Source: Brachycybe producta
Taxonomy: Eukaryota; Arthropoda; Diplopoda; Playtdesmida; Andrognathidae
Length of the DNA stretch: 64,000 nucleotides
Direction: 5' to 3'
Assembly: GCA_036925085.1 (NCBI GenBank)
Contig: JAUPFP010000002.1
Location: forward strand, 4,282,780 to 4,346,779
Shown: positions 1 through 64,000 of the stretch, piece by piece
How positions within the stretch are numbered: the stretch's first letter is position 1
Layout of the letters: the number at the start of each line of letters is the position of its first letter
The notes under the pieces: generated by a model
What the model was told of the DNA's origin: nothing
Seen by the model: only the letters and a program-made list of their open reading frames with translations
The model's database searches: none
Translations under genes and position numbers: made by a program

Positions 1-464
1 CAGTTTTACTAAGTGCTGGGTTTCACGATGATGGCGGTGCACTTGGACGCTTGGTTGCTTTCCATCTGTGTTACTACTGAAGCTATTTTGATGCATGGCT
101 AAGCAGTTGAATCAACAATAGGTTTCAGCAATTTATCACCTTTTTTTCTGTATTAGTTTCACTTTTCTAATGTGTTTCTGGGCTCTCTTACAAATATAGT
201 GGTATTGGGTCATACACATCAGGTATAGGCTGCATCCAAACCACTAAATGCATTTTAATTTACTATAATACCTGTATGTAGATTTATACTTAGAAAATGT
301 TATATTTTTATAGTTGACAGGTAACGTCAAGTAGGTACCGTGAGTTTATGCTTACATTGCATGTTTGCACTAGCTGCCACTGTGCATATTTGTATTTGTT
401 GCAATTATCTACAGCATGCTTCTGATGCCGCATGTCTGAGAAAATACGAACCTATTTTATGATA
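1..464. other. AT-rich DNA, nothing recognised
   Basis: No reading frame of note, repeat end or RNA gene could be recognised here. Confidence 0.5.
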
Positions 465-924
465 TATGCTGATCGAGTGATAGAATGACAATTGGTAAGT
501 GCGGTTATATTAAAAAAAAAAAACAATTTCAAAATGACGAATTTCTAACTCTGATGTTAAACTCCATTGAGTACGCCCAAATATGAAAAAAAAAATCCAT
601 TAAATTGCTCGTAAAATTATCTAAAAATAATTTTAAAAAACCACAGTGAAGCCAACACATTGGCGCACTTGCTGATCTTTTTCTGGTTTTTTAAAATTAT
701 TTTTACGTATTTTTACGAGCATTATAATGGATGTTTTTTTTTTTCTTATTTGGAAATCCATGGTTAGAAAGAGTTAGATGAGTTAGAAATTCGCCATTTT
801 GAAATAGTTTTTTTTTTAAATTTAACCGCACTTACCAATTTTACGTCATTCTAATCACTCGATCAGCATATATTTAAGGTGCACATTGCACTTTGAAAAC
901 ATTGAGTCTATGGGCTCAATAGAA
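465..924. mobile_element. TTAA-foldback family element, left-truncated copy
   Basis: This stretch matches the interior and right arm of the complete element at 8441-9209. Shared landmarks are the central CCACAGTGAAGCCAAC segment and the two inverted arms bearing GGTAAGTGCGGTTATA and its complement. The copy is broken near 925 by a LINE and resumes at about 2269-2323 with the outer segment GTGCTAGCGCC...GTAGCC. The left end is missing. No coding capacity is seen. Confidence 0.75.
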
Positions 925-1310
925 AACAATTAGTTACAAAAAGTACTCTGCTAGCAGCCAAATAAGGCCTGTGGCAGAGGGACATAAAAGTCCAAATGCA
1001 GCAGTAAGCAGGGTCAATCTCACAAAAAAAATTATCCCCATTTACCACTGCCTCAGGAAGAGAGTTCCATTGTCTTATAACTCTAGGGGAAAAAAGACTA
1101 ATAATATGAATCTGTCCTAGCAAAAATCTCTCTAATTTTCTTAGAGTGGTCAGCCCTGCCCATATATAGTGCTTTATGAACATCACTAGACTGTGGTTTA
1201 GGACAATCACCACGTGTGATTTTCTTGAACAATTGCAAACTTCACTTACCAATGCGATTTGCCAAACTATGCCATTGGAGCACTGCCAGCATCTCAGTGA
1301 CACTATCAGT

Positions 1311-2194
1311 CAGGGTGGCTGATTTTTTTGATTTTTTTTTTTTAAAAAATCAAATAAAATGATTTTTTTTTATTTAAATCAGATTTTTTTTGATTTTTTT
1401 CATTTATATGAAATATTATTTTTTTTATGATGATGTTTGCAAAAATGAGTAATAATAACATTGTTAATTGTTCAGTTGTTAGTAAAATAATTGCAAAATA
1501 ATAAAAAAATGTTAAGAAACATTCAAATTTTAAAATAAGTTTCAAGCACTTAATTTAACATTCTGAACATATAAACACAAGCTTTGCAGCCTTTTCAGTC
1601 CCCAAAGCAAATCAGTGCCTCAAGAGGTAAACTGGGTTAAGTCACTTTAAAAAAAAACACGATTTTACATCTTCATAAGATGTCAAATTTGTGTTTTTTA
1701 AACAGCTTGTCAAGTTCTATCAGCAGTAAACAGTGGTAAGTCCACAGTTTTACACATTGGCTGCTAGATGGTGGTATACCATGTTAAGTCCTATTCCTTC
1801 AATGAAGAGAAAAACTTTCAAATGACTCCACTGTAAAATTTAGGTGACTTAAAACAGTTTACCTCTGAGGTTCTTAAATTACTATTACTATTTATATCTA
1901 CAGTATTTGTCCCTGATTTCCACCAGTCAATTGGAGGATATTTCCTCAAGTATATCTTCCGAAAAAAAATGCATTAATGAAAGGACTACCACCGGACTTT
2001 ATTTTATAAACATAGGAAAAAATGCTGGGAACTGTTTTATTTTTATTGTGTAATTTTAATGTTTAAATGAATGTGAATTTTTTAAAAAAAAATCATTTGA
2101 ATTTTTAAAAAAAAAATCATTTGATTTTTTTTTAAAAAATCATTTGATTTAAATCATGATTTGAATCAATGTGATTTAAATCACTGCCACCCTG
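1311..2194. mobile_element. Non-autonomous hAT element with 8-bp duplication
   Basis: Terminal inverted repeats CAGGGTGGC and GCCACCCTG are flanked by a perfect 8-bp target duplication, CTATCAGT, at 1303-1310 and 2195-2202. That size and the CAG...CTG ends are typical of the hAT superfamily. The interior has poly-A/T runs and no transposase frame. The host is a LINE copy that continues on both sides, so the insertion is unambiguous. Confidence 0.92.
1618..1870. repeat. Internal inverted-repeat module, second copy at 48 kb
   Basis: Inside the hAT element, about 25 bp around GAGGTAAACTGGGTTAAGTC (1625-1644) recur as the complement near 1843-1870. A diverged copy in reverse orientation is at about 48120-48470, where no hAT ends are seen. 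This may be an older element nested inside the hAT element, or a module both loci acquired. Confidence 0.6.
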
Positions 2195-2323
2195 CTATCA
2201 GTAAATTTATGCCTGCCACAAACAAACCTAGCAACTGCCTTAACGCTGAACCATCTCAACTGAGTGGGTGTGCTAGCGCCCTTTGTAGAGATTTTTCAAA
2301 GTAATTTTGCGATGTGCGTAGCC

Positions 2324-2882
2324 TTTCTTTATTTTCACACTTTCATAATTAGTTTATTGAAGAAAGAAAGATATCACTGTAGAGTTTGTTGTGTTTTTCA
2401 CCTTCGTTTTTACTCTTCTATTAATTAATTTTGAAAGTTTCTCATAAGTTAATTGAAACTGGTGCTACAAATCGTATTGATGCACACCTCTGATCACTAC
2501 TTCCTGTTTGGATTTTTTTTTTTGGGAGAAGAAGTACTTCATTACTTGTCATGTCTTTTTTTTATATATATAAACTAGAAGAGACAAGTATACTTGTACA
2601 TTTACCTCTCGTGGTATAGAAAAAATGCTTTGAACACGGTCTCTACACACCACAAAATAGAAATTATTTCTGTTTATGTTTGTTAAATATTGCCAGAAAT
2701 ATATACACTTGTATATATACTTGAAGATAAAACATTTTTTTTTGAAGAAACATTATACTGTATATGATATGTATGGGTGTGTGTATATATGGCCTATTTA
2801 AATGCAAGCTTGTTTCTTTTTGATTTTATCTTAAAAAAGATATGTCTCACACAAGGGGTGGAGAGAGAGAGAGAGAGAGAGG

Positions 2883-2928
<46 letters not shown>

Positions 2929-3589
2929 AGATGCATAAACACAGAAAAAAAATCTTTACGTGTTTTGCCTTAGGGCTAACATTTCGACAGTTATCACTCT
3001 GGTTATTATTTACGTTTTAATGCACAGCACGGACTTATATTAGTATTTTGAGTGCTGAAGTATGTTTTTTTCTTCTTCTTCTTCTTCTTCTGTATATGAA
3101 ACCCTAAAGACATTTTCTCTCTGAAATGATCAAAAACATGGTTTTTCTTCTTAGTTTTTTCTTCTTCTCTCTATTCATAATAAAAATATTAAGATTTGAA
3201 TGTGTGTTTTTTGTTTGTATTTTCTTAAAGAAAAAAGGAAAATTGAACATTGAAATGTTATTTTTTTTTCAGAAATTTAAGATATATTGTGTAGGTGTAA
3301 TTTTTGCTAAATGAATGCTTTCGAATTGAAGTTCAAATGAAAGAGGTGCCTGTCAACCTTAACAAATTTTTTTTATGCGAACCAATCAAATTATGACATT
3401 TTTTTCTTTTCTTCTTCAAATGATTAGTTTTGCATTGATATGTCTTTTCAGTTGTGCAAGCAAATCAAACAAAAAAACATACGTGAAAATAAACAGAGCA
3501 AAAAAAAAAACCATGGTAAATTTACTAAATGACGTTTTTTGCAAAACAAGATACATCAATATTTCTGAAAAAGTTGTTTAATAAATTCA
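2324..3589. other. AT-rich DNA with GA and TTC microsatellites
   Basis: There is a GA-rich microsatellite at 2859-2922 and a short TTC run near 3070-3090. Short open frames at 3126-3314 and 3375-3581 are built of poly-T and poly-A stretches and resemble no protein family. No gene is supported. Confidence 0.6.
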
Positions 3590-3782
3590 GTTAAGGGAAT
3601 TCCTAAATTTTCTCGAATCCAAATTTTAAAAAGGTTCTCGAATTTCCTCGAATCTCGAATCCTTAATATAAGTATCCTATATTATTCATTCAAACCGCAC
3701 AATAAACCAATTAGAAGTTGCGGATCGTCATAAAAGCGGCGGAGCCAACTGAAGTTCTTCCCGATTTCTAATTGCCTGTGAT
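3590..3782. repeat. Two fragmentary MITE ends
   Basis: About 3595-3690 is a fragment of the TCGAAT-rich element seen complete at 6839-7240 (CTCGAATCC strings, then ATATTATTCATT). About 3695-3782 is the right half of the palindromic MITE found complete at 21562-21769, ending in CCCGATTTCTAATTGCCTGT. Both are truncated. Confidence 0.65.
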
Positions 3783-4165
3783 ATTGGTTATCATGGTACT
3801 TCCACTGAAATGGCAACATTCGCCGTTATTTTCAAGATTCGCGGGATTTAATTTAACTAAGTAGTTCTTAACATTTCCCCTTTTTCCTTTTCTAACGTTG
3901 GGATCAATGACGGATTTGGACTGACTGTCCAGACCGCCATTTCAGGTGGAGGAGGAGGTTCATTGAGGACAGCCGGTTAAGCTTCGAGTTGTGGCAGTTT
4001 GCCTTGGCAGCAGTATTTGAGTACCCGAGTGAAGAAATTGAGCCGACTAACTTGACCAGTTTAATCATATGTGACATATTGTGTACCCTGTATACTCTGA
4101 GAACAGAGAGCTGATTTATAATAGGCCTATAGCCAAATGGCAGGAGGGCCATTAATACTTATTAG

Positions 4166-4684
4166 TAGGGAGAACGGTTTTATGCTGTCAGATTTAAGCA
4201 CGATTCATGCGATATGACATCAAATAACACTAGTTTTATTTTGCATATAATTGCATATTTAAGGGTGCATGCATATTTTGTGAATTTTACATGTTAAGGG
4301 CATATTTAACACTTTTTTTCTAAAAAAATTAGGATTTTTTTTATTTTGGTTTAAGAAACTGAACAAATTTCGTTTCATTCAAGAACTGCAAAAAATTTTA
4401 AAATGTGTTATTGTCAATTGTATTACAGAAAAATAAAGGCTATGAACAATTCCAGAAGATCTGCATGGGCAGTTTTGAATGGTGAAAATCTTAATGAAGA
4501 TATCAGTTTGTCTTTTTCCGATATTGCTTGTTTTAAGTTGCACAAGTTACATCTTGTGATGTAGTACATAGTTTCTTGAAGTATAAAGCATATTGTGCAT
4601 ATTTTGTGGGCATATTTTAGGATTTATAACAGCATAGTTGCATGCATATTTTTTAATTTTTAGGGCATGAAACTGTTGTCCCTA
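4166..4684. mobile_element. Non-autonomous hAT element, Ac-type ends
   Basis: The ends are TAGGGAGAACGGTTTTATGC and, on the other side, the complement of TAGGGACAACAGTTTCATGC. The perfect 8-bp duplication CTTATTAG lies at 4158-4165 and 4685-4692. TAGGG-type termini with 8-bp duplications fit hAT. The interior is AT-rich with repeated GCATATTTT strings and no transposase. Confidence 0.9.
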
Positions 4685-4692
4685 CTTATTAG

Positions 4693-5078
4693 AGTCCAGA
4701 TCTGTCAGTCCAGATCCCATCGTGATTTTCCACCTTTAGAATATAGTGTTAGGGGATTAAGGAACATCAAACTTTTCTAGCTTTTAAAATAATAATTATT
4801 CATACATATGTAGGTCTATAGTTTTTTCTTATAAAAAAAGTCAAAATCTGGTATTTTAATAAAAAAAACTGTTTTATTAAAAGTATTGCTAGGATAAATA
4901 AATGTCTTTATCTTTCTTGACATTTTTTTTTACTAAAAACATACTAAGATTAAGGAACACTTCGATTTTTTTTTGTTCTTAACCTTATATTGTAGAAAAA
5001 CCCACGTACTTATTTTTGGATGTTCTCCAAAGTATTTTTTTTAGAATATGGTTTGGTTGAGTAATCTATTGTTTAATT

Positions 5079-5113
<35 letters not shown>

Positions 5114-5341
5114 AAAAATGATTTAAATTTTTATGTTTTCGTCTGCATTATTTAGTTTTTTTTCTTTTCAAAAAATCACAATAAAGACGTGGAATCTACA
5201 TTTTCAAATCGAAGCAATGATTTGCATTATAACAGCATAAAGTAAGATCTAAAAGAGTCTTTAGAGAAAAACTATGGAAACGTTAGTAGTGTTCGGCTTA
5301 TACCGAGTGGTGCAAGTAAAACGTGCCCTTGTTTAAAGATG
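4693..5341. other. AT-rich DNA with a GA microsatellite
   Basis: A GA dinucleotide run lies at about 5082-5113. Otherwise only AT-rich sequence without recognisable coding or repeat ends is visible. Confidence 0.5.
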
Positions 5342-5375
5342 AATTACAATTACACTTAGTACTTTGCTAGCAGCT
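5342..5375 (-). repeat. LINE 3' tail remnant
   Basis: The string AATTACAATTACACTTAGTA followed by CTTTGCTAGCAGC is the complement of the CR1-like LINE 3' end (GCTGCTAGCAGAGTACTAATTG plus an ATTGTA-type tail) seen at 34180-34208. Only the extreme 3' end is present. Confidence 0.55.
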
Positions 5376-6289
5376 GTGATGAGGCTGGCCCTTTGGCACC
5401 ACCATTTTTACTTGGTAGTGCTGACTCTGAACGGGTCTGATTTAACCGGGCGCGAGATCACGAAAGTTCAAGCGCTTTACCTGCTGTTTCAGTCTCTCGA
5501 ATCCGGCCGTCTTAAAGGCCCACAAAAATACCTCTCTGTTTCAGTCAGGGCCAAATGTGGCCATCCTCACGCTCTCAAGTTAGATCACGGTTGGTCTCGA
5601 CTTGGGAATCTTATGTATAGATCCGTAACGACCTCTACGATACTAGTCCTCTTTAGCCCAGCCTGAAGGTCCCATTCAGAGGAACTCAGAAGGTTTCTGA
5701 GTGCCTCTATTGGTGGCTGAGTGATGGGCTAAAGCCTCTTTTGGGTATTTCCACTGTTTGGAAATAACTTACACACACACAACACTTTCAGGTAGAAAAG
5801 TTCTCTTTACTTTCTTATAGCATATCTATTACTTTTACATTGTTGTGTGTATATTGATAACTGACGATACAATTTGATTACAATCTCTTGAATATTACAT
5901 TCGCAATCTCTTAAGTTCAGAATTCCTCTATTCGAAATTATCTATTCGAAATCTCTGATCGAACTCTACTCTTCGATTCTCTATTCCGAACTGTCCCCAA
6001 ACATAAGTGGCACGGCACTTTCGTTCGGTCTCAAGGGAGGGGCGACTGTCACCTCAGGGCTCAATGAGTGGCCAACTGGGCCAGTCATTGCCCTGGGCAG
6101 AGAATATTACCTTTTAAGGAAAGACATTTTTGGGACTCTTTTCCCAATTTATCATGGTTCTTTTGGGTTCCTTGAATTCACTAAGAATTTGGGCCACCCA
6201 AGTCTGGACATCTGTTCACCAAGGGGTGCCATACTGAAAGATAGGAATTTCTACGGTGTGTTCCACAAGTATGCAGATACAGGGTGTCA
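5376..6289. other. Unrecognised, moderately GC-rich stretch
   Basis: Base composition is less AT-biased than the surroundings at about 5376-5750 and 6000-6240. The 100-codon open frame at 5364-5666 resembles no family I know. No splice-site pattern or repeat partner was found. It may be an old SINE or a decayed element. Confidence 0.3.
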
Positions 6290-6566
6290 CACAGCCAAAT
6301 AGGCCTATGGCAGAGGGACATAAAAGTCCACATGCAGCATTAAGCATTGTCAAGCACATGCACATATATAAACACAAAATGAATATACAAATGTCAATCC
6401 CACAAAACAAAATTATCCCCATTCACCACTTTCTCAGGAAGAGAGTTCCATTGTCTTATAAGTCTAGAGAAAAAGACCAATAATAGGAATCTGTCCTAGC
6501 AAAAATCTCCCTAATTTTCGTAGAGGGTCAGCCCTGCCCATGTTATAGTGCTTTATGAATGTTCTC
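6290..6566 (-). mobile_element. CR1-like LINE 3' fragment
   Basis: Minus-strand copy of the LINE 3' region. AGCCAAATAGGCCTATGGCA, ATTATCCCCATTCACCAC and CAGCCCTGCCCATG are complements of the segment at about 33930-34190. Two overlapping open frames here are fragments of this LINE. Confidence 0.8.
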
Positions 6567-6838
6567 AAGATTTTAACAGAACATTTCTGCCAAAAAAATA
6601 CAAAAATATGCATCAATAATTAATTAGTAAAGCTATAGTATTTTGAAAGTGACTTATGTATAAATTGTTTTTGCTTGTGTTTGTTAATGGAATTAATTCT
6701 CAGTGCTTTCTCATTGTGTAAATCATTAATTAACGACCTCAGAAACACGAAGTTTTTTTAAAAAAAAAACATCGTTTTAAAAATGTGTTATGGTTTCAGG
6801 TTTTAGGATAAGTAAATTTCTATGCTAAAAACTAGAAG

Positions 6839-7240
6839 TAGGGCGAATCCTAAATTTTCTCAAATCCCGAATCCTAAAAGGTTCTCGAATCCTTCATATA
6901 AGAATCTTATATTATTCATTAAGAAGATACAAATAAATGAAATAATATTAAATTATTAATAATAAAAAACAGTGTGTGGCACTCAGGGTCGCCACAAGGT
7001 GATATTGGTAATACTGGTCGACCACCGAAATTGCAACAATCGCCGGTTTTTTGTTAGTAAACACGTTTCTATTGGAAGTCAATGGAGTTAAAACTAGTTT
7101 TACCAAAGTTTCTAACAGTTTTTTTAAGGTTAGGATTCGAAAGATTCGAAAGACGAAAAAAACACGAAGATTCGAATTTTCGATTCTCGAATATTTTTCA
7201 ATATTCGAGGATTCGAATGTCCCCCCATATCCCTACTAAA
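6839..7240. mobile_element. TCGAAT-rich hAT-like element, nearly complete copy
   Basis: The element begins GTAGGGCGAATCC and ends near CCATATCCCTAC, giving GTAGGG inverted ends, with many TTCGAAT strings near both ends. The centre holds GCAACAATCGCCGG and GGTCGCCACAAGGTGATATT. An inverted copy is at about 9940-10345 and fragments are at 3595, 12975 and 19797. The TAGAGGTGGGACGAAT start of sister copies resembles hAT ends, but I could not define a target duplication. Confidence 0.65.
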
Positions 7241-7735
7241 GACTCTTCAAATTTCAAATGTGTAATTTTTATTGTTTAATCAATATTCATTTTTTAACAT
7301 TGGAGGCGTTTTACATGCACCCAACCTCTATGTAATGAGAGGTAGGTGGTTGGTATATAGTAGGTGAAATTTGAAATGTTTATGAAATTTATAATAGATG
7401 AGGCGTTGTTTATTTTTTTGAACATTGTTGTTTGGTAGTACAGAAACAATTTTTTTTTTACTTTTTTAAAGTGATTTATACATAAGAAAATGTGTTTTTG
7501 CATTATAAGATTAGAGATTAGGGTCATACAGGGTGTGATAAACTGTTTAGACTTGAATGTTTTTTTTATGATTAAATAGTTAATATTTTTTTAGCAATGA
7601 AAACTATTGTGAATTGAAGTGAATCAATGTTAATTGAAGAGTTAACATCATCAGTTTAAAAAAATAATTAAAAACAGTCCTTGTTCTTGACTATAATTTA
7701 AAATTATTAAAATAAGATTGATTTTCAACTATGGA

Positions 7736-7808
7736 ATTATTGCAGCTTGCAAAAGCTACCATTGTCAAGAGAACCTTGACAATAGTAGCTTTTGCAACCT
7801 GCAATAAT
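7736..7808. repeat. 34-bp near-perfect hairpin with 5-nt loop
   Basis: Arms 7736-7769 and 7775-7808 pair over 34 positions with 2 mismatches around the loop AGAAC. The 5' arm runs ATTATTGCAGCTTGCAAAAG and on to ATTGTCAAG. The loop is short for a classical microRNA precursor. A small MITE or hairpin siRNA source is as likely. Confidence 0.8.
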
Positions 7809-7899
7809 TTTACATATTTTACAGTTTCTCTTCTTTAAAAAATGTTAGTAGGGTCTTGTCCCAGGCTGGCTGCTAGTACACTGTGTAAAACTGTTTTGA

Positions 7900-8212
7900 T
7901 GGGAAGGGGTGACCATTCTAAGAAATTAGGAGATATTTTTGGTGCGAACAGACCCGTATCTTGTACCTTGGGTCACTCGACAATGGAATTTGCTTAGGAA
8001 TTTGGAATTGTCTTAGGGGTATTATTAAACAAAACATATATAATGATGCTGCAATTGGAACTGATATTCAAATTAGAGGATTGGTATCGCATGGAATAAA
8101 TGTTTATTTTGACATTGCATTTCTATGCTGCTTTTGGAGTAAATATGGTCTCTCTGTCACAGGCCCTCTGGGCTGTTTGTGGAGTAATTATAAAGATTCA
8201 AATTCCGATTGA
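7900..8212 (+). mobile_element. Divergent CR1-like LINE 3' fragment
   Basis: The segment keeps the order of landmarks of the LINE 3' end: GGGTGACCATTCTAAGAAAT, then ACAATGGAATT, then CTCTCTGTCACAGGCCCTCT before GGCTGTTTGTGGAGTAATTA. This matches the pattern at 33935-34205, but with much lower identity. It is best read as a related older LINE family. Confidence 0.5.
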
Positions 8213-8440
8213 CATTTCTATACATGCCCTCCTTTGCAGGTTTCATGCCCTTTTATTTTTAGTGGTCTTTGTGATGTAAGATATTGTGAATTAAAAAGTT
8301 TATAAATATAATTAATATAATTAAAACATGGTTCAATTTAATAAACATAATATTACAAATAATTTTAATAAATCAAGTAGTCAGATTTAAAATAAAAAAT
8401 CCCATTTAAAAAAACGTGATAAACTTGTGAATTTTTTTAA

Positions 8441-9209
8441 GTGGGGGCTACAACACAAAATTACTTCAAAAAATCTCCGCAATGAGTGCTAGCAACGTGT
8501 TTCTATTGAGCCCATAGACCCGATGTTAAAGAAACGTTAATTTTTAAAATACACAGTTGCGGCAATATATTTTATTTTTCAGATTTAAAGTTGTCCAGTT
8601 TTGATGGTTCAAAATGCAATGTGCACCTTAAATATGTGCTGATCACGTGGTACTATGACAAAAAAATTGGTAAGTGCGGTTATATTTTTAAAAACTATTT
8701 CAAAATCGCGAATTTCTAACTCTTTATGTTAAACTCCATTGAGTATGCACGCGTAAGCAAAAACAGCCATTAAAAAGCTGGTAAAATACCTAAAAATAAT
8801 TTAAAAAAACACGATTAAACCACAGTGAAGCCAACTCATTGGCGCAAGTGTTGATTTTTTCTGGTTTTTAAAATTATTTTACGAGCATTTTAATGGATGT
8901 TTTTGCTTACGAACGCGTACTCAATGGAGTTTAACATAAGAGTTAGAAATTCACGGTTTTTAAATAGTTTTTAAAAATATAACCACACTTAACAATTTTT
9001 TTTTTCATTCTATCACTCGATCAGCATATATTTAAGGTGCACATTGCACTTTGAAAACTTAATATTGGACAACTTTAAACATGAAAAATAAACATTGTGT
9101 ATTTTAAAAACTAACGTTTTTTTAACATCGGGTATATGGGCTCAATAGAAAAACGTTGCTAGCACTCTATGGAGATTTTTCGAAGTAATTTTGTGATGTA
9201 TGTAGCCTC
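8441..9209. mobile_element. Complete TTAA-foldback element
   Basis: Two arms of roughly 380 bp are inverted relative to each other around a centre holding CCACAGTGAAGCCAACTC. The element lies between TTAA at 8437-8440 and TTAA at 9210-9213, and the right end is GTAGCCTC. Relatives are at 465-2323 and 35505-35916. It has no coding capacity. A TTAA target is known for piggyBac and some other families, but these termini do not settle which. Confidence 0.82.
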
Positions 9210-9939
9210 TTAACCCTGACTGCAACTTAAGATATGTGATTTGAATGTTCACTATAATTTCCACACCCTGTATATGAATTTTTGCAGTTTATTTTGAATG
9301 ATATGACCAAGAAATATTGAATGATTTAGTTTTTTCCAATATTGACTATCCGTTTTTTCATGCTGAGATTTTTTTTTGTTCTTCACAAAAGAGTTTTTGA
9401 AAATGATATGAACTGGAAAAAATATTCCTATAATAAAGCTTTTCTTTTAAGAAAGTATATTTTCTTCAGTAATGGCTCCTACTTCCTTCAAATAAAAGTA
9501 GCATAATATAGACATTGTTCACCTAATTGCAAATCGATATATACATTTATATAGTATTGCGAATTACATATTGAATTTCATGGTCTTCTTTCAATATGGT
9601 AACGTAATATAGTAGATATATTGGAGCTATAATTTTAACACGAGAATACTTACATATAAATTTCTTCTTCAACAAATTGGCAGGGGGAGAAAAATCATCT
9701 TGATGATGAAGAAAACTAAAGAACAATTTGGTTTCTGTTTATGTGTGTGTTTGGGTTACTCCTTGAATAAGGTTTTTCTGTGTTGGAACAATGTGTAAAA
9801 GTAATTCAGGTGGAAATGTGTGACAAGTGCACGCATCGTGTGGAACCGGTCTAAGTGTATGTGTTTTATATTATCTTCACAAGGTTATAGTTCATTCTTC
9901 AAGAGTATTGTGACCCATCATCCATTTACTTCTCAGACT
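9210..9939. other. AT-rich DNA, nothing recognised
   Basis: No gene, RNA or repeat end was recognised. Confidence 0.45.
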
Positions 9940-10345
9940 GCCAATAGGAGCTCATTCGGTTAGAATTAAGTAATGATGGAACATTCGAATCCCACGAATC
10001 TTGAAAAATATTCGAGATTCGAAAACTCGAATATTCACGCTTTTTTCGTCTTTCGAATCCTAACCTAAAAAAACTGTTCAAAACTTTGGTAAAATTAGTT
10101 TTAACTCTGTTGACATCCAATAGAAGCATTCACGAACAAAAAACGGCGATTGTTGCAATTTTGGTGGTACCCCAATCACCAATGGATCACTTTGTGGCGA
10201 ACCTGAATGCCACACACTTTTTTATTATTAATAATTTATTTAATATTATTTCATTTGTTTGTATCTTAATGAATAATCTAGGATTCTTATATGAAGGATT
10301 CGAGATTCGGGAGATTTGAGAGATTCGAGAACCTTTTAGGATTCG
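9940..10345. mobile_element. TCGAAT-rich element, inverted copy
   Basis: This reads as the reverse complement of 6839-7240. GGCGATTGTTGCAATTTTGG, CACTTTGTGGCGAACC and ATATGAAGGATTCGAGATTC are the matching landmarks. The outer ends are eroded. With the 6.8-kb copy it forms a widely spaced inverted pair. Confidence 0.7.
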
Positions 10346-11070
10346 GATTTGTGTGGCCACTAATAGCAAAACTATTGGCATACCTTTTGGAAATCACTGG
10401 TCTAGTAGTTTAAAGCCTGTTAAGCAGGCTTAAAATTTTCAGATATGGAGTTCTCTTAGCTTTTTCTCTCTGTCCAATTGCAGGCTTATGATGAATCTGG
10501 CCTACTTGCCTCTAGTTAACAAACCAGTTTTAACACTTCAGCTTCAACTTTGAAATAGTTTAAATTTTGATGTTTAGCTTTAATATTTATGCATGGTGCA
10601 GTTGGTAGGGCGGTGTTCTGATGTTAAGTTTGGATCACTTTGCGTCCTTTAGGAACTTGGACACACTGTGTATTAACATCAATGTAACCAGTTCGGTCAA
10701 TATAAAAAGTTTCATTTTAACCGGTGTGTCTTGTCAAGTTGCACTTCAAGAAATGACATTACGTCACTATCCCTTTAAATAGGAATTTCGACCCCGAGGT
10801 CAAACTAAAAAGAAAAGAACCTGCCTGTATCTTTCCAAATCGAAGCTCCATGCATGTAAGAAGAGGCTGGAGGTGTTATGCAGAGCTGTGCAACTACAGC
10901 AAACACGGCTGGCAGAAGAGTCCAGTCATGTTACACCCATGTCAGCATATACTTCGTATTTATTGCAAACAAACTTAACTCAATGATGAACTTTTTTTTA
11001 CAGTCTCATGCACTCTAAGTCAATTGTTTTAAGCAATTCGGCTACGAAATGAGACAATGTTACAAATATA

Positions 11071-11664
11071 TAGGGTGGGCCAAAAAAATGAGAACATCTT
11101 GTAGCATACAAGTTATTTAAAAATATAATTTAATTAATTTATATTGTTTCATGTAATTTTGTTTGTATTTCCCGCGGACTTTTGTGACTGTGAGGATCAT
11201 CATCTTGACTGCAGATCAGCCCACTCACCCGCTCAATATTCTGTTATGTTCTGGCAGATTTTGGTCTACCACTTCCGGGTTTACGTTCTGTTGTACCGTC
11301 ATTGTCAATTTTATTGATAACCCGACTAACACTAGCTATGCTCCAGACTTTGTTTGGAAACTCATTGGTCATTCTCCTAGCACCCCACTGTTTTTCAATT
11401 CGCAAATGTTTAATCGGAATACGGTCTTCCGCGGTAATTTTTGTCATTCTTGGTAAAAAAAATTTAACCTGCTGATGTAAACAATTGGCATATTAAAACC
11501 AAAGATGGCGCCCGGAAATTGTCGAAATAAAGACATCATATAGCTAGATAGGTAAGTAAGTAAATGAGTAAACAATTTAAGCTATTATGGATACAGTTAA
11601 ACAAATTTTGATGTAATTATATTACTTCTTACGCGATGTTCTCACTTTTTTTTGGCCCACCCTG
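11071..11664. mobile_element. Tc1/mariner deletion derivative
   Basis: Terminal inverted repeats of about 28 bp (AGGGTGGGCCAAAAAAATGA on the left, complement on the right) are flanked by TA at 11069-11070 and 11665-11666. At about 594 bp it is roughly half the length of an autonomous copy. Only the N-terminal part of a transposase remains inside. Confidence 0.92.
11244..11447 (-). pseudogene. Tc1/mariner transposase N-terminal fragment
   Basis: A 67-codon frame encodes a helix-turn-helix-like segment. It starts MTKITAEDRIPIKHLR, continues with a WGARRMTNEFP stretch, and ends in a basic GSGRPKSART motif. This is the layout of the DNA-binding N-terminus of Tc1-like transposases. The catalytic DDE/D domain is absent, so the product cannot act as a transposase. 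It lies between the intact inverted repeats of the host element, which suggests an internal deletion. Family placement comes from motif appearance only. Confidence 0.7.
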
Positions 11665-11903
11665 TATATCTAGTTTTAATATTATGCCTAAATTTTACTT
11701 CATGCTATTGAGCAAAAAAATGATATTGAATAATAATGTTCATGCTTTTTCGAAGCATGTATTTTCTTGCTTATGCATTGAACAGTTTTAATGTCCCCCT
11801 ACTGAGATTTTTTGAATGCAACTGATCAGTTTCAAGATAATGAAATTCTTGTGTTTATTGAATCTTTTTTTTTTTAGAAATATCATCTTGATTGTTTCTT
11901 TAA

Positions 11904-12803
11904 GAGCCTAGATCCACGTCCATCTTGTTGTTTTCAGCAGACGACAAGGAGACAAATGAGTGTTTTTATATGGTGTTACTAAAACTGCAAGAAATCGCTT
12001 CACAATCGCTCAATTAAAATACAGTAAAGCGCAAAATGCAATAAAACGCATTGTTCTTCACGTGCTCGATTTATATAATTTTTGAAAAGCTCCTTCTAAT
12101 TTTAAACAAGGTTCAAAGTCGTTCATTTTTTAACCCCATGTTAAATCCCATTGACCCCAAAACCGTCCCACATACATTTGAAAAACTCTCGTTAAAAACG
12201 ATTTAGAACAATAACAAAATAATTAGCACATATATTCATGTATTGGCTTCGCGATGTTTCCTTTTTATAAATTTTGAAAAGGTCCTTCTATTTTTTAATA
12301 ACGTTTAAAATAGTACGTTTTTTTAACTCCATGTTAAGTCCCATAGGACTAAAATACCGTCCAACAAAAGTTAAGAGAACTCTCATTAAAAATGATTTAG
12401 AGCAATCAGAAAAATTGGCACGTACTTACACGTGTTTATTGCCTTCAGGATTATTCCTTTTTCTAAATTTTAAAAGGGCTTTCTAGTTTTAAATAACATT
12501 TAAAATCTTACGTTTTTTTAACTCCATGTTAAGTCCCATAGGACCAAAACACCGTCCCACAAACATTTGAAGAACACCCATTAAAAACGACTTAGAACAA
12601 TCACATAATAATTAGCACGTGCATTAATCTATTGGCTTCACCATGTTTCCTTTTTATAAGGTTAGCACGCGAAATTATTTTTCTATTAATTATAATGTGA
12701 CTTGAAACCTGGGGAAAAAACGTTAAAAAACCGTTTTTCAATCAACAACGATCGCAGCGCCTAGATTCGGAGAAATTTTGAAATAAACGCTATATCTAGG
12801 CTC
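11904..12803. mobile_element. TTAA-flanked element carrying about 190-bp tandem repeats
   Basis: The ends GAGCCTAGAT and ATCTAGGCTC lie between TTAA at 11900-11903 and TTAA at 12804-12807. The interior holds about three tandem units of 188-196 bp, starting near 12071, 12259 and 12456 with a partial unit near 12648. Each carries AACTCCATGTTAAGTCCCAT or a close variant. An open frame at 12274-12486 lies within these repeats and is not a gene. Confidence 0.75.
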
Positions 12804-12974
12804 TTAAGGTTTTTTTTACATGTAGGCCGAATTTGTGTCTTAAAATACTATTGATGATTGTTTTGTTTTATAGCTTTTTATTTTAAGCTTGAAAACAGAA
12901 TATGATTTATGCATTATTCTAGTATAAAATCAAACTTTCAGGGACGTTAAAGTGATGATAGAGATTGTATTTTC

Positions 12975-13118
12975 TTTCTAGTTTTAATATTTAATATTAT
13001 TTCATTTATTTGTATCTTCTTAATAAATAATATAGGATTCTTATATGAAGGATTCGAGGAATTCGAGAACCTTTTAGAATTCGTATTCGAGAAAATTTAG
13101 AATTCGTCCCACCTCTAG
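12975..13118. repeat. TCGAAT-element terminal fragment
   Basis: The fragment ends with GAATTCGTCCCACCTCTAGA, the complement of the TAGAGGTGGGACGAAT start seen at 19797. It contains ATATGAAGGATTCGAGGAAT. Only this end is present. Confidence 0.65.
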
Positions 13119-14093
13119 AAAATATTAATAGCATATGTTTCTTAAATGTAATATTTCTTTGTATATTTTTTTAATATAAAGTTTCTTCTAAAACGTTGGT
13201 GCGCATACTAATTAGTAACTTCTAAATACTATTTATTTGTCTATGAAAAAGTCTTGTTTTCAAAGTTATATATGCCTGTAATGAATTTTGATTATGACAT
13301 GTGTGGATTTGTGTTGTAAATGTGTATATACGTTGTAACGTTTTAAGCAATACGTCTTATTTTTGCAGTAACTTCTATAAAACATGAGATTTTCTAAAAT
13401 AATTAGGTTTTATGTCAATTAGCCAACTTTGTAAACAAAGTTTTTTCAATAGAGAAATGATTGGTTTCACATTGTAGAAATATTTATTTTAATAATCTGA
13501 CGTTGCCTTTTGGCAACTCGTACTTCCATCTAATATTACATTCATGCTAATTAATAGATTTTTAACAACCTTAACGAAACATTTTTTTTTTCTTTTCTTT
13601 CTTTTGTCAAATTGAAAAAAAAAATGTTGTAAACGATTTGCAGAAATAAAATTTGCTTGTGTTTCTGTAGTGTACTTAGACAGCAACTTACTGTTCAGAA
13701 TAATTTCAACAGTCAGAAAATTTGCATATATTGTCATTCCTGGTGTTGTCAAATATGAATACTTTCCCCAGTTAGTGCTTGCAAATGGAGAAACGCGTAA
13801 GTTATACAATAAATCAACCAAAATAATTAATTGCCATTGTGGCTTCTGGCCACGATGCTTCCAGGTGCAGCACTCTGGCCCAAAAGGGCCCTACCGTTAT
13901 ACACAGGCCTGGTGATAACGTTCACCCCATGATGCCAGCTGTTGGAACGCCTGTGAAATAAACAACCTCTCACCTTGTGTGTGGTCCAGACTGGACGCAA
14001 CATGACGGACTGCCATTGCCTACCATGCAATGAGCAGACCACTGACAGGATTTTGTCTGTACCCGCCATTTTGGTTGGTTATCACAGAATATA
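13119..14093. other. Unrecognised stretch, GC-richer at 13840-14070
   Basis: The first 700 bp are AT-rich without features. About 13840-14070 is less AT-biased and holds open frames on both strands (110 codons at 13489-13821 minus, 80 at 13827-14069 minus). None resembles a known family. No matching splice sites or repeat copies were found, so no gene is called. Confidence 0.35.
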
Positions 14094-14629
14094 CAGGGTT
14101 ATTCAAAAAGAAGGAGCATATTTCAACCATTTATTTTTTCCAAACTAGAGATAGAAATGTAATTCCAACATTCCTGGACAGAGAAAAGTTCAAAATTTGA
14201 ACAGTCTGGGTGGAAGTTTTAGTCAAGGCTGCAGTGGCACTGTTGCTTGTCTGTAGAAAAATGGCGGTGAGCAGAAGATCAACTTTTTCGCTGGTGGCCT
14301 TCCAGGTCACCAGACCTTACTCCCTGTGATTTTTATCTGTGGGGTTACGTAAAAGACCGTGTTTTTGTCCCCCTATGCCTGACACTCTTCAAGATCTGCG
14401 ACATCGAATTGTTGAAGCTGTGAATCGATAACTAGAGACCAGCTGATTCGTGTGTGGCAAGAAATGATCCACCGTTTTGATATGTGTCGTGTAACACATG
14501 GTGCTCATATTGAGTGCATAAAAAAATTGAACTTTTCTCTGTCCAGGAACGTTGGAATTATATTTCTATCTTTTGTAGTTTGGAAGAAATAAATGCTTGA
14601 AATATGCTCCTTCTTTTTGAATAACCCTG
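14094..14629. mobile_element. Tc1/mariner-type element with long inverted repeats
   Basis: The ends CAGGGTTATTCAAAAAGAAG and its complement are flanked by TA at 14092-14093 and 14630-14631. The inverted repeats continue about 100 bp inward, through GGACAGAGAAAAGTTC and its complement. The 536-bp copy keeps only the C-terminal part of a transposase. Confidence 0.9.
14289..14535 (+). pseudogene. DDE/D transposase C-terminal relic
   Basis: In-frame pieces read SPDLTPCDFYLWGYVKDR from 14307, then PDTLQDLRHRIVEAVNR, then after a stop VWQEMIHRFDMCRVTHGAHI. This is the order seen in arthropod-type Tc1/mariner transposases around the last catalytic aspartate (the D of PCDF). A stop and a frame break separate the pieces and the catalytic N-terminal part is missing, so it is inactive. 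Confidence 0.8.
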
Positions 14630-14631
14630 TA

Positions 14632-16679
14632 TTTTAAAGTAACCTTTATAAATAAATAATTTATGATGCTGTAAATTAATTTCTGAAAGAGTTTTCAAAA
14701 TGATTTGCAAAGTCAATCAATGTTTTTCACTTTTAAGCTACTTTACAAATTTTAGTTATATTGTTTTTTAAAAAAGGCCATCATAAAAAAACTTAATTGT
14801 AACAAAAATGTGCATTTTTTTTTTGCTATTTCCAATCCTAAGTATATTCTGAAACAAAATATTTTAATTTTTCAAGCTGCTACCATTAAGCTTCGTTTTC
14901 GCGGCGATAGTTCTTTCGTGAGAGTAGCTGTCGTGAAAGTTGCGATAGTTCACTCTCACGATAGCAACAGTCTACATGTCTTGAAGTAACGTGGCAGAGG
15001 GAAAATTCTCCAATTGCCAGCAACTGAAATTCATTGGCAAAATCCAAACATTAAAAAACGACTGGGAAAACTTCAAAACTTTCATTAAAAAGTTAATTAT
15101 TTCCTGCTTTTGATTGATTGTTGTGGCTTTTTTGAGCGTTCTTCGGGTACCGGTAGAGTATTCTAACCGCTTTTCTGCGTTAGAGGATTTTGGCCAACGC
15201 GACAGTTCCTAGGTTGAAGTCATTACTTCATTGTTTAAAGTCTGAGGACTCTTAACAATTTAGACATCCTCAATGGCCAGTGAAATGATGATATTTCTTA
15301 GAAACAATCAATTTCACTGTGTGCCAACCTGCCCCCCCCCATATAATGCGCCACCTAACCCCAGAAAACACTTGGCTGAACATGAATTATTCTTCACAAT
15401 ATTCTAAACTAGGGTAGTACAGTGCTAATGATAGACAACACCTTTGACTGAGAATGTGGCTAAATGTACCAAAAACAAATAAAAATACATCAAATATTGC
15501 TTACAAAGCCAGAAAGTAGAAATACTACAAATTTTTTTTGGAAATATATTCCATCTTTAATTAAAAAGTATTGAAATGAAATCCAGATGATTTTTATTTT
15601 TTTCATTTTTCAAAAAAAAAAAATAATACAAGTCTTGTTAAAGTGTTTTGTTTGAAAATTTAGTGAAAATTCAAACATACATACTGACGAAACCTCGCTA
15701 GTTTTTTTTTGTTCATTTTTTCTTTTTTCTTGAAAATAACTTTTGACATTGCAAATGTTGTCTTGTGAAAATTGATTTTCAACTCTTGTGTTATATATAT
15801 AAAGAGGATTTTTAGTGTACAAGACACAAGCTCATAGTTTTTTTTTCTTCTCTCATGTGTCTCTGTGTGTGTGTGTGTAAAACACATAAAACACCAAATC
15901 AGGAATTCGTATCTGTGTTTATGAGATTCGTGAAGAATTTTAAGATTGTGTGTGTCTTACACTGGTACAATCTGCAATAAAGAGGCTATAGAATCATTTT
16001 CAAATGTCCTGCCAAAAACCCATTGGTATTTGGTCGTTTTTAGCCATGAAGAGCTTTGCTTTTTTATTATTATTATTACTATTACTATTGTTATTATGAG
16101 CCTGACCAAACTATATAGCTTATTTTTTTTTTTCTTCTTCATGGTAAAATTGAAAAGCTGACTTAAGTAGGCTTTTCAGTGAGTAATAACAGATTTTCAA
16201 TTGCTTTCTTTTATTTTTTTGTTCAATTGCATTGTATAGTTTCTTTGGGTAACTTTTTTCTGACAATAAAATTTTGATGGTAAAGAGTATCTCTTCAGTA
16301 TGTGTATTGTGCCAAACATTTTCAAATACAATTAAGATCCAAATTACAACAAGGAAGAACCTCTGTGCAACTTAAATTTTAACTATTGAACCTCCTCTGA
16401 TCGTGGCATTAGTGTGGTTTCATAGTGTACCCAAATGGGGTGGGAACTGTAAGAGTGGAAGTGTGCATTTTATACAAACTTTTAGCCTTACAGATGATTG
16501 ACACATTATGATTGTAGAGATTTTGCTCTGACTGTATGCAATTTTTATTCAGTATGTTTTAAACCCATCATTAACCACATGTAGGTTGTTTAGGCCTATA
16601 ATCAGCCTACTTACAGATAAATAGGTTCTACCTAGAAAGCAACACCTGCTCTAGGTCCAACATGTGTCGCAATATGGGA
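14632..16679. other. AT-rich DNA, nothing recognised
   Basis: A short inverted motif CTCACGATAGC/TCGTGAGAG occurs near 14918-14965. A GT microsatellite lies near 15861-15878. No coding region, RNA gene or transposon boundary was identified. Confidence 0.45.
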
Positions 16680-17055
16680 TATAGGCACTTGGCCCAAAGC
16701 CATTTGTCCTAAACCACTTGCCATTGATCCACTTGCCTCAAAACCATTTGCCCTAAAAGGATATTTGCCTCAAAACCATTTGCCCTAAAATCATTTGCCC
16801 TAAAGGGACATTTGCCATAAAGGGACATTTGCCCTGAAACCATTTGCCCAAAAACCACTTTTTTATTCTCGCTTTCAATACGTTTTAGTGTCTTTCGGTA
16901 GATTAAATTAAAAATTCACACTATTGATTAGGGCAAATGTCCTTTTAGGGCAAGTGGTTTTAGGTCATATGTCTCTTCAGTGCAAATTATTTTAAGGCAA
17001 ATGTCCCTTTAGGGCAAATAGTTTTAAGGCAAATGTCCCTTTAGGGTAAATGTCC
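16680..17055. repeat. Degenerate GCCCTAAA minisatellite in opposed orientations
   Basis: At 16680-16860 the unit reads CATTTGCCCTAAA-type on the plus strand. At 16928-17055 it reads as the complement (TTTAGGGCAAATGTCC). A spacer of about 70 bp of unrelated AT-rich sequence lies between them. This is the same family as the large array at 26650-28035. Confidence 0.85.
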
Positions 17056-17641
17056 CACACCCTGGCAATATGTACTTCTTGCATCTCTTGCAATTTATTG
17101 CAAAAGACTCAAAACGGCTTGCTTTATGTGTGAAGGAGAAGCATCTTGTTTGGTGGCCAAAAAAAACCCCTCTTTGAAATTTATTTAAAAATCTCAAAAA
17201 TGTATTTTTATTGACATGCATAAATGTGTTTTAAAAAAAACAGACCCAATCTATTGGCCACCTAATGGTCACCAAGAGCCTCTTGACTTTTTTTTTTCTT
17301 ACCATGAAGTCAACTTAGTCATTTGTCTGTGTCAACATGGTGAAACTGATGGTGTGAAATTAAGATCCGAATGTGCTCCAATATATCACTGTCATGTGTA
17401 TGTGTGTGTGTTAAACTTTATGAGAAGCTTTTCAATATCATTCTTAAAGTAAAATTGGTTGATACGATGTGTATGTGTGTGTACTGTGTGTATATTCATG
17501 TCAATAGTTTGCACCTCTATAGTTGCGAAACAGTTTTCATAAATCTTTGATAGTGGTGTGTGTCACTCATACTTCACAATGCATTTTGAACCTTTTATTT
17601 GAAAGTTGATATTTCTAACCAATTGTTTTTATTTAATTTAG

Positions 17642-17703
17642 CCGACTGGGGATATCATAGACAAGGTTCCTGTCAGGCTGGATTCAGTGCAGCCTTCAGT
17701 GAG
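17642..17703 (+). CDS. Single exon resembling an integrin alpha subunit
   Basis: A 62-bp exon is framed by an acceptor (TTTAATTTAG, ending at 17641) and a strong donor (GAG|GTAAGG, GT at 17704). It starts in phase 1 and ends in phase 0, and encodes DWGYHRQGSCQAGFSAAFSE. The GSCQAGFSAxF pattern matches the cysteine-containing segment of the integrin alpha beta-propeller, just before the LGGPGSYYWQGQ region. Integrin alpha chains are single-pass cell-surface receptors that pair with beta chains. I found no flanking exon in the window, so neighbouring introns would be very long: at least 17 kb upstream, and possibly 46 kb downstream. The identity rests on 20 residues. A chance ORF between splice-like sites is the alternative. 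Confidence 0.55.
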
Positions 17704-18138
17704 GTAAGGAAAGCAAGAAAAAAATTATCTTGTTATTTCTTTCTTTTATATATTACCTAATTTCCAATTTGATGATTAGGTGCTGCGGGCGGGTATTTTC
17801 AAGAGAAGTTGTTGTGTTGTTTTTTGTTTCAGCCATGCTATATTGCTTAGGGAGTTAACTATCTGAGAATTGTGAATGAATGGACTAATAATGATTGATT
17901 CTTCTTTTATGCAATTTTCTTTGTAATTACTTTTAACTTTTGTGTTCAGTGACTTTTAGTAATGATTTGTTGCTGACAAATTTGTACGTATAATTTAGTT
18001 TTCGTATTGCCGTGTGTGCGTTGTCGTGCATCAAACTGCAACCTTAAGGGGATATTTTATGGAGATATAAAAGGGGGATTTATTGGTCCTTTACCCCCAC
18101 CTTAACCCGCACCTTAACCCGGAACGTTTGGTCTTGAA

Positions 18139-18802
18139 CAGGGTGGCTTGGTTTTTTTTTTTTTTTTTAGTTTGAAGAAAAAACCAAATTAACCCGGGTT
18201 TTGTTTTTTTGTTTAAACCAAAAAAATATGGTTTTTATAAAAAAAAAAATTTCGTAAGACACTGAAAAGTTTATATTTTTGCATATTGTGCATATTTTCA
18301 TTTTTTAATCAAAGATCAGATACTAATGTAATGTAAGTATATTAAAGTAATTAAACTGATAATTCCATTAACCGAAATCATCTTAATGTGTGTGGGGCAG
18401 CAGTGATTAACTTAGACATAAAACCTTCAGTTACAATGTGCAACTCCCATGACCTTTATGAGTCACAGTATCACCTACGTCAGAGGCGAGCTGGCTAAAG
18501 GGGCAGCTCGGGCAAATGCCAGAAGGGCTGGTATTCAATTGGGACGTTTGTTCTTTTTTCAAAAAAAAAAAAAAAATGCAAATCCATTATAAAATGCCAG
18601 GGCCAAATTATTTTCCCCAGCATGCCTCTGACCTATGTAGTGAAGCATATTGTGGGAATGAAGTCTAATTTTTGTTTGCATTGTTAAAAAATAGATTCAG
18701 AACAGTTTAAAACCAAAGGTTTATTTAAAAAAACACGAAGTGGATAAAAACCATGGTTTTAACCGTGGTTTTAACCACAATGGTTAAAACCACGCCACCG
18801 TG
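18139..18802. mobile_element. Non-autonomous hAT element
   Basis: Ends CAGGGTGGC and GCCACCGTG are flanked by the perfect 8-bp duplication GTCTTGAA (18131-18138 and 18803-18810). The interior is rich in poly-T and AACCACGG/CCGTGGTT strings and has no transposase. The ends match the element at 1311-2194, so the two may belong to one group. Confidence 0.92.
18481..18630. mobile_element. Small hAT-type element nested in a larger one
   Basis: CAGAGGCGAG...GCATGCCTCTG gives CAGAGGC inverted ends. The flanks ACCTACGT (18473-18480) and ACCTATGT (18631-18638) are an 8-bp duplication with one change. It lies inside the hAT element at 18139-18802, so it inserted later. Confidence 0.82.
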
Positions 18803-18879
18803 GTCTTGAACGCCTGAAAGGAGTCACAATTGTCTGGAGTAAAATTTATTTGTGTTGCTGGTGGTTGTATGTTACAATC

Positions 18880-19165
18880 TATGGGTGCCATTTATTTTTC
18901 TTCTTTTTGCCGTTTTTTTTTTGGAAAAAAGCTAAGGCCTTGGTTTTTGACCCATTTTTTCGAATTTTAAAATTCTTGAATCCTCGTGCTTATACGAATT
19001 TTTTGGGACTTCTATGTCCAGTTGAGGATTCCTGAGGCATTTTTAGAGCTTTCAGAGCATTTAAAATATTTTTCTACTGTTGGCCGTTTTTTTTTTTTTA
19101 AAAAGCCAAAGCTTTGGCTTTCGACTCATTTTTTTTTTCGAATTTTAAAAATTCCAAGGTGACAA
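18880..19165. repeat. Dispersed repeat with about 170-bp internal tandem units
   Basis: Two tandem units share GCCGTTTTTTTTTTGGAAA-type and GAATTTTAAAATTCTTGAAT-type strings. The same family appears in reverse orientation at about 31460-31740. No coding capacity. Confidence 0.55.
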
Positions 19166-19796
19166 ATATGTAATTGATTGGCAAACATGTTCCACTTCTG
19201 GCACACTATGCCTATACTCTATCTTACTCTAGCACTAAAAAAAGGATTTATCGTGTTTATGTTTAGCAACAATACTTGAATGTGGACTTGTGTTGGACTT
19301 ACACCAAAAAAGTAACACAAAATTTGAATGTGCTAAGAAAAAATACCACGTTTAAATCGTTTTCCTTTTTTGTTGTTGATGCTTTTTGCAATACTTTGTC
19401 TCGACTTTTTTTCTGTTTATGTTTGTATTGTGTATTTGTTGAAGAAGCTCTTTGCATTTTTATCTAATGTTTGTTCTATTGAATTGTCAAAGCTGTTGCG
19501 CAGAGGTGGGGGGGGGGCTCATAGATACAAATATAAAGAAGAGGCTTTATACAAGATGCATAATTCATGGTTTAGCAGCAGAGGAGTGTCTTATAAGTGG
19601 CCTCACTATGTGATTTACTATTTTTTTTTTTTCAGGATCTAGAAAAATTTCATTTTGTTATAATTCGAAATTTTATTTTTTAAAAAAATTATGAGAATAA
19701 TTTTTATTTATTAAAATTAAGAAACTAAATCAATCGCATATTTATCTTGCTTGGATACTTTATGGGCAAGGTTTTATTTTTTTGTTACTATTTTAT

Positions 19797-20590
19797 AGAG
19801 GTGGGACGAATTGTAAATTTTCTTGAATCCAAATGTTCGCCGAATTTTTGAAGAATGTTTGCCAAATTTTTGGCAAATGTTCGCCACATTTTTTACGAAT
19901 GTTTGCCGAATTTTTGACGAATGTTTGCCGAATTTTTGACGAATGTTTGCCGAATTTTTGACGAATGTTCGCCGAATTTTTGACAAATGTTTGCCAAATT
20001 TTTGACAAATGTTTGCCAAATTTTTGACAAATGTTTGCCGAATTTTTGACGAATGTTTGCCGAATTTTTGACGAATGTTTGCCGAATTTTTGACGAATGT
20101 TCGCCACATTTTTGACGAATGTTCGCCACATTTTTGACGAATGTTCGCCACATTTTTGACGAATGTTCGCCACATTTTTGACGAATGTTCGCCACATTTT
20201 TGACGAATGTTCGCCACATTTTTGACGAATGTTCGCCACATTTTTGCCGAATGTTCGCCACATTTTTGCCGAATGTTCGCCGAATTTTTGACTAATGTTC
20301 GCCAAATTTTTGACTAATGTTCGCCGAATTTTTGACTAATGTTCGCCGAATTTTTGACTAATGTTCGCCGAATTTTTGACGAATGTTCGCCACATTTTTG
20401 ATGAATGTTCGCCGAATTTTTGACGAATGTTCGCCACATTTTTGACGAAAGTTTGCCACATTTTTGACGAATGTTTGCCACATTTTTGACGAATGTTTGC
20501 CACATTTTTGACGAATGTTTGCCACATTTTTGACGAATGTTCGCCACATTTTTGACGACTGTTCGCCGAATTTTTGGCAAATTTTTGGAA
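19797..20590. repeat. 22-bp satellite array inside a TCGAAT-type element
   Basis: The segment starts with the element terminus TAGAGGTGGGACGAAT (19797). From about 19830 it becomes roughly 34 tandem copies of a 22-bp unit, GTTCGCCACATTTTTGACGA and variants. Variants (CACA/CGAA, GACG/GACA/GACT) occur in homogeneous blocks, as expected from local unit expansion. Because 22 is not a multiple of 3, all three minus-strand frames rotate through the unit and stay open for 100-170 codons. These are not genes. Confidence 0.9.
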
Positions 20591-20591
20591 G

Positions 20592-20725
20592 ACAGTCCTC
20601 CATTCGGAGGAAATGTCCTCCTAACAAGACCGTCCTCCACGAAGGCAAACATGTTTTCCACACAATAAATTGTATAAAAACTTAAATACGTTCGTGGAGG
20701 AAAGTTCTTCCGAATGGAGGACTGT
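20592..20725. repeat. Small inverted-repeat element
   Basis: ACAGTCCTCCATTCGGAGGA and, on the right, TCTTCCGAATGGAGGACTGT form the ends of a 134-bp inverted repeat directly after the satellite. It may be a MITE. No clear target duplication was found. Confidence 0.6.
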
Positions 20726-21428
20726 GGTTGTGGGCCGCGAGTTTGACATGCTTGGTGTAGGCCTACTGTGGCGCACTAGTTTCATAGTGTACACTAGGGT
20801 GCCGCGTGAGTTTGCCAGGTGTGCCGCGATTTCTCCAGGCACAAAATACTGTGTCGTGATAAAAAAATACATAGTTTTTGAGAGTTAAAATAATTTCTAA
20901 AAAATTTAAAAATGTTTTAGTCAAGTAAAAATTCCCATTTGTGGCCATTAACAAGTTCTACAACTTGACTATACAGCATCTCTGATTGCATTAGCTGATT
21001 ACAAAGTTGCACTTCTGCAAAGTTTTTTTTTTGTTTGTTCTTTTAAACTGCTTGAGATTAGAGATACGAGCGTACTTGCAATCTGTTGGTCACCACACTA
21101 AGTGACCACTACACATAGGCTTACATGTAGGTTTTTTTCTCTTCTTCTTCTTCATCTTCATCTATTGTTGTTTCTTGTTGTAATACGTTAATGGACTATG
21201 TCTTTAGTTAATCTTAAAGTAGTTTTTGACAGTAGCAGATTTGTTTTCTTGTCAAAAGTATTCTTTTGTAGTTGTGGTCGTAAGAGTAGTTAAGTTTCTT
21301 GTTTTAAGTTTTTTTTTTCTCTTTCTGTAACCTCATGGGCATTATGAGAATGTGGTAAAATTGTGATCTTCAAGATATTTAAAGGGGTTGATTCACATTA
21401 CTACTAAATAAATTGTTGTATTCCTACT
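20726..21428. other. AT-rich DNA with a GC-richer hAT-like scrap
   Basis: About 20795-20860 (GGGTGCCGCGTGAG, GGTGTGCCGCGATTTC) resembles interior sequence of some hAT elements, but no ends were found. The rest is featureless. Confidence 0.35.
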
Positions 21429-21512
21429 AGAGATGTGGAGTCGGAGTCGGTGGAGTCGTTTATTTTTGATGGGAGTCGGTATAAAATAAACGACTCTCGA
21501 CTCCAAAAGAAA
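21429..21512. repeat. hAT-like terminal fragment
   Basis: The string AGAGATGTGGAGTCGGAGTC and the following GGAGTCG repeats, with a complementary CGACTCTCGACTCC near 21490, look like the end of a hAT family. No second terminus or duplication is visible. Confidence 0.4.
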
Positions 21513-21561
21513 AATGATTGACCGAACATCAAAATTGAGTTTTAAAGATGCAGCAATATTG

Positions 21562-21769
21562 ACAGGCAATTAGAAATCGAGACAAACAGAAGTTGGCTTC
21601 GCCCTTTTTATGACGACCGGCAACTTCTAATTGGTTGGTTATGTAGTCTGAAGTCACATGCTCCTCCCTTTTCAATGTCGAACCACACAACAAACCAATT
21701 AGAAGTTGCCGGTTGTCATAAAAAGGGCGGAGCCAACTTCTGTTTTTGTCCCGATTTCTAATTGCCTGT
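21562..21769. mobile_element. Palindromic MITE with 9-bp target duplication
   Basis: The element begins ACAGGCAATTAGAAATCG and ends with its complement. Both arms contain GGCAACTTCTAATTGGTT-type sequence. The flanks are a perfect 9-bp duplication, GCAATATTG, at 21553-21561 and 21770-21778. A 9-bp duplication is usual for Mutator-like elements. Partial copies lie at 3695-3782 and 43505-43672, and a diverged relative at about 26340-26520. Confidence 0.85.
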
Positions 21770-21939
21770 GCAATATTGACGTATACCCTGCGATTATGCA
21801 AAAAATGCCGCTCTAACTGCTAGCGCTTTACCACCGACTTAGGTATCTGTGGAAAGATTATTTTCTGCTCTCCGAATTCTAAAATGTCACCAAGCATTCG
21901 TATTCTCTTATTAAAAAAAATGTTTTATGCTGAGCTGCG

Positions 21940-22430
21940 TGCCACGAATGCAACCGCTGTCTTCACTTCTTCATCAGAGGTGACTCTTCATCCTCCAAGA
22001 CCTGCTTTAAGGGGACCAAACAGGTGAAAGTCCGATGGTGTAAGATCAGGACTATAAGGAGGATGCTTTAACACCTCAAAACGAAGTTTTTGCAGAGTGT
22101 AATCAGTGTAGGCAGAGGTGTTTGTGGACGTACATTGTCAGGCAAGATCACAACGCTCTTGGATAGCATTCCTCTGCGATTAATACCAAGGTTAAGGATT
22201 CAGCTCTTCAGTGAGCATCTCACTGTAACGAGCACTGTTGATTGTTAAGCTTTTTTTTCTTCCTGATACTGTTCCAATACTGGCCCTTGAGAATCCCAGT
22301 AAACCGGAGTGAGGATAATTTTTGACTCACCCTCGTCGTATAATAACATATGGCAGGAATTATTCTATGCCCCACCCACCCATAGGGTATAAGGGCTTCT
22401 TCACACCATACTCTCTTGCTACTCACACCA
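21940..22430 (-). pseudogene. mariner transposase relic
   Basis: On the minus strand, conceptual pieces read TINSARYSEMLTEELNP, then INRRGMLSKSVVILPDN, then after a frame change KHPPYSPDLTPSDFHLFGPL. These correspond to the mariner motifs around the second catalytic aspartate (usually HDNARPH) and the third (SPDLxPxDYHLF). Several stops and frameshifts break it, and the histidine of the HDN motif reads as proline. I did not find the inverted repeats. Confidence 0.8.
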
Positions 22431-22559
22431 AGGTGCTGTTAGTTCAGCCTGGACCCACCCAGTAGCGAGCCCCTAAGAAGGCCCTCTTATTGGGAAAAGC
22501 CTTAGCCTAAAAGCCCAATCTCTTCTCTATTGGTAAGTATCCTTACGAAAGTTTTTAAA

Positions 22560-22930
22560 ATATTCTAGCAGATTCTTATTTAGGAAGTTGTCCACGCTGC
22601 AATGCCACTCCATGTTCATTTGGTTAACTACTTCACGCAGTTTTCCTCTTGCTTAGACTATGTGGGTGTTTTCGCATTTCCAGATTATTTCATCTATTGT
22701 GTCCTCCTCTTGTCCACAGCTGCATTTTCCCGCGATATTATCTTCTACAAGGTTAAAACTTCTCTTGTATACGTTGAAGTTTCCAGTGTCCTGTGATCAC
22801 TTGCGTAATTTTTCCGGCCAAAGGCAGTCGTTTACTCTCGATTTTAGGGATCCATTTATAAGTTTCACGGCCTTTTGCTGATTGGTCCCAGTCTTGTTGT
22901 CACATCTCTTATCATGGAATAACATACATG
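22560..22930 (-). pseudogene. LINE ORF2 C-terminal relic
   Basis: Minus-strand translation gives VYKRSFNLVEDNIAGK followed by CSCGQEEDTIDEIIWKCENT. A CxC...DT...C arrangement like this is common at the C-terminus of Jockey/R1-type LINE polyproteins. A TAG stop follows THIV. The order of segments upstream (KPVSHKF, CDNKTGTNQQKAVKLINGSL) also fits a pol tail. It is a decayed fragment unrelated in sequence to the CR1-like copies elsewhere in the window. Confidence 0.6.
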
Positions 22931-25057
22931 ACAGTGAATATATCACTGTAAATATAAACTTGTGCGAAACAGGTTTTGTGTTACCACAAACAGGACACTT
23001 CCTAACTTTAAGCTGTTTTCTCTGTCAGACTAAATAGAAATGTATCAATCTGAAGTTTCCTTATTACAAAATTTGAGTTGAATGCTGATTTGAATTGGAT
23101 TGTTTCCTTTTATTTTCTGCCTCAATACTTTTTTTTGGCACTCTATAAGAATTACAATGTAAAGAAGATAAAGGATAAAAATGTTTTTGTAGTTGGAGAT
23201 GGACACATACGTTAGGCCGATTTGGATTTCCATAGATTATGGTTGTTGATGGACCAAAATCCTGTACTTGTTTTTTTTTTCTAGCATACTGATGGACATT
23301 TATCTGTTCTTTTTTTTAAAAAGAAAAACCGAAATGCAGTGGCTAAGCACACTACATCCTTATTATTTTTTTTTTTCTTCTTCTTCTTCTTTACTTTGGT
23401 CCTGTTGAAGAATTTTGTCTTTTCTATTTTTCTTCCTAGTTAAAAAAAAATACTCAGTGTGTGTTCCTCAAGAACTTATGTGCCATGCAAGTTAAAAATG
23501 ACCAATGGTATTCAGTTTGTAGCTTCACATGAAAAGATAAGTGTAGCTTAGAGGAAAGAAAGAGTTTCTCTGTTCTTATTCATTGAGAAAAAGGTATATA
23601 TAGATTTCTATGCTGTTTTTCTTCTTTTCGGATCTTTTCTTTCATCTCGTGTCTCTCAGCCACTGACCTCTTCTTTTAACAGAGACAGCTAAGCATAAGA
23701 ATAAGGTTTCGTTCCTCAAAATAAAAGAAAAAAAAGAACAGAAAAAAAAAGTAATGTGGGATTCTATTGTAGTACATTGTGTATAGTCAGTGGTCACCAC
23801 CACCACCACCACCCAACACTTGACTTTTTTTTGTTGTTGCTTCAATTGTATATGAGGCACCAAGCATTCGAAGCAATTGAACGAAGAAAGTTATCTTTGT
23901 CGAACATTTGAAGCATATTCTGCAGCGTACACATTCTTTTTTGTACAATTTTTTTTTCCACTGTTACTTTAAGAATGTTTCTACTGTTCCAACTGGACAC
24001 ATTTCTGACAATGCATCTTGAGGACGGTTGGGGTCACACTTACTCAACATATTGTAGTCATTGAGACTACGGCACGACACGGCACTACTTATTCGGATAG
24101 AAGTGTCGACGTAAAATGCCTGCAAAATATAATTCTAATTCTTCTCTGTTGTTAGCCTATTGTTCATGGCACAAAAAACAATCATAATTTTAAACTTGTT
24201 TTGTATTTAACAGTAGTTTAGTCAAAACTGATGGTTATGTTTAGTTAACTGTTAATCTAGTAGGTACCTAACATACGCCATTAAAAAGTAACACGAATGT
24301 AAGAAAGTAAATTTCAATTTTTTTTGTAACTTATTGGGGGGGCGGCAGCGGTAGCCTACAGAATTCGCCCCGGGTGCCATAGACCGTCGCTAAGCCACTA
24401 GGCTTTATATACCCCTTTATTTTCAGTTGTAAAATTTAAACGCACCTTTACATTTTACACGTAGGGATGTGTTCAGCTGCATGACACTTTAAAACAAATT
24501 GTTGAATAATGTGGCCGTAGCTTTATTTTTCTTTCTTCTGACTTTAGGAATTGAGGTTTTAGTTTTTGTTTTGTTTTTTTGTTTTATTCCAACAGCATAT
24601 GTGGATTTAATTCAATAATAACTGTTATTCATCGTTTGAAAATGTATGTGGTAAGGTTAGCTAGAGTTTTGTTTTCAAGTAGCCTAGACCAAAAAAAGAA
24701 TGCTTAACTTTCAGGTCATAAATTATTTAAAAAATGATATTGATCGTTAGGATCCATTTTTGGAATGGTTTTCTCATGCAAACAAAGTATTATTTGAGTA
24801 TTGTTTGGGATCAATACTCACGTTTAAGATAGAAACAAAAAAAATGTTGAAGATTTTTATTTAGTGGCGTATAAAGTTGCAGAAAAGTTTTTAAGAGCAC
24901 AACATAGAGAGATATATAGGCCTAAACGTCTGTTAGAAACTAGAATAGTATAGGACATAATGCTGAATCTATTTGCATTGTATATTTTTTTTTAAAGAAA
25001 TCTTTAATAATCTAAATAATTTTGATTAAAAATTTATAATATTTTATATATATAATA
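22931..25057. other. AT-rich DNA, nothing recognised
   Basis: There are short TTC and CAC runs near 23380 and 23800. A GC-rich scrap at 24337-24410 (CGCCCCGGGTGCCATAGA) resembles transposon sequence but has no identifiable ends. No gene is supported. Confidence 0.4.
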
Positions 25058-25375
25058 TCCCAGGTCTGTGTGTGTATAACGTCGGAATTTTTATAAATTT
25101 GAATAAATGAACTGCTTTTTTTTTTTCTCAAGGTCAACTATATGTTGCACCCTTCCCATCCAAGAACCCCATGATATTAAATTGGAAAGGGGAAAAGGTT
25201 GGAAAGTGTAGAAGGGGAGAGAGAGAACTCAGCCCATTTATGAACGTCATTAATTTCTAATAGGGTTTGTTACTTGGTGTGACGTCACAAAAGGGCGGAG
25301 GAAAAGAAATTCTAATGCAGGGCACAATTGCTTGTGAATTTTGCTCTCGTCATTTATGACGGGTTACCCCACTAG
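25058..25375 (+). mobile_element. Non-autonomous Helitron
   Basis: The 5' end TCCCAGGTCTGTGTG follows an A. The 3' end has an 18-nt hairpin (CTCGTCATTTATGACGGG) seven bases before CTAG, and a T follows. This is the A|TC...CTRR|T layout of Helitrons. The A/T-rich string ATATATAATA just upstream is shared with other copies, so the true 5' border may lie a little further out. There is no Rep/helicase coding. Confidence 0.85.
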
Positions 25376-25396
25376 TTTTTAAATATTTTTGTAGAC

Positions 25397-25641
25397 AGTA
25401 TATTAAGCTTTGTTTGTGTATAACGCTGTACAAACAAGGACAAAAACGTTTAAGCACATCAGAATTTATTTAAATTTAAATGAACTGGTTTTTTTTTCTC
25501 ATGGTCAACTAATTATGTTGTGTTCTCCTGATCCAAGAACCCAAACAATATTTAAGGTGCTTATAAAATAGTCCAATATTTTTAGTAGCAAAATTAAACT
25601 AAAACTTCGTTCTCATCATTTATGACTCGTTACCCCATTAG
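25397..25641 (+). mobile_element. Diverged Helitron copy, tandem to the previous one
   Basis: The copy shares GTATAACGCTGTACAAAC, CATGGTCAACTAATTATG-type and CATCATTTATGACTCGTTAC strings with the family. The terminal CTAG has changed to TTAG and the hairpin has mismatches. It stands head-to-tail with the copy ending at 25375. Confidence 0.65.
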
Positions 25642-26186
25642 TTTGTAAATAATTTTTAAATAATGTTTGCATGATTTTTAAATACTTTTTAAATACTTTT
25701 TATTGTGAAGGTGTCAAAATAATTACAATTAAACACATTGGCTTGAGAAAAAAAAGCGTTGGGTTATGAATTACAGTATCTTCTTGTCAGTGTAGTTTTA
25801 TTGGGGAGACAGTGGCGCTGTCTATCACTACACAGACAGATTATTCAAATAGCCATCTTAATAATGCATTTAATGCATTTAAATAATCGTGTTCTACAGA
25901 GCCCTCTGTGAAGGGCAAACAAACATTTTATCGAATTCAATTTATTCAGTTAATAATCTGAAAATATTGAGTTAATACTTAAATATAATTATGTGAACTA
26001 TTGACAAAATATTGATTTAGTATTTCAATATTAAAATATTAATAATAAAGTCCATTTTTATTTGGTTCATGTCAACTGGATTCCACGTATAATTCTCCTC
26101 AACACATTTAATTTGAATTCATTTAACTCATGTGAGTACAAGGTTTAACAGAGCTCTGTAGAACATGTTTAATAATTATTAATATA
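25642..26186. other. AT-rich spacer with a short inverted motif
   Basis: GTGTTCTACAGAGC near 25890 and GCTCTGTAGAACATG near 26153 are complementary and may bound a small element of about 280 bp. No target duplication was established. Confidence 0.4.
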
Positions 26187-28465
26187 CTAGTGGGGTAACC
26201 CGTCATAAATGACGGGAGCATCTAGTTTCTTTTTGTGTGACTGTCCGGTTGTCATGAAGCAATTCGCCTTGACCACTTGTGCTTTTATAAGCACCTTAAT
26301 ATTGTTACAGGTATGTGAAGACAGGGAGATACAGTCATGTGCCCCGCCCCTTTATGACTGTCAGACCAAATATCAACCAATTGGAAATTGAAAAGAACGG
26401 GGCATGTGACGTCAGACCAAATAACAACCAATTCAAAATTGAAAAGAACGGGGCATGTGACATCATATGACATAACAAAATAATTAAAAGTTGCTGGCCC
26501 TCATAAAAAGGTGGGGAAAACGACTGTATTTTACTGTCTTCACTTGCCTGTCCTTACTATTGTTTGGATTCTTGGATCGGGAGAGTGCAACATAAAGCTG
26601 ACCATGAGAAAAAAGGAGTTCATTTAAATTTCAATCTGATTAAGTTTTTGTCCTAAAACAATTTACCCTAAAGATACATTTGCCCTAAAGGGAGATATTG
26701 CCCTAAAGGGAGATATCGCCCTAAAGGGACGTTTGCCCTAAAGGGACGTTTGCCCTAAAGGGACGTTTGCCCTAAAGAGACGTTTGCCCTAATGGGAGAT
26801 ATTGCCCTAATGGGAGATATTGCCCTAATGGGAGATATTGCCCTAAAGGGAGATATTGCCCTAAAGGGAGATATTGCCCTAAAGGGAGATATTGCCCTAA
26901 AGGGAGATATTGCCCTAAAGGGAGATATTGCCCTAAAGGGAGATATTGCCCTAAAGGGAGATATTGCCCTAAAGGGAGATATTGCCCTAAAGGGAGATAT
27001 TGCCCTAAAGGGACGTTTGCCCTAAAGGGATGTTTGCCCTAAAGGGACGTTTGCCCTAAAGGGACGTTTGCCCTAAAGGGACGTTTGCCCTAAAGGGACG
27101 TTTGCCCTAAAGAGAGATATTGCCCTAAAGAGAGATATTGCCCTAAAGAGAGATATTGCCCTAAAGAGAGATATTGCCCTAAAGAGAGATATTGCCCTAA
27201 AGAGAGATATTGCCCTAAAGAGAGATATTGCCCTAAAGAGAGATATTGCCCTAAAGAGAGATATTGCCCTAAAGAGAGATATTGCCCTAAAGAGAGATAT
27301 TGCCCTAAAGAGAGATATTGCCCTAAAGAGATATTGCCCTAAAGAGAGATATTGCCCTAAAGAGAGATATTGCCCTAAAGGGAGATATTGCCCTAAAGGG
27401 AGATATTGCCCTAAAGGGAGATATTGCCCTAAAGGGAGATATTGCCCTAAAGGGAGATATTGCCCTAAAGGGAGATATTGCCCTAAAGGGAGATATTGCC
27501 CTAAAGGGACATTTGCCCTAAAGGGACATTTGCCCTAAAGGGACATTGCCCTAAAGGGACATTGCCCTAAAGGGACATTGCCCTAAAGGGACATTTGCCC
27601 TAAAGGGACATTTGCCCTAAAGGGACATTTGCCCTAAAGGGACATTTGCCCTAAAGGGACATTTGCCCTAAAAAAATTTGCCCTAAGGAGATGTTCCCCT
27701 AATGAGTAGTCTAAATATACAGTAATTGGTTTTAGGGCATATGTTCCTTGAGGGCAAATAGTTTTAGGGCAAATAGTTTTAGGGCAAATGGTTTTAGGGC
27801 AAGTGTTCTTTGAGGGCAAATAGTTTTAGGGCAAATGTTTTTAAGGGCAAGTGGTTTTAGGGCAAGTTGTTTTAGAGCAAATGTTCTATTAGGGTAAATA
27901 GTTTTAGGGTAAATGGTTTTAGGGCAAGTGTTCCTTGAGGGCAAATAGTTTTAAGGCAAATGGTTTTAGGGCAAGTGGTTTTAGGGCAAATGTTCTATTA
28001 GGGTAAATGGTTTTAAGGAAAATGTTCCATTAGGGTTAATTGTTTTTATGGCACAATTGCCTGTGATAAACTGTAGTTTAATTTTGCTACTATTATCCCC
28101 TCCCCTTTTTATATTTGAAATAGAAAATGTGTTTTTCATTTTCTCTGGTGTGGGCTTGCGCGTCGTTTTTTTTTTTTTTTTTACTGATTTCATTTCAATT
28201 TCAGTCACCCCCTCCCACTTTTCCTCCCTCCACGTTTCTCTCTCGCCCCCCCCCCCTTCTACACTTTCCATCCAACCTTTCCCCCTCTCCAATTTAATAT
28301 CATGGGGTTCTTGGATGGGAAGGGTGCAACATATAGTTGACCTTGAGAAAAAAAAGCTGTTCATTTCTTCATTTATTTAAATTTATATAAATTCCGATGT
28401 GCTTCAATGGTTGTACAGCGTTATTTCAGACAGAAAGACAGACAGACAGATACACAGACCTGGGA
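26187..28465 (-). mobile_element. Helitron carrying a large minisatellite
   Basis: Read on the minus strand, the element runs from TCCCAGGTCTGTGTATC (28465 downward) to the hairpin CCCGTCATTTATGACGGG and CTAG at 26187, with A and T flanks as expected. The interior holds the minisatellite at 26650-28035. A GTCAACTATATGTTGCACCC-type internal segment occurs on both sides of the array (about 28310 and 26590). It may therefore be two Helitron copies fused around the array. No replicase coding is present. Confidence 0.8.
26650..28035. repeat. 17-18-bp GCCCTAAA minisatellite in opposed orientations
   Basis: From 26650 to about 27690 the unit is GCCCTAAAGGGAGATATT (18 bp) or GCCCTAAAGGGACATTT (17 bp). 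Variants are arranged in blocks: GGGAGATATT, GGGACGTTT, GAGAGATATT, then GGGAGATATT and GGGACATTT again. From about 27730 to 28035 the family appears inverted and more degenerate (TTTTAGGGCAAATGG). The 18-bp blocks create repeat reading frames such as GDIALK; these are not genes. Confidence 0.93.
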
Positions 28466-29286
28466 TATTATATATATAATAATTAGATGCTTTTATCTTT
28501 TATATGTTTACAATGATAAGGTGTATAACTTCAAAGTATATTTGAACTTTTTAAAAAAAAAAAAAAAAAAAAGTAATTACTAGAAAACCAAAACGTTTTT
28601 GAGGTTTATGTATGCAAATATTATTTTAAATATTGCAATTATAGTTTTTCATGAGTTATTTTTTTCTTCTTTGTGTTGGTGGTGTCTTTTCACATCTGTT
28701 GACATTGTATGTTTGTTTTTTTGATGTCATTCATATCATAAGACAGTAGTATTAAAAAGAGTTGCCATTATAAAGAGTTTGGAAAAGATGTGAGGATGGA
28801 GGGGGGGGGGATCGGTTAGGTGGTGGAAGATAAACATTTTCAGTTTCATTGCATTTCTAATTACATTGGAGTTTTTAATTAAAAAGTGGAGTTTGCATTC
28901 AGAGGAGACATTTCATTGATCAACATTTAAGATGTTCTTCTTCTTTGCTTTTGCCCTTTTTTGTTTCTCTATTTCCTTTACACTCTGATGAAATCAAGTT
29001 AACTTTCAAATCAAGGATGAAGTGAAAGAAAACACATACACAATTGGTATACTCGAAGGAACACACACTCATTGCTCGACTGGTTTCGTACGATGCATAC
29101 AGAAAAACATGTTCCAGGAGTCGCCTACTCTCTTAATTTTTAAGTGTTTTTTCTATGTTAAAAACCTTAGACGGAGCATGAGCCATAGGAGTTTCTAAAA
29201 GACTGTGGATCCAAGATGATTCAGCAGTTTGTCTCAGGAATGTCATGTTTCGCAATGAGAGTTTTGCCCAAAGTCATGTGACAAGT
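28466..29286. other. AT-rich DNA, nothing recognised
   Basis: There is a poly-A run near 28553-28572 and a G-run near 28800. No coding sequence or repeat boundary is apparent. Confidence 0.45.
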
Positions 29287-29294
29287 ACCGCTTG

Positions 29295-29856
29295 CAGTGT
29301 TTGGGGGAAAATACTTTTAAAAAATATTTTAAATAAAATATACAATAGTTTTGTGAAAATACTTTCAAAAAAGTATTTAAAATACTAAAATATTTACTTC
29401 ATCTTATATGTCTTGAGAAGTAATAACTGTTGGAAGCATTTGTCACTAAATCTATTCCTTCTTGGAATAGCTGTCGAAGCTGCATTTGAGAACAACCTTT
29501 CAACAGGGGGAATATGCAACTTAAGTTGCATTCAACCGCATGAAGACAGCCTTTGATGCTTGGAAGCTGGTGCACAATATGCTTGGACGTCTAACGTTTG
29601 TTTTTCTTCAATGTAACTGAAGGCATGCCAACTTAACTTTGTCAAAGTTTTGCCAAAGTAAAAAAGAATAATCGTTTGAAAGTAACAATTTTTTTAAGTA
29701 GTATTTTCTAGTAATTAAAATACTATAAATAAAAAGTAATTTCAAAATACAAATACATAATTTAATGGATGTATTTCTAATACAAATACTAAATACAAAA
29801 GAAATATTTAAAATAGTATTTTAAATACATGATATTTAAAATATTCTGCATCACTG
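29295..29856. mobile_element. Non-autonomous hAT element, AAAATACTTT type
   Basis: The ends are CAGTGTTTG and, on the right, GCATCACTG. Flanks ACCGCTTG (29287-29294) and ACTGCTTG (29857-29864) are an 8-bp duplication with one change. The subterminal AAAATACTTT / AGTATTTTAAATAC repeats are characteristic of one widespread hAT group. The centre (about 29420-29650) is less AT-rich but has no clear frame. Confidence 0.82.
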
Positions 29857-30549
29857 ACTGCTTGTCATGTTGGTCCCAAGGTTTATTGCAGCCGCGCTCC
29901 GTCTATCCCTCCCTATTCATGGTCTAAGGTTGAAACCTTTTATGTAAAAAGATTCAGGATGAAAAGATGTCGAATTTGCACTCATCGTGTGGAACCGGCT
30001 GTAGTAAACACACACGCGCACACATTAGCAAATATACAGCCGCACACTCGAGATTGATGACTGCATCAAGTCGGGAATGACGCTGAAGACACAGAAAGGA
30101 CTGATAATCTGTAATGACCAAAAACTTTAAATTAAGAGTAACTTTTAATTGTTTCTAATAGACACAGTATTTCCATAAAAAAACAGAGGAACAAATTATT
30201 GAAGTTACTAAGTTACTCTAGAAACTAATTATCAAATGTTTCTTCTATTTATTTCTCTAAATATATAAACAAAGTACATGATACCCAGGTACCCGAATGA
30301 TAACTTTTGGGGGCCCTCTGCCAAGTAGAACCTGGGGTCCCTTAGAAGTTAGTTCCCCCAATGAATGATTACGAATCTTATATACATCAACTTCAAACAC
30401 TGCATCCTGGTTATTGTCATTGACATTGTTTATGCTTAATAACTATTCTGGTATTTTTAATTATTTTTCGTTTTTAATTATTTTTAATTTTTCTGGATGT
30501 TCTATACCACAGAGTGTTCTTTGTGATATTTCTGCTGCATTATTCAGGC

Positions 30550-30775
30550 TAGAGACCTACATAACGCCCATGGGCCAGTGGGCTTGGGCTGGCATTTTTA
30601 TGTTAAAGGCCCATGGGCCTGGTGGATTTCGTGTGCCTGGTGGGCTTCATGGGCATTATGGGCTTGGTGTGCATTATGGGCCTAATAGGCTTCGTGGGCC
30701 TCGTGGGCTTCATGGGCTGAGCCCAGTATAGTCTCATGGGCTGGGCTTCAAATTTTTACACAATGTAGGTCTCTA
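30550..30775. mobile_element. Short hAT element with a GGGC-rich minisatellite
   Basis: Perfect ends TAGAGACCTACAT / ATGTAGGTCTCTA sit between the perfect duplication ATTCAGGC (30542-30549 and 30776-30783). The interior is a degenerate array of ATGGGC/GTGGGCTT units. The 105-codon open frame spanning 30414-30731 is read through this array and is not a gene. Confidence 0.9.
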
Positions 30776-30783
30776 ATTCAGGC

Positions 30784-31282
30784 TAACGGTACAGTCTGCA
30801 GATATGTAGTATTTCCAAAATCAGAGTTTGCATTAATTTGTAAGCACGGACTGTTGTACTCCACGTAATACTAGGCTACCTGAGCCCTTTTAGTTTGGGA
30901 TAAATTTTACATAAAAATATTGAAATATTGAAGTATAATATTATCACAAGATAAATCTGACCAGTCACAGTGATTTATTTGAAGGCAGGCCAGGGCCCCT
31001 AAACCTCAGGAGCCCCTGTGCATGGCACAGGTGGCACATACCTTAGTATGGGCCTGATTATGCTATTTTCAATTTTTTTTGGCTATTTGGACACTGGATA
31101 TGCTAGGACAGAGGCGGTCTTTATTTTTTTTTTACTATTTTTATACCAAGTGTGGGTATAAATATATTTTGGTATTAGGTACAACGCTGTACATTAAGGT
31201 GATTGAGCAACTGAAAAACAAATAAGTTGGTGGGTCGTGTAGTTCACACACGGATGCACAAAATAAACACACAAGAGAGAAA
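30784..31282. other. AT-rich DNA, possible transposon scraps
   Basis: ATGGCACAGGTGGCACATAC near 31022 looks transposon-like, but no partner end was found. Nothing else is recognised. Confidence 0.35.
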
Positions 31283-31338
31283 GAAACCGAATTAGAATAA
31301 CTTGATTAGGCCTAATCAAGTCATTCTAATTCGGTTTC
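31283..31338. repeat. 56-bp palindrome without a loop
   Basis: Arms of 28 nt (31283-31310 and 31311-31338) centre on AGGCCT and mismatch at one position only. The left arm runs GAAACCGAATTAGAATAACT and on to the centre. Such spacerless palindromes can extrude cruciforms. It may be the joint of a transposon dimer or a foldback scar. Confidence 0.85.
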
Positions 31339-31459
31339 GGTCGCCCTCCTCCGGCCCCGCCCCTTCCAAATTCATTTTCAATGTACAAAATTTCTTTTTG
31401 AAATTTGAAATAATGTAAAATAACTTTTTTTTAGTAAGTTGAAGAATTATTTTGGTTAT

Positions 31460-31740
31460 TAGCCAAAATTGGCCCTAGAAGTCCAAAAAAGCTTGGAAAA
31501 ATACAAGAATTCAAGAGTTTTTAAAATTCCAAAAAAAAAAATGGGTCAAAAGTCAAGACTTTGGCTTTTTTCAAAAACGACCAAAAGTGGAAAAAAATTT
31601 AAATGCTCTAAAAGCCTTTAAAAATGCCTCAGGAGTGCTCAACGGGCCCCAGAAATCTCAAAAGCTTGTAAAAAGCACACGAATTCAAGAATTTTTAACA
31701 TTCGAAAAAATGAGCTGAAACCAAGACTTTTTCTCTCCAA
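31460..31740. repeat. Dispersed repeat, inverted relative to 18.9 kb
   Basis: Tandem units with AATTCAAGAGTTTTTAAAAT and AATTCAAGAATTTTTAACAT strings match the complement of 18880-19165. No coding capacity. Confidence 0.55.
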
Positions 31741-32847
31741 AAAAATGGCCAAAATGAGTAATCAACTGACCCCCAGAAGCCGGCACGCAGCGGTACTGGG
31801 AATCACCCCCCTCCCCCATGAAATTATCCTGCGGGCGCAACCCGCCTGGTATAATAAACATATAAGGAACTATTATCTAAAAAAAGGAAGGAAGAAGAAA
31901 AAAATATATGCTGTCACCATTTTAATGGATTTTATGTTTTCAGAAAGAACATATGAACTTGGGAGATTTTATTATATTTTTTATTACTAATGACTGCGTG
32001 TGTGTATGTGTTTGAAAAAAATGTTTAATATTCATATGGGTCCCATAATCAGTTCTCAGTGATCATGTATATAGATTGGAAGTTTTTAAAAAGAAATATG
32101 TTGAAATTTTTTCTTCGTCTTCCTTTTTCTCTCTTATGTAATTGGTTACACAAGGGAGCAAAGGGGGCAATTCTATAATGGGGGAGGAGGGTGGTCCCAG
32201 AACATTAGTGAGTAACCTTATGATGCATTTGGTTTTGTGAAACTTTTATAGTGTTCAAATGAAGTCAAAAAAAAAAAGTAATTATCATATTTATACTGAT
32301 AAAAGTTATGTTGTTTTATAAGAAGCATACTCTCATCCTAATTCAACCTCTGAAGTTAACCCCACTTCAACTCCATAATAAACCCCAGTCCCCACTTAAC
32401 CCATAAACCCATTAAAATCAATAATTAGACTACACTTACACAGAGAGAGAGAGAGAAAGAGAGAGCAAAAAAAGTTATGACTTGGTAATTAAGCTAAATG
32501 AAAGAATTATTTGAAGTTTATTAGGATGTTTTAAGTTTTTTTTATTGATAATTTAATAGAATAACCAGTTTTGTAGCAATTTGTGGTCGTAAAAGTACTT
32601 AAAAAGGAATTGTCCAAGAATGCTAAAACGTTGAAGTCTTAAAAGGGGTTACGAAATTCAGGAACATTTTATAAAAAGACTACAGAAATTCATCAATTAC
32701 TCAAAAGACAAATTTTTGTAAAATAAAAAAAAAATTATTTTTTTATATAAAAACTAGAAAACCAAAATATCGAAAGTGCTTGCAAAATCTAGTATAGGTG
32801 TAAAAATGACCCACCAGATATATACGTCTTAAAATATTTAAGTCAGG
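31741..32847. other. AT-rich DNA, nothing recognised
   Basis: An imperfect GA microsatellite lies near 32440-32466. The 81-codon frame at 31745-31990 has no recognisable similarity. Confidence 0.4.
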
Positions 32848-34208
32848 TGAGTGGTTTGTAAAATTATTGAGCATATCATATACTCTGGCTGCATTAAGTT
32901 TCTCAAATCTCACAATCTTATTTCTGATAACCAACATGGTTTCCTGAGAGGGTGCTCTTGTGAGACTCATCTTATCCTGGTAGTGGATGACCTCCAGAAA
33001 AGTTTAGACAATGTTAAACAGGTTGACATGGTGTTTCTTGACTTTTGTAAGGCATTTCACACTGTTTCACATTCAAAACTTCTGGCAAAAGTTGCAGCAT
33101 ATGGGTTGGGGGCAGGTAACCAAATGGGTAACTTCATTTTAAAATGATAGGGAACAAAGGGTAGTTGTAAATTTGTCTCCCTCAGAGTGGTTGGCTGTTA
33201 ACTCTGGTGTACCCCAGGGTAGTGTGCTGGGTCCTCTTTTGTTCCTGATATTTATTAATGACCTCAGCAGCACAGTTGGCAGCAACTGTAGACTATTTGC
33301 TGATGATACTCTTAATTTACAAAGAGGTTGATGGTATCCAAGACTGTGAAACATTAGCTCTAGACTTGAAGGCAATTGAGGGATGGTGTAATACATGGCA
33401 ACTTCAGTTGAATGAGGGGAAGTGTGGTGTTTTGAGGCTAACTCAGGGTGGAAATCCAATTGTGTTCAATTATAGTATGAATGAGTGTCAAGTGTTATAA
33501 GTACTTGGGGGGGGGTTTCAATGACAGATGCCCTTTCTTGGAAAAAAAACATTAATGGTGTCACTGGGAAAGCTCTACAAATGCTTTGTTTTAGCCAAAG
33601 GACATATGGGCACCTGCTCTGCACAAGTTAAAACTATTGCCTATCAATTATTGGTTCGGCCTCATCTTGAGTATTGCTGCAGTGTATGGGATCCTCACTA
33701 TGTCACACACTCATTCAGTTGAAATTTTTCAGCATAAGGCAGATAGGTTTGTTTGTGGTGGGCACAAAATTTACAGATAGTGTCACTGAGATGCTGTCAG
33801 TGCTACAATGGCATTGTTTGGCACATCGCAGGGTTGAGTTAAGTTTGAAATTGTTTGGAAAAATTACACGTGATCGTCCTAAACCGCAGTCCAGTGATAT
33901 TTATAAAGCACGGACATATAAAGCATGAGCAGGGCTGACCACTCTAAGAAATCTAGGGAGATTTTTGCTAGGACAGATTCATATTATTGGTCTTTTTTTC
34001 CTAGACTTATAAGACAATGGAACTCTCTTCCTGAGGCAGTGGTGAATGGGGATAATTTTGTTTTGTGGGATTGACATTTGTATATTCATTTTGTTTTTTT
34101 ATATATGTGCATGTATATGTGATTGACAAAGCTTAATGCTGCATGTGGGCTTTTATGTCCCTCTGCCGTAGGCCTATTTGGCTGCTAGCAGAGTACTAAT
34201 TGTAATTG
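32848..34208 (+). pseudogene. CR1-like LINE reverse transcriptase relic
   Basis: The copy is 5'-truncated inside the reverse transcriptase domain. From 32851 one frame reads VCKIIEHIIYSG, later DNQHGFLRGCSCETHLIL, then MVFLDFCKAFHTVSHSKLL (motif A, DFxKAF). A frame change follows, then GVPQGSVLGPLLFLIFINDL (33206-33265) and the catalytic FADD at 33296-33307. Further frame changes lead to the thumb/C-terminal part (LLVRPHLEYCCSVWDPHY) and the SVTEMLSVLQWHCLAHRRVE end. The 3' UTR ends with CTGCTAGCAGAGTACTAATTG and a short ATTG-rich tail. Frame breaks make it inactive. It is the longest LINE copy here. The CR1/Jockey-group placement is by motif appearance. Confidence 0.9.
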
Positions 34209-34339
34209 TCCTGAACACATTTCAGAAATGAAAAGATTAACAAGAAAATTAAACAAAAACATGTTTTTTTTGGTGATATTTGCTTTCCAAAAAAGGTCTA
34301 AAAAGTAAGAAAAAACAAAATGTAATCGTGTCTTGTGCC

Positions 34340-34464
34340 CTAAAAGAACATTTGCCCTAAAAATAAAATAAAATGAAGTATTTGAATAAAATAGTTAAAT
34401 AATTTTAGTAGCAAAATTAAACTAGAATTGTGCTGCCTTCATTTATGACGGGTTACTCCAGTAG
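34340..34464 (+). mobile_element. Helitron 3'-end fragment next to minisatellite units
   Basis: TTTATGACGGGTTACTCCAG, followed by TAG, is a mutated Helitron 3' end. It shares TAGCAAAATTAAACTA with the copy at 25397-25641. Just upstream, GCCCTAAAAGAACATTTGCC and CCTAAAA are two degenerate units of the minisatellite that also sits inside the 26-28-kb Helitron. Confidence 0.65.
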
Positions 34465-35504
34465 TTTTAAAATAAAGCTTTTATTGAATATCTTATTTTG
34501 TAAGTCATCCTAATGTAAATGTAAATTATATTATTTTGAACTTTTTCGATTTACTTTATATTAAAAACAACAAATTAAATATATCTGGTTCTGTTGTCGA
34601 AAGGAATTGATTTATAGATGTTTATATATTTGAACTAAAGAACTTTTTTTTCCAGGGGATTAGAATTTATTGTTGTCTATTTTTTTAAAAGTTATAAATT
34701 TTATTTATTTTTTGTTTCTTGACTCTGTGAGCAAAAAAAAAAACGAACAAATTCTACTTATGAACAACAATGTTTTGATACCCTGGTTCAAAAACAAATA
34801 AAGATAGGGTCAGAGATAAAATATAGGATCTTTAAATTAGTTTTTTTCAGACAATTTTGCAACTTACAAAACTCATTGTTTATTGTTTCTAATAGGAAGA
34901 GAGGACATTGAAACACCGAAACTTCACGAGCTTATCTCACAATGCACCATATTCAAACTTAGTTGATTAGGTATTAATATGTCAATACATAAGCTTTATT
35001 ATAAAATGACATTCAAAGAATGTTCAGAAGAAAAATTATTCTGTCAAAATGGAAAATTGGTCATTCTGCGAATTCTCTAGTTAATTTGCGTTTTTCGACT
35101 TTGCAGCTCTGTCAGAAGGCCTTGCAATGTGGCAAACCGTGTTGTAATGTGGCAGCAAGGCAATATTTTCTACTGCGCATGTGCAGAACGCACTGATGGA
35201 AGTGTCACCTACTTTGGCAATTACCAAATTTTCAACACAATGCGTTGTGCAATATTAGAGAACGACTTTGATTAGTTGTTGCTTTACTTCATGATATGAA
35301 CCTCTGGGAGGAGGAGTTCAAAAAATCTACTGCTTTGCTCAGCATTGCACATTTTAACACCGCGTTATGGGGCTAGACACTCCAGAGTTTCACGTGCCAT
35401 GTGAGACGATCCATTTTGCGGTTCCAAAGTTGCTCAAATGGTTCTAGCAACCAAACGGCACTTCGAAACAGCATTAATTTAATTTAATCAGAAAAAATAT
35501 CTAT
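34465..35504. other. No gene recognised
   Basis: AT-rich to about 35090. About 35095-35470 is less AT-biased but shows no extended open frame, splice pattern or repeat copy. Confidence 0.4.
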
Positions 35505-35916
35505 AAAACAAACCACAGTGAAGCCAACACATTGGTGCGCGCACCTGTTGATTTTTTTGTTTTTAAATTATTTTTTAGTTATTTTTATGGACATTTTAAT
35601 GGTTGTTTTTCTTACTCAATGGAGTTTAACATTAAAGATTCGCGATTTTGAAATATTTTTTTTTGAAAAAAATAGAACCGCACTTACTAATTTTTTGTCA
35701 TTCTATCACTCTATCAGCATATATTTAAGGTGCACATTGCACTTTGAAAACTTAACATTGGACAACTTTAAATATGAAAAATAACCATATTGCCACTGCG
35801 ACTGTGCATTTTAAAAATTAACCTTTTTTCTTAAACATCGGGTCTATGGACTCAATAGAAAAATGATGCTAGCGCTCTTGGCGGAGATTTTTGAAGTAAT
35901 TTTGCGATGTATCCTC
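35505..35916. mobile_element. TTAA-foldback element, right half
   Basis: It starts at the centre motif CCACAGTGAAGCCAACACAT and continues through the right arm to ATCCTC, followed by TTAA at 35917-35920. Compared with 8441-9209 the left arm is missing. An 88-codon frame at 35518-35784 is part of this element. Confidence 0.78.
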
Positions 35917-35920
35917 TTAA

Positions 35921-36884
35921 AAACTCAAAGATGTTTTCAAAGAACCGAGAGGTGGCTAGCAGTTAATTGGCTTTTACATGAGTCAAGCAGATTAGCATAA
36001 TTCAAAATTCTATAAAATAGAAACCTCTTCAATATTTATTGCAAAAAAGTGCTGTTAATGCCTGGCCTACGTCAATTATCGTTTAAAATTCAACTTAAAA
36101 GACATTAAGGTATCGAGAACCATGTGTTTGGACAGATGAAATTTCACTTAAGCTTGCGTCAATGGAAACCTGCAGCACGTGTACGCTGGAGTGTCTTGTG
36201 TTGATGTTGCAATGCGTGAAGTTCGCTTAACTTAAAATGAAGTAAAATATGGGCCGCTGTTGTTCTTCCATAGTTCGGATTGGAAGACCACACTCTCACT
36301 TCATTTGAACATGGATTACAATGGAGCTTAGACCATTACTCTTTGGAACTGGCAATTCGTAATGTGTTGAATGGCGACGGATGTTCTCGCAACGCCTGAT
36401 GAAAACAGCAACAGAACCTTCTGGTGACTTTATTGTTGAAAGCCTGTAAGTGCTAATCGTCCCCTACTTTTCATACTGTACGGTATTGTAGTACAACCTT
36501 TTTCCACTAAGGTGGTGCTGCTGATGCTGCAGTCACCACAATATCCAAACACTAGATTTTCACAGTTGGCAGTCCCAGTGAGTTTAAGATTTAAATAAAA
36601 GATAAAACTAGTTTAGATTCCTCTTGGCACTTGGCACACATGCTTATCAATTCAGTAATGTAAAATTGAATTGGATTTGTATTTGCTTATGGCAAGTTCC
36701 TAATTAATATTTTGGCTTTCCCATAAGTATGGGTGTTTTTCTTCTTCTTCTTAAGCATTGCATATATGTTGAATAGGCCTATAGATGTGGAGCACTGCTC
36801 CACATTCTATAGTGTATTACACATTATACAAAATGCCTAATACGAAATGTTGAGGCATATTATCCACATTTTGCACTTTGGCTG
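35921..36884. other. No gene recognised
   Basis: Mixed-composition DNA, somewhat GC-richer at 36120-36560. No reading frame or splice arrangement is convincing. A small palindrome (GTGGAGCACTGCTCCAC) occurs near 36787. Confidence 0.4.
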
Positions 36885-37030
36885 GGAGAGTGGCACAACT
36901 TTTTGGGAAAATAAATGAGTTTAAAAGTTAAGTTGCCGTTTCCCAAAAAAACCGTTTAGAAAAAAAAAATGCAACTTTAAACTCATTTTTCTAAAAAAAA
37001 AAGTGGCTTTTTTGAGTTGTGCCACTCTTC
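36885..37030. repeat. Inverted-repeat element of about 145 bp
   Basis: AGAGTGGCACAACTTTTTGG at the left and GAGTTGTGCCACTCTTC at the right pair. Inside, GAGTTTAAAAGTTAAGTTGC pairs with GCAACTTTAAACTC. It is a hairpin-type MITE. Confidence 0.7.
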
Positions 37031-37500
37031 ACAGCCGAGGTGCGATTTGTTTGTTGACGCATACAGTATCAGCACTAACTATATGCATTTTGAAAATTGC
37101 CTAAGCTGACAAATTTGCATTTTTGCGATTTGACTAGTAAATGTGAAGAATGGCTCATTTCTCACTTTTAATTGTAACATATACATTGTAAGCTCTTAAG
37201 ATAGAAGGAGTCAGAGAAAAAAAGAAAGCAACCTCTTTGTCTTTTCTTTCAAAGGTTGTTACTATTGAGATCATTAACATATTCATTAAGAAGTCTTCCG
37301 TTAAGTAGAGCGAATAATTAAAATAATATAGAAAATCGATATGTTTAAGGAGAAAAAGGTTGTGAGTCTTGTGTTGGCCTTAGGTTTCAATTTTTTTTTT
37401 ATGAAAAATAATTTAGAAATTATACGAACAAGGAAGTGTTTTTTTAAGCTGTGTGTGTGTGTGTGTGTGGATACGATATTTACCCCGGTAGCTCTTTTAG

Positions 37501-37807
37501 CGGGGGCGTAATTTGGGGCCCGCAGACCCTGAAACTGCGAGGGCACAGGAGGTTTTGGGGCGCAATAAATGCACTTTTAATAAAACAAAAATAACTTTGT
37601 TTGGGTCTTTATAAGGCTATGGGCTATGCTAGATGATGGTTTTCACCTTTGAATCTTAGCCTCTAACCAGGTTCTGTAACTGAAAAAAATGCAATTTTTC
37701 GTTTACTTAAGAATTTCTATTTAAAAGAAAATTTTGGGGCCGGCGGCGACGCACTGAAGATTTTTTGCTCCCGGGGGGGGGAGGCCAAAAATCTAGCTAC
37801 GCCACTG
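37501..37807. mobile_element. Non-autonomous hAT element
   Basis: The ends CGGGGGCGTA and TACGCCACTG are imperfect inverted repeats of the CAGTGGCGTA type. The perfect 8-bp duplication TCTTTTAG lies at 37493-37500 and 37808-37815. The interior has GGGGCCGGCGGCGACGC and a G-run and is non-coding. Confidence 0.88.
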
Positions 37808-37815
37808 TCTTTTAG

Positions 37816-38408
37816 TTACTATTTTGTTTTTCAAATGAGTGTATAACTTTTTTTAAAAAAAAAAATTGTCTATAAAAATTGAATAAACAACTTTGAAAAT
37901 CAGTATAGCATAATTTTTCTTAGTAAAACAAATATTTTTTTTCAAATTTTTTAATTTGATTAATAAGGCTCAAATTCAAGACGAAAACTTAGCGCTTGAA
38001 CACAGATGAAACAATGACGAAAGTAGTATTCACCAACAACACTACTTCCCAAGTCAAGAATATTTTATATTGATGTCATGTTGGCTCGTGACCTTTGTTT
38101 TGGCTTTCTATGTCCTTTTATATGAGGAGAAAATGATAAAATCAATCACATCTGGAAATTATTTTATTATTGAATAGGTGTGTCTAGGAGGTGGAGCAAT
38201 CACTCTACTGGTTTATTCAAACTAGGAAGTAGTGATGTGCGATAATCAAAAATAAACTATCGAAACCACTATCGATAGTATTTTACACGACCGATGGATA
38301 TATTGTATTGATAGACGCTTCAATATCGATAGTACTATCGAACCCAGGGGTAATGTTGGTCATGGGTTCTATCCCCGTGCAGTATAAATTATTATTATAT
38401 ATATAATA
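37816..38408. other. AT-rich DNA with CGATA-rich strings
   Basis: About 38231-38345 holds CTATCGATAGTA-type strings that may be the remains of a transposon (TAGTGATGTGCGATA start). No second terminus was defined. Confidence 0.4.
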
Positions 38409-38819
38409 TCCCAGGTCTGTGTGTGTGTGTGTGTGCGTGCGTGCGTACGTACGTGCGTGCGTGCGTGCGTGCGTACGTACGTGCGTGCGTGCGTGCGTGT
38501 GTGTGTAATAACAAAACCATTGAAGCACGTCGGAATTTATATACATTTGAATAAATGAACCGTTTTTTTTTCTCAAGGTCAACTATATGTTGAACTCTTC
38601 CTTTGGAAAGTGTAGAAGGGGGAGAGAGAGAAAAGTGAGAGGGGGTTAGGGGAAGAGGTTGGAAAGTGTAGAAGGGGGAGAGAGAGAGAGAGAGAAGTGG
38701 GAGGGGTGACTGAAATTGAAATGAAAGGAGTAAAAAAAGAAAAAAAACGGAGCGCATGCGCACGCGCACAATTGCCTGTGAATTTTGCTCCCGTCATTTA
38801 TGACGGGTTACCCCACTAG
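38409..38819 (+). mobile_element. Non-autonomous Helitron with GT/GTGC microsatellite
   Basis: The 5' TCCCAGGTCTGTGTGTG follows an A. The 3' hairpin CCCGTCATTTATGACGGG is followed by TTACCCCACTAG and a T. A GTGC/GTAC microsatellite (about 38418-38508) follows the 5' end directly. The sequence again contains TCAAGGTCAACTATATGTTG. Non-coding. Confidence 0.9.
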
Positions 38820-39296
38820 TTTTCAAATATATTTCAGAAGGTGGCAGTGGCCAAACAAACACAAATTATGAAGTTAAATAAAAGCGAATAATAATAAAAA
38901 AAAATAACATTTGCATAAGAAAATCTTAATGGAATTTGTCTGCTAATTGGCTAAGATTGAAACTTGCAGGACATTTGGTCCATTTGGTCACCAAAAGTAT
39001 TGCTATAGATTTACGCAATTTACTAAAAAGGCTTGTGAGAGCACTCAACTTAATCATGTGTAAGTATTATAATGTGGTGTAAAAGGTGATGCTCCCTTTT
39101 AAGAGTGTATAGTTGGAACTCTACACGAAAAGAATCACATCATAATGTTAAATGTATCAAGACCATGTATTATTACCCACACTGGTCTTTATAAAGACTA
39201 GAATGTGGTTAGTCTATATTTCGCAAGACTTGAAACTTCAATACTGATGCTCGTAAGTTTATAACAAAGGGACATTGTTATGCAGTAAAGTGGTAC
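38820..39296. other. AT-rich DNA, nothing recognised
   Basis: No features were recognised. Confidence 0.45.
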
Positions 39297-39602
39297 TAAA
39301 GCTGCTCGCCCATTAGGTCGGTGACTCGGCGCGGTGGGGAGAAAAACCGGGGTCTCAAACAAAATGCACGTAAATGAATGGAGCGCCGTCCATTAGGGCG
39401 GAAGCGCGGCGGGGCACCACTTTGGAGAAATTTTGAAACTTCTTGAAGTCGGATTTTCGTCGCACTGTTCCTACGGTTGTTCCGACTGTTTCTACGGTTG
39501 TTCCGACTGTTTCTACGGTTGTTCCGACTGTTTCTACGGTTGTTCCGACTGTTTCTACGGTTGTTCCGACTGTTCCAACGGTTGTTCCGACTGTTCCGAC
39601 CC
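39297..39602. repeat. GC-rich dispersed repeat ending in a 22-bp array
   Basis: AAAGCTGCTCGCCCATTAGG at the start is shared with 43318-43345. CCATTAGGGCGGAAGCGCGG and TTTGAAACTTCTTGA correspond to about 43710-43770. From about 39463 to 39602, roughly six units of a 22-bp repeat (TTCTACGGTTGTTCCGACTG plus TT) follow. Open frames on both strands here come from the array. Confidence 0.75.
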
Positions 39603-40659
39603 GTTCATCAAAATAGAATCCCCCCTTCCCCAAATAAAACAATTTTTTTTCTAAACAGGTTTTTTTTTTGTGCTGGTTAATAAAACAGCTTTCATTTTAC
39701 CCGTTGCATTTTTCCCATTAAAGTTTAGTCTAGCTTCATTGCTACTTTATTATGTAGATTGCATTTGAATTATTGAACTAATAAAGTGCACTAATTTGAG
39801 CCTATAGGAAAGAAAAAAACGAACAATCTTTAGTGATTGTTTTCTTTAGATTTTAGTTGTTTTTTCTCTTGTTCTATGTCCTGAACAAATAACATATAGA
39901 AAGTCTGTGTTTTAAGTAGGCCTACCCATCTGATAAATGTTACAGTACAGGCTTTTAAAATAGCTAATAATTTCTCTGGTGAATCATCATTAGCATAAAA
40001 GTTTTTTAGATTTCTTCTGCAATTTCTCATTGTGCTTTTGGTACAAAGATGTGCATAAAACGTTTTACTGAGTATTTTTAAGGCTATTATGTTACTGATT
40101 GAGATGTAAAAATTTGCTTTTACCAAAGTTTATAAAAGAAAACACAAAAGAAATTCAAAAATAATGTTAGACATTGTAATAAAGGAATGAGTTACATTTA
40201 CAGGGTGTTCAAGAAAGATTTAACTGATTATAAATATTATTGACCTAGAAAGTATTGCATTTAGTCAATAATTATTGATACCAAATAATTTTAAAAAAAA
40301 TGAGAAAAAAAACGACTTGATGTTTATCATTTTTTTGTTTCAAATTTGAATTTTTGCTGTTTTTTTTAAGCTTTTTGTGACTTTTAAAACAAGAGAGTCT
40401 TTCTGAACTCTCCCCATATTGAAGAGCAATAAATGAAAGCAAGGATTGGCAAGCGATAATTGTTTATTTCTGTACAACTCATCTTGTGATTTGTTGACTT
40501 CCACAAGCTTACTTTTTGTGACTTTGTACAAGCTTATCCAGTGCCAAAGAAAGTTGCAACCGACGCCATTTTTTTTTTTCTTCTGAAAAACTTTTCCATG
40601 ACAAAATACAGGGCTTATCATAAGAATTTTTTTCTAAGTGCACATCGAATTTGAATGAG
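39603..40659. other. AT-rich DNA, nothing recognised
   Basis: Open frames at 39830-40126 and 40340-40621 (minus) are low-complexity and resemble no family. Confidence 0.4.
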
Positions 40660-41594
40660 CCATATGTCCATTAAGCGCCTCTAGTCGCAGTAGGCTAAAA
40701 GATGGTCTCCTAAAAATCGCTGCACTGGTAAGTTTTTTGCTGTTTTCTCACAAATGTACACGCCCAATGTTCGTGAATTTTTTAAAAAATAAAGACCAAA
40801 AGTACGTAGTTTTACATCCTTGCATTAGTTTTTTTAATATTTCACATTGTTTTGTTGTTTTTGTTGTTTTGTTCTGAACGTTGCTGTTAAACCTAAACTT
40901 TTAACATGGAAGCCAATGGAGATTTCAATAAGGCGGTAGGTTCTTTTGGTTATTTCTTGTAAATTACTTGCACAATTATCGTGAAATTTTAAAGAAATAA
41001 AGAAAAAAAGTACGTAGTTTCACAATCAGGCATTGGTTTTTTAATGTTCCTCGTTGTTTGTTTGTTTTCAATGTTTTGTCTGAACACTACACTGAATAGT
41101 TGAAGTGAATTTTTTGAATAACACATGAAAAACAAACGAACAGGATAAATTTAATTAATTAAATTTTATTTTATTTTATTAATAAATTAATTATAAAACT
41201 ACCTATGTATCTTTATTTCTTTAAAATTTTCACGATAATTGTGCAAGTAATTTACAAGAAATAAGCAAAAGAACTTACCGACTTATCGAAATCGCCATTG
41301 GCTTCCATGTTAAAAGTTTCGGTTTAATAGTAACGTTCAGAACAAACATAGAAAACAACAAAACAATGTGAAATATTAAAACAACTAATGCATGGACGTG
41401 AAACTACGTACTTTTGTCTTTTATTTTTCAAAAAATCACGAAAATTGGGCGAATAATTTTCGAGAAAATGGCAAAAAAAACTTACCTGTGCAGCGATTTT
41501 TCCATAGAGTTCTATGTTAAAGTTTCGTCTGCTAACTTCTTAGGGGCCCATCTTTTAGCCTACTGCCATTAGAGGCGCTTATTGGACATATGGA
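40660..41594. mobile_element. Large foldback element with arms of about 430 bp
   Basis: CATATGTCCATTAAGCGCCT at the left pairs with AGGCGCTTATTGGACATATG at the right. Complementarity continues inward through GCAGTAGGCTAAAAGATGG, AAAGTACGTAGTTT and ACATGGAAGCCAATGG to an AT-only centre near 41155. GTACGTAGTTT and related strings occur twice per arm, so each arm is itself an internal duplication. No coding. Confidence 0.85.
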
Positions 41595-42009
41595 TATTGG
41601 ATACATGATTAATAGATTACAATTGCTAATCATAATTCAGTTATCTCACTTTTTGTTTTACTTCTCTTGATTTTTCACACCCTGTTTGAACTTAAATCAT
41701 CCTAATTGACTTTCTGGATGTGTGACTGACGTAAAATCCAACATTATTTCAAAATGAGTACAAAAATTCTAATTAATAATTATTTAATTTTTTCTGGATG
41801 TTGTGCACACTTTTCATTGTCCAAGTTGCCACACTTTGAAATTGCAAAACCACAAGTTTAACAAGTAATGTGGTCTATTGTTCTAATTGCTTGAAATAAG
41901 TTGTTTCAATCCAATAATTTTACCTATGCATTTACAACAATTGATTTTTTTTTTGTTTTCTAAAAAGAAATTCGGACTGTTTTATCCTAAAAAAAAAAAA
42001 GAAAATCTT

Positions 42010-42403
42010 AAGCCGGGTTCACACGCTACGATTTATCGTATACGTTTTATCTGGTTGGACAAATCGTATCAAGTAAAACGGAGCGTGTAGACAGCACATC
42101 GTCACGTCTTATTGGATTGGAATGAAATCAAAGATTGATTGGATGGGAAGTCGAACAAGCCGGGCATCATTTTTTCCGCGAAGTCGAACGATATAATTTA
42201 TCAGATGTACAATTAGAGTTGTAATCGTACATAGACATTCATGTATACTGAATGACGCCAAAAAGTTGAAACCGACGGAAATCGGATGAAACGACGGAGG
42301 TTAAAATGGAACGTGTGTCGACACACTATTTAACGTACGTTTTGCCGTACGTTTTATCTGATCGTTAAAACGTACGATAAGTCGTAGCGTGTAAACCCGG
42401 CTT
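42010..42403. mobile_element. MITE with AAGCCGGGTTCACACGCTAC ends
   Basis: The left end AAGCCGGGTTCACACGCTAC, continuing into GATTTATCGTA, is mirrored on the right by TCGTAGCGTGTAAACCCGGC, then TT. The 394-bp element is flanked by TT-rich sequence, so the target duplication is uncertain. Non-coding. Confidence 0.85.
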
Positions 42404-42548
42404 TTATGTTAAATCTCAAAAAGTTTTTTTTTTATTTTTTTTGTAATTTTTAAAGAAAAAAATAAACATTCTTTTTAATTTAATTGTCAAAATTTATTTT
42501 GTAAATTTTGTACAAATTTGCATCGAATTGCGCTCGTAAAACGTGACC

Positions 42549-42938
42549 TTATTTTGATTTTGGGTTTGCACATGCACCAACAGTACCGTGGTATATAAGC
42601 GCAGGAAGGCACATAACGGGACATGTCAAAGCCTCACTACACGCGATAATCAAAGCAAACATAAACAAGAAGAATCTATGCATTGTTTTTGTTTCTTGTT
42701 TCCGTTCTCTTAGCTTTTGAAAAACACTCCATTTGTTGTCAGTCATCTGAAAATATCTTTCACTTGTTGACATGCTTCGAGTTATGTTTTGAACATTTTT
42801 TTGTAAATGCTGTTGTGGTGAGTCTGACGACCAGTAGTAGCGACCAGTGGAATTCATTGCGGTGCCATTGTATTTGGTCAGTTTATCCACTTCAGTGTTT
42901 TCATTGTGAATCTGACGGATTTTACCAGTAGTTTTTTT
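42549..42938 (-). CDS. Last exon of unknown secreted/membrane protein, unit 1
   Basis: Reading on the minus strand, an acceptor (TTTTAACAG, AG at 42939-42940) precedes an exon of about 130 codons ending in TAA. Upstream it has IHNENTEVDKLTKYNG, then NSTGRYYWSS, QKNVQNITRSMSTSER and a hydrophobic stretch (FFLFMFALIIACSEA) before CPVMCLPALIYHG. The same layout occurs at 50470-50816 and 60253-60633, which supports a real gene family. The hydrophobic segment could be a membrane anchor. I do not recognise the family. The frame is intact. Exon 1 of this unit is probably at 43928-44068. Exons equivalent to 2 and 3 were not found, and repeats occupy part of the intervening DNA. Confidence 0.65.
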   Translation of the reverse strand, partial: KKTTGKIRQIHNENTEVDKLTKYNGTAMNSTGRYYWSSDSPQQHLQKNVQNITRSMSTSERYFQMTDNKWSVFQKLRERKQETKTMHRFFLFMFALIIACSEALTCPVMCLPALIYHGTVGACANPKSK

Positions 42939-43317
42939 CTGTTAAAATAAAATTATTAATTTATGTATGTATACATGTATGTGGTAGAAATCTAAGCAGC
43001 CCAGAGTAATCTGCAGACGCGGCAGCCTGCTACTGCAATCTCTTCAGAGTATCTTGCAGCAAATCTCTCCCCTATTTTATCAAGAAAGTATTAGAAAGAA
43101 ACAAAAGAAAGTTGGGAAGAGGGGGAGGGAGGGGAAAACACTTTTTTTCTTCTTCTTTTTTTAAAGTAAATTAGGTTAAGTTCGGCTCCGTTAAGTTAGG
43201 TAACCTAACCGAACCTACCCTAATTTACTTTCAAAGAGAAGAAAGTGTTTTCCGTCCTCCTCCTCATCTTTCTTTCGAAACAAAAGAAAGATGGGAGGAG
43301 GAGGGAAAACACTTTTT

Positions 43318-43770
43318 TCTAAAGCTGCTCGCCCACTAGGTCGGTGACGCGGCGGAAAAAAATAGAGGTCCGCCAACTATGAACGTGGCACGGCACGGTT
43401 TTTCCCCTCCCGTATCTCACAGTATCCATGGAGACGGTGATGAGTAGAGACGAGGAAGTATTTTTTGGCTGCTGTGGGGGAGGTAGAGGAGGAAGAGAAA
43501 ATACACTTCACTTCTAACGCAACTTCTAATTGGTTGGTCATGTAGTCTGACGTCACATGCTCCGCCCTTTTCAACGTCCAACCACACAACAAACCAATTA
43601 GATGTTGCCAGTCGTCAAAAAGGGCGGAGCGAACTAATGTTCTTCCCGATTTCTAAATGCCTGTCACACAAACTATGGAGGGAAACTGATAAATTCTTCT
43701 CCGCACTCCCGTCCACTAGGACGGAAGCGCGGAGAAATTCCGACCTCAAGAAGTTTCAAAACTTGAGGTA
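43318..43770. repeat. GC-rich dispersed repeat split by a palindromic MITE
   Basis: The outer parts match 39297-39445 (GCTGCTCGCCCACTAGGTCG and CCACTAGGACGGAAGCGCGG). Inside, about 43505-43672 is a partial copy of the 21562-21769 MITE (CAACTTCTAATTGGTTGGTC, CCCGATTTCTAAATGCCTGT). This is a nested insertion. The 71-codon frame at 43377-43592 crosses the junction and is not a gene. Confidence 0.7.
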
Positions 43771-43927
43771 GAGACAATTCCCTAATAATGACTGCATTGG
43801 CAGGGCAGAAAATGTATACTGTTTATACGACATAAGATGTGCATTTGTTATTATTGATACTTTCTATAAGTGATGAGAGGCATATCATTTCATAGAATAT
43901 TAGCGAATTCATTCTTAAAACTGTTAC

Positions 43928-44068
43928 CATCTCCAAAAATGTTGTGGTTGGCTTCCAAGACTGTGGTGAATGTACTTTGGAAGTTGCAGACGTTTTGCAA
44001 TTAACGTGTGCCATTTTGTAGACAATGACCACGTAGGCTATGATGTTAAAAAGGAGCATAGTATTCAT
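43928..44068 (-). CDS. Signal-peptide exon 1 of unknown gene family, unit 1
   Basis: The minus-strand ATG at 44068 opens a 47-codon exon ending at a donor-like ATG|GTAACAG. It encodes a classic signal peptide, MNTMLLFNIIAYVVIVYKMA then HVNC, followed by KTSATSKVHSPQSWKP. A paralogous exon at 61945-62103 differs by few residues. Upstream, TATATAAAC (44118-44125) and the following sequence to the ATG are also conserved between the two copies. The predicted product enters the secretory pathway. The donor phase (0) does not match the acceptor phase of the known last exon (1), so at least one middle exon would be needed. Confidence 0.65.
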
Positions 44069-44117
44069 TTTCGTGTGGGTTTGCGTAGTGTCTCACCAAG
44101 CATGTAACATCCTTTCG

Positions 44118-44125
44118 TTTATATA
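44118..44125 (-). promoter_or_regulatory. TATA box of unit 1
   Basis: TATATAAA on the minus strand lies 50 bp upstream of the ATG at 44068 in GGTATATAAACGAAAGGATG. The unit 3 paralog has GGTATATAAAAGAAAGGATG at the same spacing. Conservation between duplicates and position support a core promoter. Confidence 0.65.
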
Positions 44126-44379
44126 CCAAAGAAGATTTTATAAAGGTGTGTCCACCACCAAAAAAAAAAACAATACGTGACGCTGCGAAATGTATGCATT
44201 GCACGTGTAAGACTAAAGGTAAGTAGGGTAGAGTTTCCTGATGCTATTGTCAAATGGCCTTGCCATATATTATCTGCCACACCAATTCATTTTAAAAATA
44301 CATGGTACAGAAGATGAAATAAAAATAAGTTACCCGTAGACAATTAATCGTTTTGTATTGAAGTCTATACATATACTGT

Positions 44380-45034
44380 ATACCCGGAAATTTTTTTATT
44401 TTAACCTCACTTTCCTTAACTATATATGAGTTTCCCAATGGTTGACTGTGTGCTTGGAGATAATGGACATCACCGATGTCCTTGTAAACGAGACAACTCT
44501 TCCCTATACCAGCCTTGGCTTTATACTTAATCCTTAAAAAGCATTATTACCAAAAGACGAGTAATACGATTATGTAGGCTGTAGCCGACTTTGGCATGTT
44601 TGATTGCGGGGAAAACATCCAACAAACGTCTCACATGCTGTGTACACACCCTTTGCTGTGTACTCGTTAAAATTATTTGTAATATTCTAATCGTTTCTTG
44701 AGAAGTTTTAATACTTTTTCGGTCCAATTAAGGACTTAAAAATTTCTTATTGGCACAACATGGAATAAACACGAAACTGATTAAACGCCCAGCAGAATAA
44801 GTGCCAAATTGAACAAAAACACCATAAGCCAAAAATTGGGCAGCTATTCAGTGTAGTAAATTTTCATTTTGGCGATGTTTCAGGTTAGCGCTTGTTCAAT
44901 TTGGCACTTATGTTCTTCGACCTGGTGATGAAACTTCATTCTGAGTAGTTGGGTTGTTAATAGAAACAATATATGTTTTTTTTTTTTTAAATTTTTACGG
45001 TAATGAGCAGTTTTCAGTTTTGTGCAAATTCACT
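44380..45034. repeat. Duplicated upstream block, copy A
   Basis: Collinear with 62260-62900. Landmarks include GGGGAAAACATCCAACAAAC, AGTTTTAATACTTTTTCGG, CAACATGGAATAAACACGAA and GTGCCAAATTGAACAAA. With the exon 1 copies on both sides it shows that a whole gene-plus-upstream block was duplicated. Short open frames here (44527-44727) are not conserved as protein. Confidence 0.8.
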
Positions 45035-45538
45035 TCAATGGTTCAGCATATGGCAGCTAGGTTTGTTTGTGGCAGGCACAAATTTACAGATAGTGTCACT
45101 GAGATGCTGTCAGGGCTACAATGGCATAGTTTGGCACATTGCAGGGCTGAGTTAAGTTTGAAATTGTTTGGGAAAATTACACGTGGTGATTGTCCTAAAC
45201 CACAGTTCAGTGATATTCATAAAGCACTATACATGGGCAGGGCTGACCATTCTAGAAAATTAGGGAGATTTTTGCTAGGACAGATTCATATTATTGGTCT
45301 TTTTTTTCCTTGAGTTATAAGACAATGGAACTCTTTTCCTGAGACAGTGGTGAATGGGGATAATTTTGTTTTGTGGGATTCACATGTGTATATTCATTTT
45401 GTTTTTTTATATACTGTATGTGCATCTATATGTGCTTGACAATGCTTAATACTGCATGTGGACTTTTATGTCCCTCTGCCATAGGCCTATTTGGCTGCTA
45501 AGTAAGCTGCTGTTAAGTAGCCGCTAATTGTAATTGTA
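45035..45538 (+). mobile_element. CR1-like LINE 3' fragment inserted in block A
   Basis: From GGTTCAGCATATGGCAGCTA to the tail TAATTGTAATTGTAATG it matches the LINE copy at 33740-34208. The open frame 44954-45313 includes the tail of ORF2 (SVTEMLSGLQWHSLAHCRAE). The duplicated block B at 62.9 kb lacks it, so insertion followed the block duplication. Confidence 0.88.
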
Positions 45539-45559
45539 ATGAAAATTATCAGTCATTTG

Positions 45560-45700
45560 TCAAGTCTTGTTTCGAAAATTGAGGTAAAAGTATATGAGCT
45601 CGTACTGCGGATGTTCCGAACGTTTTGCAATTTACAAATGTGTCATTTGACAGGCTATGGCCACGTATGGTGTAAGTATAGTGATAGACAATTTCATGAA
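45560..45700 (-). pseudogene. Exon-1 relic upstream of unit 1
   Basis: The minus strand shows degenerate similarity to exon 1: AACGTTTTGCAATTTAC, ATGTGTCATTTGACAGGCTA and GGCCACGTATGG (plus strand) line up with the segment at 62025-62075. No start codon or open frame survives. It lies about 1.5 kb upstream of the intact exon 1, as the relic at 63.9 kb does in block B. Confidence 0.6.
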
Positions 45701-46177
45701 ATTTATTCTGTTGAAATCCATGAAATAAAACAAGATAATTGCATCAGTTTACGTTAACTTTATATACTACCGTAATGTTGTATAAATAACAGGATGTGAC
45801 TAATTTTAGAATAATTAGTCATAGTCTTTTAACATTAAAAAAAATTCCATTTATTAAAAAATGATTGAAAAAAATGAAACAAAATTCCAAAAACTTCGAA
45901 CAAAAAAATTGAAACAAAAAATGACACAAATGGTAAAATTAAACATGTTTAAAATACTCATAGGAACCAATTACAACCACCATTTTTTTTCGTTTATGAT
46001 TTCAGTACTTGGATACAAGTGTTTAAAATAAATTCAACAAGTTTTTTTTAATTATTTCAAACTCCACGTGCCCATATTAGGTGTGAAGTGTTGATTGCCA
46101 TCTGTTCATTTGTGTAAAGCCCCCTTTACACCTACAATTTTACACTAGTTGATATAGCATCTCAATATATTGATATA

Positions 46178-46990
46178 GTATCTCACTATATGGACTTAGT
46201 ATCTCGCTATATGGACTTAGTATCTCGCTATATGGACTTAGTATCTCGCTATATGGACTTAGTATCTCGCTATATGGACTTAGTATCTCGCTATATGGAC
46301 TTAGTATCTCGCTATATGGACTTAGTATCTCGCTATATGGACTTAGTATCTCGCTATATGGACTTAGTATCTCGCTATATGGACTTAGTATCTCAATATA
46401 TTGACTTAGATTAGGTTAGGTTTGGTTTGGTTAGGTAACTATATCTAACCTAACATCACCTAACCTAACCATACTAAGTCAATATATTGAGATAGTATAT
46501 CAATATATTGAGATACGAAGTTAATATATTTAGATACTAAGTTAATATATTTAGATACTAAATCAAAATATTGAGATACTAAATCAAAATATTGAGATAC
46601 TAAGTCAAAATATTGAGATACTAAGTCAAAATATTGAGATGCTAAGTCAAAATATTGAGATGCTAAGTCAAAATATTGAGATGCTAAGTCAAAATATTGA
46701 GATGCTAAGTCAAAATATTGAGATGCTAAGTCAAAATATTGAGATGCTAAGTCAAAATATTGAGATGCTAAGTCAAAATATTGTGATGCTAAGTCAAAAT
46801 ATTGTGATGCTAAGTCAAAATATTGTGATGCTAAGTCAAAATATTGAAATACTAAGTCAAAATATTGAGATACTAAGTCAAAATATTGAGATACTAAGTC
46901 AAAATATTGAGATACTAAGTCAAAATATTGAAATACTAAGTAAAAATATTGAGATACTAAGTCAATATATTTAGTCAGCATCTCAATATA
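46178..46990. repeat. 21-bp satellite in opposed orientations
   Basis: About ten units of TATGGACTTAGTATCTCGC-type sequence (21 bp) run to 46400. A centre with TTAGG-like strings follows at 46405-46475 (GGTTAGGTTTGGTTTGG and CACCTAACCTAACC). Then about 24 units of the complement type (CTAAGTCAAAATATTGAGAT) run to 46990. As 21 is a multiple of 3, long repeat frames (MDLVSRY, MLSQNIE, FDLASQY units) stay open on both strands. They are not genes. Confidence 0.93.
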
Positions 46991-47157
46991 TTGACTTAGT
47001 ATCTCAGTATATTGACTTAGGTTAGGTAAGGTTTGGTAACTATAGGCCTACCTAACCTAACCAAACCTAAGTCAAAAAACGCCAAATTAATTTTATTTTT
47101 ATTTCGAGAGTTTCCATTAGTGATCAATAGATGGTGCTGCTAATGCACGCGCATGCT

Positions 47158-47523
47158 TAGACCTGTGCGCCGCCGGTCGAAACCGCCGCCGCCGGTGTTT
47201 TTGAAGCTAAAAACGCAGCCGCTCGCCGCTTGTACTTTTTTTAAAAACCCGCCGCCACTCGTCGCCGGTGTATGACTGGCGGCCGCCGAATTCAAATTTG
47301 TTTTGGTTGGTTTTGTTTCAAAAACTGCCATAGGAATGAAATCATACCATATTCGATATTTATCGATTTCAATTTATATCGATAATTACCACATTCAATA
47401 TATCGATAAATCGATATATTTGTTCGATATGTTCAATTCCAGACGCCGGTAGTCGTCGCCGCCGCTGCTCGTATTTACCCTCGCCCGCCGCCGCCGATCA
47501 ATATGCTATGGCGCACAGGTCTA
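47158..47523. mobile_element. hAT element with GCCGCC-rich ends
   Basis: Ends TAGACCTGTGCGCC and GGCGCACAGGTCTA are perfect inverted repeats, flanked by the perfect 8-bp duplication CGCATGCT (47150-47157 and 47524-47531). GCCGCCGCC-type strings near both ends and CGATAT strings in the middle make it compositionally unlike its surroundings. Non-coding. Confidence 0.92.
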
Positions 47524-47688
47524 CGCATGCTCACTGCAAATACCGCTGTGCTAATGCTAGTCAATTTTACTTAGATGTTTGTGTCAATTAAATGATGAAT
47601 GTTTTCGTGAATGATTTCTTACATAAAATGTATAAATTAATTTGTAAGTATCAATCGCTGGTTATACACAAGTAAAAGTATTTGAACA

Positions 47689-47992
47689 CTAGTGGGGTAA
47701 CCCGTCATAAATGACGGGAGCAAAAATTCACAGGCAATTGTGAGCATGCGCGTCGTTTTTTCCTTTTTTTACTCCTTTCATTTCAATTTCAGTCACCCCT
47801 CCCACTTTTCTCTCTCTCTTCCCCTTCTACACTTTCCAAACTTTTCTCCTAACCCCCTCCCACTTTTCTCTCTCTTATCCCTTTTACACTTTCCAAAGGA
47901 AGAGTTCAACATATAGTTGACCTTGAAAAAAAAACGGTTCATTTATTCAAATTTATATAAATTCCAACGTGCTTCAATGGTTTTTGGTACTC

Positions 47993-48025
<33 letters not shown>
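47689..48025 (-). mobile_element. Helitron, 5' end lost in a CA microsatellite
   Basis: The 3' end (minus strand) is intact: CTAG at 47689, then GTGGGGTAACCCGTCATAAA hairpin sequence. The interior (ACATATAGTTGACCTTG) matches the 38.4-kb copy. Instead of the TCCCAGG end there is a CA/CGCA microsatellite at 47995-48028. Confidence 0.82.
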
Positions 48026-48119
48026 ATATTCACATTTTCACGCATATTCACATTTATTTCAACATTTAAATTCTACAATAAAAATAAAACAGTTCCAGGC
48101 ATTTTTCTCTATGTTTAGA

Positions 48120-48470
48120 GATTAATGCATTATTTTTTTGGAAGATATACTTGAGGAAGTATCCCCAATTGACTGGTGGAAAAATTATTAAAGAGATACA
48201 TACATATAAATAGTAATAGTAATCTATTTAGGAGCCTCAGAGGTAAACTGTGTTAAGTCACCAAACCTAAATTTTACAGTGGAGTTGTTTGAAAGTTTTT
48301 CTCTTCATTGATGGAATAGGACTTAACATGGTATACCACCATCTAGCGGCTGATGTCTAAAACCGTCGACTTAACACTGTTTACTGTTGGTAGAACTTGA
48401 CAAGCTGTTTAAAAAAAAAATTTTTTTACATCTTATGAAGATGTAAAATCGTGATTTTTAACCTGTTCAC
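48120..48470. repeat. Second copy of the 1.6-1.98-kb module
   Basis: Reverse-orientation match to about 1630-1985: GCCTCAGAGGTAAACTGTGT, AGGACTTAACATGGTATACC and GAACTTGACAAGCTGTTTAA. No target duplication was located. Confidence 0.7.
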
Positions 48471-48892
48471 AATATTTGTTGTGAACCTACTTCGCAGCGG
48501 TTTAAAAATTACAACTCATAGGCAGCATTAATGCAGAAGACTGTCTCGATGTAGGAGCTGTAACCTCGGTTAGAACGTCACAAAAGTATCTGTCTTTCAA
48601 ACGACGTCATAACCGACATTGTCTATATCAATGTCGAATACTTAATGGTCACACACCCTGAACTTTTGCCAAGACAAAATACAAATTTTACAAGTAATGT
48701 GGTCTATTACTAATTACTTGAAGTAAGTTGTTCAATTTCAGTCATTGATTAAATTTGGCAGATTCAGATTTTCGTTTTACGTGATGAAAAGAAATTCGGG
48801 CTGTTGTATTGTAAACAAGGGATTCAAGGAACCCTATAGACCTCCATTGCTTTAATATATGCTTTCATATATCAAATAACCAACTTTTTTCA

Positions 48893-49661
48893 TTGTGCGC
48901 ATGTGTACGCACATGTACACACTTGTGTGCATGTGTACGCACATGTACACACGTGTGCGCATGTGTACGCACATGTACACACTTGTGCGCATGTGTACGC
49001 ACATGTACACACGTGTGCGCATGTGTACGCACATGTACACACGTGTGCGCATGTGTACGCACATGTACACACGTGTGCGCATGTGTATGCACATGTACAC
49101 ACGTGTGCGCATGTGTACGCACATGTACACACGTGTGCGCATGTGTACGCACATGTACACACGTGTGCGCATGTGTACGCACATGTACACACGTGTGCGC
49201 ATGTGTACGCACATGTACACACGTGTGCGCATGTGTACGCACATGTACACACGTGTGCGCATGTGTACGCACATGTACACACGTGTGCGCATGTGTACGC
49301 ACATGTACACACGTGTGCGCATGTGTACGCACATGTACACACGTGTGCGCATGTGTACGCACATGTACACACGTGTGCGCATGTGTACGCACATGTACAC
49401 ACGTGTGCGCATGTGTACGCACATGTACACACGTGTGCGCATGTGTACGCACATGTACACACGTGTGCGCATGTGTACGCACATGTACACACGTGTGCGC
49501 ATGTGTACGCACATGTACACACGTGTGCGCATGTGTACGCACATGTACACACGTGTGCGCATGTGTACGCACATGTACACACGTGTGCGCATGTGTACGC
49601 ACATGTACACACGTGTGCGCATGTGTACGCACATGTACACACGTGTGCGCATATGTATATA
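48893..49661. repeat. 30-bp purine-pyrimidine alternating satellite
   Basis: About 25 nearly identical 30-bp units of GTGCGCATGTGTACGCACAT plus GTACACACGT. From 48984 to 49661 the sequence alternates purine and pyrimidine without a break. Stop codons TAA, TAG and TGA all need adjacent purines, so all six frames are necessarily open here. The 250-283-codon frames are therefore artefacts. Alternating GT/GC tracts of this kind favour left-handed Z-DNA. Confidence 0.95.
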
Positions 49662-50221
49662 GATAATCACACATGTATGTACTCATGTACATGACATAGT
49701 TACATGTGATGCGCATGCGTCATTCATTTGTAATAATACGGGTTTAAAATGAAAATACGTCACATGTATTCTAATATACAAAAATAATAACAGAACATAG
49801 AAAGGAACACCCCTCCTAAATAATAGAAAAGTCCCCCCTTTCGAATGCTACAACTGGAAAGAGGAAGAATCGAGATTTTTTTTTAAAAAAATTACGATTT
49901 TGAAAAATCGAAATTTTATATATCGAATCGCTCTAAAATTCCAATTTTTTTCCAGTTTCATCGTCAGAATGTTTACATCATTTTAGGTCTGATGACATTT
50001 TATTGTAGGTGGCCCCGTTTTCGAGTTGTTCGACCCACTAAAAATTATGACCAAAAACTCAAAATTTGTTTCTAAAAAAATCATAAAAAAATAACCCCTG
50101 GGTAAAATTTTCTAATTTTTTGTCAGGAGCTTCATATTGACCCACGGAATCAAATAAAAAATACTGCATGTCTTTATCTCATTCCGTTCTTGAGTTGTTC
50201 GAGGAACTAAATCGGTTCCGG

Positions 50222-50257
50222 ACACACACACACACACACACATACATACACACACAG
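50222..50257. repeat. CA microsatellite
   Basis: A CA dinucleotide run with two ATACAT interruptions. Confidence 0.9.
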
Positions 50258-50469
50258 ACATCCTTTTTTTCCCCTTTTCTTGCATGATCCTATATACCTC
50301 CATTGCTCTTTAGAGCAATGGAGGTCAAAAAGGAAAATCTTAATTCTTATAATGAATTCATACCAACAAATTGAAGAATTTTATTTACTATAATTTTTGA
50401 AGAAAAAAAAAATTGACATGAAACATTCTTTTCATTCTATTTTAAAAGTTTCTGCAAATTTGCATTGAT

Positions 50470-50816
50470 TTACATCTCTCGCTTCAGGTACTTACATCTT
50501 GTAAAAGTGTGAATTATGCTTGCAGGAAGGCACATTAAAGGGGTTGTGCAAAACTCAATACAAAAAATAAGCATGGCATAAAAAGGTTTTAACTTATCAA
50601 GCTGGTGACGAAAACTAAAGGATTTGCCAGTCAGTCCCCAAAATCTTTCACTAGGTGACATACTTGTAGTTATGTTTTCAAGATTTTTCTGAAAAAGCGG
50701 TTGTGACGACCAGTAGTAGTGACCAGTAGATTTCATTCTGATGCCATTGTATTTGGTCTGTTTGTCCACTTCAGTGTTTTCGTTGTGAATCAGATGGATT
50801 TTACCATGAGTCTCTT
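50470..50816 (-). CDS. Last exon of unknown secreted/membrane protein, unit 2
   Basis: On the minus strand an acceptor (TTCTAATAG, AG at 50817-50818) is followed by a frame ending in TAA at 50470. It includes VDKQTKYNGIRMKSTGHYYW, QKNLENITTSMSPSERFWGL and a short hydrophobic part (FYAMLIFCIEFC) before PLMCLPASII. Two paralogs are at 42549-42938 and 60253-60633. The cysteine pattern differs: the first cysteine of CPVMC is missing (TPLMC). The frame is open. The 3' flank 50320-50470 is also related to 60110-60250. Confidence 0.62.
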
Positions 50817-50895
50817 CTATTAGAATAAAATTATTAATATATAGTGAGATTGACCTCTTATTTTAAACCATTTTTATTCACTGTTGTTACTGTAC

Positions 50896-51000
50896 CTGAT
50901 GAGTTTTCCACTGTGTTGTTATTCAGAAGGGGTTGAAATGTAGAATTTTTTTCAGGTGTTTTGGAATGCCTTCGTATGTTTCAGTCGTGGTGGAAATTAA
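50896..51000 (-). pseudogene. Middle exon of unit 2 with one-base deletion
   Basis: Bounded by CACAG| (51001 side) and ATCAG|GTACAG (50896 side), this 105-bp exon aligns with the 106-bp exon at 60715-60820. One base is missing in an A-run, so the frame runs into TGA in the segment aligned to HLNN. Without the missing base it would join the last exon in phase. This suggests that unit 2 is a pseudogene or that the base was lost in sequencing. No exon 1 was found for this unit. Confidence 0.6.
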
Positions 51001-51710
51001 CTGTGAAATGTAATTTATTCATTTAGCATACAATTGCAATTCATTTCCAATTAGTAAATACAATCATCTAATCACATTGTCCTGCCATAATTGAAAAGTA
51101 CTAATGACGCCAATCACTCTCAGGTGACTAAATCACAATTTAATCACTTGAGTTAAAATTTAAATTATTGATTAAATCATGTTTTAACTTTTCATTTTTG
51201 ATGGTTTTCAACTCAAAGATAAGAAAACAAAAGTAGGATTTGAAATTATTTATTTTATTTTATCTGAAAGCAAACTAGAAAAAAGAAGAAAAATATGTAC
51301 TCATCCCTACGTTTGACTAATGAAACAGAATACAATTGACTGTGCTATGAATAACTGTTTTATCTCAACATGTTCATTTTATTCAAGATTTTACTTCTTT
51401 TAATTTTATTTAAATTAACCACCTGCATAATTTACCAGTTTCATTTTACTACTTCTTTGAATATCTTGTATTAGCAGGCCTACCACTTTGTTAAATTACA
51501 AAAACTAAAAACTTAAATTTGTGATCTAACAAAAAAAGTATAATTTAATAAAGAAAATCGTGATTTCTTAAAAAAAAATTACAATTTTATAAAACAAATC
51601 TCAATTTAATAAAAAAAATTACAACTTAATAAAAAATGTCACGATTTAATAAAAAAAAACATTTTTTCCAACCCTGTTTGCAATAATTTCCAGCCTATTG
51701 CTGTTTGTAT

Positions 51711-51755
<45 letters not shown>

Positions 51756-52354
51756 CTGCTATATAATAGTTTGCGCCACACAAAAAATAGGCACGACAAC
51801 TGGATTTTACGAAGATAACTGCACATGCGCATTTCATATGGGGCAGCCCACTTCCTGTTAAACATTTTTTTTGCCTCCATCTTGGTTTCACCAGTTAAAA
51901 ACGCGAAAAAACGAAACCAACTCCAAAAACTTATTTCAAACTTCCAATTGTTGGAAAAATGGATGGAAATAACGATTTATTCAATATTTTTCATGAATTT
52001 CACCCTTGAACACATGGATAACACCCACTTAGAAATGTGATCCCATATACTACATTGCTCACGTCCCTTTTAATGTAACAATTCTATCTTACTTTTTATT
52101 GTAGGCTCCATTTTTGGTTTGGCAAGGTGTGGGTGGGTATTTCCGGTTTAAAATATATATTGTTGTGTGTGGAAGTTGTGAGCGCAACCTAAAGGCTACA
52201 ACTACAATTTTTCAACACAGAAAACAACAATCTACAATTAGTAGTAGTTGTAGATAGTAGTAGTTGTACCATGGCGCAAACTCTAATAATTTAGTAATAA
52301 ATAATAAGAAATACTTACCAATGATGAGATATGGTCCAGGAAAATAAGGCAGGA
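51001..52354. other. AT-rich DNA with a TAG trinucleotide microsatellite
   Basis: A (TAG)n run of about 15 units lies at 51711-51755. TAGTAGTTG repeats lie at 52237-52270. No gene is supported. Confidence 0.5.
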
Positions 52355-52650
52355 GATGAGGATTTGCAAAATTATTATGGCGTTCATATTTAACATGCTT
52401 GTGTACCTGTACCTGTACACAGTGTACCTGTTTAACCTAGTGTATTACTGTATGATTCAAAATTTTTCTTTTATATACAGGTTTATTTTGAATGAAAAGC
52501 TAACTAAATCACATTTTGAGCAGATTTTTTTTTCATTCAGAATAACACGTGTTTTACATGTGTCTGAGGAGGGAAAGCGCAGTCAAATCCAATGTTTCTC
52601 ATTGATAATATGCCTACGAAACGATTCACATTGACATGTAATGTACACTT
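52355..52650. repeat. Direct repeat, partner at 53430-53725
   Basis: GGCGTTCATATTTAACATGC, TTTATATACAGGTTTATTTT and AATGAAAAGCTAACTAAATC recur about 1.07 kb downstream in the same order. The 92-codon frame starting at 52356 is not kept in the second copy. Confidence 0.75.
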
Positions 52651-52962
52651 TTCATTTTTGTTTGGACACTTCCGGTGGACACTCCCAACGTTATTCGAAA
52701 ATGAAAACCAGAAATTGGACAAGTCTGAAACTTATTCCATTCTTTTGTAGTCTCAGTGGGCCATTTTGGTTTTCTGAAACCTCCAGTTCCAGAAATACAG
52801 CTATTTTAAATTGCATTAAGGTTTCCCAGGGGTTAGCTTGGATTGTAAAGTAAGTCTGAAACTTTTTTTATTGGTCTTCAATTTTCATTTTTGTCCCAAC
52901 AACTTTGGTTCCGAAAGTACGGTCGTTTTAAATACTATTAAGATATACCCCAAGGTTATTCA

Positions 52963-53230
52963 CATAGGCGTAAATTGGGATTCAAAACTGGGGTGGCAAG
53001 AGTTTCAAGCAATTTTCGAAAGGATTGAACTGTTAGGGCACATAAAATGCTTCAAGCTGGCCCACGTGAACAAAAACAAATAAATTGGTGACACATATGT
53101 GAACTTGTAAACTGTATTTATTGCAAGTTAAACTTCTGAAAAAAATTAGAAATAATTAGAAGAAATAATTCATGTTTTTTGGGGTGGTGGCCACCACCCC
53201 GCGCGCCCCCACCCCTATTTTACACCTATG
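52963..53230. mobile_element. Probable hAT element
   Basis: CATAGGCGTAAAT at the left and ATTTTACACCTATG at the right are inverted ends. Flanks GTTATTCA and GTTATCTT share only the first five bases, so the target duplication is imperfect. GGTGGCCACCACCCC near the right end is typical of such elements. Confidence 0.55.
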
Positions 53231-53725
53231 GTTATCTTAGAATAGAATTATCTTATGACGTTCATTGAGAGTACAATCATAAAAAACATATGTATTAAAC
53301 GTTTACCTTTATTAATACAAACATGTAGTCAGTTCTCATGCAAATTATAATTTTATTTCATGTTCTTCCAAGGTTTTGCATTGATAACCTTAGAAACAGT
53401 TCATGTTAACGTGTAATGAATTATTGAAAAGTTATTATTGCGTTCATGTTTAACATACATGTACTTTCTGTTGCACGTAGTAACTGTTTAACCTTGTGTA
53501 TTTCTTTACAATTGAAAATTTTCCTTTTATATACAGGTTTTATTTTCAATGAAAAGCTAACTAAATGATGCTTTGCAGCATATTTTCTTTTTCATTACCT
53601 TTATTTTTAGAGGGAAAGTGCAGTCAGTTCTCAGGAAAATTCTAATTTTATTTCATGTACATCCAAAGCCTGGCATTGGTAATATGCCTATGAAACATTC
53701 ACATTGACATGTAATGTACACATTC

Positions 53726-54172
53726 GTCTTTGTAATCGGCACGTTTCTTTATAAAGATGAATAAAAATGTTACAATAAGAAACCACGCTGTCTTTATGTT
53801 CCGAAACTAATAACTTCTCTACAGAGGCCGGAGACACCATAAGGTAAAGAGCACATACAGATCCTGGTGCAGCTACAACATCTTCTACTGCCAGTAAATA
53901 TCAAGAGGAGGAGATGTACATCAGCGTCAATGGAGAATAGGATGGCCACCATACTTCTGCACAGATTTCACCCCATGCAGAAGGATGATCGCAATCCATC
54001 ACCATCCAACTCTTTCTGTAGCTCGAATCTTCTCTGTGCGGGCACCACACGATGCAGATAAGTAACGAGTTACAAGAAACAACATCTACAAGTTGGTCAA
54101 AAAATAGTCGACGTCAAAAGCTCACATTATGGACCCCAGACCTGGGACCTACGTCATAATCTTGAGAGGAAT
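53726..54172. other. Likely 5' part of a retroelement
   Basis: Composition changes at about 53820 to the less AT-biased type of the following gag region. The open frame 53867-54061 has no recognisable domain. No LTR or primer-binding site was identified. Confidence 0.35.
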
Positions 54173-54532
54173 TTGCTACATCCACTGCAGGGATTTCCAA
54201 AATACGATGATGACAACATTCTCCTCTACATCGAAGAATTTGAAGACATCGCTACAGCACACGACTGGATTTCCCTGCAGCGATACAGACACTTCGCATG
54301 GCTCTTGAGGAAGCGTGCAATAAAATGGCTTGCACACTTCCGCTCTGCTTACGATGACAAAGAAATTACGTGGATGGCCATGAAGGAGGGAATTATTGCT
54401 GAATTTCTCCTGCCGGACCAAAAGGTCCAAATGAGTCGTGAATTGGTGGAGAGGCGGCAGCAAGATCATGAAACTGTCAGGGTCTATGCTGAAAAATACA
54501 CCAAAAAATACAACATGGTTTCATCCACATGA
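54173..54532 (+). pseudogene. Retrotransposon Gag fragment
   Basis: The 119-codon frame has a Gag-like core: YIEEFEDIATAHDW, then RHFAWLLRKRAIKWLAHF, then EFLLPDQKVQMSRELVERRQ and ETVRVYAEKYTKKYN. The order (a W-containing helix, an A-L/W helix, an L-x-R-x-Q helix) is that of the retrotransposon Gag domain of Ty3/gypsy-like elements, whose capsid-type protein packages element RNA. It is cut by a stop after VSST. The next frame continues at 54570 in another phase, and the zinc knuckle is back in the first phase. At least two frameshifts make it inactive. Confidence 0.8.
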
Positions 54533-54569
54533 TGATGAATCATTGTTGATAGCGACTTTATGAAAAAGT

Positions 54570-54806
54570 TTGCTACCAACATTGAGAAAACATTTGTATG
54601 GGACACTGAAAGACCATTTTCATGAGTTCGTTTGCTTCAGCACACAGACTGAAGGAGAACTGGTGGATGAGAAAGAATTGGTTTACAAGACATCGGCTGT
54701 GACTACAACCAAAGTGAACGTAAGCCAGCCGAATCAAGGAAGTCAACCAAAGCAGCAGTCAACTGAGGAATTCAAGCGGACAAGACAAGATGTCAAACCC
54801 GCCTGA
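54570..54806 (+). pseudogene. Gag continuation, shifted frame
   Basis: From 54570 the frame reads LPTLRKHLYGTLKDHFHEF and later NQGSQPKQQSTEEFKRTRQD. It connects the Gag core to the zinc knuckle region. The glutamine-rich linker is common between capsid and nucleocapsid parts. Confidence 0.6.
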
Positions 54807-54886
54807 AAGGGCTGACACTCAACTGGAACCAATACAGACAAATCAACATCAGCACAAGGAGAAATCAACACCAGGGCCTGTTCACC

Positions 54887-54928
54887 TGTTACCGATGTGG
54901 GGAGGCGGGCCACATTGTACATGAATGC
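54887..54928 (+). pseudogene. CCHC zinc knuckle of Gag
   Basis: The translation CYRCGEAGHIVHEC fits CX2CX4HX4C exactly, with all four metal ligands present. It is in the same frame as 54173-54532. Nucleocapsid knuckles of this form bind nucleic acid. Confidence 0.88.
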
Positions 54929-55589
54929 CAAAATTCCGGAAAATTAATTACTGAACCAAAGGGCATTCCAACGGCAACATCAACCACTGTAAGCAGAATT
55001 GACAAACCATTGGCAACGACGGTGACGGCAACGAAATTTTCGAATACAGTTGAGGTTGATGAAATTCATACCTTGCCGAATGTTATGAAAATGGTGCCTG
55101 TGCACATAAGTGGCATCATGCACTATTTTCATTTGGAGAATTGAACGGAAGAGGCTTTAAACTGCTAAGGGCACCACTCATTCCCAAAGTAGTGATGCCG
55201 AAGTAGTTGTGATGGAAAAAGATGTCAACTTGGAGAATCTTCAAGGGGTTCAGGCTGCTGACCAACAAGAGGAAGTTTCTGAGCAGCCAAGGGTTATGTG
55301 CATCAAGGTCCAATAGGGAGTAAACAAGGTGGAGTCCAAAGGTCTGTCATTGGGAATGACAGCTAGAGATGTTCGAAAAATCCACAGCCCTGTGCCAAGA
55401 TCGACATACGGCGGAAGCAATGCTACTAAAAAGTTGGTACACAGCGGAACAAGAATCAACAAGGCTGACATCTGGAGGTGTTGCTGTTAGAATCCGAAGT
55501 TGTACCATCCAAGGGGAAGGTCAACTAAAGAAACCTCTGCAAATTGGGGATGCCAAGATGAATTTCAAGGTTAAACCCATGGTGAAAAA

Positions 55590-55990
55590 AATGCAGGTTG
55601 AAGCAAAATTTGGAGTAACTTCGCCTGTGAAGGGCAACTGTGAGTGAAGGGTTTTTAGACCATTTCTGTGAAAGGTCAGCAAACAATGCCACTGCAAAGT
55701 GAGCTTATCATGGCATCCAAGATGGATGTCATGCCAAAGCTTGGTGAGGTGCAGATGATGGCAAAATTTGGAGTACCCATCTATGTGAAAAATGGAGATC
55801 AGGTGGTGGCAAAATTTGGAGTAGCTGCTCCTATAGAAATTAAAGAGCAGGTAGGTGGTGGCAAAATTTGGAGTACCAATCCCTGTGAAAAATGGGGATT
55901 AGGTGGTGGTGAATTTTGGAGTAAGCACCCCTATGAAAATTGGGAAGTAGTTGACAGTGAAAATTGGAGTAACCACACCTGTGAAAAATG
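55590..55990 (+). repeat. Coding-type minisatellite downstream of gag
   Basis: About five to six degenerate units of roughly 45-60 bp contain GGCAAAATTTGGAGTA and CTGTGAAAAATGGGG. The protein-level unit is VAKFGVxxPVK/EIKxxQ. Phase changes between units shift the frame. It stands where protease/pol would be expected. Origin unknown. Confidence 0.6.
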
Positions 55991-57842
55991 AGTTTCAAGA
56001 AGAAACCATGAATCTTCAAAGGGGAGGAACAATCTCAGTCAAAATTGACCGAAACAATCCTCATGAAGATTGGAGAAAAGACCTCACTGAAATCACTATT
56101 GACAAACAATCCAGTGAAATTTCAGAAGAAACTTCAGTGAGAGAGAGAAAAGGGATAAAACACATGGGATGGCTAAAAATCTCTCTAAGAAAGAGACATC
56201 GACAGCCCCCATGTGCAAACATGTGTAGGACCTGAAATGAAGGTTAATAGGCATTCAGGAGTGGGGAAAGAGAAATCCAGCATTAAAATCATCTTAAAAG
56301 ATGCAATAACATTTTATTTGGATATAGAAATGGCAAAAATTCGAATTTGCCGCTATATGGAGCGCCGCCTGGTGGGAGCAAAAGATGAGAAAGAATTTTC
56401 TAAAGAGAAAACTCCTCCCACTTTTGGCCAGAATTTGAAAGTGAGAGCCCCACAGGATCACGTGAGCAGTCAGCTGTCATTTTTATGGGCTCCACTTTGG
56501 TATTCAATCCCTGAACTACCGTATGACGCTGAATTGTGCTTACCTCACGCCCACTCCGGAGTTGCATTGATCCTGATGGCTGTTGCGCTTCATACCAGGC
56601 CATCAGTCACTCCCATCTTGCAGCAGTTATGTTTTGTAGGATGTCTTCAAGTGGATCCTCTTCAAGTGGGTTTGTATTGTCATCTTTTTTTGGCATCTTG
56701 AACTTCGACTTGGGCCTGCCTTTTCTTCCTTTTCCAGCTGGTGTAGCTCCGACATCTCTAGTATTTTCTACTTCATCGTCAGTGAGGTACCCTGCACCTC
56801 CACCATTTTGTAATGTTCCCATTTTCTTGTGGCCTTGTGATGCCAGAGAGATCTCTGGTAGCCATTTGAAACTATCAATTGAACATTGATGTACAAGTCT
56901 TTCGGTCGATTGGCACCTGTGTTGTATACTTCCACACCAGGGACACAAGGGTCAGTATCTCAAGAGTCCATAGGTAGAAAATAGCGCTGTTGAATCAGCT
57001 TACACGTGGCTGCTGGAGACTTCCTCTTCTATCGGTTGAATCATTGGCTGAGCGGCGGCTGTAACATCAAGTCCCACTCCCAGAAATAACAGAGTCCACA
57101 CATAGAAGTTATATTTCAAAAGATACTTTATTTCAAAAGACAGTGACATGCTGTGGATTGAGAGTATCAGAGATGTGTCTAGATCTTTGGTTGTAACCAG
57201 TCTGACTCTCAATCCACACGGTCCTGTTTATATATGTTTAACAACAATAGAAACATGTGATTGATGAACAAAGGTGCCAGGTGTGTCCAAGTCTCTTGGA
57301 CACAACCAGGACCTTCATTTAATTACATTAATTACAGAAACGAAAACATCTACAAGATGTAATAATTATAACAATTGAGAAGGATCTTCATTGATCCTTC
57401 CAATAAAGCTATCAAAAGATTCTCACGTCCAAGAGTTCTGCATCGTTGGTTCTTCTAGGATATGTCCTATTAAAACCAACATTACACCCTCTTGGCTATT
57501 ATTCTCATCTTGGTGGGCAGGGAGGTATCGTCTTGATGGCCTCCCAGCAACCCCCAAGCATGAGGTGAGAACCTCCGTTAAAACATTCTTTATTTTACAG
57601 AGTGTGTACAAATGATTAACCTTTAATTCGTTACAACACGATCAGCCAGCTTTTAACAGGCGAAAGCCCCAACGTTCTTGTGAGAGGAACTTGTAAGGAA
57701 ATGAACGGGACTAATTTGTTCTCTTCCTCCAAACCAGAATATTATTAGTGGCCTAGCCAACCACTTTCTGATTGCTCGAAAGAGCGCTACGATACTTTTT
57801 GACAATTCTATTCACCCCTTGAACGTGTTTCGTTACAATAGT
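55991..57842. other. Unrecognised region of coding-like composition
   Basis: Open frames of 60-162 codons exist on both strands; the largest is 56213-56701 plus, and another is 56607-56948 minus. The minus frame is rich in charged residues (GKGRKGRPKSKFKMPKKDD), as in some retroelement C-termini. I see no integrase, protease or reverse transcriptase motifs. About 57100-57640 holds TTTATTTCA/TTTATTTTAC strings that could be polyadenylation signals on the minus strand. No LTR pair was found. Confidence 0.3.
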
Positions 57843-58135
57843 AACCAATTACAACCACCATTTTTTTTTTCGTTTATGATTTCAGTACTTGAAAACAAGT
57901 TTTTAAAATAAATTTAACATTTTTTTTAATTATTTCAAGTTATATGTGTCCATATTAGGTGTGACGTGTTGATTGCCATTTGTTCATTTGTGTAAAGCTC
58001 CCTTTACACCTACAATTTTTACTAACATATTTGTGTCAATTAAATGATGAATGTTTTCGTGAATGAGATTTGGTACATAAAATGTATAAATTAATTTATA
58101 AGTATCAATCGCTGGTTATACACAAGTAAAAGTAT
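57843..58135. repeat. Dispersed repeat, uninterrupted copy
   Basis: Matches 45960-46143 joined to 47562-47690. Landmarks: TTTATGATTTCAGTACTTG, GTGTTGATTGCCATTTGTTC, CCCTTTACACCTACAATTTT, AAATGATGAATGTTTTCGTG and ATCGCTGGTTATACACAAG. It serves as the empty site for the satellite insertion, and for the Helitron end at 47689. Confidence 0.85.
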
Positions 58136-58451
58136 TCTAACATTTTTACGTGTAGTGTGACAGTTTATAGTATATATTGTGACCTTCTAGACAAGAGAAT
58201 TTGGGAGAGGTGTGCTAAATATGTTGTAGAGCACATCGTATATTGCTTTATAAATTACATGTGAATGATGGTGATCCTGAGAAAGTGCTCTAGTACATGT
58301 GCAGAACGTTAAGAAAAATAGAACACTTTCTACATTAATGCAACCTTGAACAAATAATTTAACATTCACGTCGTTGTACACATGCATTCTCGCATTTTTA
58401 AATTCATTTATAAATTTATTTAAGACAATTATAGGTGTAAAAGGAGCTTTA
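57992..58451. mobile_element. Possible MITE with TAAAGCTCCC ends
   Basis: TAAAGCTCCCTTTACACCTA at the left is mirrored by AGGTGTAAAAGGAGCTTTA at the right. The left end lies inside the dispersed repeat of 57843-58135, whose other copy shares sequence outside this end. Which border is the real element border is therefore unclear. Confidence 0.5.
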
Positions 58452-58664
58452 GATCTTTTTTTGGTTTGGCTCCATTCACATACCTTCCAGTGTCATCTAG
58501 TAACGAGAATAACAATTGAATGCAGGCATTGAATGCATTGTTTTTCAATTATTATTTTTTCATTACTATTTTGAAACAAACCATGGTTACATTTCGAAAC
58601 AATGGAGTTAACTCAACAGCATTGACACAGTGTGATTAACTGCATTATTTAATGGTTAAATACG

Positions 58665-59575
58665 TCACTTCCTGTGTTCAAACTGATTTAGCTAACAAAC
58701 AATATGGCTGGTAGGCCTGAGCATAGCCTCCTATAATACAGGCCGACCCACTTACAAAATAATTTAAAATAAAATGGCCACTGTTACTATATTTTTTTCC
58801 ACTTGGTGGTGCTAGCTATAAATGATAGAAAGTACCATAGCCTATAATCAGAATATTATATATTGTAGCCACGTCTATAGATTTCTGTGCATTAGTTTTG
58901 TATTCTATTTTAGCTTTTTAATACTTTTTAGAAAAAAAGTTTTAATAATTATATGGTTTATGCATACAAATACACACACATCTATAAAAAAAAACCATTA
59001 GAAAGAAAAATATTAAGATTGTAATTTTATTTTTATTCACAATGTTTTTATTAAAAAACAAAATCCTATTTAAATAAAAATAAGTTTAACTTTTGTAAAT
59101 GGTCTAAAAGTGATTTACATTGTAATTTTATTGCTGAAGTGATCATATTGAAATTGTAACTGTTTTCAATATTTTTAAGAAACTAATAAATATTATATAA
59201 ACCAATATAATTATTACTTGTTATGTTCATTTTGTATTTCATTTAGCATTTACCATTCTTGTTTTCAGATGTTACAACTAAATTACAGAAATTTGTATGC
59301 AATAATCAATTGTAACAGCCATATCACTTTAAGCTGATATCGTCTGCTCATCATTGAACAGCGACAAGGTGGCGTCACTGTTCAATGATGAGCAGACGAA
59401 ATATGCATAACGGTGGCCATTTTATGTTCAGTAGAGTGAATAGGAAGCTGGTCGGCCTGTATTATGGGAGGTTATGGCCTGGGAGAGCACTCTGTTTTTA
59501 TTTGAATGAGGAAGGAAATTTTCACAAAGTGCACAGCTGTTTAACAGGAAGTGAAATCAAACAGGAAGTGACAAT
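58665..59575. mobile_element. Foldback element with an embedded perfect hairpin
   Basis: The left arm (CACTTCCTGTGTTCAAACTG, AGCATAGCCTCCTATAATAC, AAAATGGCCACTG) is mirrored in reverse order on the right (CGGTGGCCATTTTATG, GGTCGGCCTGTATTATGGGA, TCAAACAGGAAGTG). The arms are about 120 bp. Between them lies AT-rich DNA. At 59341-59398, directly inside the right arm, is a 21-bp perfect stem (CGTCTGCTCATCATTGAACA plus G) with a 16-nt loop. Confidence 0.72.
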
Positions 59576-60252
59576 CATTTGCCAACAGTTTTTTTCCCCG
59601 TAATTTAATAAAAGAATTGAAAAAAGAATATGTTAATTTTAAAATTGTTTTTTGCAGTGAATAAAAGAGGAACAGACTAATTGTAGGTCACTACATGACC
59701 TACACTTCAGAACTGTAGGTCACTCAGTGACTTACACTTTAGAGCTTTTTTATCAGTGATTAGGTTGGGTAACATTAAATTAAGCTTGTTGCAGGGGGTC
59801 TGGCTGGTTAATTGCTAGGGGTTAACTGTGTCATTGTTTGGGCCGCAGTTAACTGCACATCTAACCATAAGGGGACAGTCCATGAATGGCCCCAATGTTC
59901 TCGTTAGCGTTTGTCTTGTCTTTTCTAGTCCGCAGTTCAATCAGCCAGCCATTGACTGGCGAGGAATTCTGCAACTTGCATGGTCGTCCTGTAGGGAGTT
60001 CACCGGAGGGCATCCTGGGGTTGTGACAATTCTTTAAATTTTACCAAATTAATTTGCAACACTGATTTTTGTTTTTGTTTTTGTTTTAAGCGATCAAATT
60101 TATTTTTGAACTGGAAAATCTTAATGTTATAATGAACTAATAATACCAACTGAAGCTAGGTATTTTATATTTTTTTTTCTATAATTTTGCAGAAAAAAAT
60201 TACTTCAAATTACTTTTTATTTCATTGTAAAACAATTTATTTTGTAAACTTT
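59576..60252. other. No gene recognised
   Basis: Short inverted TGTAGGTCACT/AGTGACCTACA strings occur at 59680-59745. The 69-codon frame at 59828-60037 is unrecognised. The last 140 bp are homologous to the 3' flank of unit 2. Confidence 0.45.
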
Positions 60253-60633
60253 TTACTGTGTTTCCTCAAGTCTATTTTTACTAGCTTTTAACCCACAAAG
60301 AAGTCCAGGGATGCACATGACGGGACATGTCAACATCTCAATACACACGATCAAATGACCATAGAGATAAATGAAGAATCTACCCCCACTTGTTGTTGCG
60401 GCTTTTAGTTTTTTAACCTGGTGTATAGCACTGAAATTGTCGCCAGTCAGTCCCCAAAATCTTTCACTTGGTGACATGCTTCTAGTTTATGTTTTCAAGA
60501 TTTTTCTGAAAATGCTGTTGTGATGTCCAGTAGTAGTGACCTGTAGATTTCATTACAATGCCATTATATTTGGTCTGTTTGTCCACTTCAGTGTTTTCGT
60601 TGTGAATCAGATGGGTTTTACCAGGAGTCTCTT
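60253..60633 (-). pseudogene. Last exon of unit 3, one-base frame disruption
   Basis: After an acceptor (CTACTAG, AG at 60634-60635) the exon begins in phase 1 (AA GAG ACT...), giving GKTHLIHNENTEVDKQTKYN, MKSTGHYYWTSQQHFQKNLE and then a stop. An extra A in CATAAACTAG, compared with CATAACTCG in unit 1, causes it. After the shift the frame continues as MSPSERFWGLTG through a hydrophobic segment (FFIYLYGHLIVCIEM) to LTCPVMCIPGLLCGL. Paralogs are at 42549 and 50470. Either a recent inactivating mutation or a base-calling error would explain the break. Confidence 0.65.
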
Positions 60634-60714
60634 CTAGTAGAATAAAATTATTAATATATACTGTTGATGTTTTATTTAAAACAATTTTTATATCACTCTT
60701 ACTGAAGGGCCTAC

Positions 60715-60820
60715 CTGATAAGTTTTTTATTTTGCTGTTATTCAGATGGAGTTGAAATGTCGGATTTTCTCGTAAGTGTTTTTGAAGCACGTCGTGTGTT
60801 TTGGTATTGTTGAAAATTGA
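60715..60820 (-). CDS. Middle exon (exon 3) of unit 3
   Basis: A 106-bp exon between AATTCACAG| and ATCAG|GTAGGC, starting in phase 0 and ending in phase 1. It encodes SIFNNTKTHDVLQKHLREN and FQLHLNNSKIKNLS. The phase-1 end joins the next exon (AA GAG) without loss of frame. The paralogous exon at 50896-51000 keeps both splice sites. Function unknown. Confidence 0.65.
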
Positions 60821-60876
60821 CTGTGAATTGCAATTGTTTTTCATTTAGCTTTGAGACAGTTTGTTTGCAACGTTAA

Positions 60877-61456
60877 AGAGACCATTACCTCCAGAAATTT
60901 CTTGTCAAAATATTGTCAAGAATTATTCAACCATTACCTAAACTGATTTTTAAAATTTAAAATAAGTCATTAATATAATTTAAAGAAGTTAAAAATCAGT
61001 TGACTTTATATAAATGAACTTTATCAAATAGAGGCGCCATCAAACAACGGGCGTTGGCAACAAAACCCCATCAAAGAATACTTCTCTACTCGAATTTTGA
61101 TCGTGTTGTCACCACCTCAAATTACTTTCATTTCAAAGTACTATGGATTTAATATTTGAATTATTCCACATGGAAGGTTGTATTGAGTTGAATATGAATA
61201 TTGAATACCTATATTTCATTAAGGAATTCTGGGAATGTGAGGTGACAACCTTTGCCACAAAAATGGGGGGGGGGGACTTTCGTTTTTGTAAATTTAAAAT
61301 GGCGTCGTTTGGTGACTCAGGAAAAGTCACTTCAATTTTTAAGTTTTTTATGGTCTTTTAATGTCTTATTTTAAATTTTAAAAATCGTTTTTTGGCAATC
61401 GTTGTGTAAGTCTTGACAATATTTTGAAAATATATTTCTGGAGGTAATGGTCTCTT
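60877..61456. mobile_element. MITE inside an intron of unit 3
   Basis: AGAGACCATTACCTCCAGAA at the left and TTCTGGAGGTAATGGTCTCT at the right are perfect inverted ends next to TTAA on both sides. The arms continue with GTCAAAATATTGTCAAGA. The open frames at 61133-61361 on both strands lie within it and are not genes. TTAA may be the target duplication or part of the inverted repeat. Confidence 0.8.
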
Positions 61457-61710
61457 TAACAAAGTATTAGCAGAGATGCACCGTCATTGCTTGAGCCATA
61501 CTATGATGGTACTAACGCCACCCACTCCCCCAGTTGTATTCCGTACCATCTATCTATTCCCACCCCGTTCATCTCACATTACACCAACAAAGCAATGTTG
61601 AACGTCATAAAACCATAATGAGAATTATGTTGTCAGACAAGCATTGAAGACATAATTGATACTGTACATAACTGGCTTTATAGTCAAGAATGTTAGTGTC
61701 TTTCACTTAC

Positions 61711-61862
61711 TAAGTTGTGCCAAGTTGTGTTGTCCAAAGTATTCTTGGTGTTCTCTAACAGACCAGTTGAGTGGTATATGGTGTTGTTACTCAGATCTTT
61801 AATCTCATTGCTGACTCCATTGTTTTGCTGGTGGATCAGATGAAGTTTGTCATTTTGAATTC
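61711..61862 (-). CDS. Exon 2 of unit 3
   Basis: A 152-bp exon between TTTTAAAAGCAG| and TTA|GTAAGTG, beginning in phase 1 and ending in phase 0. It encodes IQNDKLHLIHQQNNGVSNEI, then KDLSNNTIYHSTGLLENTKN. The HLIHxxN...STG pattern recurs in the last exon (HLIHNENTEV...MKSTG), so exons 2 and 4 look like an internal duplication. The intron to exon 1 would be about 80 bp. I know no matching family. Confidence 0.65.
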
Positions 61863-61944
61863 CTGCTTTTAAAATAAAATAACATAATAACAGGAATACC
61901 TATTAATTGATTTTAATGTAAGTATAGATTTACTCGTACTTTAC

Positions 61945-62103
61945 CAGAGGTGGTGTTCATTTCTTGTCATCAATTGTCGAGTTTGGCTTCCAAAACTGTG
62001 GTGAATGTACTTCGGAAGTACGAAACATTTTGCAATGTACGTGTGCCATTTGATAGACAATGACCACGTAGGCTGTAATGTTGAAAAGCAGCATAGTATT
62101 CAT
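61945..62103 (-). CDS. Signal-peptide exon 1 of unit 3
   Basis: The minus-strand ATG at 62103 starts MNTMLLFNITAYVVIVYQMA then HVHCKMFRTSEVHSPQFWKP. The donor CTG|GTAAAG at 61945 has a good consensus, but an in-frame TGA (AAG AAA TGA) lies 15 bases before it. The phase required by exon 2 would need a one-base shift in the short stretch before the donor. The exon therefore appears disrupted near its 3' end, or a different donor is used. The signal peptide is strongly conserved with unit 1. Confidence 0.6.
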
Positions 62104-62153
62104 TTTCGTGTGGGGGTTTTGGTGTCTTACCAAGCTTGTATAACATCCTTTCT

Positions 62154-62161
62154 TTTATATA
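62154..62161 (-). promoter_or_regulatory. TATA box of unit 3
   Basis: TATATAAA on the minus strand in GGTATATAAAAGAAAGGATG, 51 bp upstream of the ATG at 62103. It matches the unit 1 promoter in sequence and spacing. Confidence 0.65.
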
Positions 62162-62259
62162 CCCAAGTAGTTTTTACAAAAAGGTCTGGAAGAAGAAGGA
62201 AAAAAACAATTTATCCGCATACAGTTAATCATGTCGTATTGAATTATATGCACCTGTAT

Positions 62260-62975
62260 ATCCTGAAAATCACTTTCCTCACTTTCCTTAACACCACGAG
62301 GTTCCCAATGGTTGTGAATCTGTGCACGTGGGTAGTGGACGTCCCCGATTTCTTTGTAAAGGAGACAACTTTTCCTTCCACCAACCTGGGTTTACTACTT
62401 CCTTAAAAAGCGTTAGCAAAATACAAGAAATACTATATTGGCCGTAGTTGGGTATCTTTGATGCGGGGAAAACATCCAAGAAACGTTTCACATTACCCTT
62501 TACTGTATACTCAATAAAATTTGTAAGATTCTTAGCCTTTTTTTTTTTAACAAGTTTTAATACTTTTTCGTCCACCTATTATAAGGACCGAAATAGTAGA
62601 GCTAATGAAAGTGAGGCACAGTATTAGATTGTTGCATTAGATCGTTTTGGCATTTGACCTGTTTCTAAAAAGTTTCTCATTGTTACAACATGGAATAAAC
62701 CCACGAAACGCCGATTAAACGCCAAACTGAGTAAGTACCAAATTGAACAAACACCAAGCTTGAATAAAAGCCAACCAATTTGGGCTATTATTTAGTTTAG
62801 CATATGTTTGTTTTGGCGCTTATTCAGGATGGCGTTCGTTCAATTTAGCACTTATTAAGTTGCCTATTCGTCCTAGTTGAATCGCTAATCGAAACGTAAT
62901 TTTTTATTTTATGGTAATATGAGATTTCAAACTTCAGTTTCCAACGTCAGTTTAATGAAAATTATCAGTCATTTG
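62260..62975. repeat. Duplicated upstream block, copy B
   Basis: Collinear with 44380-45034 plus 45540-45560. Landmarks: GGGGAAAACATCCAAGAAAC, ACAAGTTTTAATACTTTTTC, ACAACATGGAATAAACCC and ATGAAAATTATCAGTCATTT. It lacks the LINE present in block A. Confidence 0.8.
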
Positions 62976-62979
62976 TTAA

Positions 62980-63813
62980 GAGCCTACAGTGAAAAAAAAA
63001 CTTACAAAAATCTTCGCATGTAGGCGCTTCTGTAGCTGTGACGTCAACATGTGGCAAAAAAATCAATTTTGATACACTTTTGTCCGCCATTTTCTCTCTT
63101 ATCGATGGATAAAAGTGGCTATATTTTAATAACGGCTCTTTTTTTGATAAATATGCACTACTGAAAAAAGGAAGAGCAACTTTTGATCTACAATGGTGAG
63201 TAATTTGAGTCGTATACAATTAGTGGTCAAATTTTAGGGTATCATGAAACTTATGGTTAGTGGGAAATTTAGATCCTATAAAATGTATAAACGGAGGAGC
63301 GTTTGTCGCCTATGGGATTTAACATGAGCTAAAAAAATACGAGATTTTAAAATGAAGTTAAAAATAGAAAAACTAATTATAAACTTGTACCAACGTATCA
63401 CTAGATGAGCAATAATGTTATGTACATATTGCAATTTGAATTTTGAAAATCACAATTTTTGTTGCAGAAAACAAAACATTTGTGTGAACCATGTATTTTT
63501 AAATAGGAATTTAACATGGGCTAAAAATACGAGATTTTAAGCGAAATTAAAAATAGAAAAACTAATTATAAATGTGTACCAACGTATCACTAGATGAGCA
63601 ATATTGTTATGTACATATTGCAATTTGAATTTTGAAAATAACAATTTTCGTTGCAGAAAACAAAACATTTGCCTGAACCATGTATTTTTAAAATAGGAAT
63701 TTCTCTTTCTCATTGGTTTCAATGGCTTAGCTGTGGGGCGCCACTAAAATGCGAAAAGTGGAACTATAATTGTCATCTGCTAATATTCAAAATGGCGTCA
63801 CACATATAGGCTC
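62980..63813. mobile_element. TTAA-flanked element with a 190-bp tandem repeat
   Basis: Ends GAGCCTACAG and ATATAGGCTC lie between TTAA at 62976-62979 and TTAA at 63814-63817. Block A at 45560-45570 has a single TCAA at this point, so it is the empty site. The interior holds two units of about 190 bp (63318-63508 and 63511-63697) containing ACCAACGTATCACTAGATGA and TTGCAGAAAACAAAACATTT. The ends match the element at 11904-12803. Confidence 0.82.
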
Positions 63814-63829
63814 TTAAGGTATTGTTTTG

Positions 63830-63950
63830 AAAAGTGTGGTAAAATTACTTCGGATTTTCCAAACAATTTGCAATTTACCTGTACCATTTATGTAGGCTAT
63901 GGTCATGTATGTGGTGAGTTTAACAAAGTAGCATGCATAGTATACCCCAC
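63830..63950 (-). pseudogene. Exon-1 relic upstream of unit 3
   Basis: Minus-strand sequence similar to exon 1. On the plus strand, CCAAACAATTTGCAATTTAC, CCATTTATGTAGGCTATGGT and AGCATGCATAGTAT align with 62020-62100. The first ATG frame stops after about 11 codons. It is a decayed duplicate corresponding to 45560-45700 in block A. Confidence 0.6.
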
Positions 63951-64000
63951 GTGGCAATTCAATACGTAATTTGCAATCTTTTACCATGCTTAATCTATAA

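Follow-up and report, generated by a model that had tools for sequence, protein, structure and literature searches.

Within the window, the whole 64,000-nucleotide stretch of the Brachycybe producta genome that was analysed, the minus strand carries three units of a putative gene family (units 1 to 3, or u1 to u3) together with relics of first exons. An earlier note had proposed three family units in these places, with a common set of protein motifs, and both places and motifs were borne out by the sequence; its description of the window as an array of genes was overstated, since the units are real but only one of the three has an open frame. Two gene types, A and B, were distinguished in the family, and splicing was modelled by rule from the sequence with GT-AG ends. 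The features are as follows:

42549..42938, minus strand: unit 1 last exon, type B, with sequons, an SERY motif, a hydrophobic segment, a Cys tail and the stop
43928..44068, minus strand: unit 1 exon 1, type A, with the signal-peptide-like hydrophobic start MNTMLLFNIIAYVVIVYKMAHVNC... and GTAACA directly after the exon
45602..45675, minus strand: type A exon 1 relic, found by sequence match
50470..50816, minus strand: unit 2 last exon, type B, its own frame open
50896..51000, minus strand: unit 2 exon 2, type B, 105 bases long where u4 has 106, u5 106 and u6 109
52319..52387, minus strand: unit 2 exon 1, type B, MNAIIILQILISCLIFLDHISSL, donor GTAAGT, phase 0
53424..53564, minus strand: relic of a type B promoter and exon 1 start, ATG at 53447 and a stop shortly after
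60253..60633, minus strand: unit 3 last exon, type B, with a break of frame mid-exon
60715..60820, minus strand: unit 3 exon 2, type B, SIFNNTKTHDVLQ...
61693..61862, minus strand: unit 3 second exon, type A, a homologue of the opening part of the last exons on C9
61945..62103, minus strand: unit 3 exon 1, type A, matching unit 1 at 84% identity across promoter and exon
63835..63934, minus strand: type A exon 1 relic, found by sequence match

Unit 1, as modelled with GT-AG ends, joins from the ATG at 44068 to a stop whose last base is 42549. In this unit TATATAAA starts 57 bases upstream of the ATG, and the MNTMLLFNI exon 1 with its promoter is common to units 1 and 3 (84% DNA identity). Unit 1 is an open chimera made of a type A front and a type B back, and it is the case by which types A and B are seen, at the level of sequence, to have recombined. 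Unit 2 had been assigned a start at 51.0 kb, which was wrong: its exon 1 and a TATA-bearing promoter, overlooked in the first reading, lie at 52.3-52.5 kb, where TATATAAA starts 90 bases upstream of the ATG, and the same exon 1 is common to three genes beyond the window. Since exon 2 of unit 2 has 105 bases where its counterparts have 106, 106 and 109, the reading frame is lost by a one-base frameshift, and unit 2 would be a pseudogene unless this is an assembly error. Unit 3 is a pseudogene in which a type A front stands beside a type B back: a length change near the end of exon 1 brings a stop into frame, and the second exon ends early, at a stop just past SERH. The two type A (MNTMLLFNI) relics of exon 1 at 45675-45602 and 63934-63835 were recovered as expected (E 1e-7 to 9e-9), but the type B relic at 53564-53424 had not been listed.

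Homology and profile searches of the 295.3 Mb assembly found at least 11 last-exon copies, the counts of the genome search tool being lower bounds, and not the hundreds of copies that the earlier note had held to speak against a gene family; promoter and exon-1 stretches were matched at least six and at least four times genome-wide, in the clusters only. Nine of the 11 copies lie in two clusters, on contigs C2 and C9, and the other two are divergent singletons. The cluster recognised in the window extends beyond it through u4, u5 and u6, reaching about 90.3 kb in extended coordinates; C9 carries a second one (C9a, C9b and C9c). With the unit 1 last exon as query, unit 2 was matched at E 3.3e-23, three C2 copies that lie beyond the window at E 1.1e-40, 3.4e-23 and 5.2e-21, and the three C9 copies at E 2.7e-6 to 4.4e-6; the resemblance among last exons is far beyond chance. 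A profile built without the two divergent copies recovered both (E 1.5e-6 and 9.2e-6, genome-scaled), and in the genome profile search the best non-family score was 0.71, with nothing better outside the family last exons. Four weak extra matches with E values between 0.09 and 8 were dropped: L042 is repetitive, L049 and L061 each contain a stop, and L050 has no stop but shows none of the family motifs by eye. Further weak genome matches at C104, C6 and C4:7263138 (E 0.23-3.8) and at C1:3740738 (E 0.80) may include an additional distant member.

Six of the 11 copies (u1, u4, u5, u6, C9a and C9b) read open when spliced by rule and encode predicted proteins of 173-184 amino acids. These open genes have two or three exons, which are 69-390 bases long and in phases 0 and 1. 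The earlier claim of common phases did not hold throughout: the starting phase of the last exon is 1 in u4, u5, u6, C9a and C9b and 0 in unit 1; the last exon of u2, judged by its own frame, begins in phase 1. Exon lengths in u4, u5 and u6 (69/69/69, 106/106/109 and 350/380/365) differ by multiples of three, and intron 2 measures 79, 84 and 73 bases. A TATAWA sequence within 160 bases of the ATG (all open genes except u6) and an A[AT]TAAA sequence within 400 bases of the stop (all except C9b, which has no poly(A)-type signal there) each occur in five of the six, which is weak evidence in AT-rich DNA.

The family had been called unrecognised, and this was upheld by the comparisons made, since none of Pfam, NCBIfam, PHROGs, PDB, IMG/VR, GTDB contigs and phage records gave a convincing match; the lineage-specific origin that the earlier note also proposed is no more than a possibility. 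The Pfam gathering score was reached by none of nine last exons, nor by the L048 last exon, nor by any of four full-length proteins (C9a, u1, u4 and u6), u5 and C9b being scanned as last exons only. The best matches, CCDC144C (0.015) and DUF3112 (0.024), were chance-like, as were NCBIfam ScpB for the L048 exon (0.011), PHROG matches of two members (E 0.021 and 0.063), a single chain in PDB (1) and chains of SH3BP5 (3.5 upwards). No family relative was found in viral and prokaryote contigs or phage records, where two of the searches detect close relatives only. Family peptides used as literature text queries retrieved no paper, and among the papers listed by a topic search none appeared to treat such a family. 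The copies could possibly, if somewhat doubtfully, belong to a known eukaryotic family as divergent members beyond the reach of these searches, since the proteins are short and fast-changing and the eukaryotic protein comparison consisted of Pfam and PDB only; the unmet Pfam scores speak against this reading, which would be compatible with the explanation that we favour below.

In all six open genes a 19-residue segment starting at residues 2-4 has a hydropathy of 1.84-2.58, as would suit a signal peptide, followed by three to five N-glycosylation sequons per protein, one C-terminal hydrophobic segment (best 19-residue hydropathy 1.66-2.39) and a short Cys-bearing tail that ends the protein. 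These features back the earlier reading of secreted or membrane-anchored products, and the open-gene products are most likely, judging from such predicted features, type I membrane-anchored glycoproteins. Topology was taken from hydropathy alone because structure prediction was poor (AlphaFold2 on three window sequences, mean pLDDT 52.7, pTM 0.22). Alignment A1 has ten invariant columns, and five of them (I93, E97, C104, P106 and I109) fall in the C-terminal stretch, near the very end; an invariant Glu lies in the hydrophobic segment, and a conserved Glu and Pro inside such a segment are unusual in a simple anchor. This concentration of invariant positions would also suit a secreted precursor, in which a C-terminal hydrophobic Cys stretch, preceded by a signal peptide and then a glycosylated pro-part, is freed as an active membrane-seeking peptide, and the internal Glu and Pro fit an amphipathic peptide equally as an anchor. 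We consider such a precursor unlikely: by eye, alignment A1 has no conserved basic cleavage site before the C-terminal stretch, whose hydropathy is within the range of membrane spans.

Rates of change were estimated as dN/dS on nine pairs, with intervals from 300 bootstraps. Values were 0.37-0.85 in eight pairs and 1.25 in one, and the interval lay below 1 in five: u4-u6 (0.46, CI 0.30-0.72), u1-u5 (0.56, CI 0.37-0.82), C9a-u5 (0.43, CI 0.28-0.71) and, for the last exon, u2-u5 (0.48, CI 0.27-0.79) and u2-u6 (0.37, CI 0.18-0.72). It spanned 1 for C9a-C9b (1.25, 0.46-4.65), u4-u5 (0.66, 0.40-1.14), u5-u6 (0.64, 0.40-1.12) and the last exon of u2-u4 (0.85, 0.40-2.05). The proposal of rapid evolution is backed by these values, though four of the nine intervals include 1. 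Three of the 11 copies are broken (u2, u3 and C9c) and there are four relics of exon 1, including three inside the window, which together with the C9a-C9b value could point to a dead or dying family, the leftovers of an older cluster with no current function. That is distinctly improbable, however, as six copies are open across two or three exons, the exon indels of u4, u5 and u6 come in multiples of three, and the dN/dS interval is below 1 in five of the nine pairs.

An origin as mobile-element or viral gene remnants, to which the repeat-rich window with a gag-like piece and zinc knuckle at 54.1-55.1 kb, a weak Pfam match of the L048 exon to the hantavirus Gc C-terminus (E 0.047; 13.8 bits where the cut-off is 28.5) and the weak PHROG matches of two members might point, is very improbable and largely refuted by copy number, with at least 11 copies in 295 Mb, nine of them in two clusters, instead of the high numbers of a transposable element, besides promoter stretches at least six and at least four in number, inferred introns, and no relative in the viral, prokaryote and phage searches described above.

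The explanation that we favour, and hold to be probable, is a small protein-coding family whose predicted products are type I membrane-anchored glycoproteins of 173-184 amino acids and which would change via tandem duplication, exon exchange and loss. The family genes would be transcribed and spliced as modelled; the hydrophobic start would be cleaved as a signal peptide, the C-terminal segment would cross the membrane and leave the N-terminal part outside, and the tail cysteines may be lipidated. The proteins might serve recognition or defence on the surface of a single specialised tissue, a role in which sequence change would be tolerated or favoured. A more specific version, which we regard as quite unlikely, is an undescribed animal surface-recognition family in which promoter and signal-peptide exons are swapped between two subtypes, the glycosylated half being converted and the anchor half left divergent.

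Gene finders easily miss small membrane or secreted families that evolve fast, and here the history of one is visible within 50 kb, as two gene types, an open chimera, apparent pseudogenes and orphaned promoters. If the genes are expressed, the promoter-exon swap of unit 1 offers a clean case in which to ask whether it brought expression in a new tissue.

Type I membrane glycoproteins with lipidated Cys tails have a hydrophobic start, sequons, a C-terminal span and terminal cysteines. The family is alike in its hydrophobic start, sequons, one C-terminal hydrophobic segment that would form the span, and end cysteines, but it shows no sequence similarity to any named family searched, lacks conserved cysteines in the outer part, and has Glu and Pro in the putative span. 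A signal-peptide exon, tandem arrays and exon turnover are combined in schistosome micro-exon genes, in other secreted families that evolve fast, and in the family described here; micro-exon genes have numerous symmetrical exons, each a few dozen bases long, whereas the family has two or three, measuring 69-390 bases and in phases 0 and 1, which places it outside their definition, and its proteins have a C-terminal hydrophobic segment.

The earlier note had proposed three units of a gene family on the minus strand of the window (G000:C2:4282780-4346779), and these (units 1 to 3) were borne out by reading of the minus strand and by tblastn with exon peptides, which covered the window, the adjoining 50 kb on its right side and 50 kb of a second contig (C9). 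The family is real, small and fast-evolving, and had been correctly spotted, but was in part mis-assembled: the first exon of unit 2 had been missed. Comparison of the units' DNA revealed a block well upstream of the proposed unit 2 that is common to units 2, 4, 5 and 6, the last three (u4, u5 and u6) being copies on the same contig (C2) past the window. Alignment located in this block a first exon that encodes MNAIIILQILISCLIFLDHISSL in unit 2 and close variants in the other three. The donor of this exon is GTAAGT, and TATAWA is present upstream of it in unit 2, u4 and u5 and absent in u6. When exons were spliced by rule, unit 2 was not open, as its exon 2 lacks one base, and the following gene models (C9a and C9b being copies on C9) were fully open:

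Unit 1, 176 aa
u4, 174 aa
u5, 184 aa
u6, 180 aa
C9a, 178 aa
C9b, 173 aa

Using five natural queries and one consensus query, at least 11 last exons were found in the whole assembly (295,300,729 bases, 442 contigs), all 11 on the minus strand of their own contigs:

C2:4.325-4.372 Mb, minus strand, at least six last exons
C2:4.450 Mb, minus strand, one last exon
C2:2.961 Mb, minus strand, one last exon
C9:4.625-4.633 Mb, minus strand, at least three last exons

Two gene types were distinguished. Type A, on C9, has an exon 1 with MLLFNII followed by a single long last exon; in type B, on C2, exon 1 contains MNAII, and an exon 2 of 105-109 bases precedes the last exon. The promoter and exon 1 gave at least four matches in the genome for type A and at least six for type B, all in family clusters. 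Unit 1 is a chimera, with an A-type promoter and exon 1 fused to a B-type last exon, and unit 3 carries type A sequence first (exon 1 and a truncated second exon) and type B sequence after it (exon 2 and a last exon that is broken). Six of the 11 copies are open (unit 1, u4, u5, u6, C9a and C9b), three are broken (units 2 and 3, and C9c), and the 5' part is not settled in the two divergent singletons, L043 and L048. The exon 1 of C9c carries one extra base within a T run, which may be an assembly error. Exon 1 relics lie in the window at 45.6, 53.5 and 63.9 kb, and beyond it at 68.8 kb in numbering carried on past its end.

The two singletons were tested with a profile of eight of the nine other sequences (unit 3 was omitted as broken) against 1,917 open frames in 185,961 bases, with E scaled to the whole genome. 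L043 scored E 1.5e-6 and L048 E 9.2e-6, versus 0.71 for the truncated A exon of unit 3 and 1.2 for the best unrelated frame (in L061). The phase 1 acceptor is kept in L043 and not clearly kept in L048. Since a single-sequence query gave only E 0.26 for L048, this is the least certain family member. Upstream of the L043 last exon, an open frame of 142 codons whose start resembles a signal peptide (L043:3092-3517, minus strand) begins directly after a stop, without ATG; it could be a 5' exon of this gene, or unrelated.

Coding constraint was estimated by the Nei-Gojobori method, and the interval excluded 1 in five of nine pairs:

dN/dS between family copies
C9a-C9b, 1.25 (CI 0.46-4.65)
u4-u5, 0.66 (CI 0.40-1.14)
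u4-u6, 0.46 (CI 0.30-0.72)
u5-u6, 0.64 (CI 0.40-1.12)
u1-u5, 0.56 (CI 0.37-0.82)
u2-u4, last exon, 0.85 (CI 0.40-2.05)
u2-u5, last exon, 0.48 (CI 0.27-0.79)
u2-u6, last exon, 0.37 (CI 0.18-0.72)
C9a-u5, 0.43 (CI 0.28-0.71)

Synonymous distance differed before and after the SERF motif, being 0.17 versus 0.72 in u4-u5 (Fisher p 0.0009, rounded counts) and 0.25 versus 0.62 in u4-u6 (p 0.02), and in the u2-u4 last exon 0 of 30 synonymous sites differed before the motif versus 9 of 37 after it (p 0.003). Faster protein change in the back half is not indicated, because dN/dS is about equal in both halves (0.61 and 0.60 in u4-u5; 0.42 and 0.44 in u4-u6). The uneven synonymous distance suggests that the front halves underwent gene conversion, or that halves of different age recombined.

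Each of the six open proteins begins with a hydrophobic segment (best 19-residue mean 1.84-2.58) and carries three to five N-glycosylation sequons. One or two cysteines precede the C-terminal part, where a hydrophobic stretch (1.66-2.39) has its best window followed by 8-21 residues with at least one cysteine. In an alignment of nine last exons the invariant residues are K7, E55, R56, T61, S66, I93, E97, C104, P106 and I109 (numbering of the C9a exon). For three window sequences, AlphaFold2 gave a low-confidence prediction of helix for the back half. From this layout, entry into the secretory pathway, where the proteins would become glycosylated, is well supported; they would likely stay anchored through the C-terminal span, with the tail cysteines perhaps lipidated. 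As a guess, a weakly constrained family that duplicates, forms chimeras and loses copies would suit a role at the cell surface in defence, mating or some other fast-changing contact. No convincing relative was found in Pfam, PDB, NCBIfam or PHROGs, the last two being weak tests for an animal protein, nor any relative of the u4 protein in phage records. Searches with the unit 1 last exon, which reach close relatives only, found none in IMG/VR contigs or in GTDB contigs, which are prokaryotic and also a weak test. The search covered these collections, and animal proteomes may already contain the family under a name. An orphan family that includes an open chimera is of interest, yet the kind of family is common.

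The three C9 genes sit among tandem transporter gene copies (L014-L018, G000:C9:4605001-4655000), and a weaker transporter piece lies between C9b and C9c. Pfam MFS_1 matched one copy above the cut-off (E 3.4e-11) and another below it (5e-5), and a PPDGNYAW motif in the gene is like that of monocarboxylate transporters. The same two queries found no transporter copies in 114 kb of C2. Further features were observed in the window:

54062-55144, plus strand, gag-like piece (Retrotrans_gag, E 1e-6) and zinc knuckle (E 1.2e-5) in the interval separating units 2 and 3, presumably part of an LTR-type element
58187-58492, minus strand, 101-codon open frame matching the Pfam serpentine chemoreceptor 7TM_GPCR_Srv below the cut-off (E 0.0023; 17.8 bits versus 21), probably by chance
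48894-49657, large tandem repeat array, unit of 30 bases
46155-46409 and 46471-46971, large tandem repeat array, unit of 21 bases
26680-27672, large tandem repeat array, unit of 18 bases

Contig C442 (15,359 bases) is mitochondrial. Its cox1 reads as a 511-residue open frame under each of three codes (invertebrate, echinoderm/flatworm, ascidian), but only the invertebrate code retains Lys and Ser at the positions conserved in cox1. The encoded protein resembles an arthropod cox1. Further copies of cox1, one near-complete with a stop and the rest in pieces, occur at L020 (G000:C1:12697416-12698753) and G000:C17:4027703-4029047 and are probably nuclear. On C442 (L025-L026), nad4L, nad4 and nad5 lie on the cox1 strand and nad1 on the opposite one (names assigned by eye), and the gene order looks rearranged.
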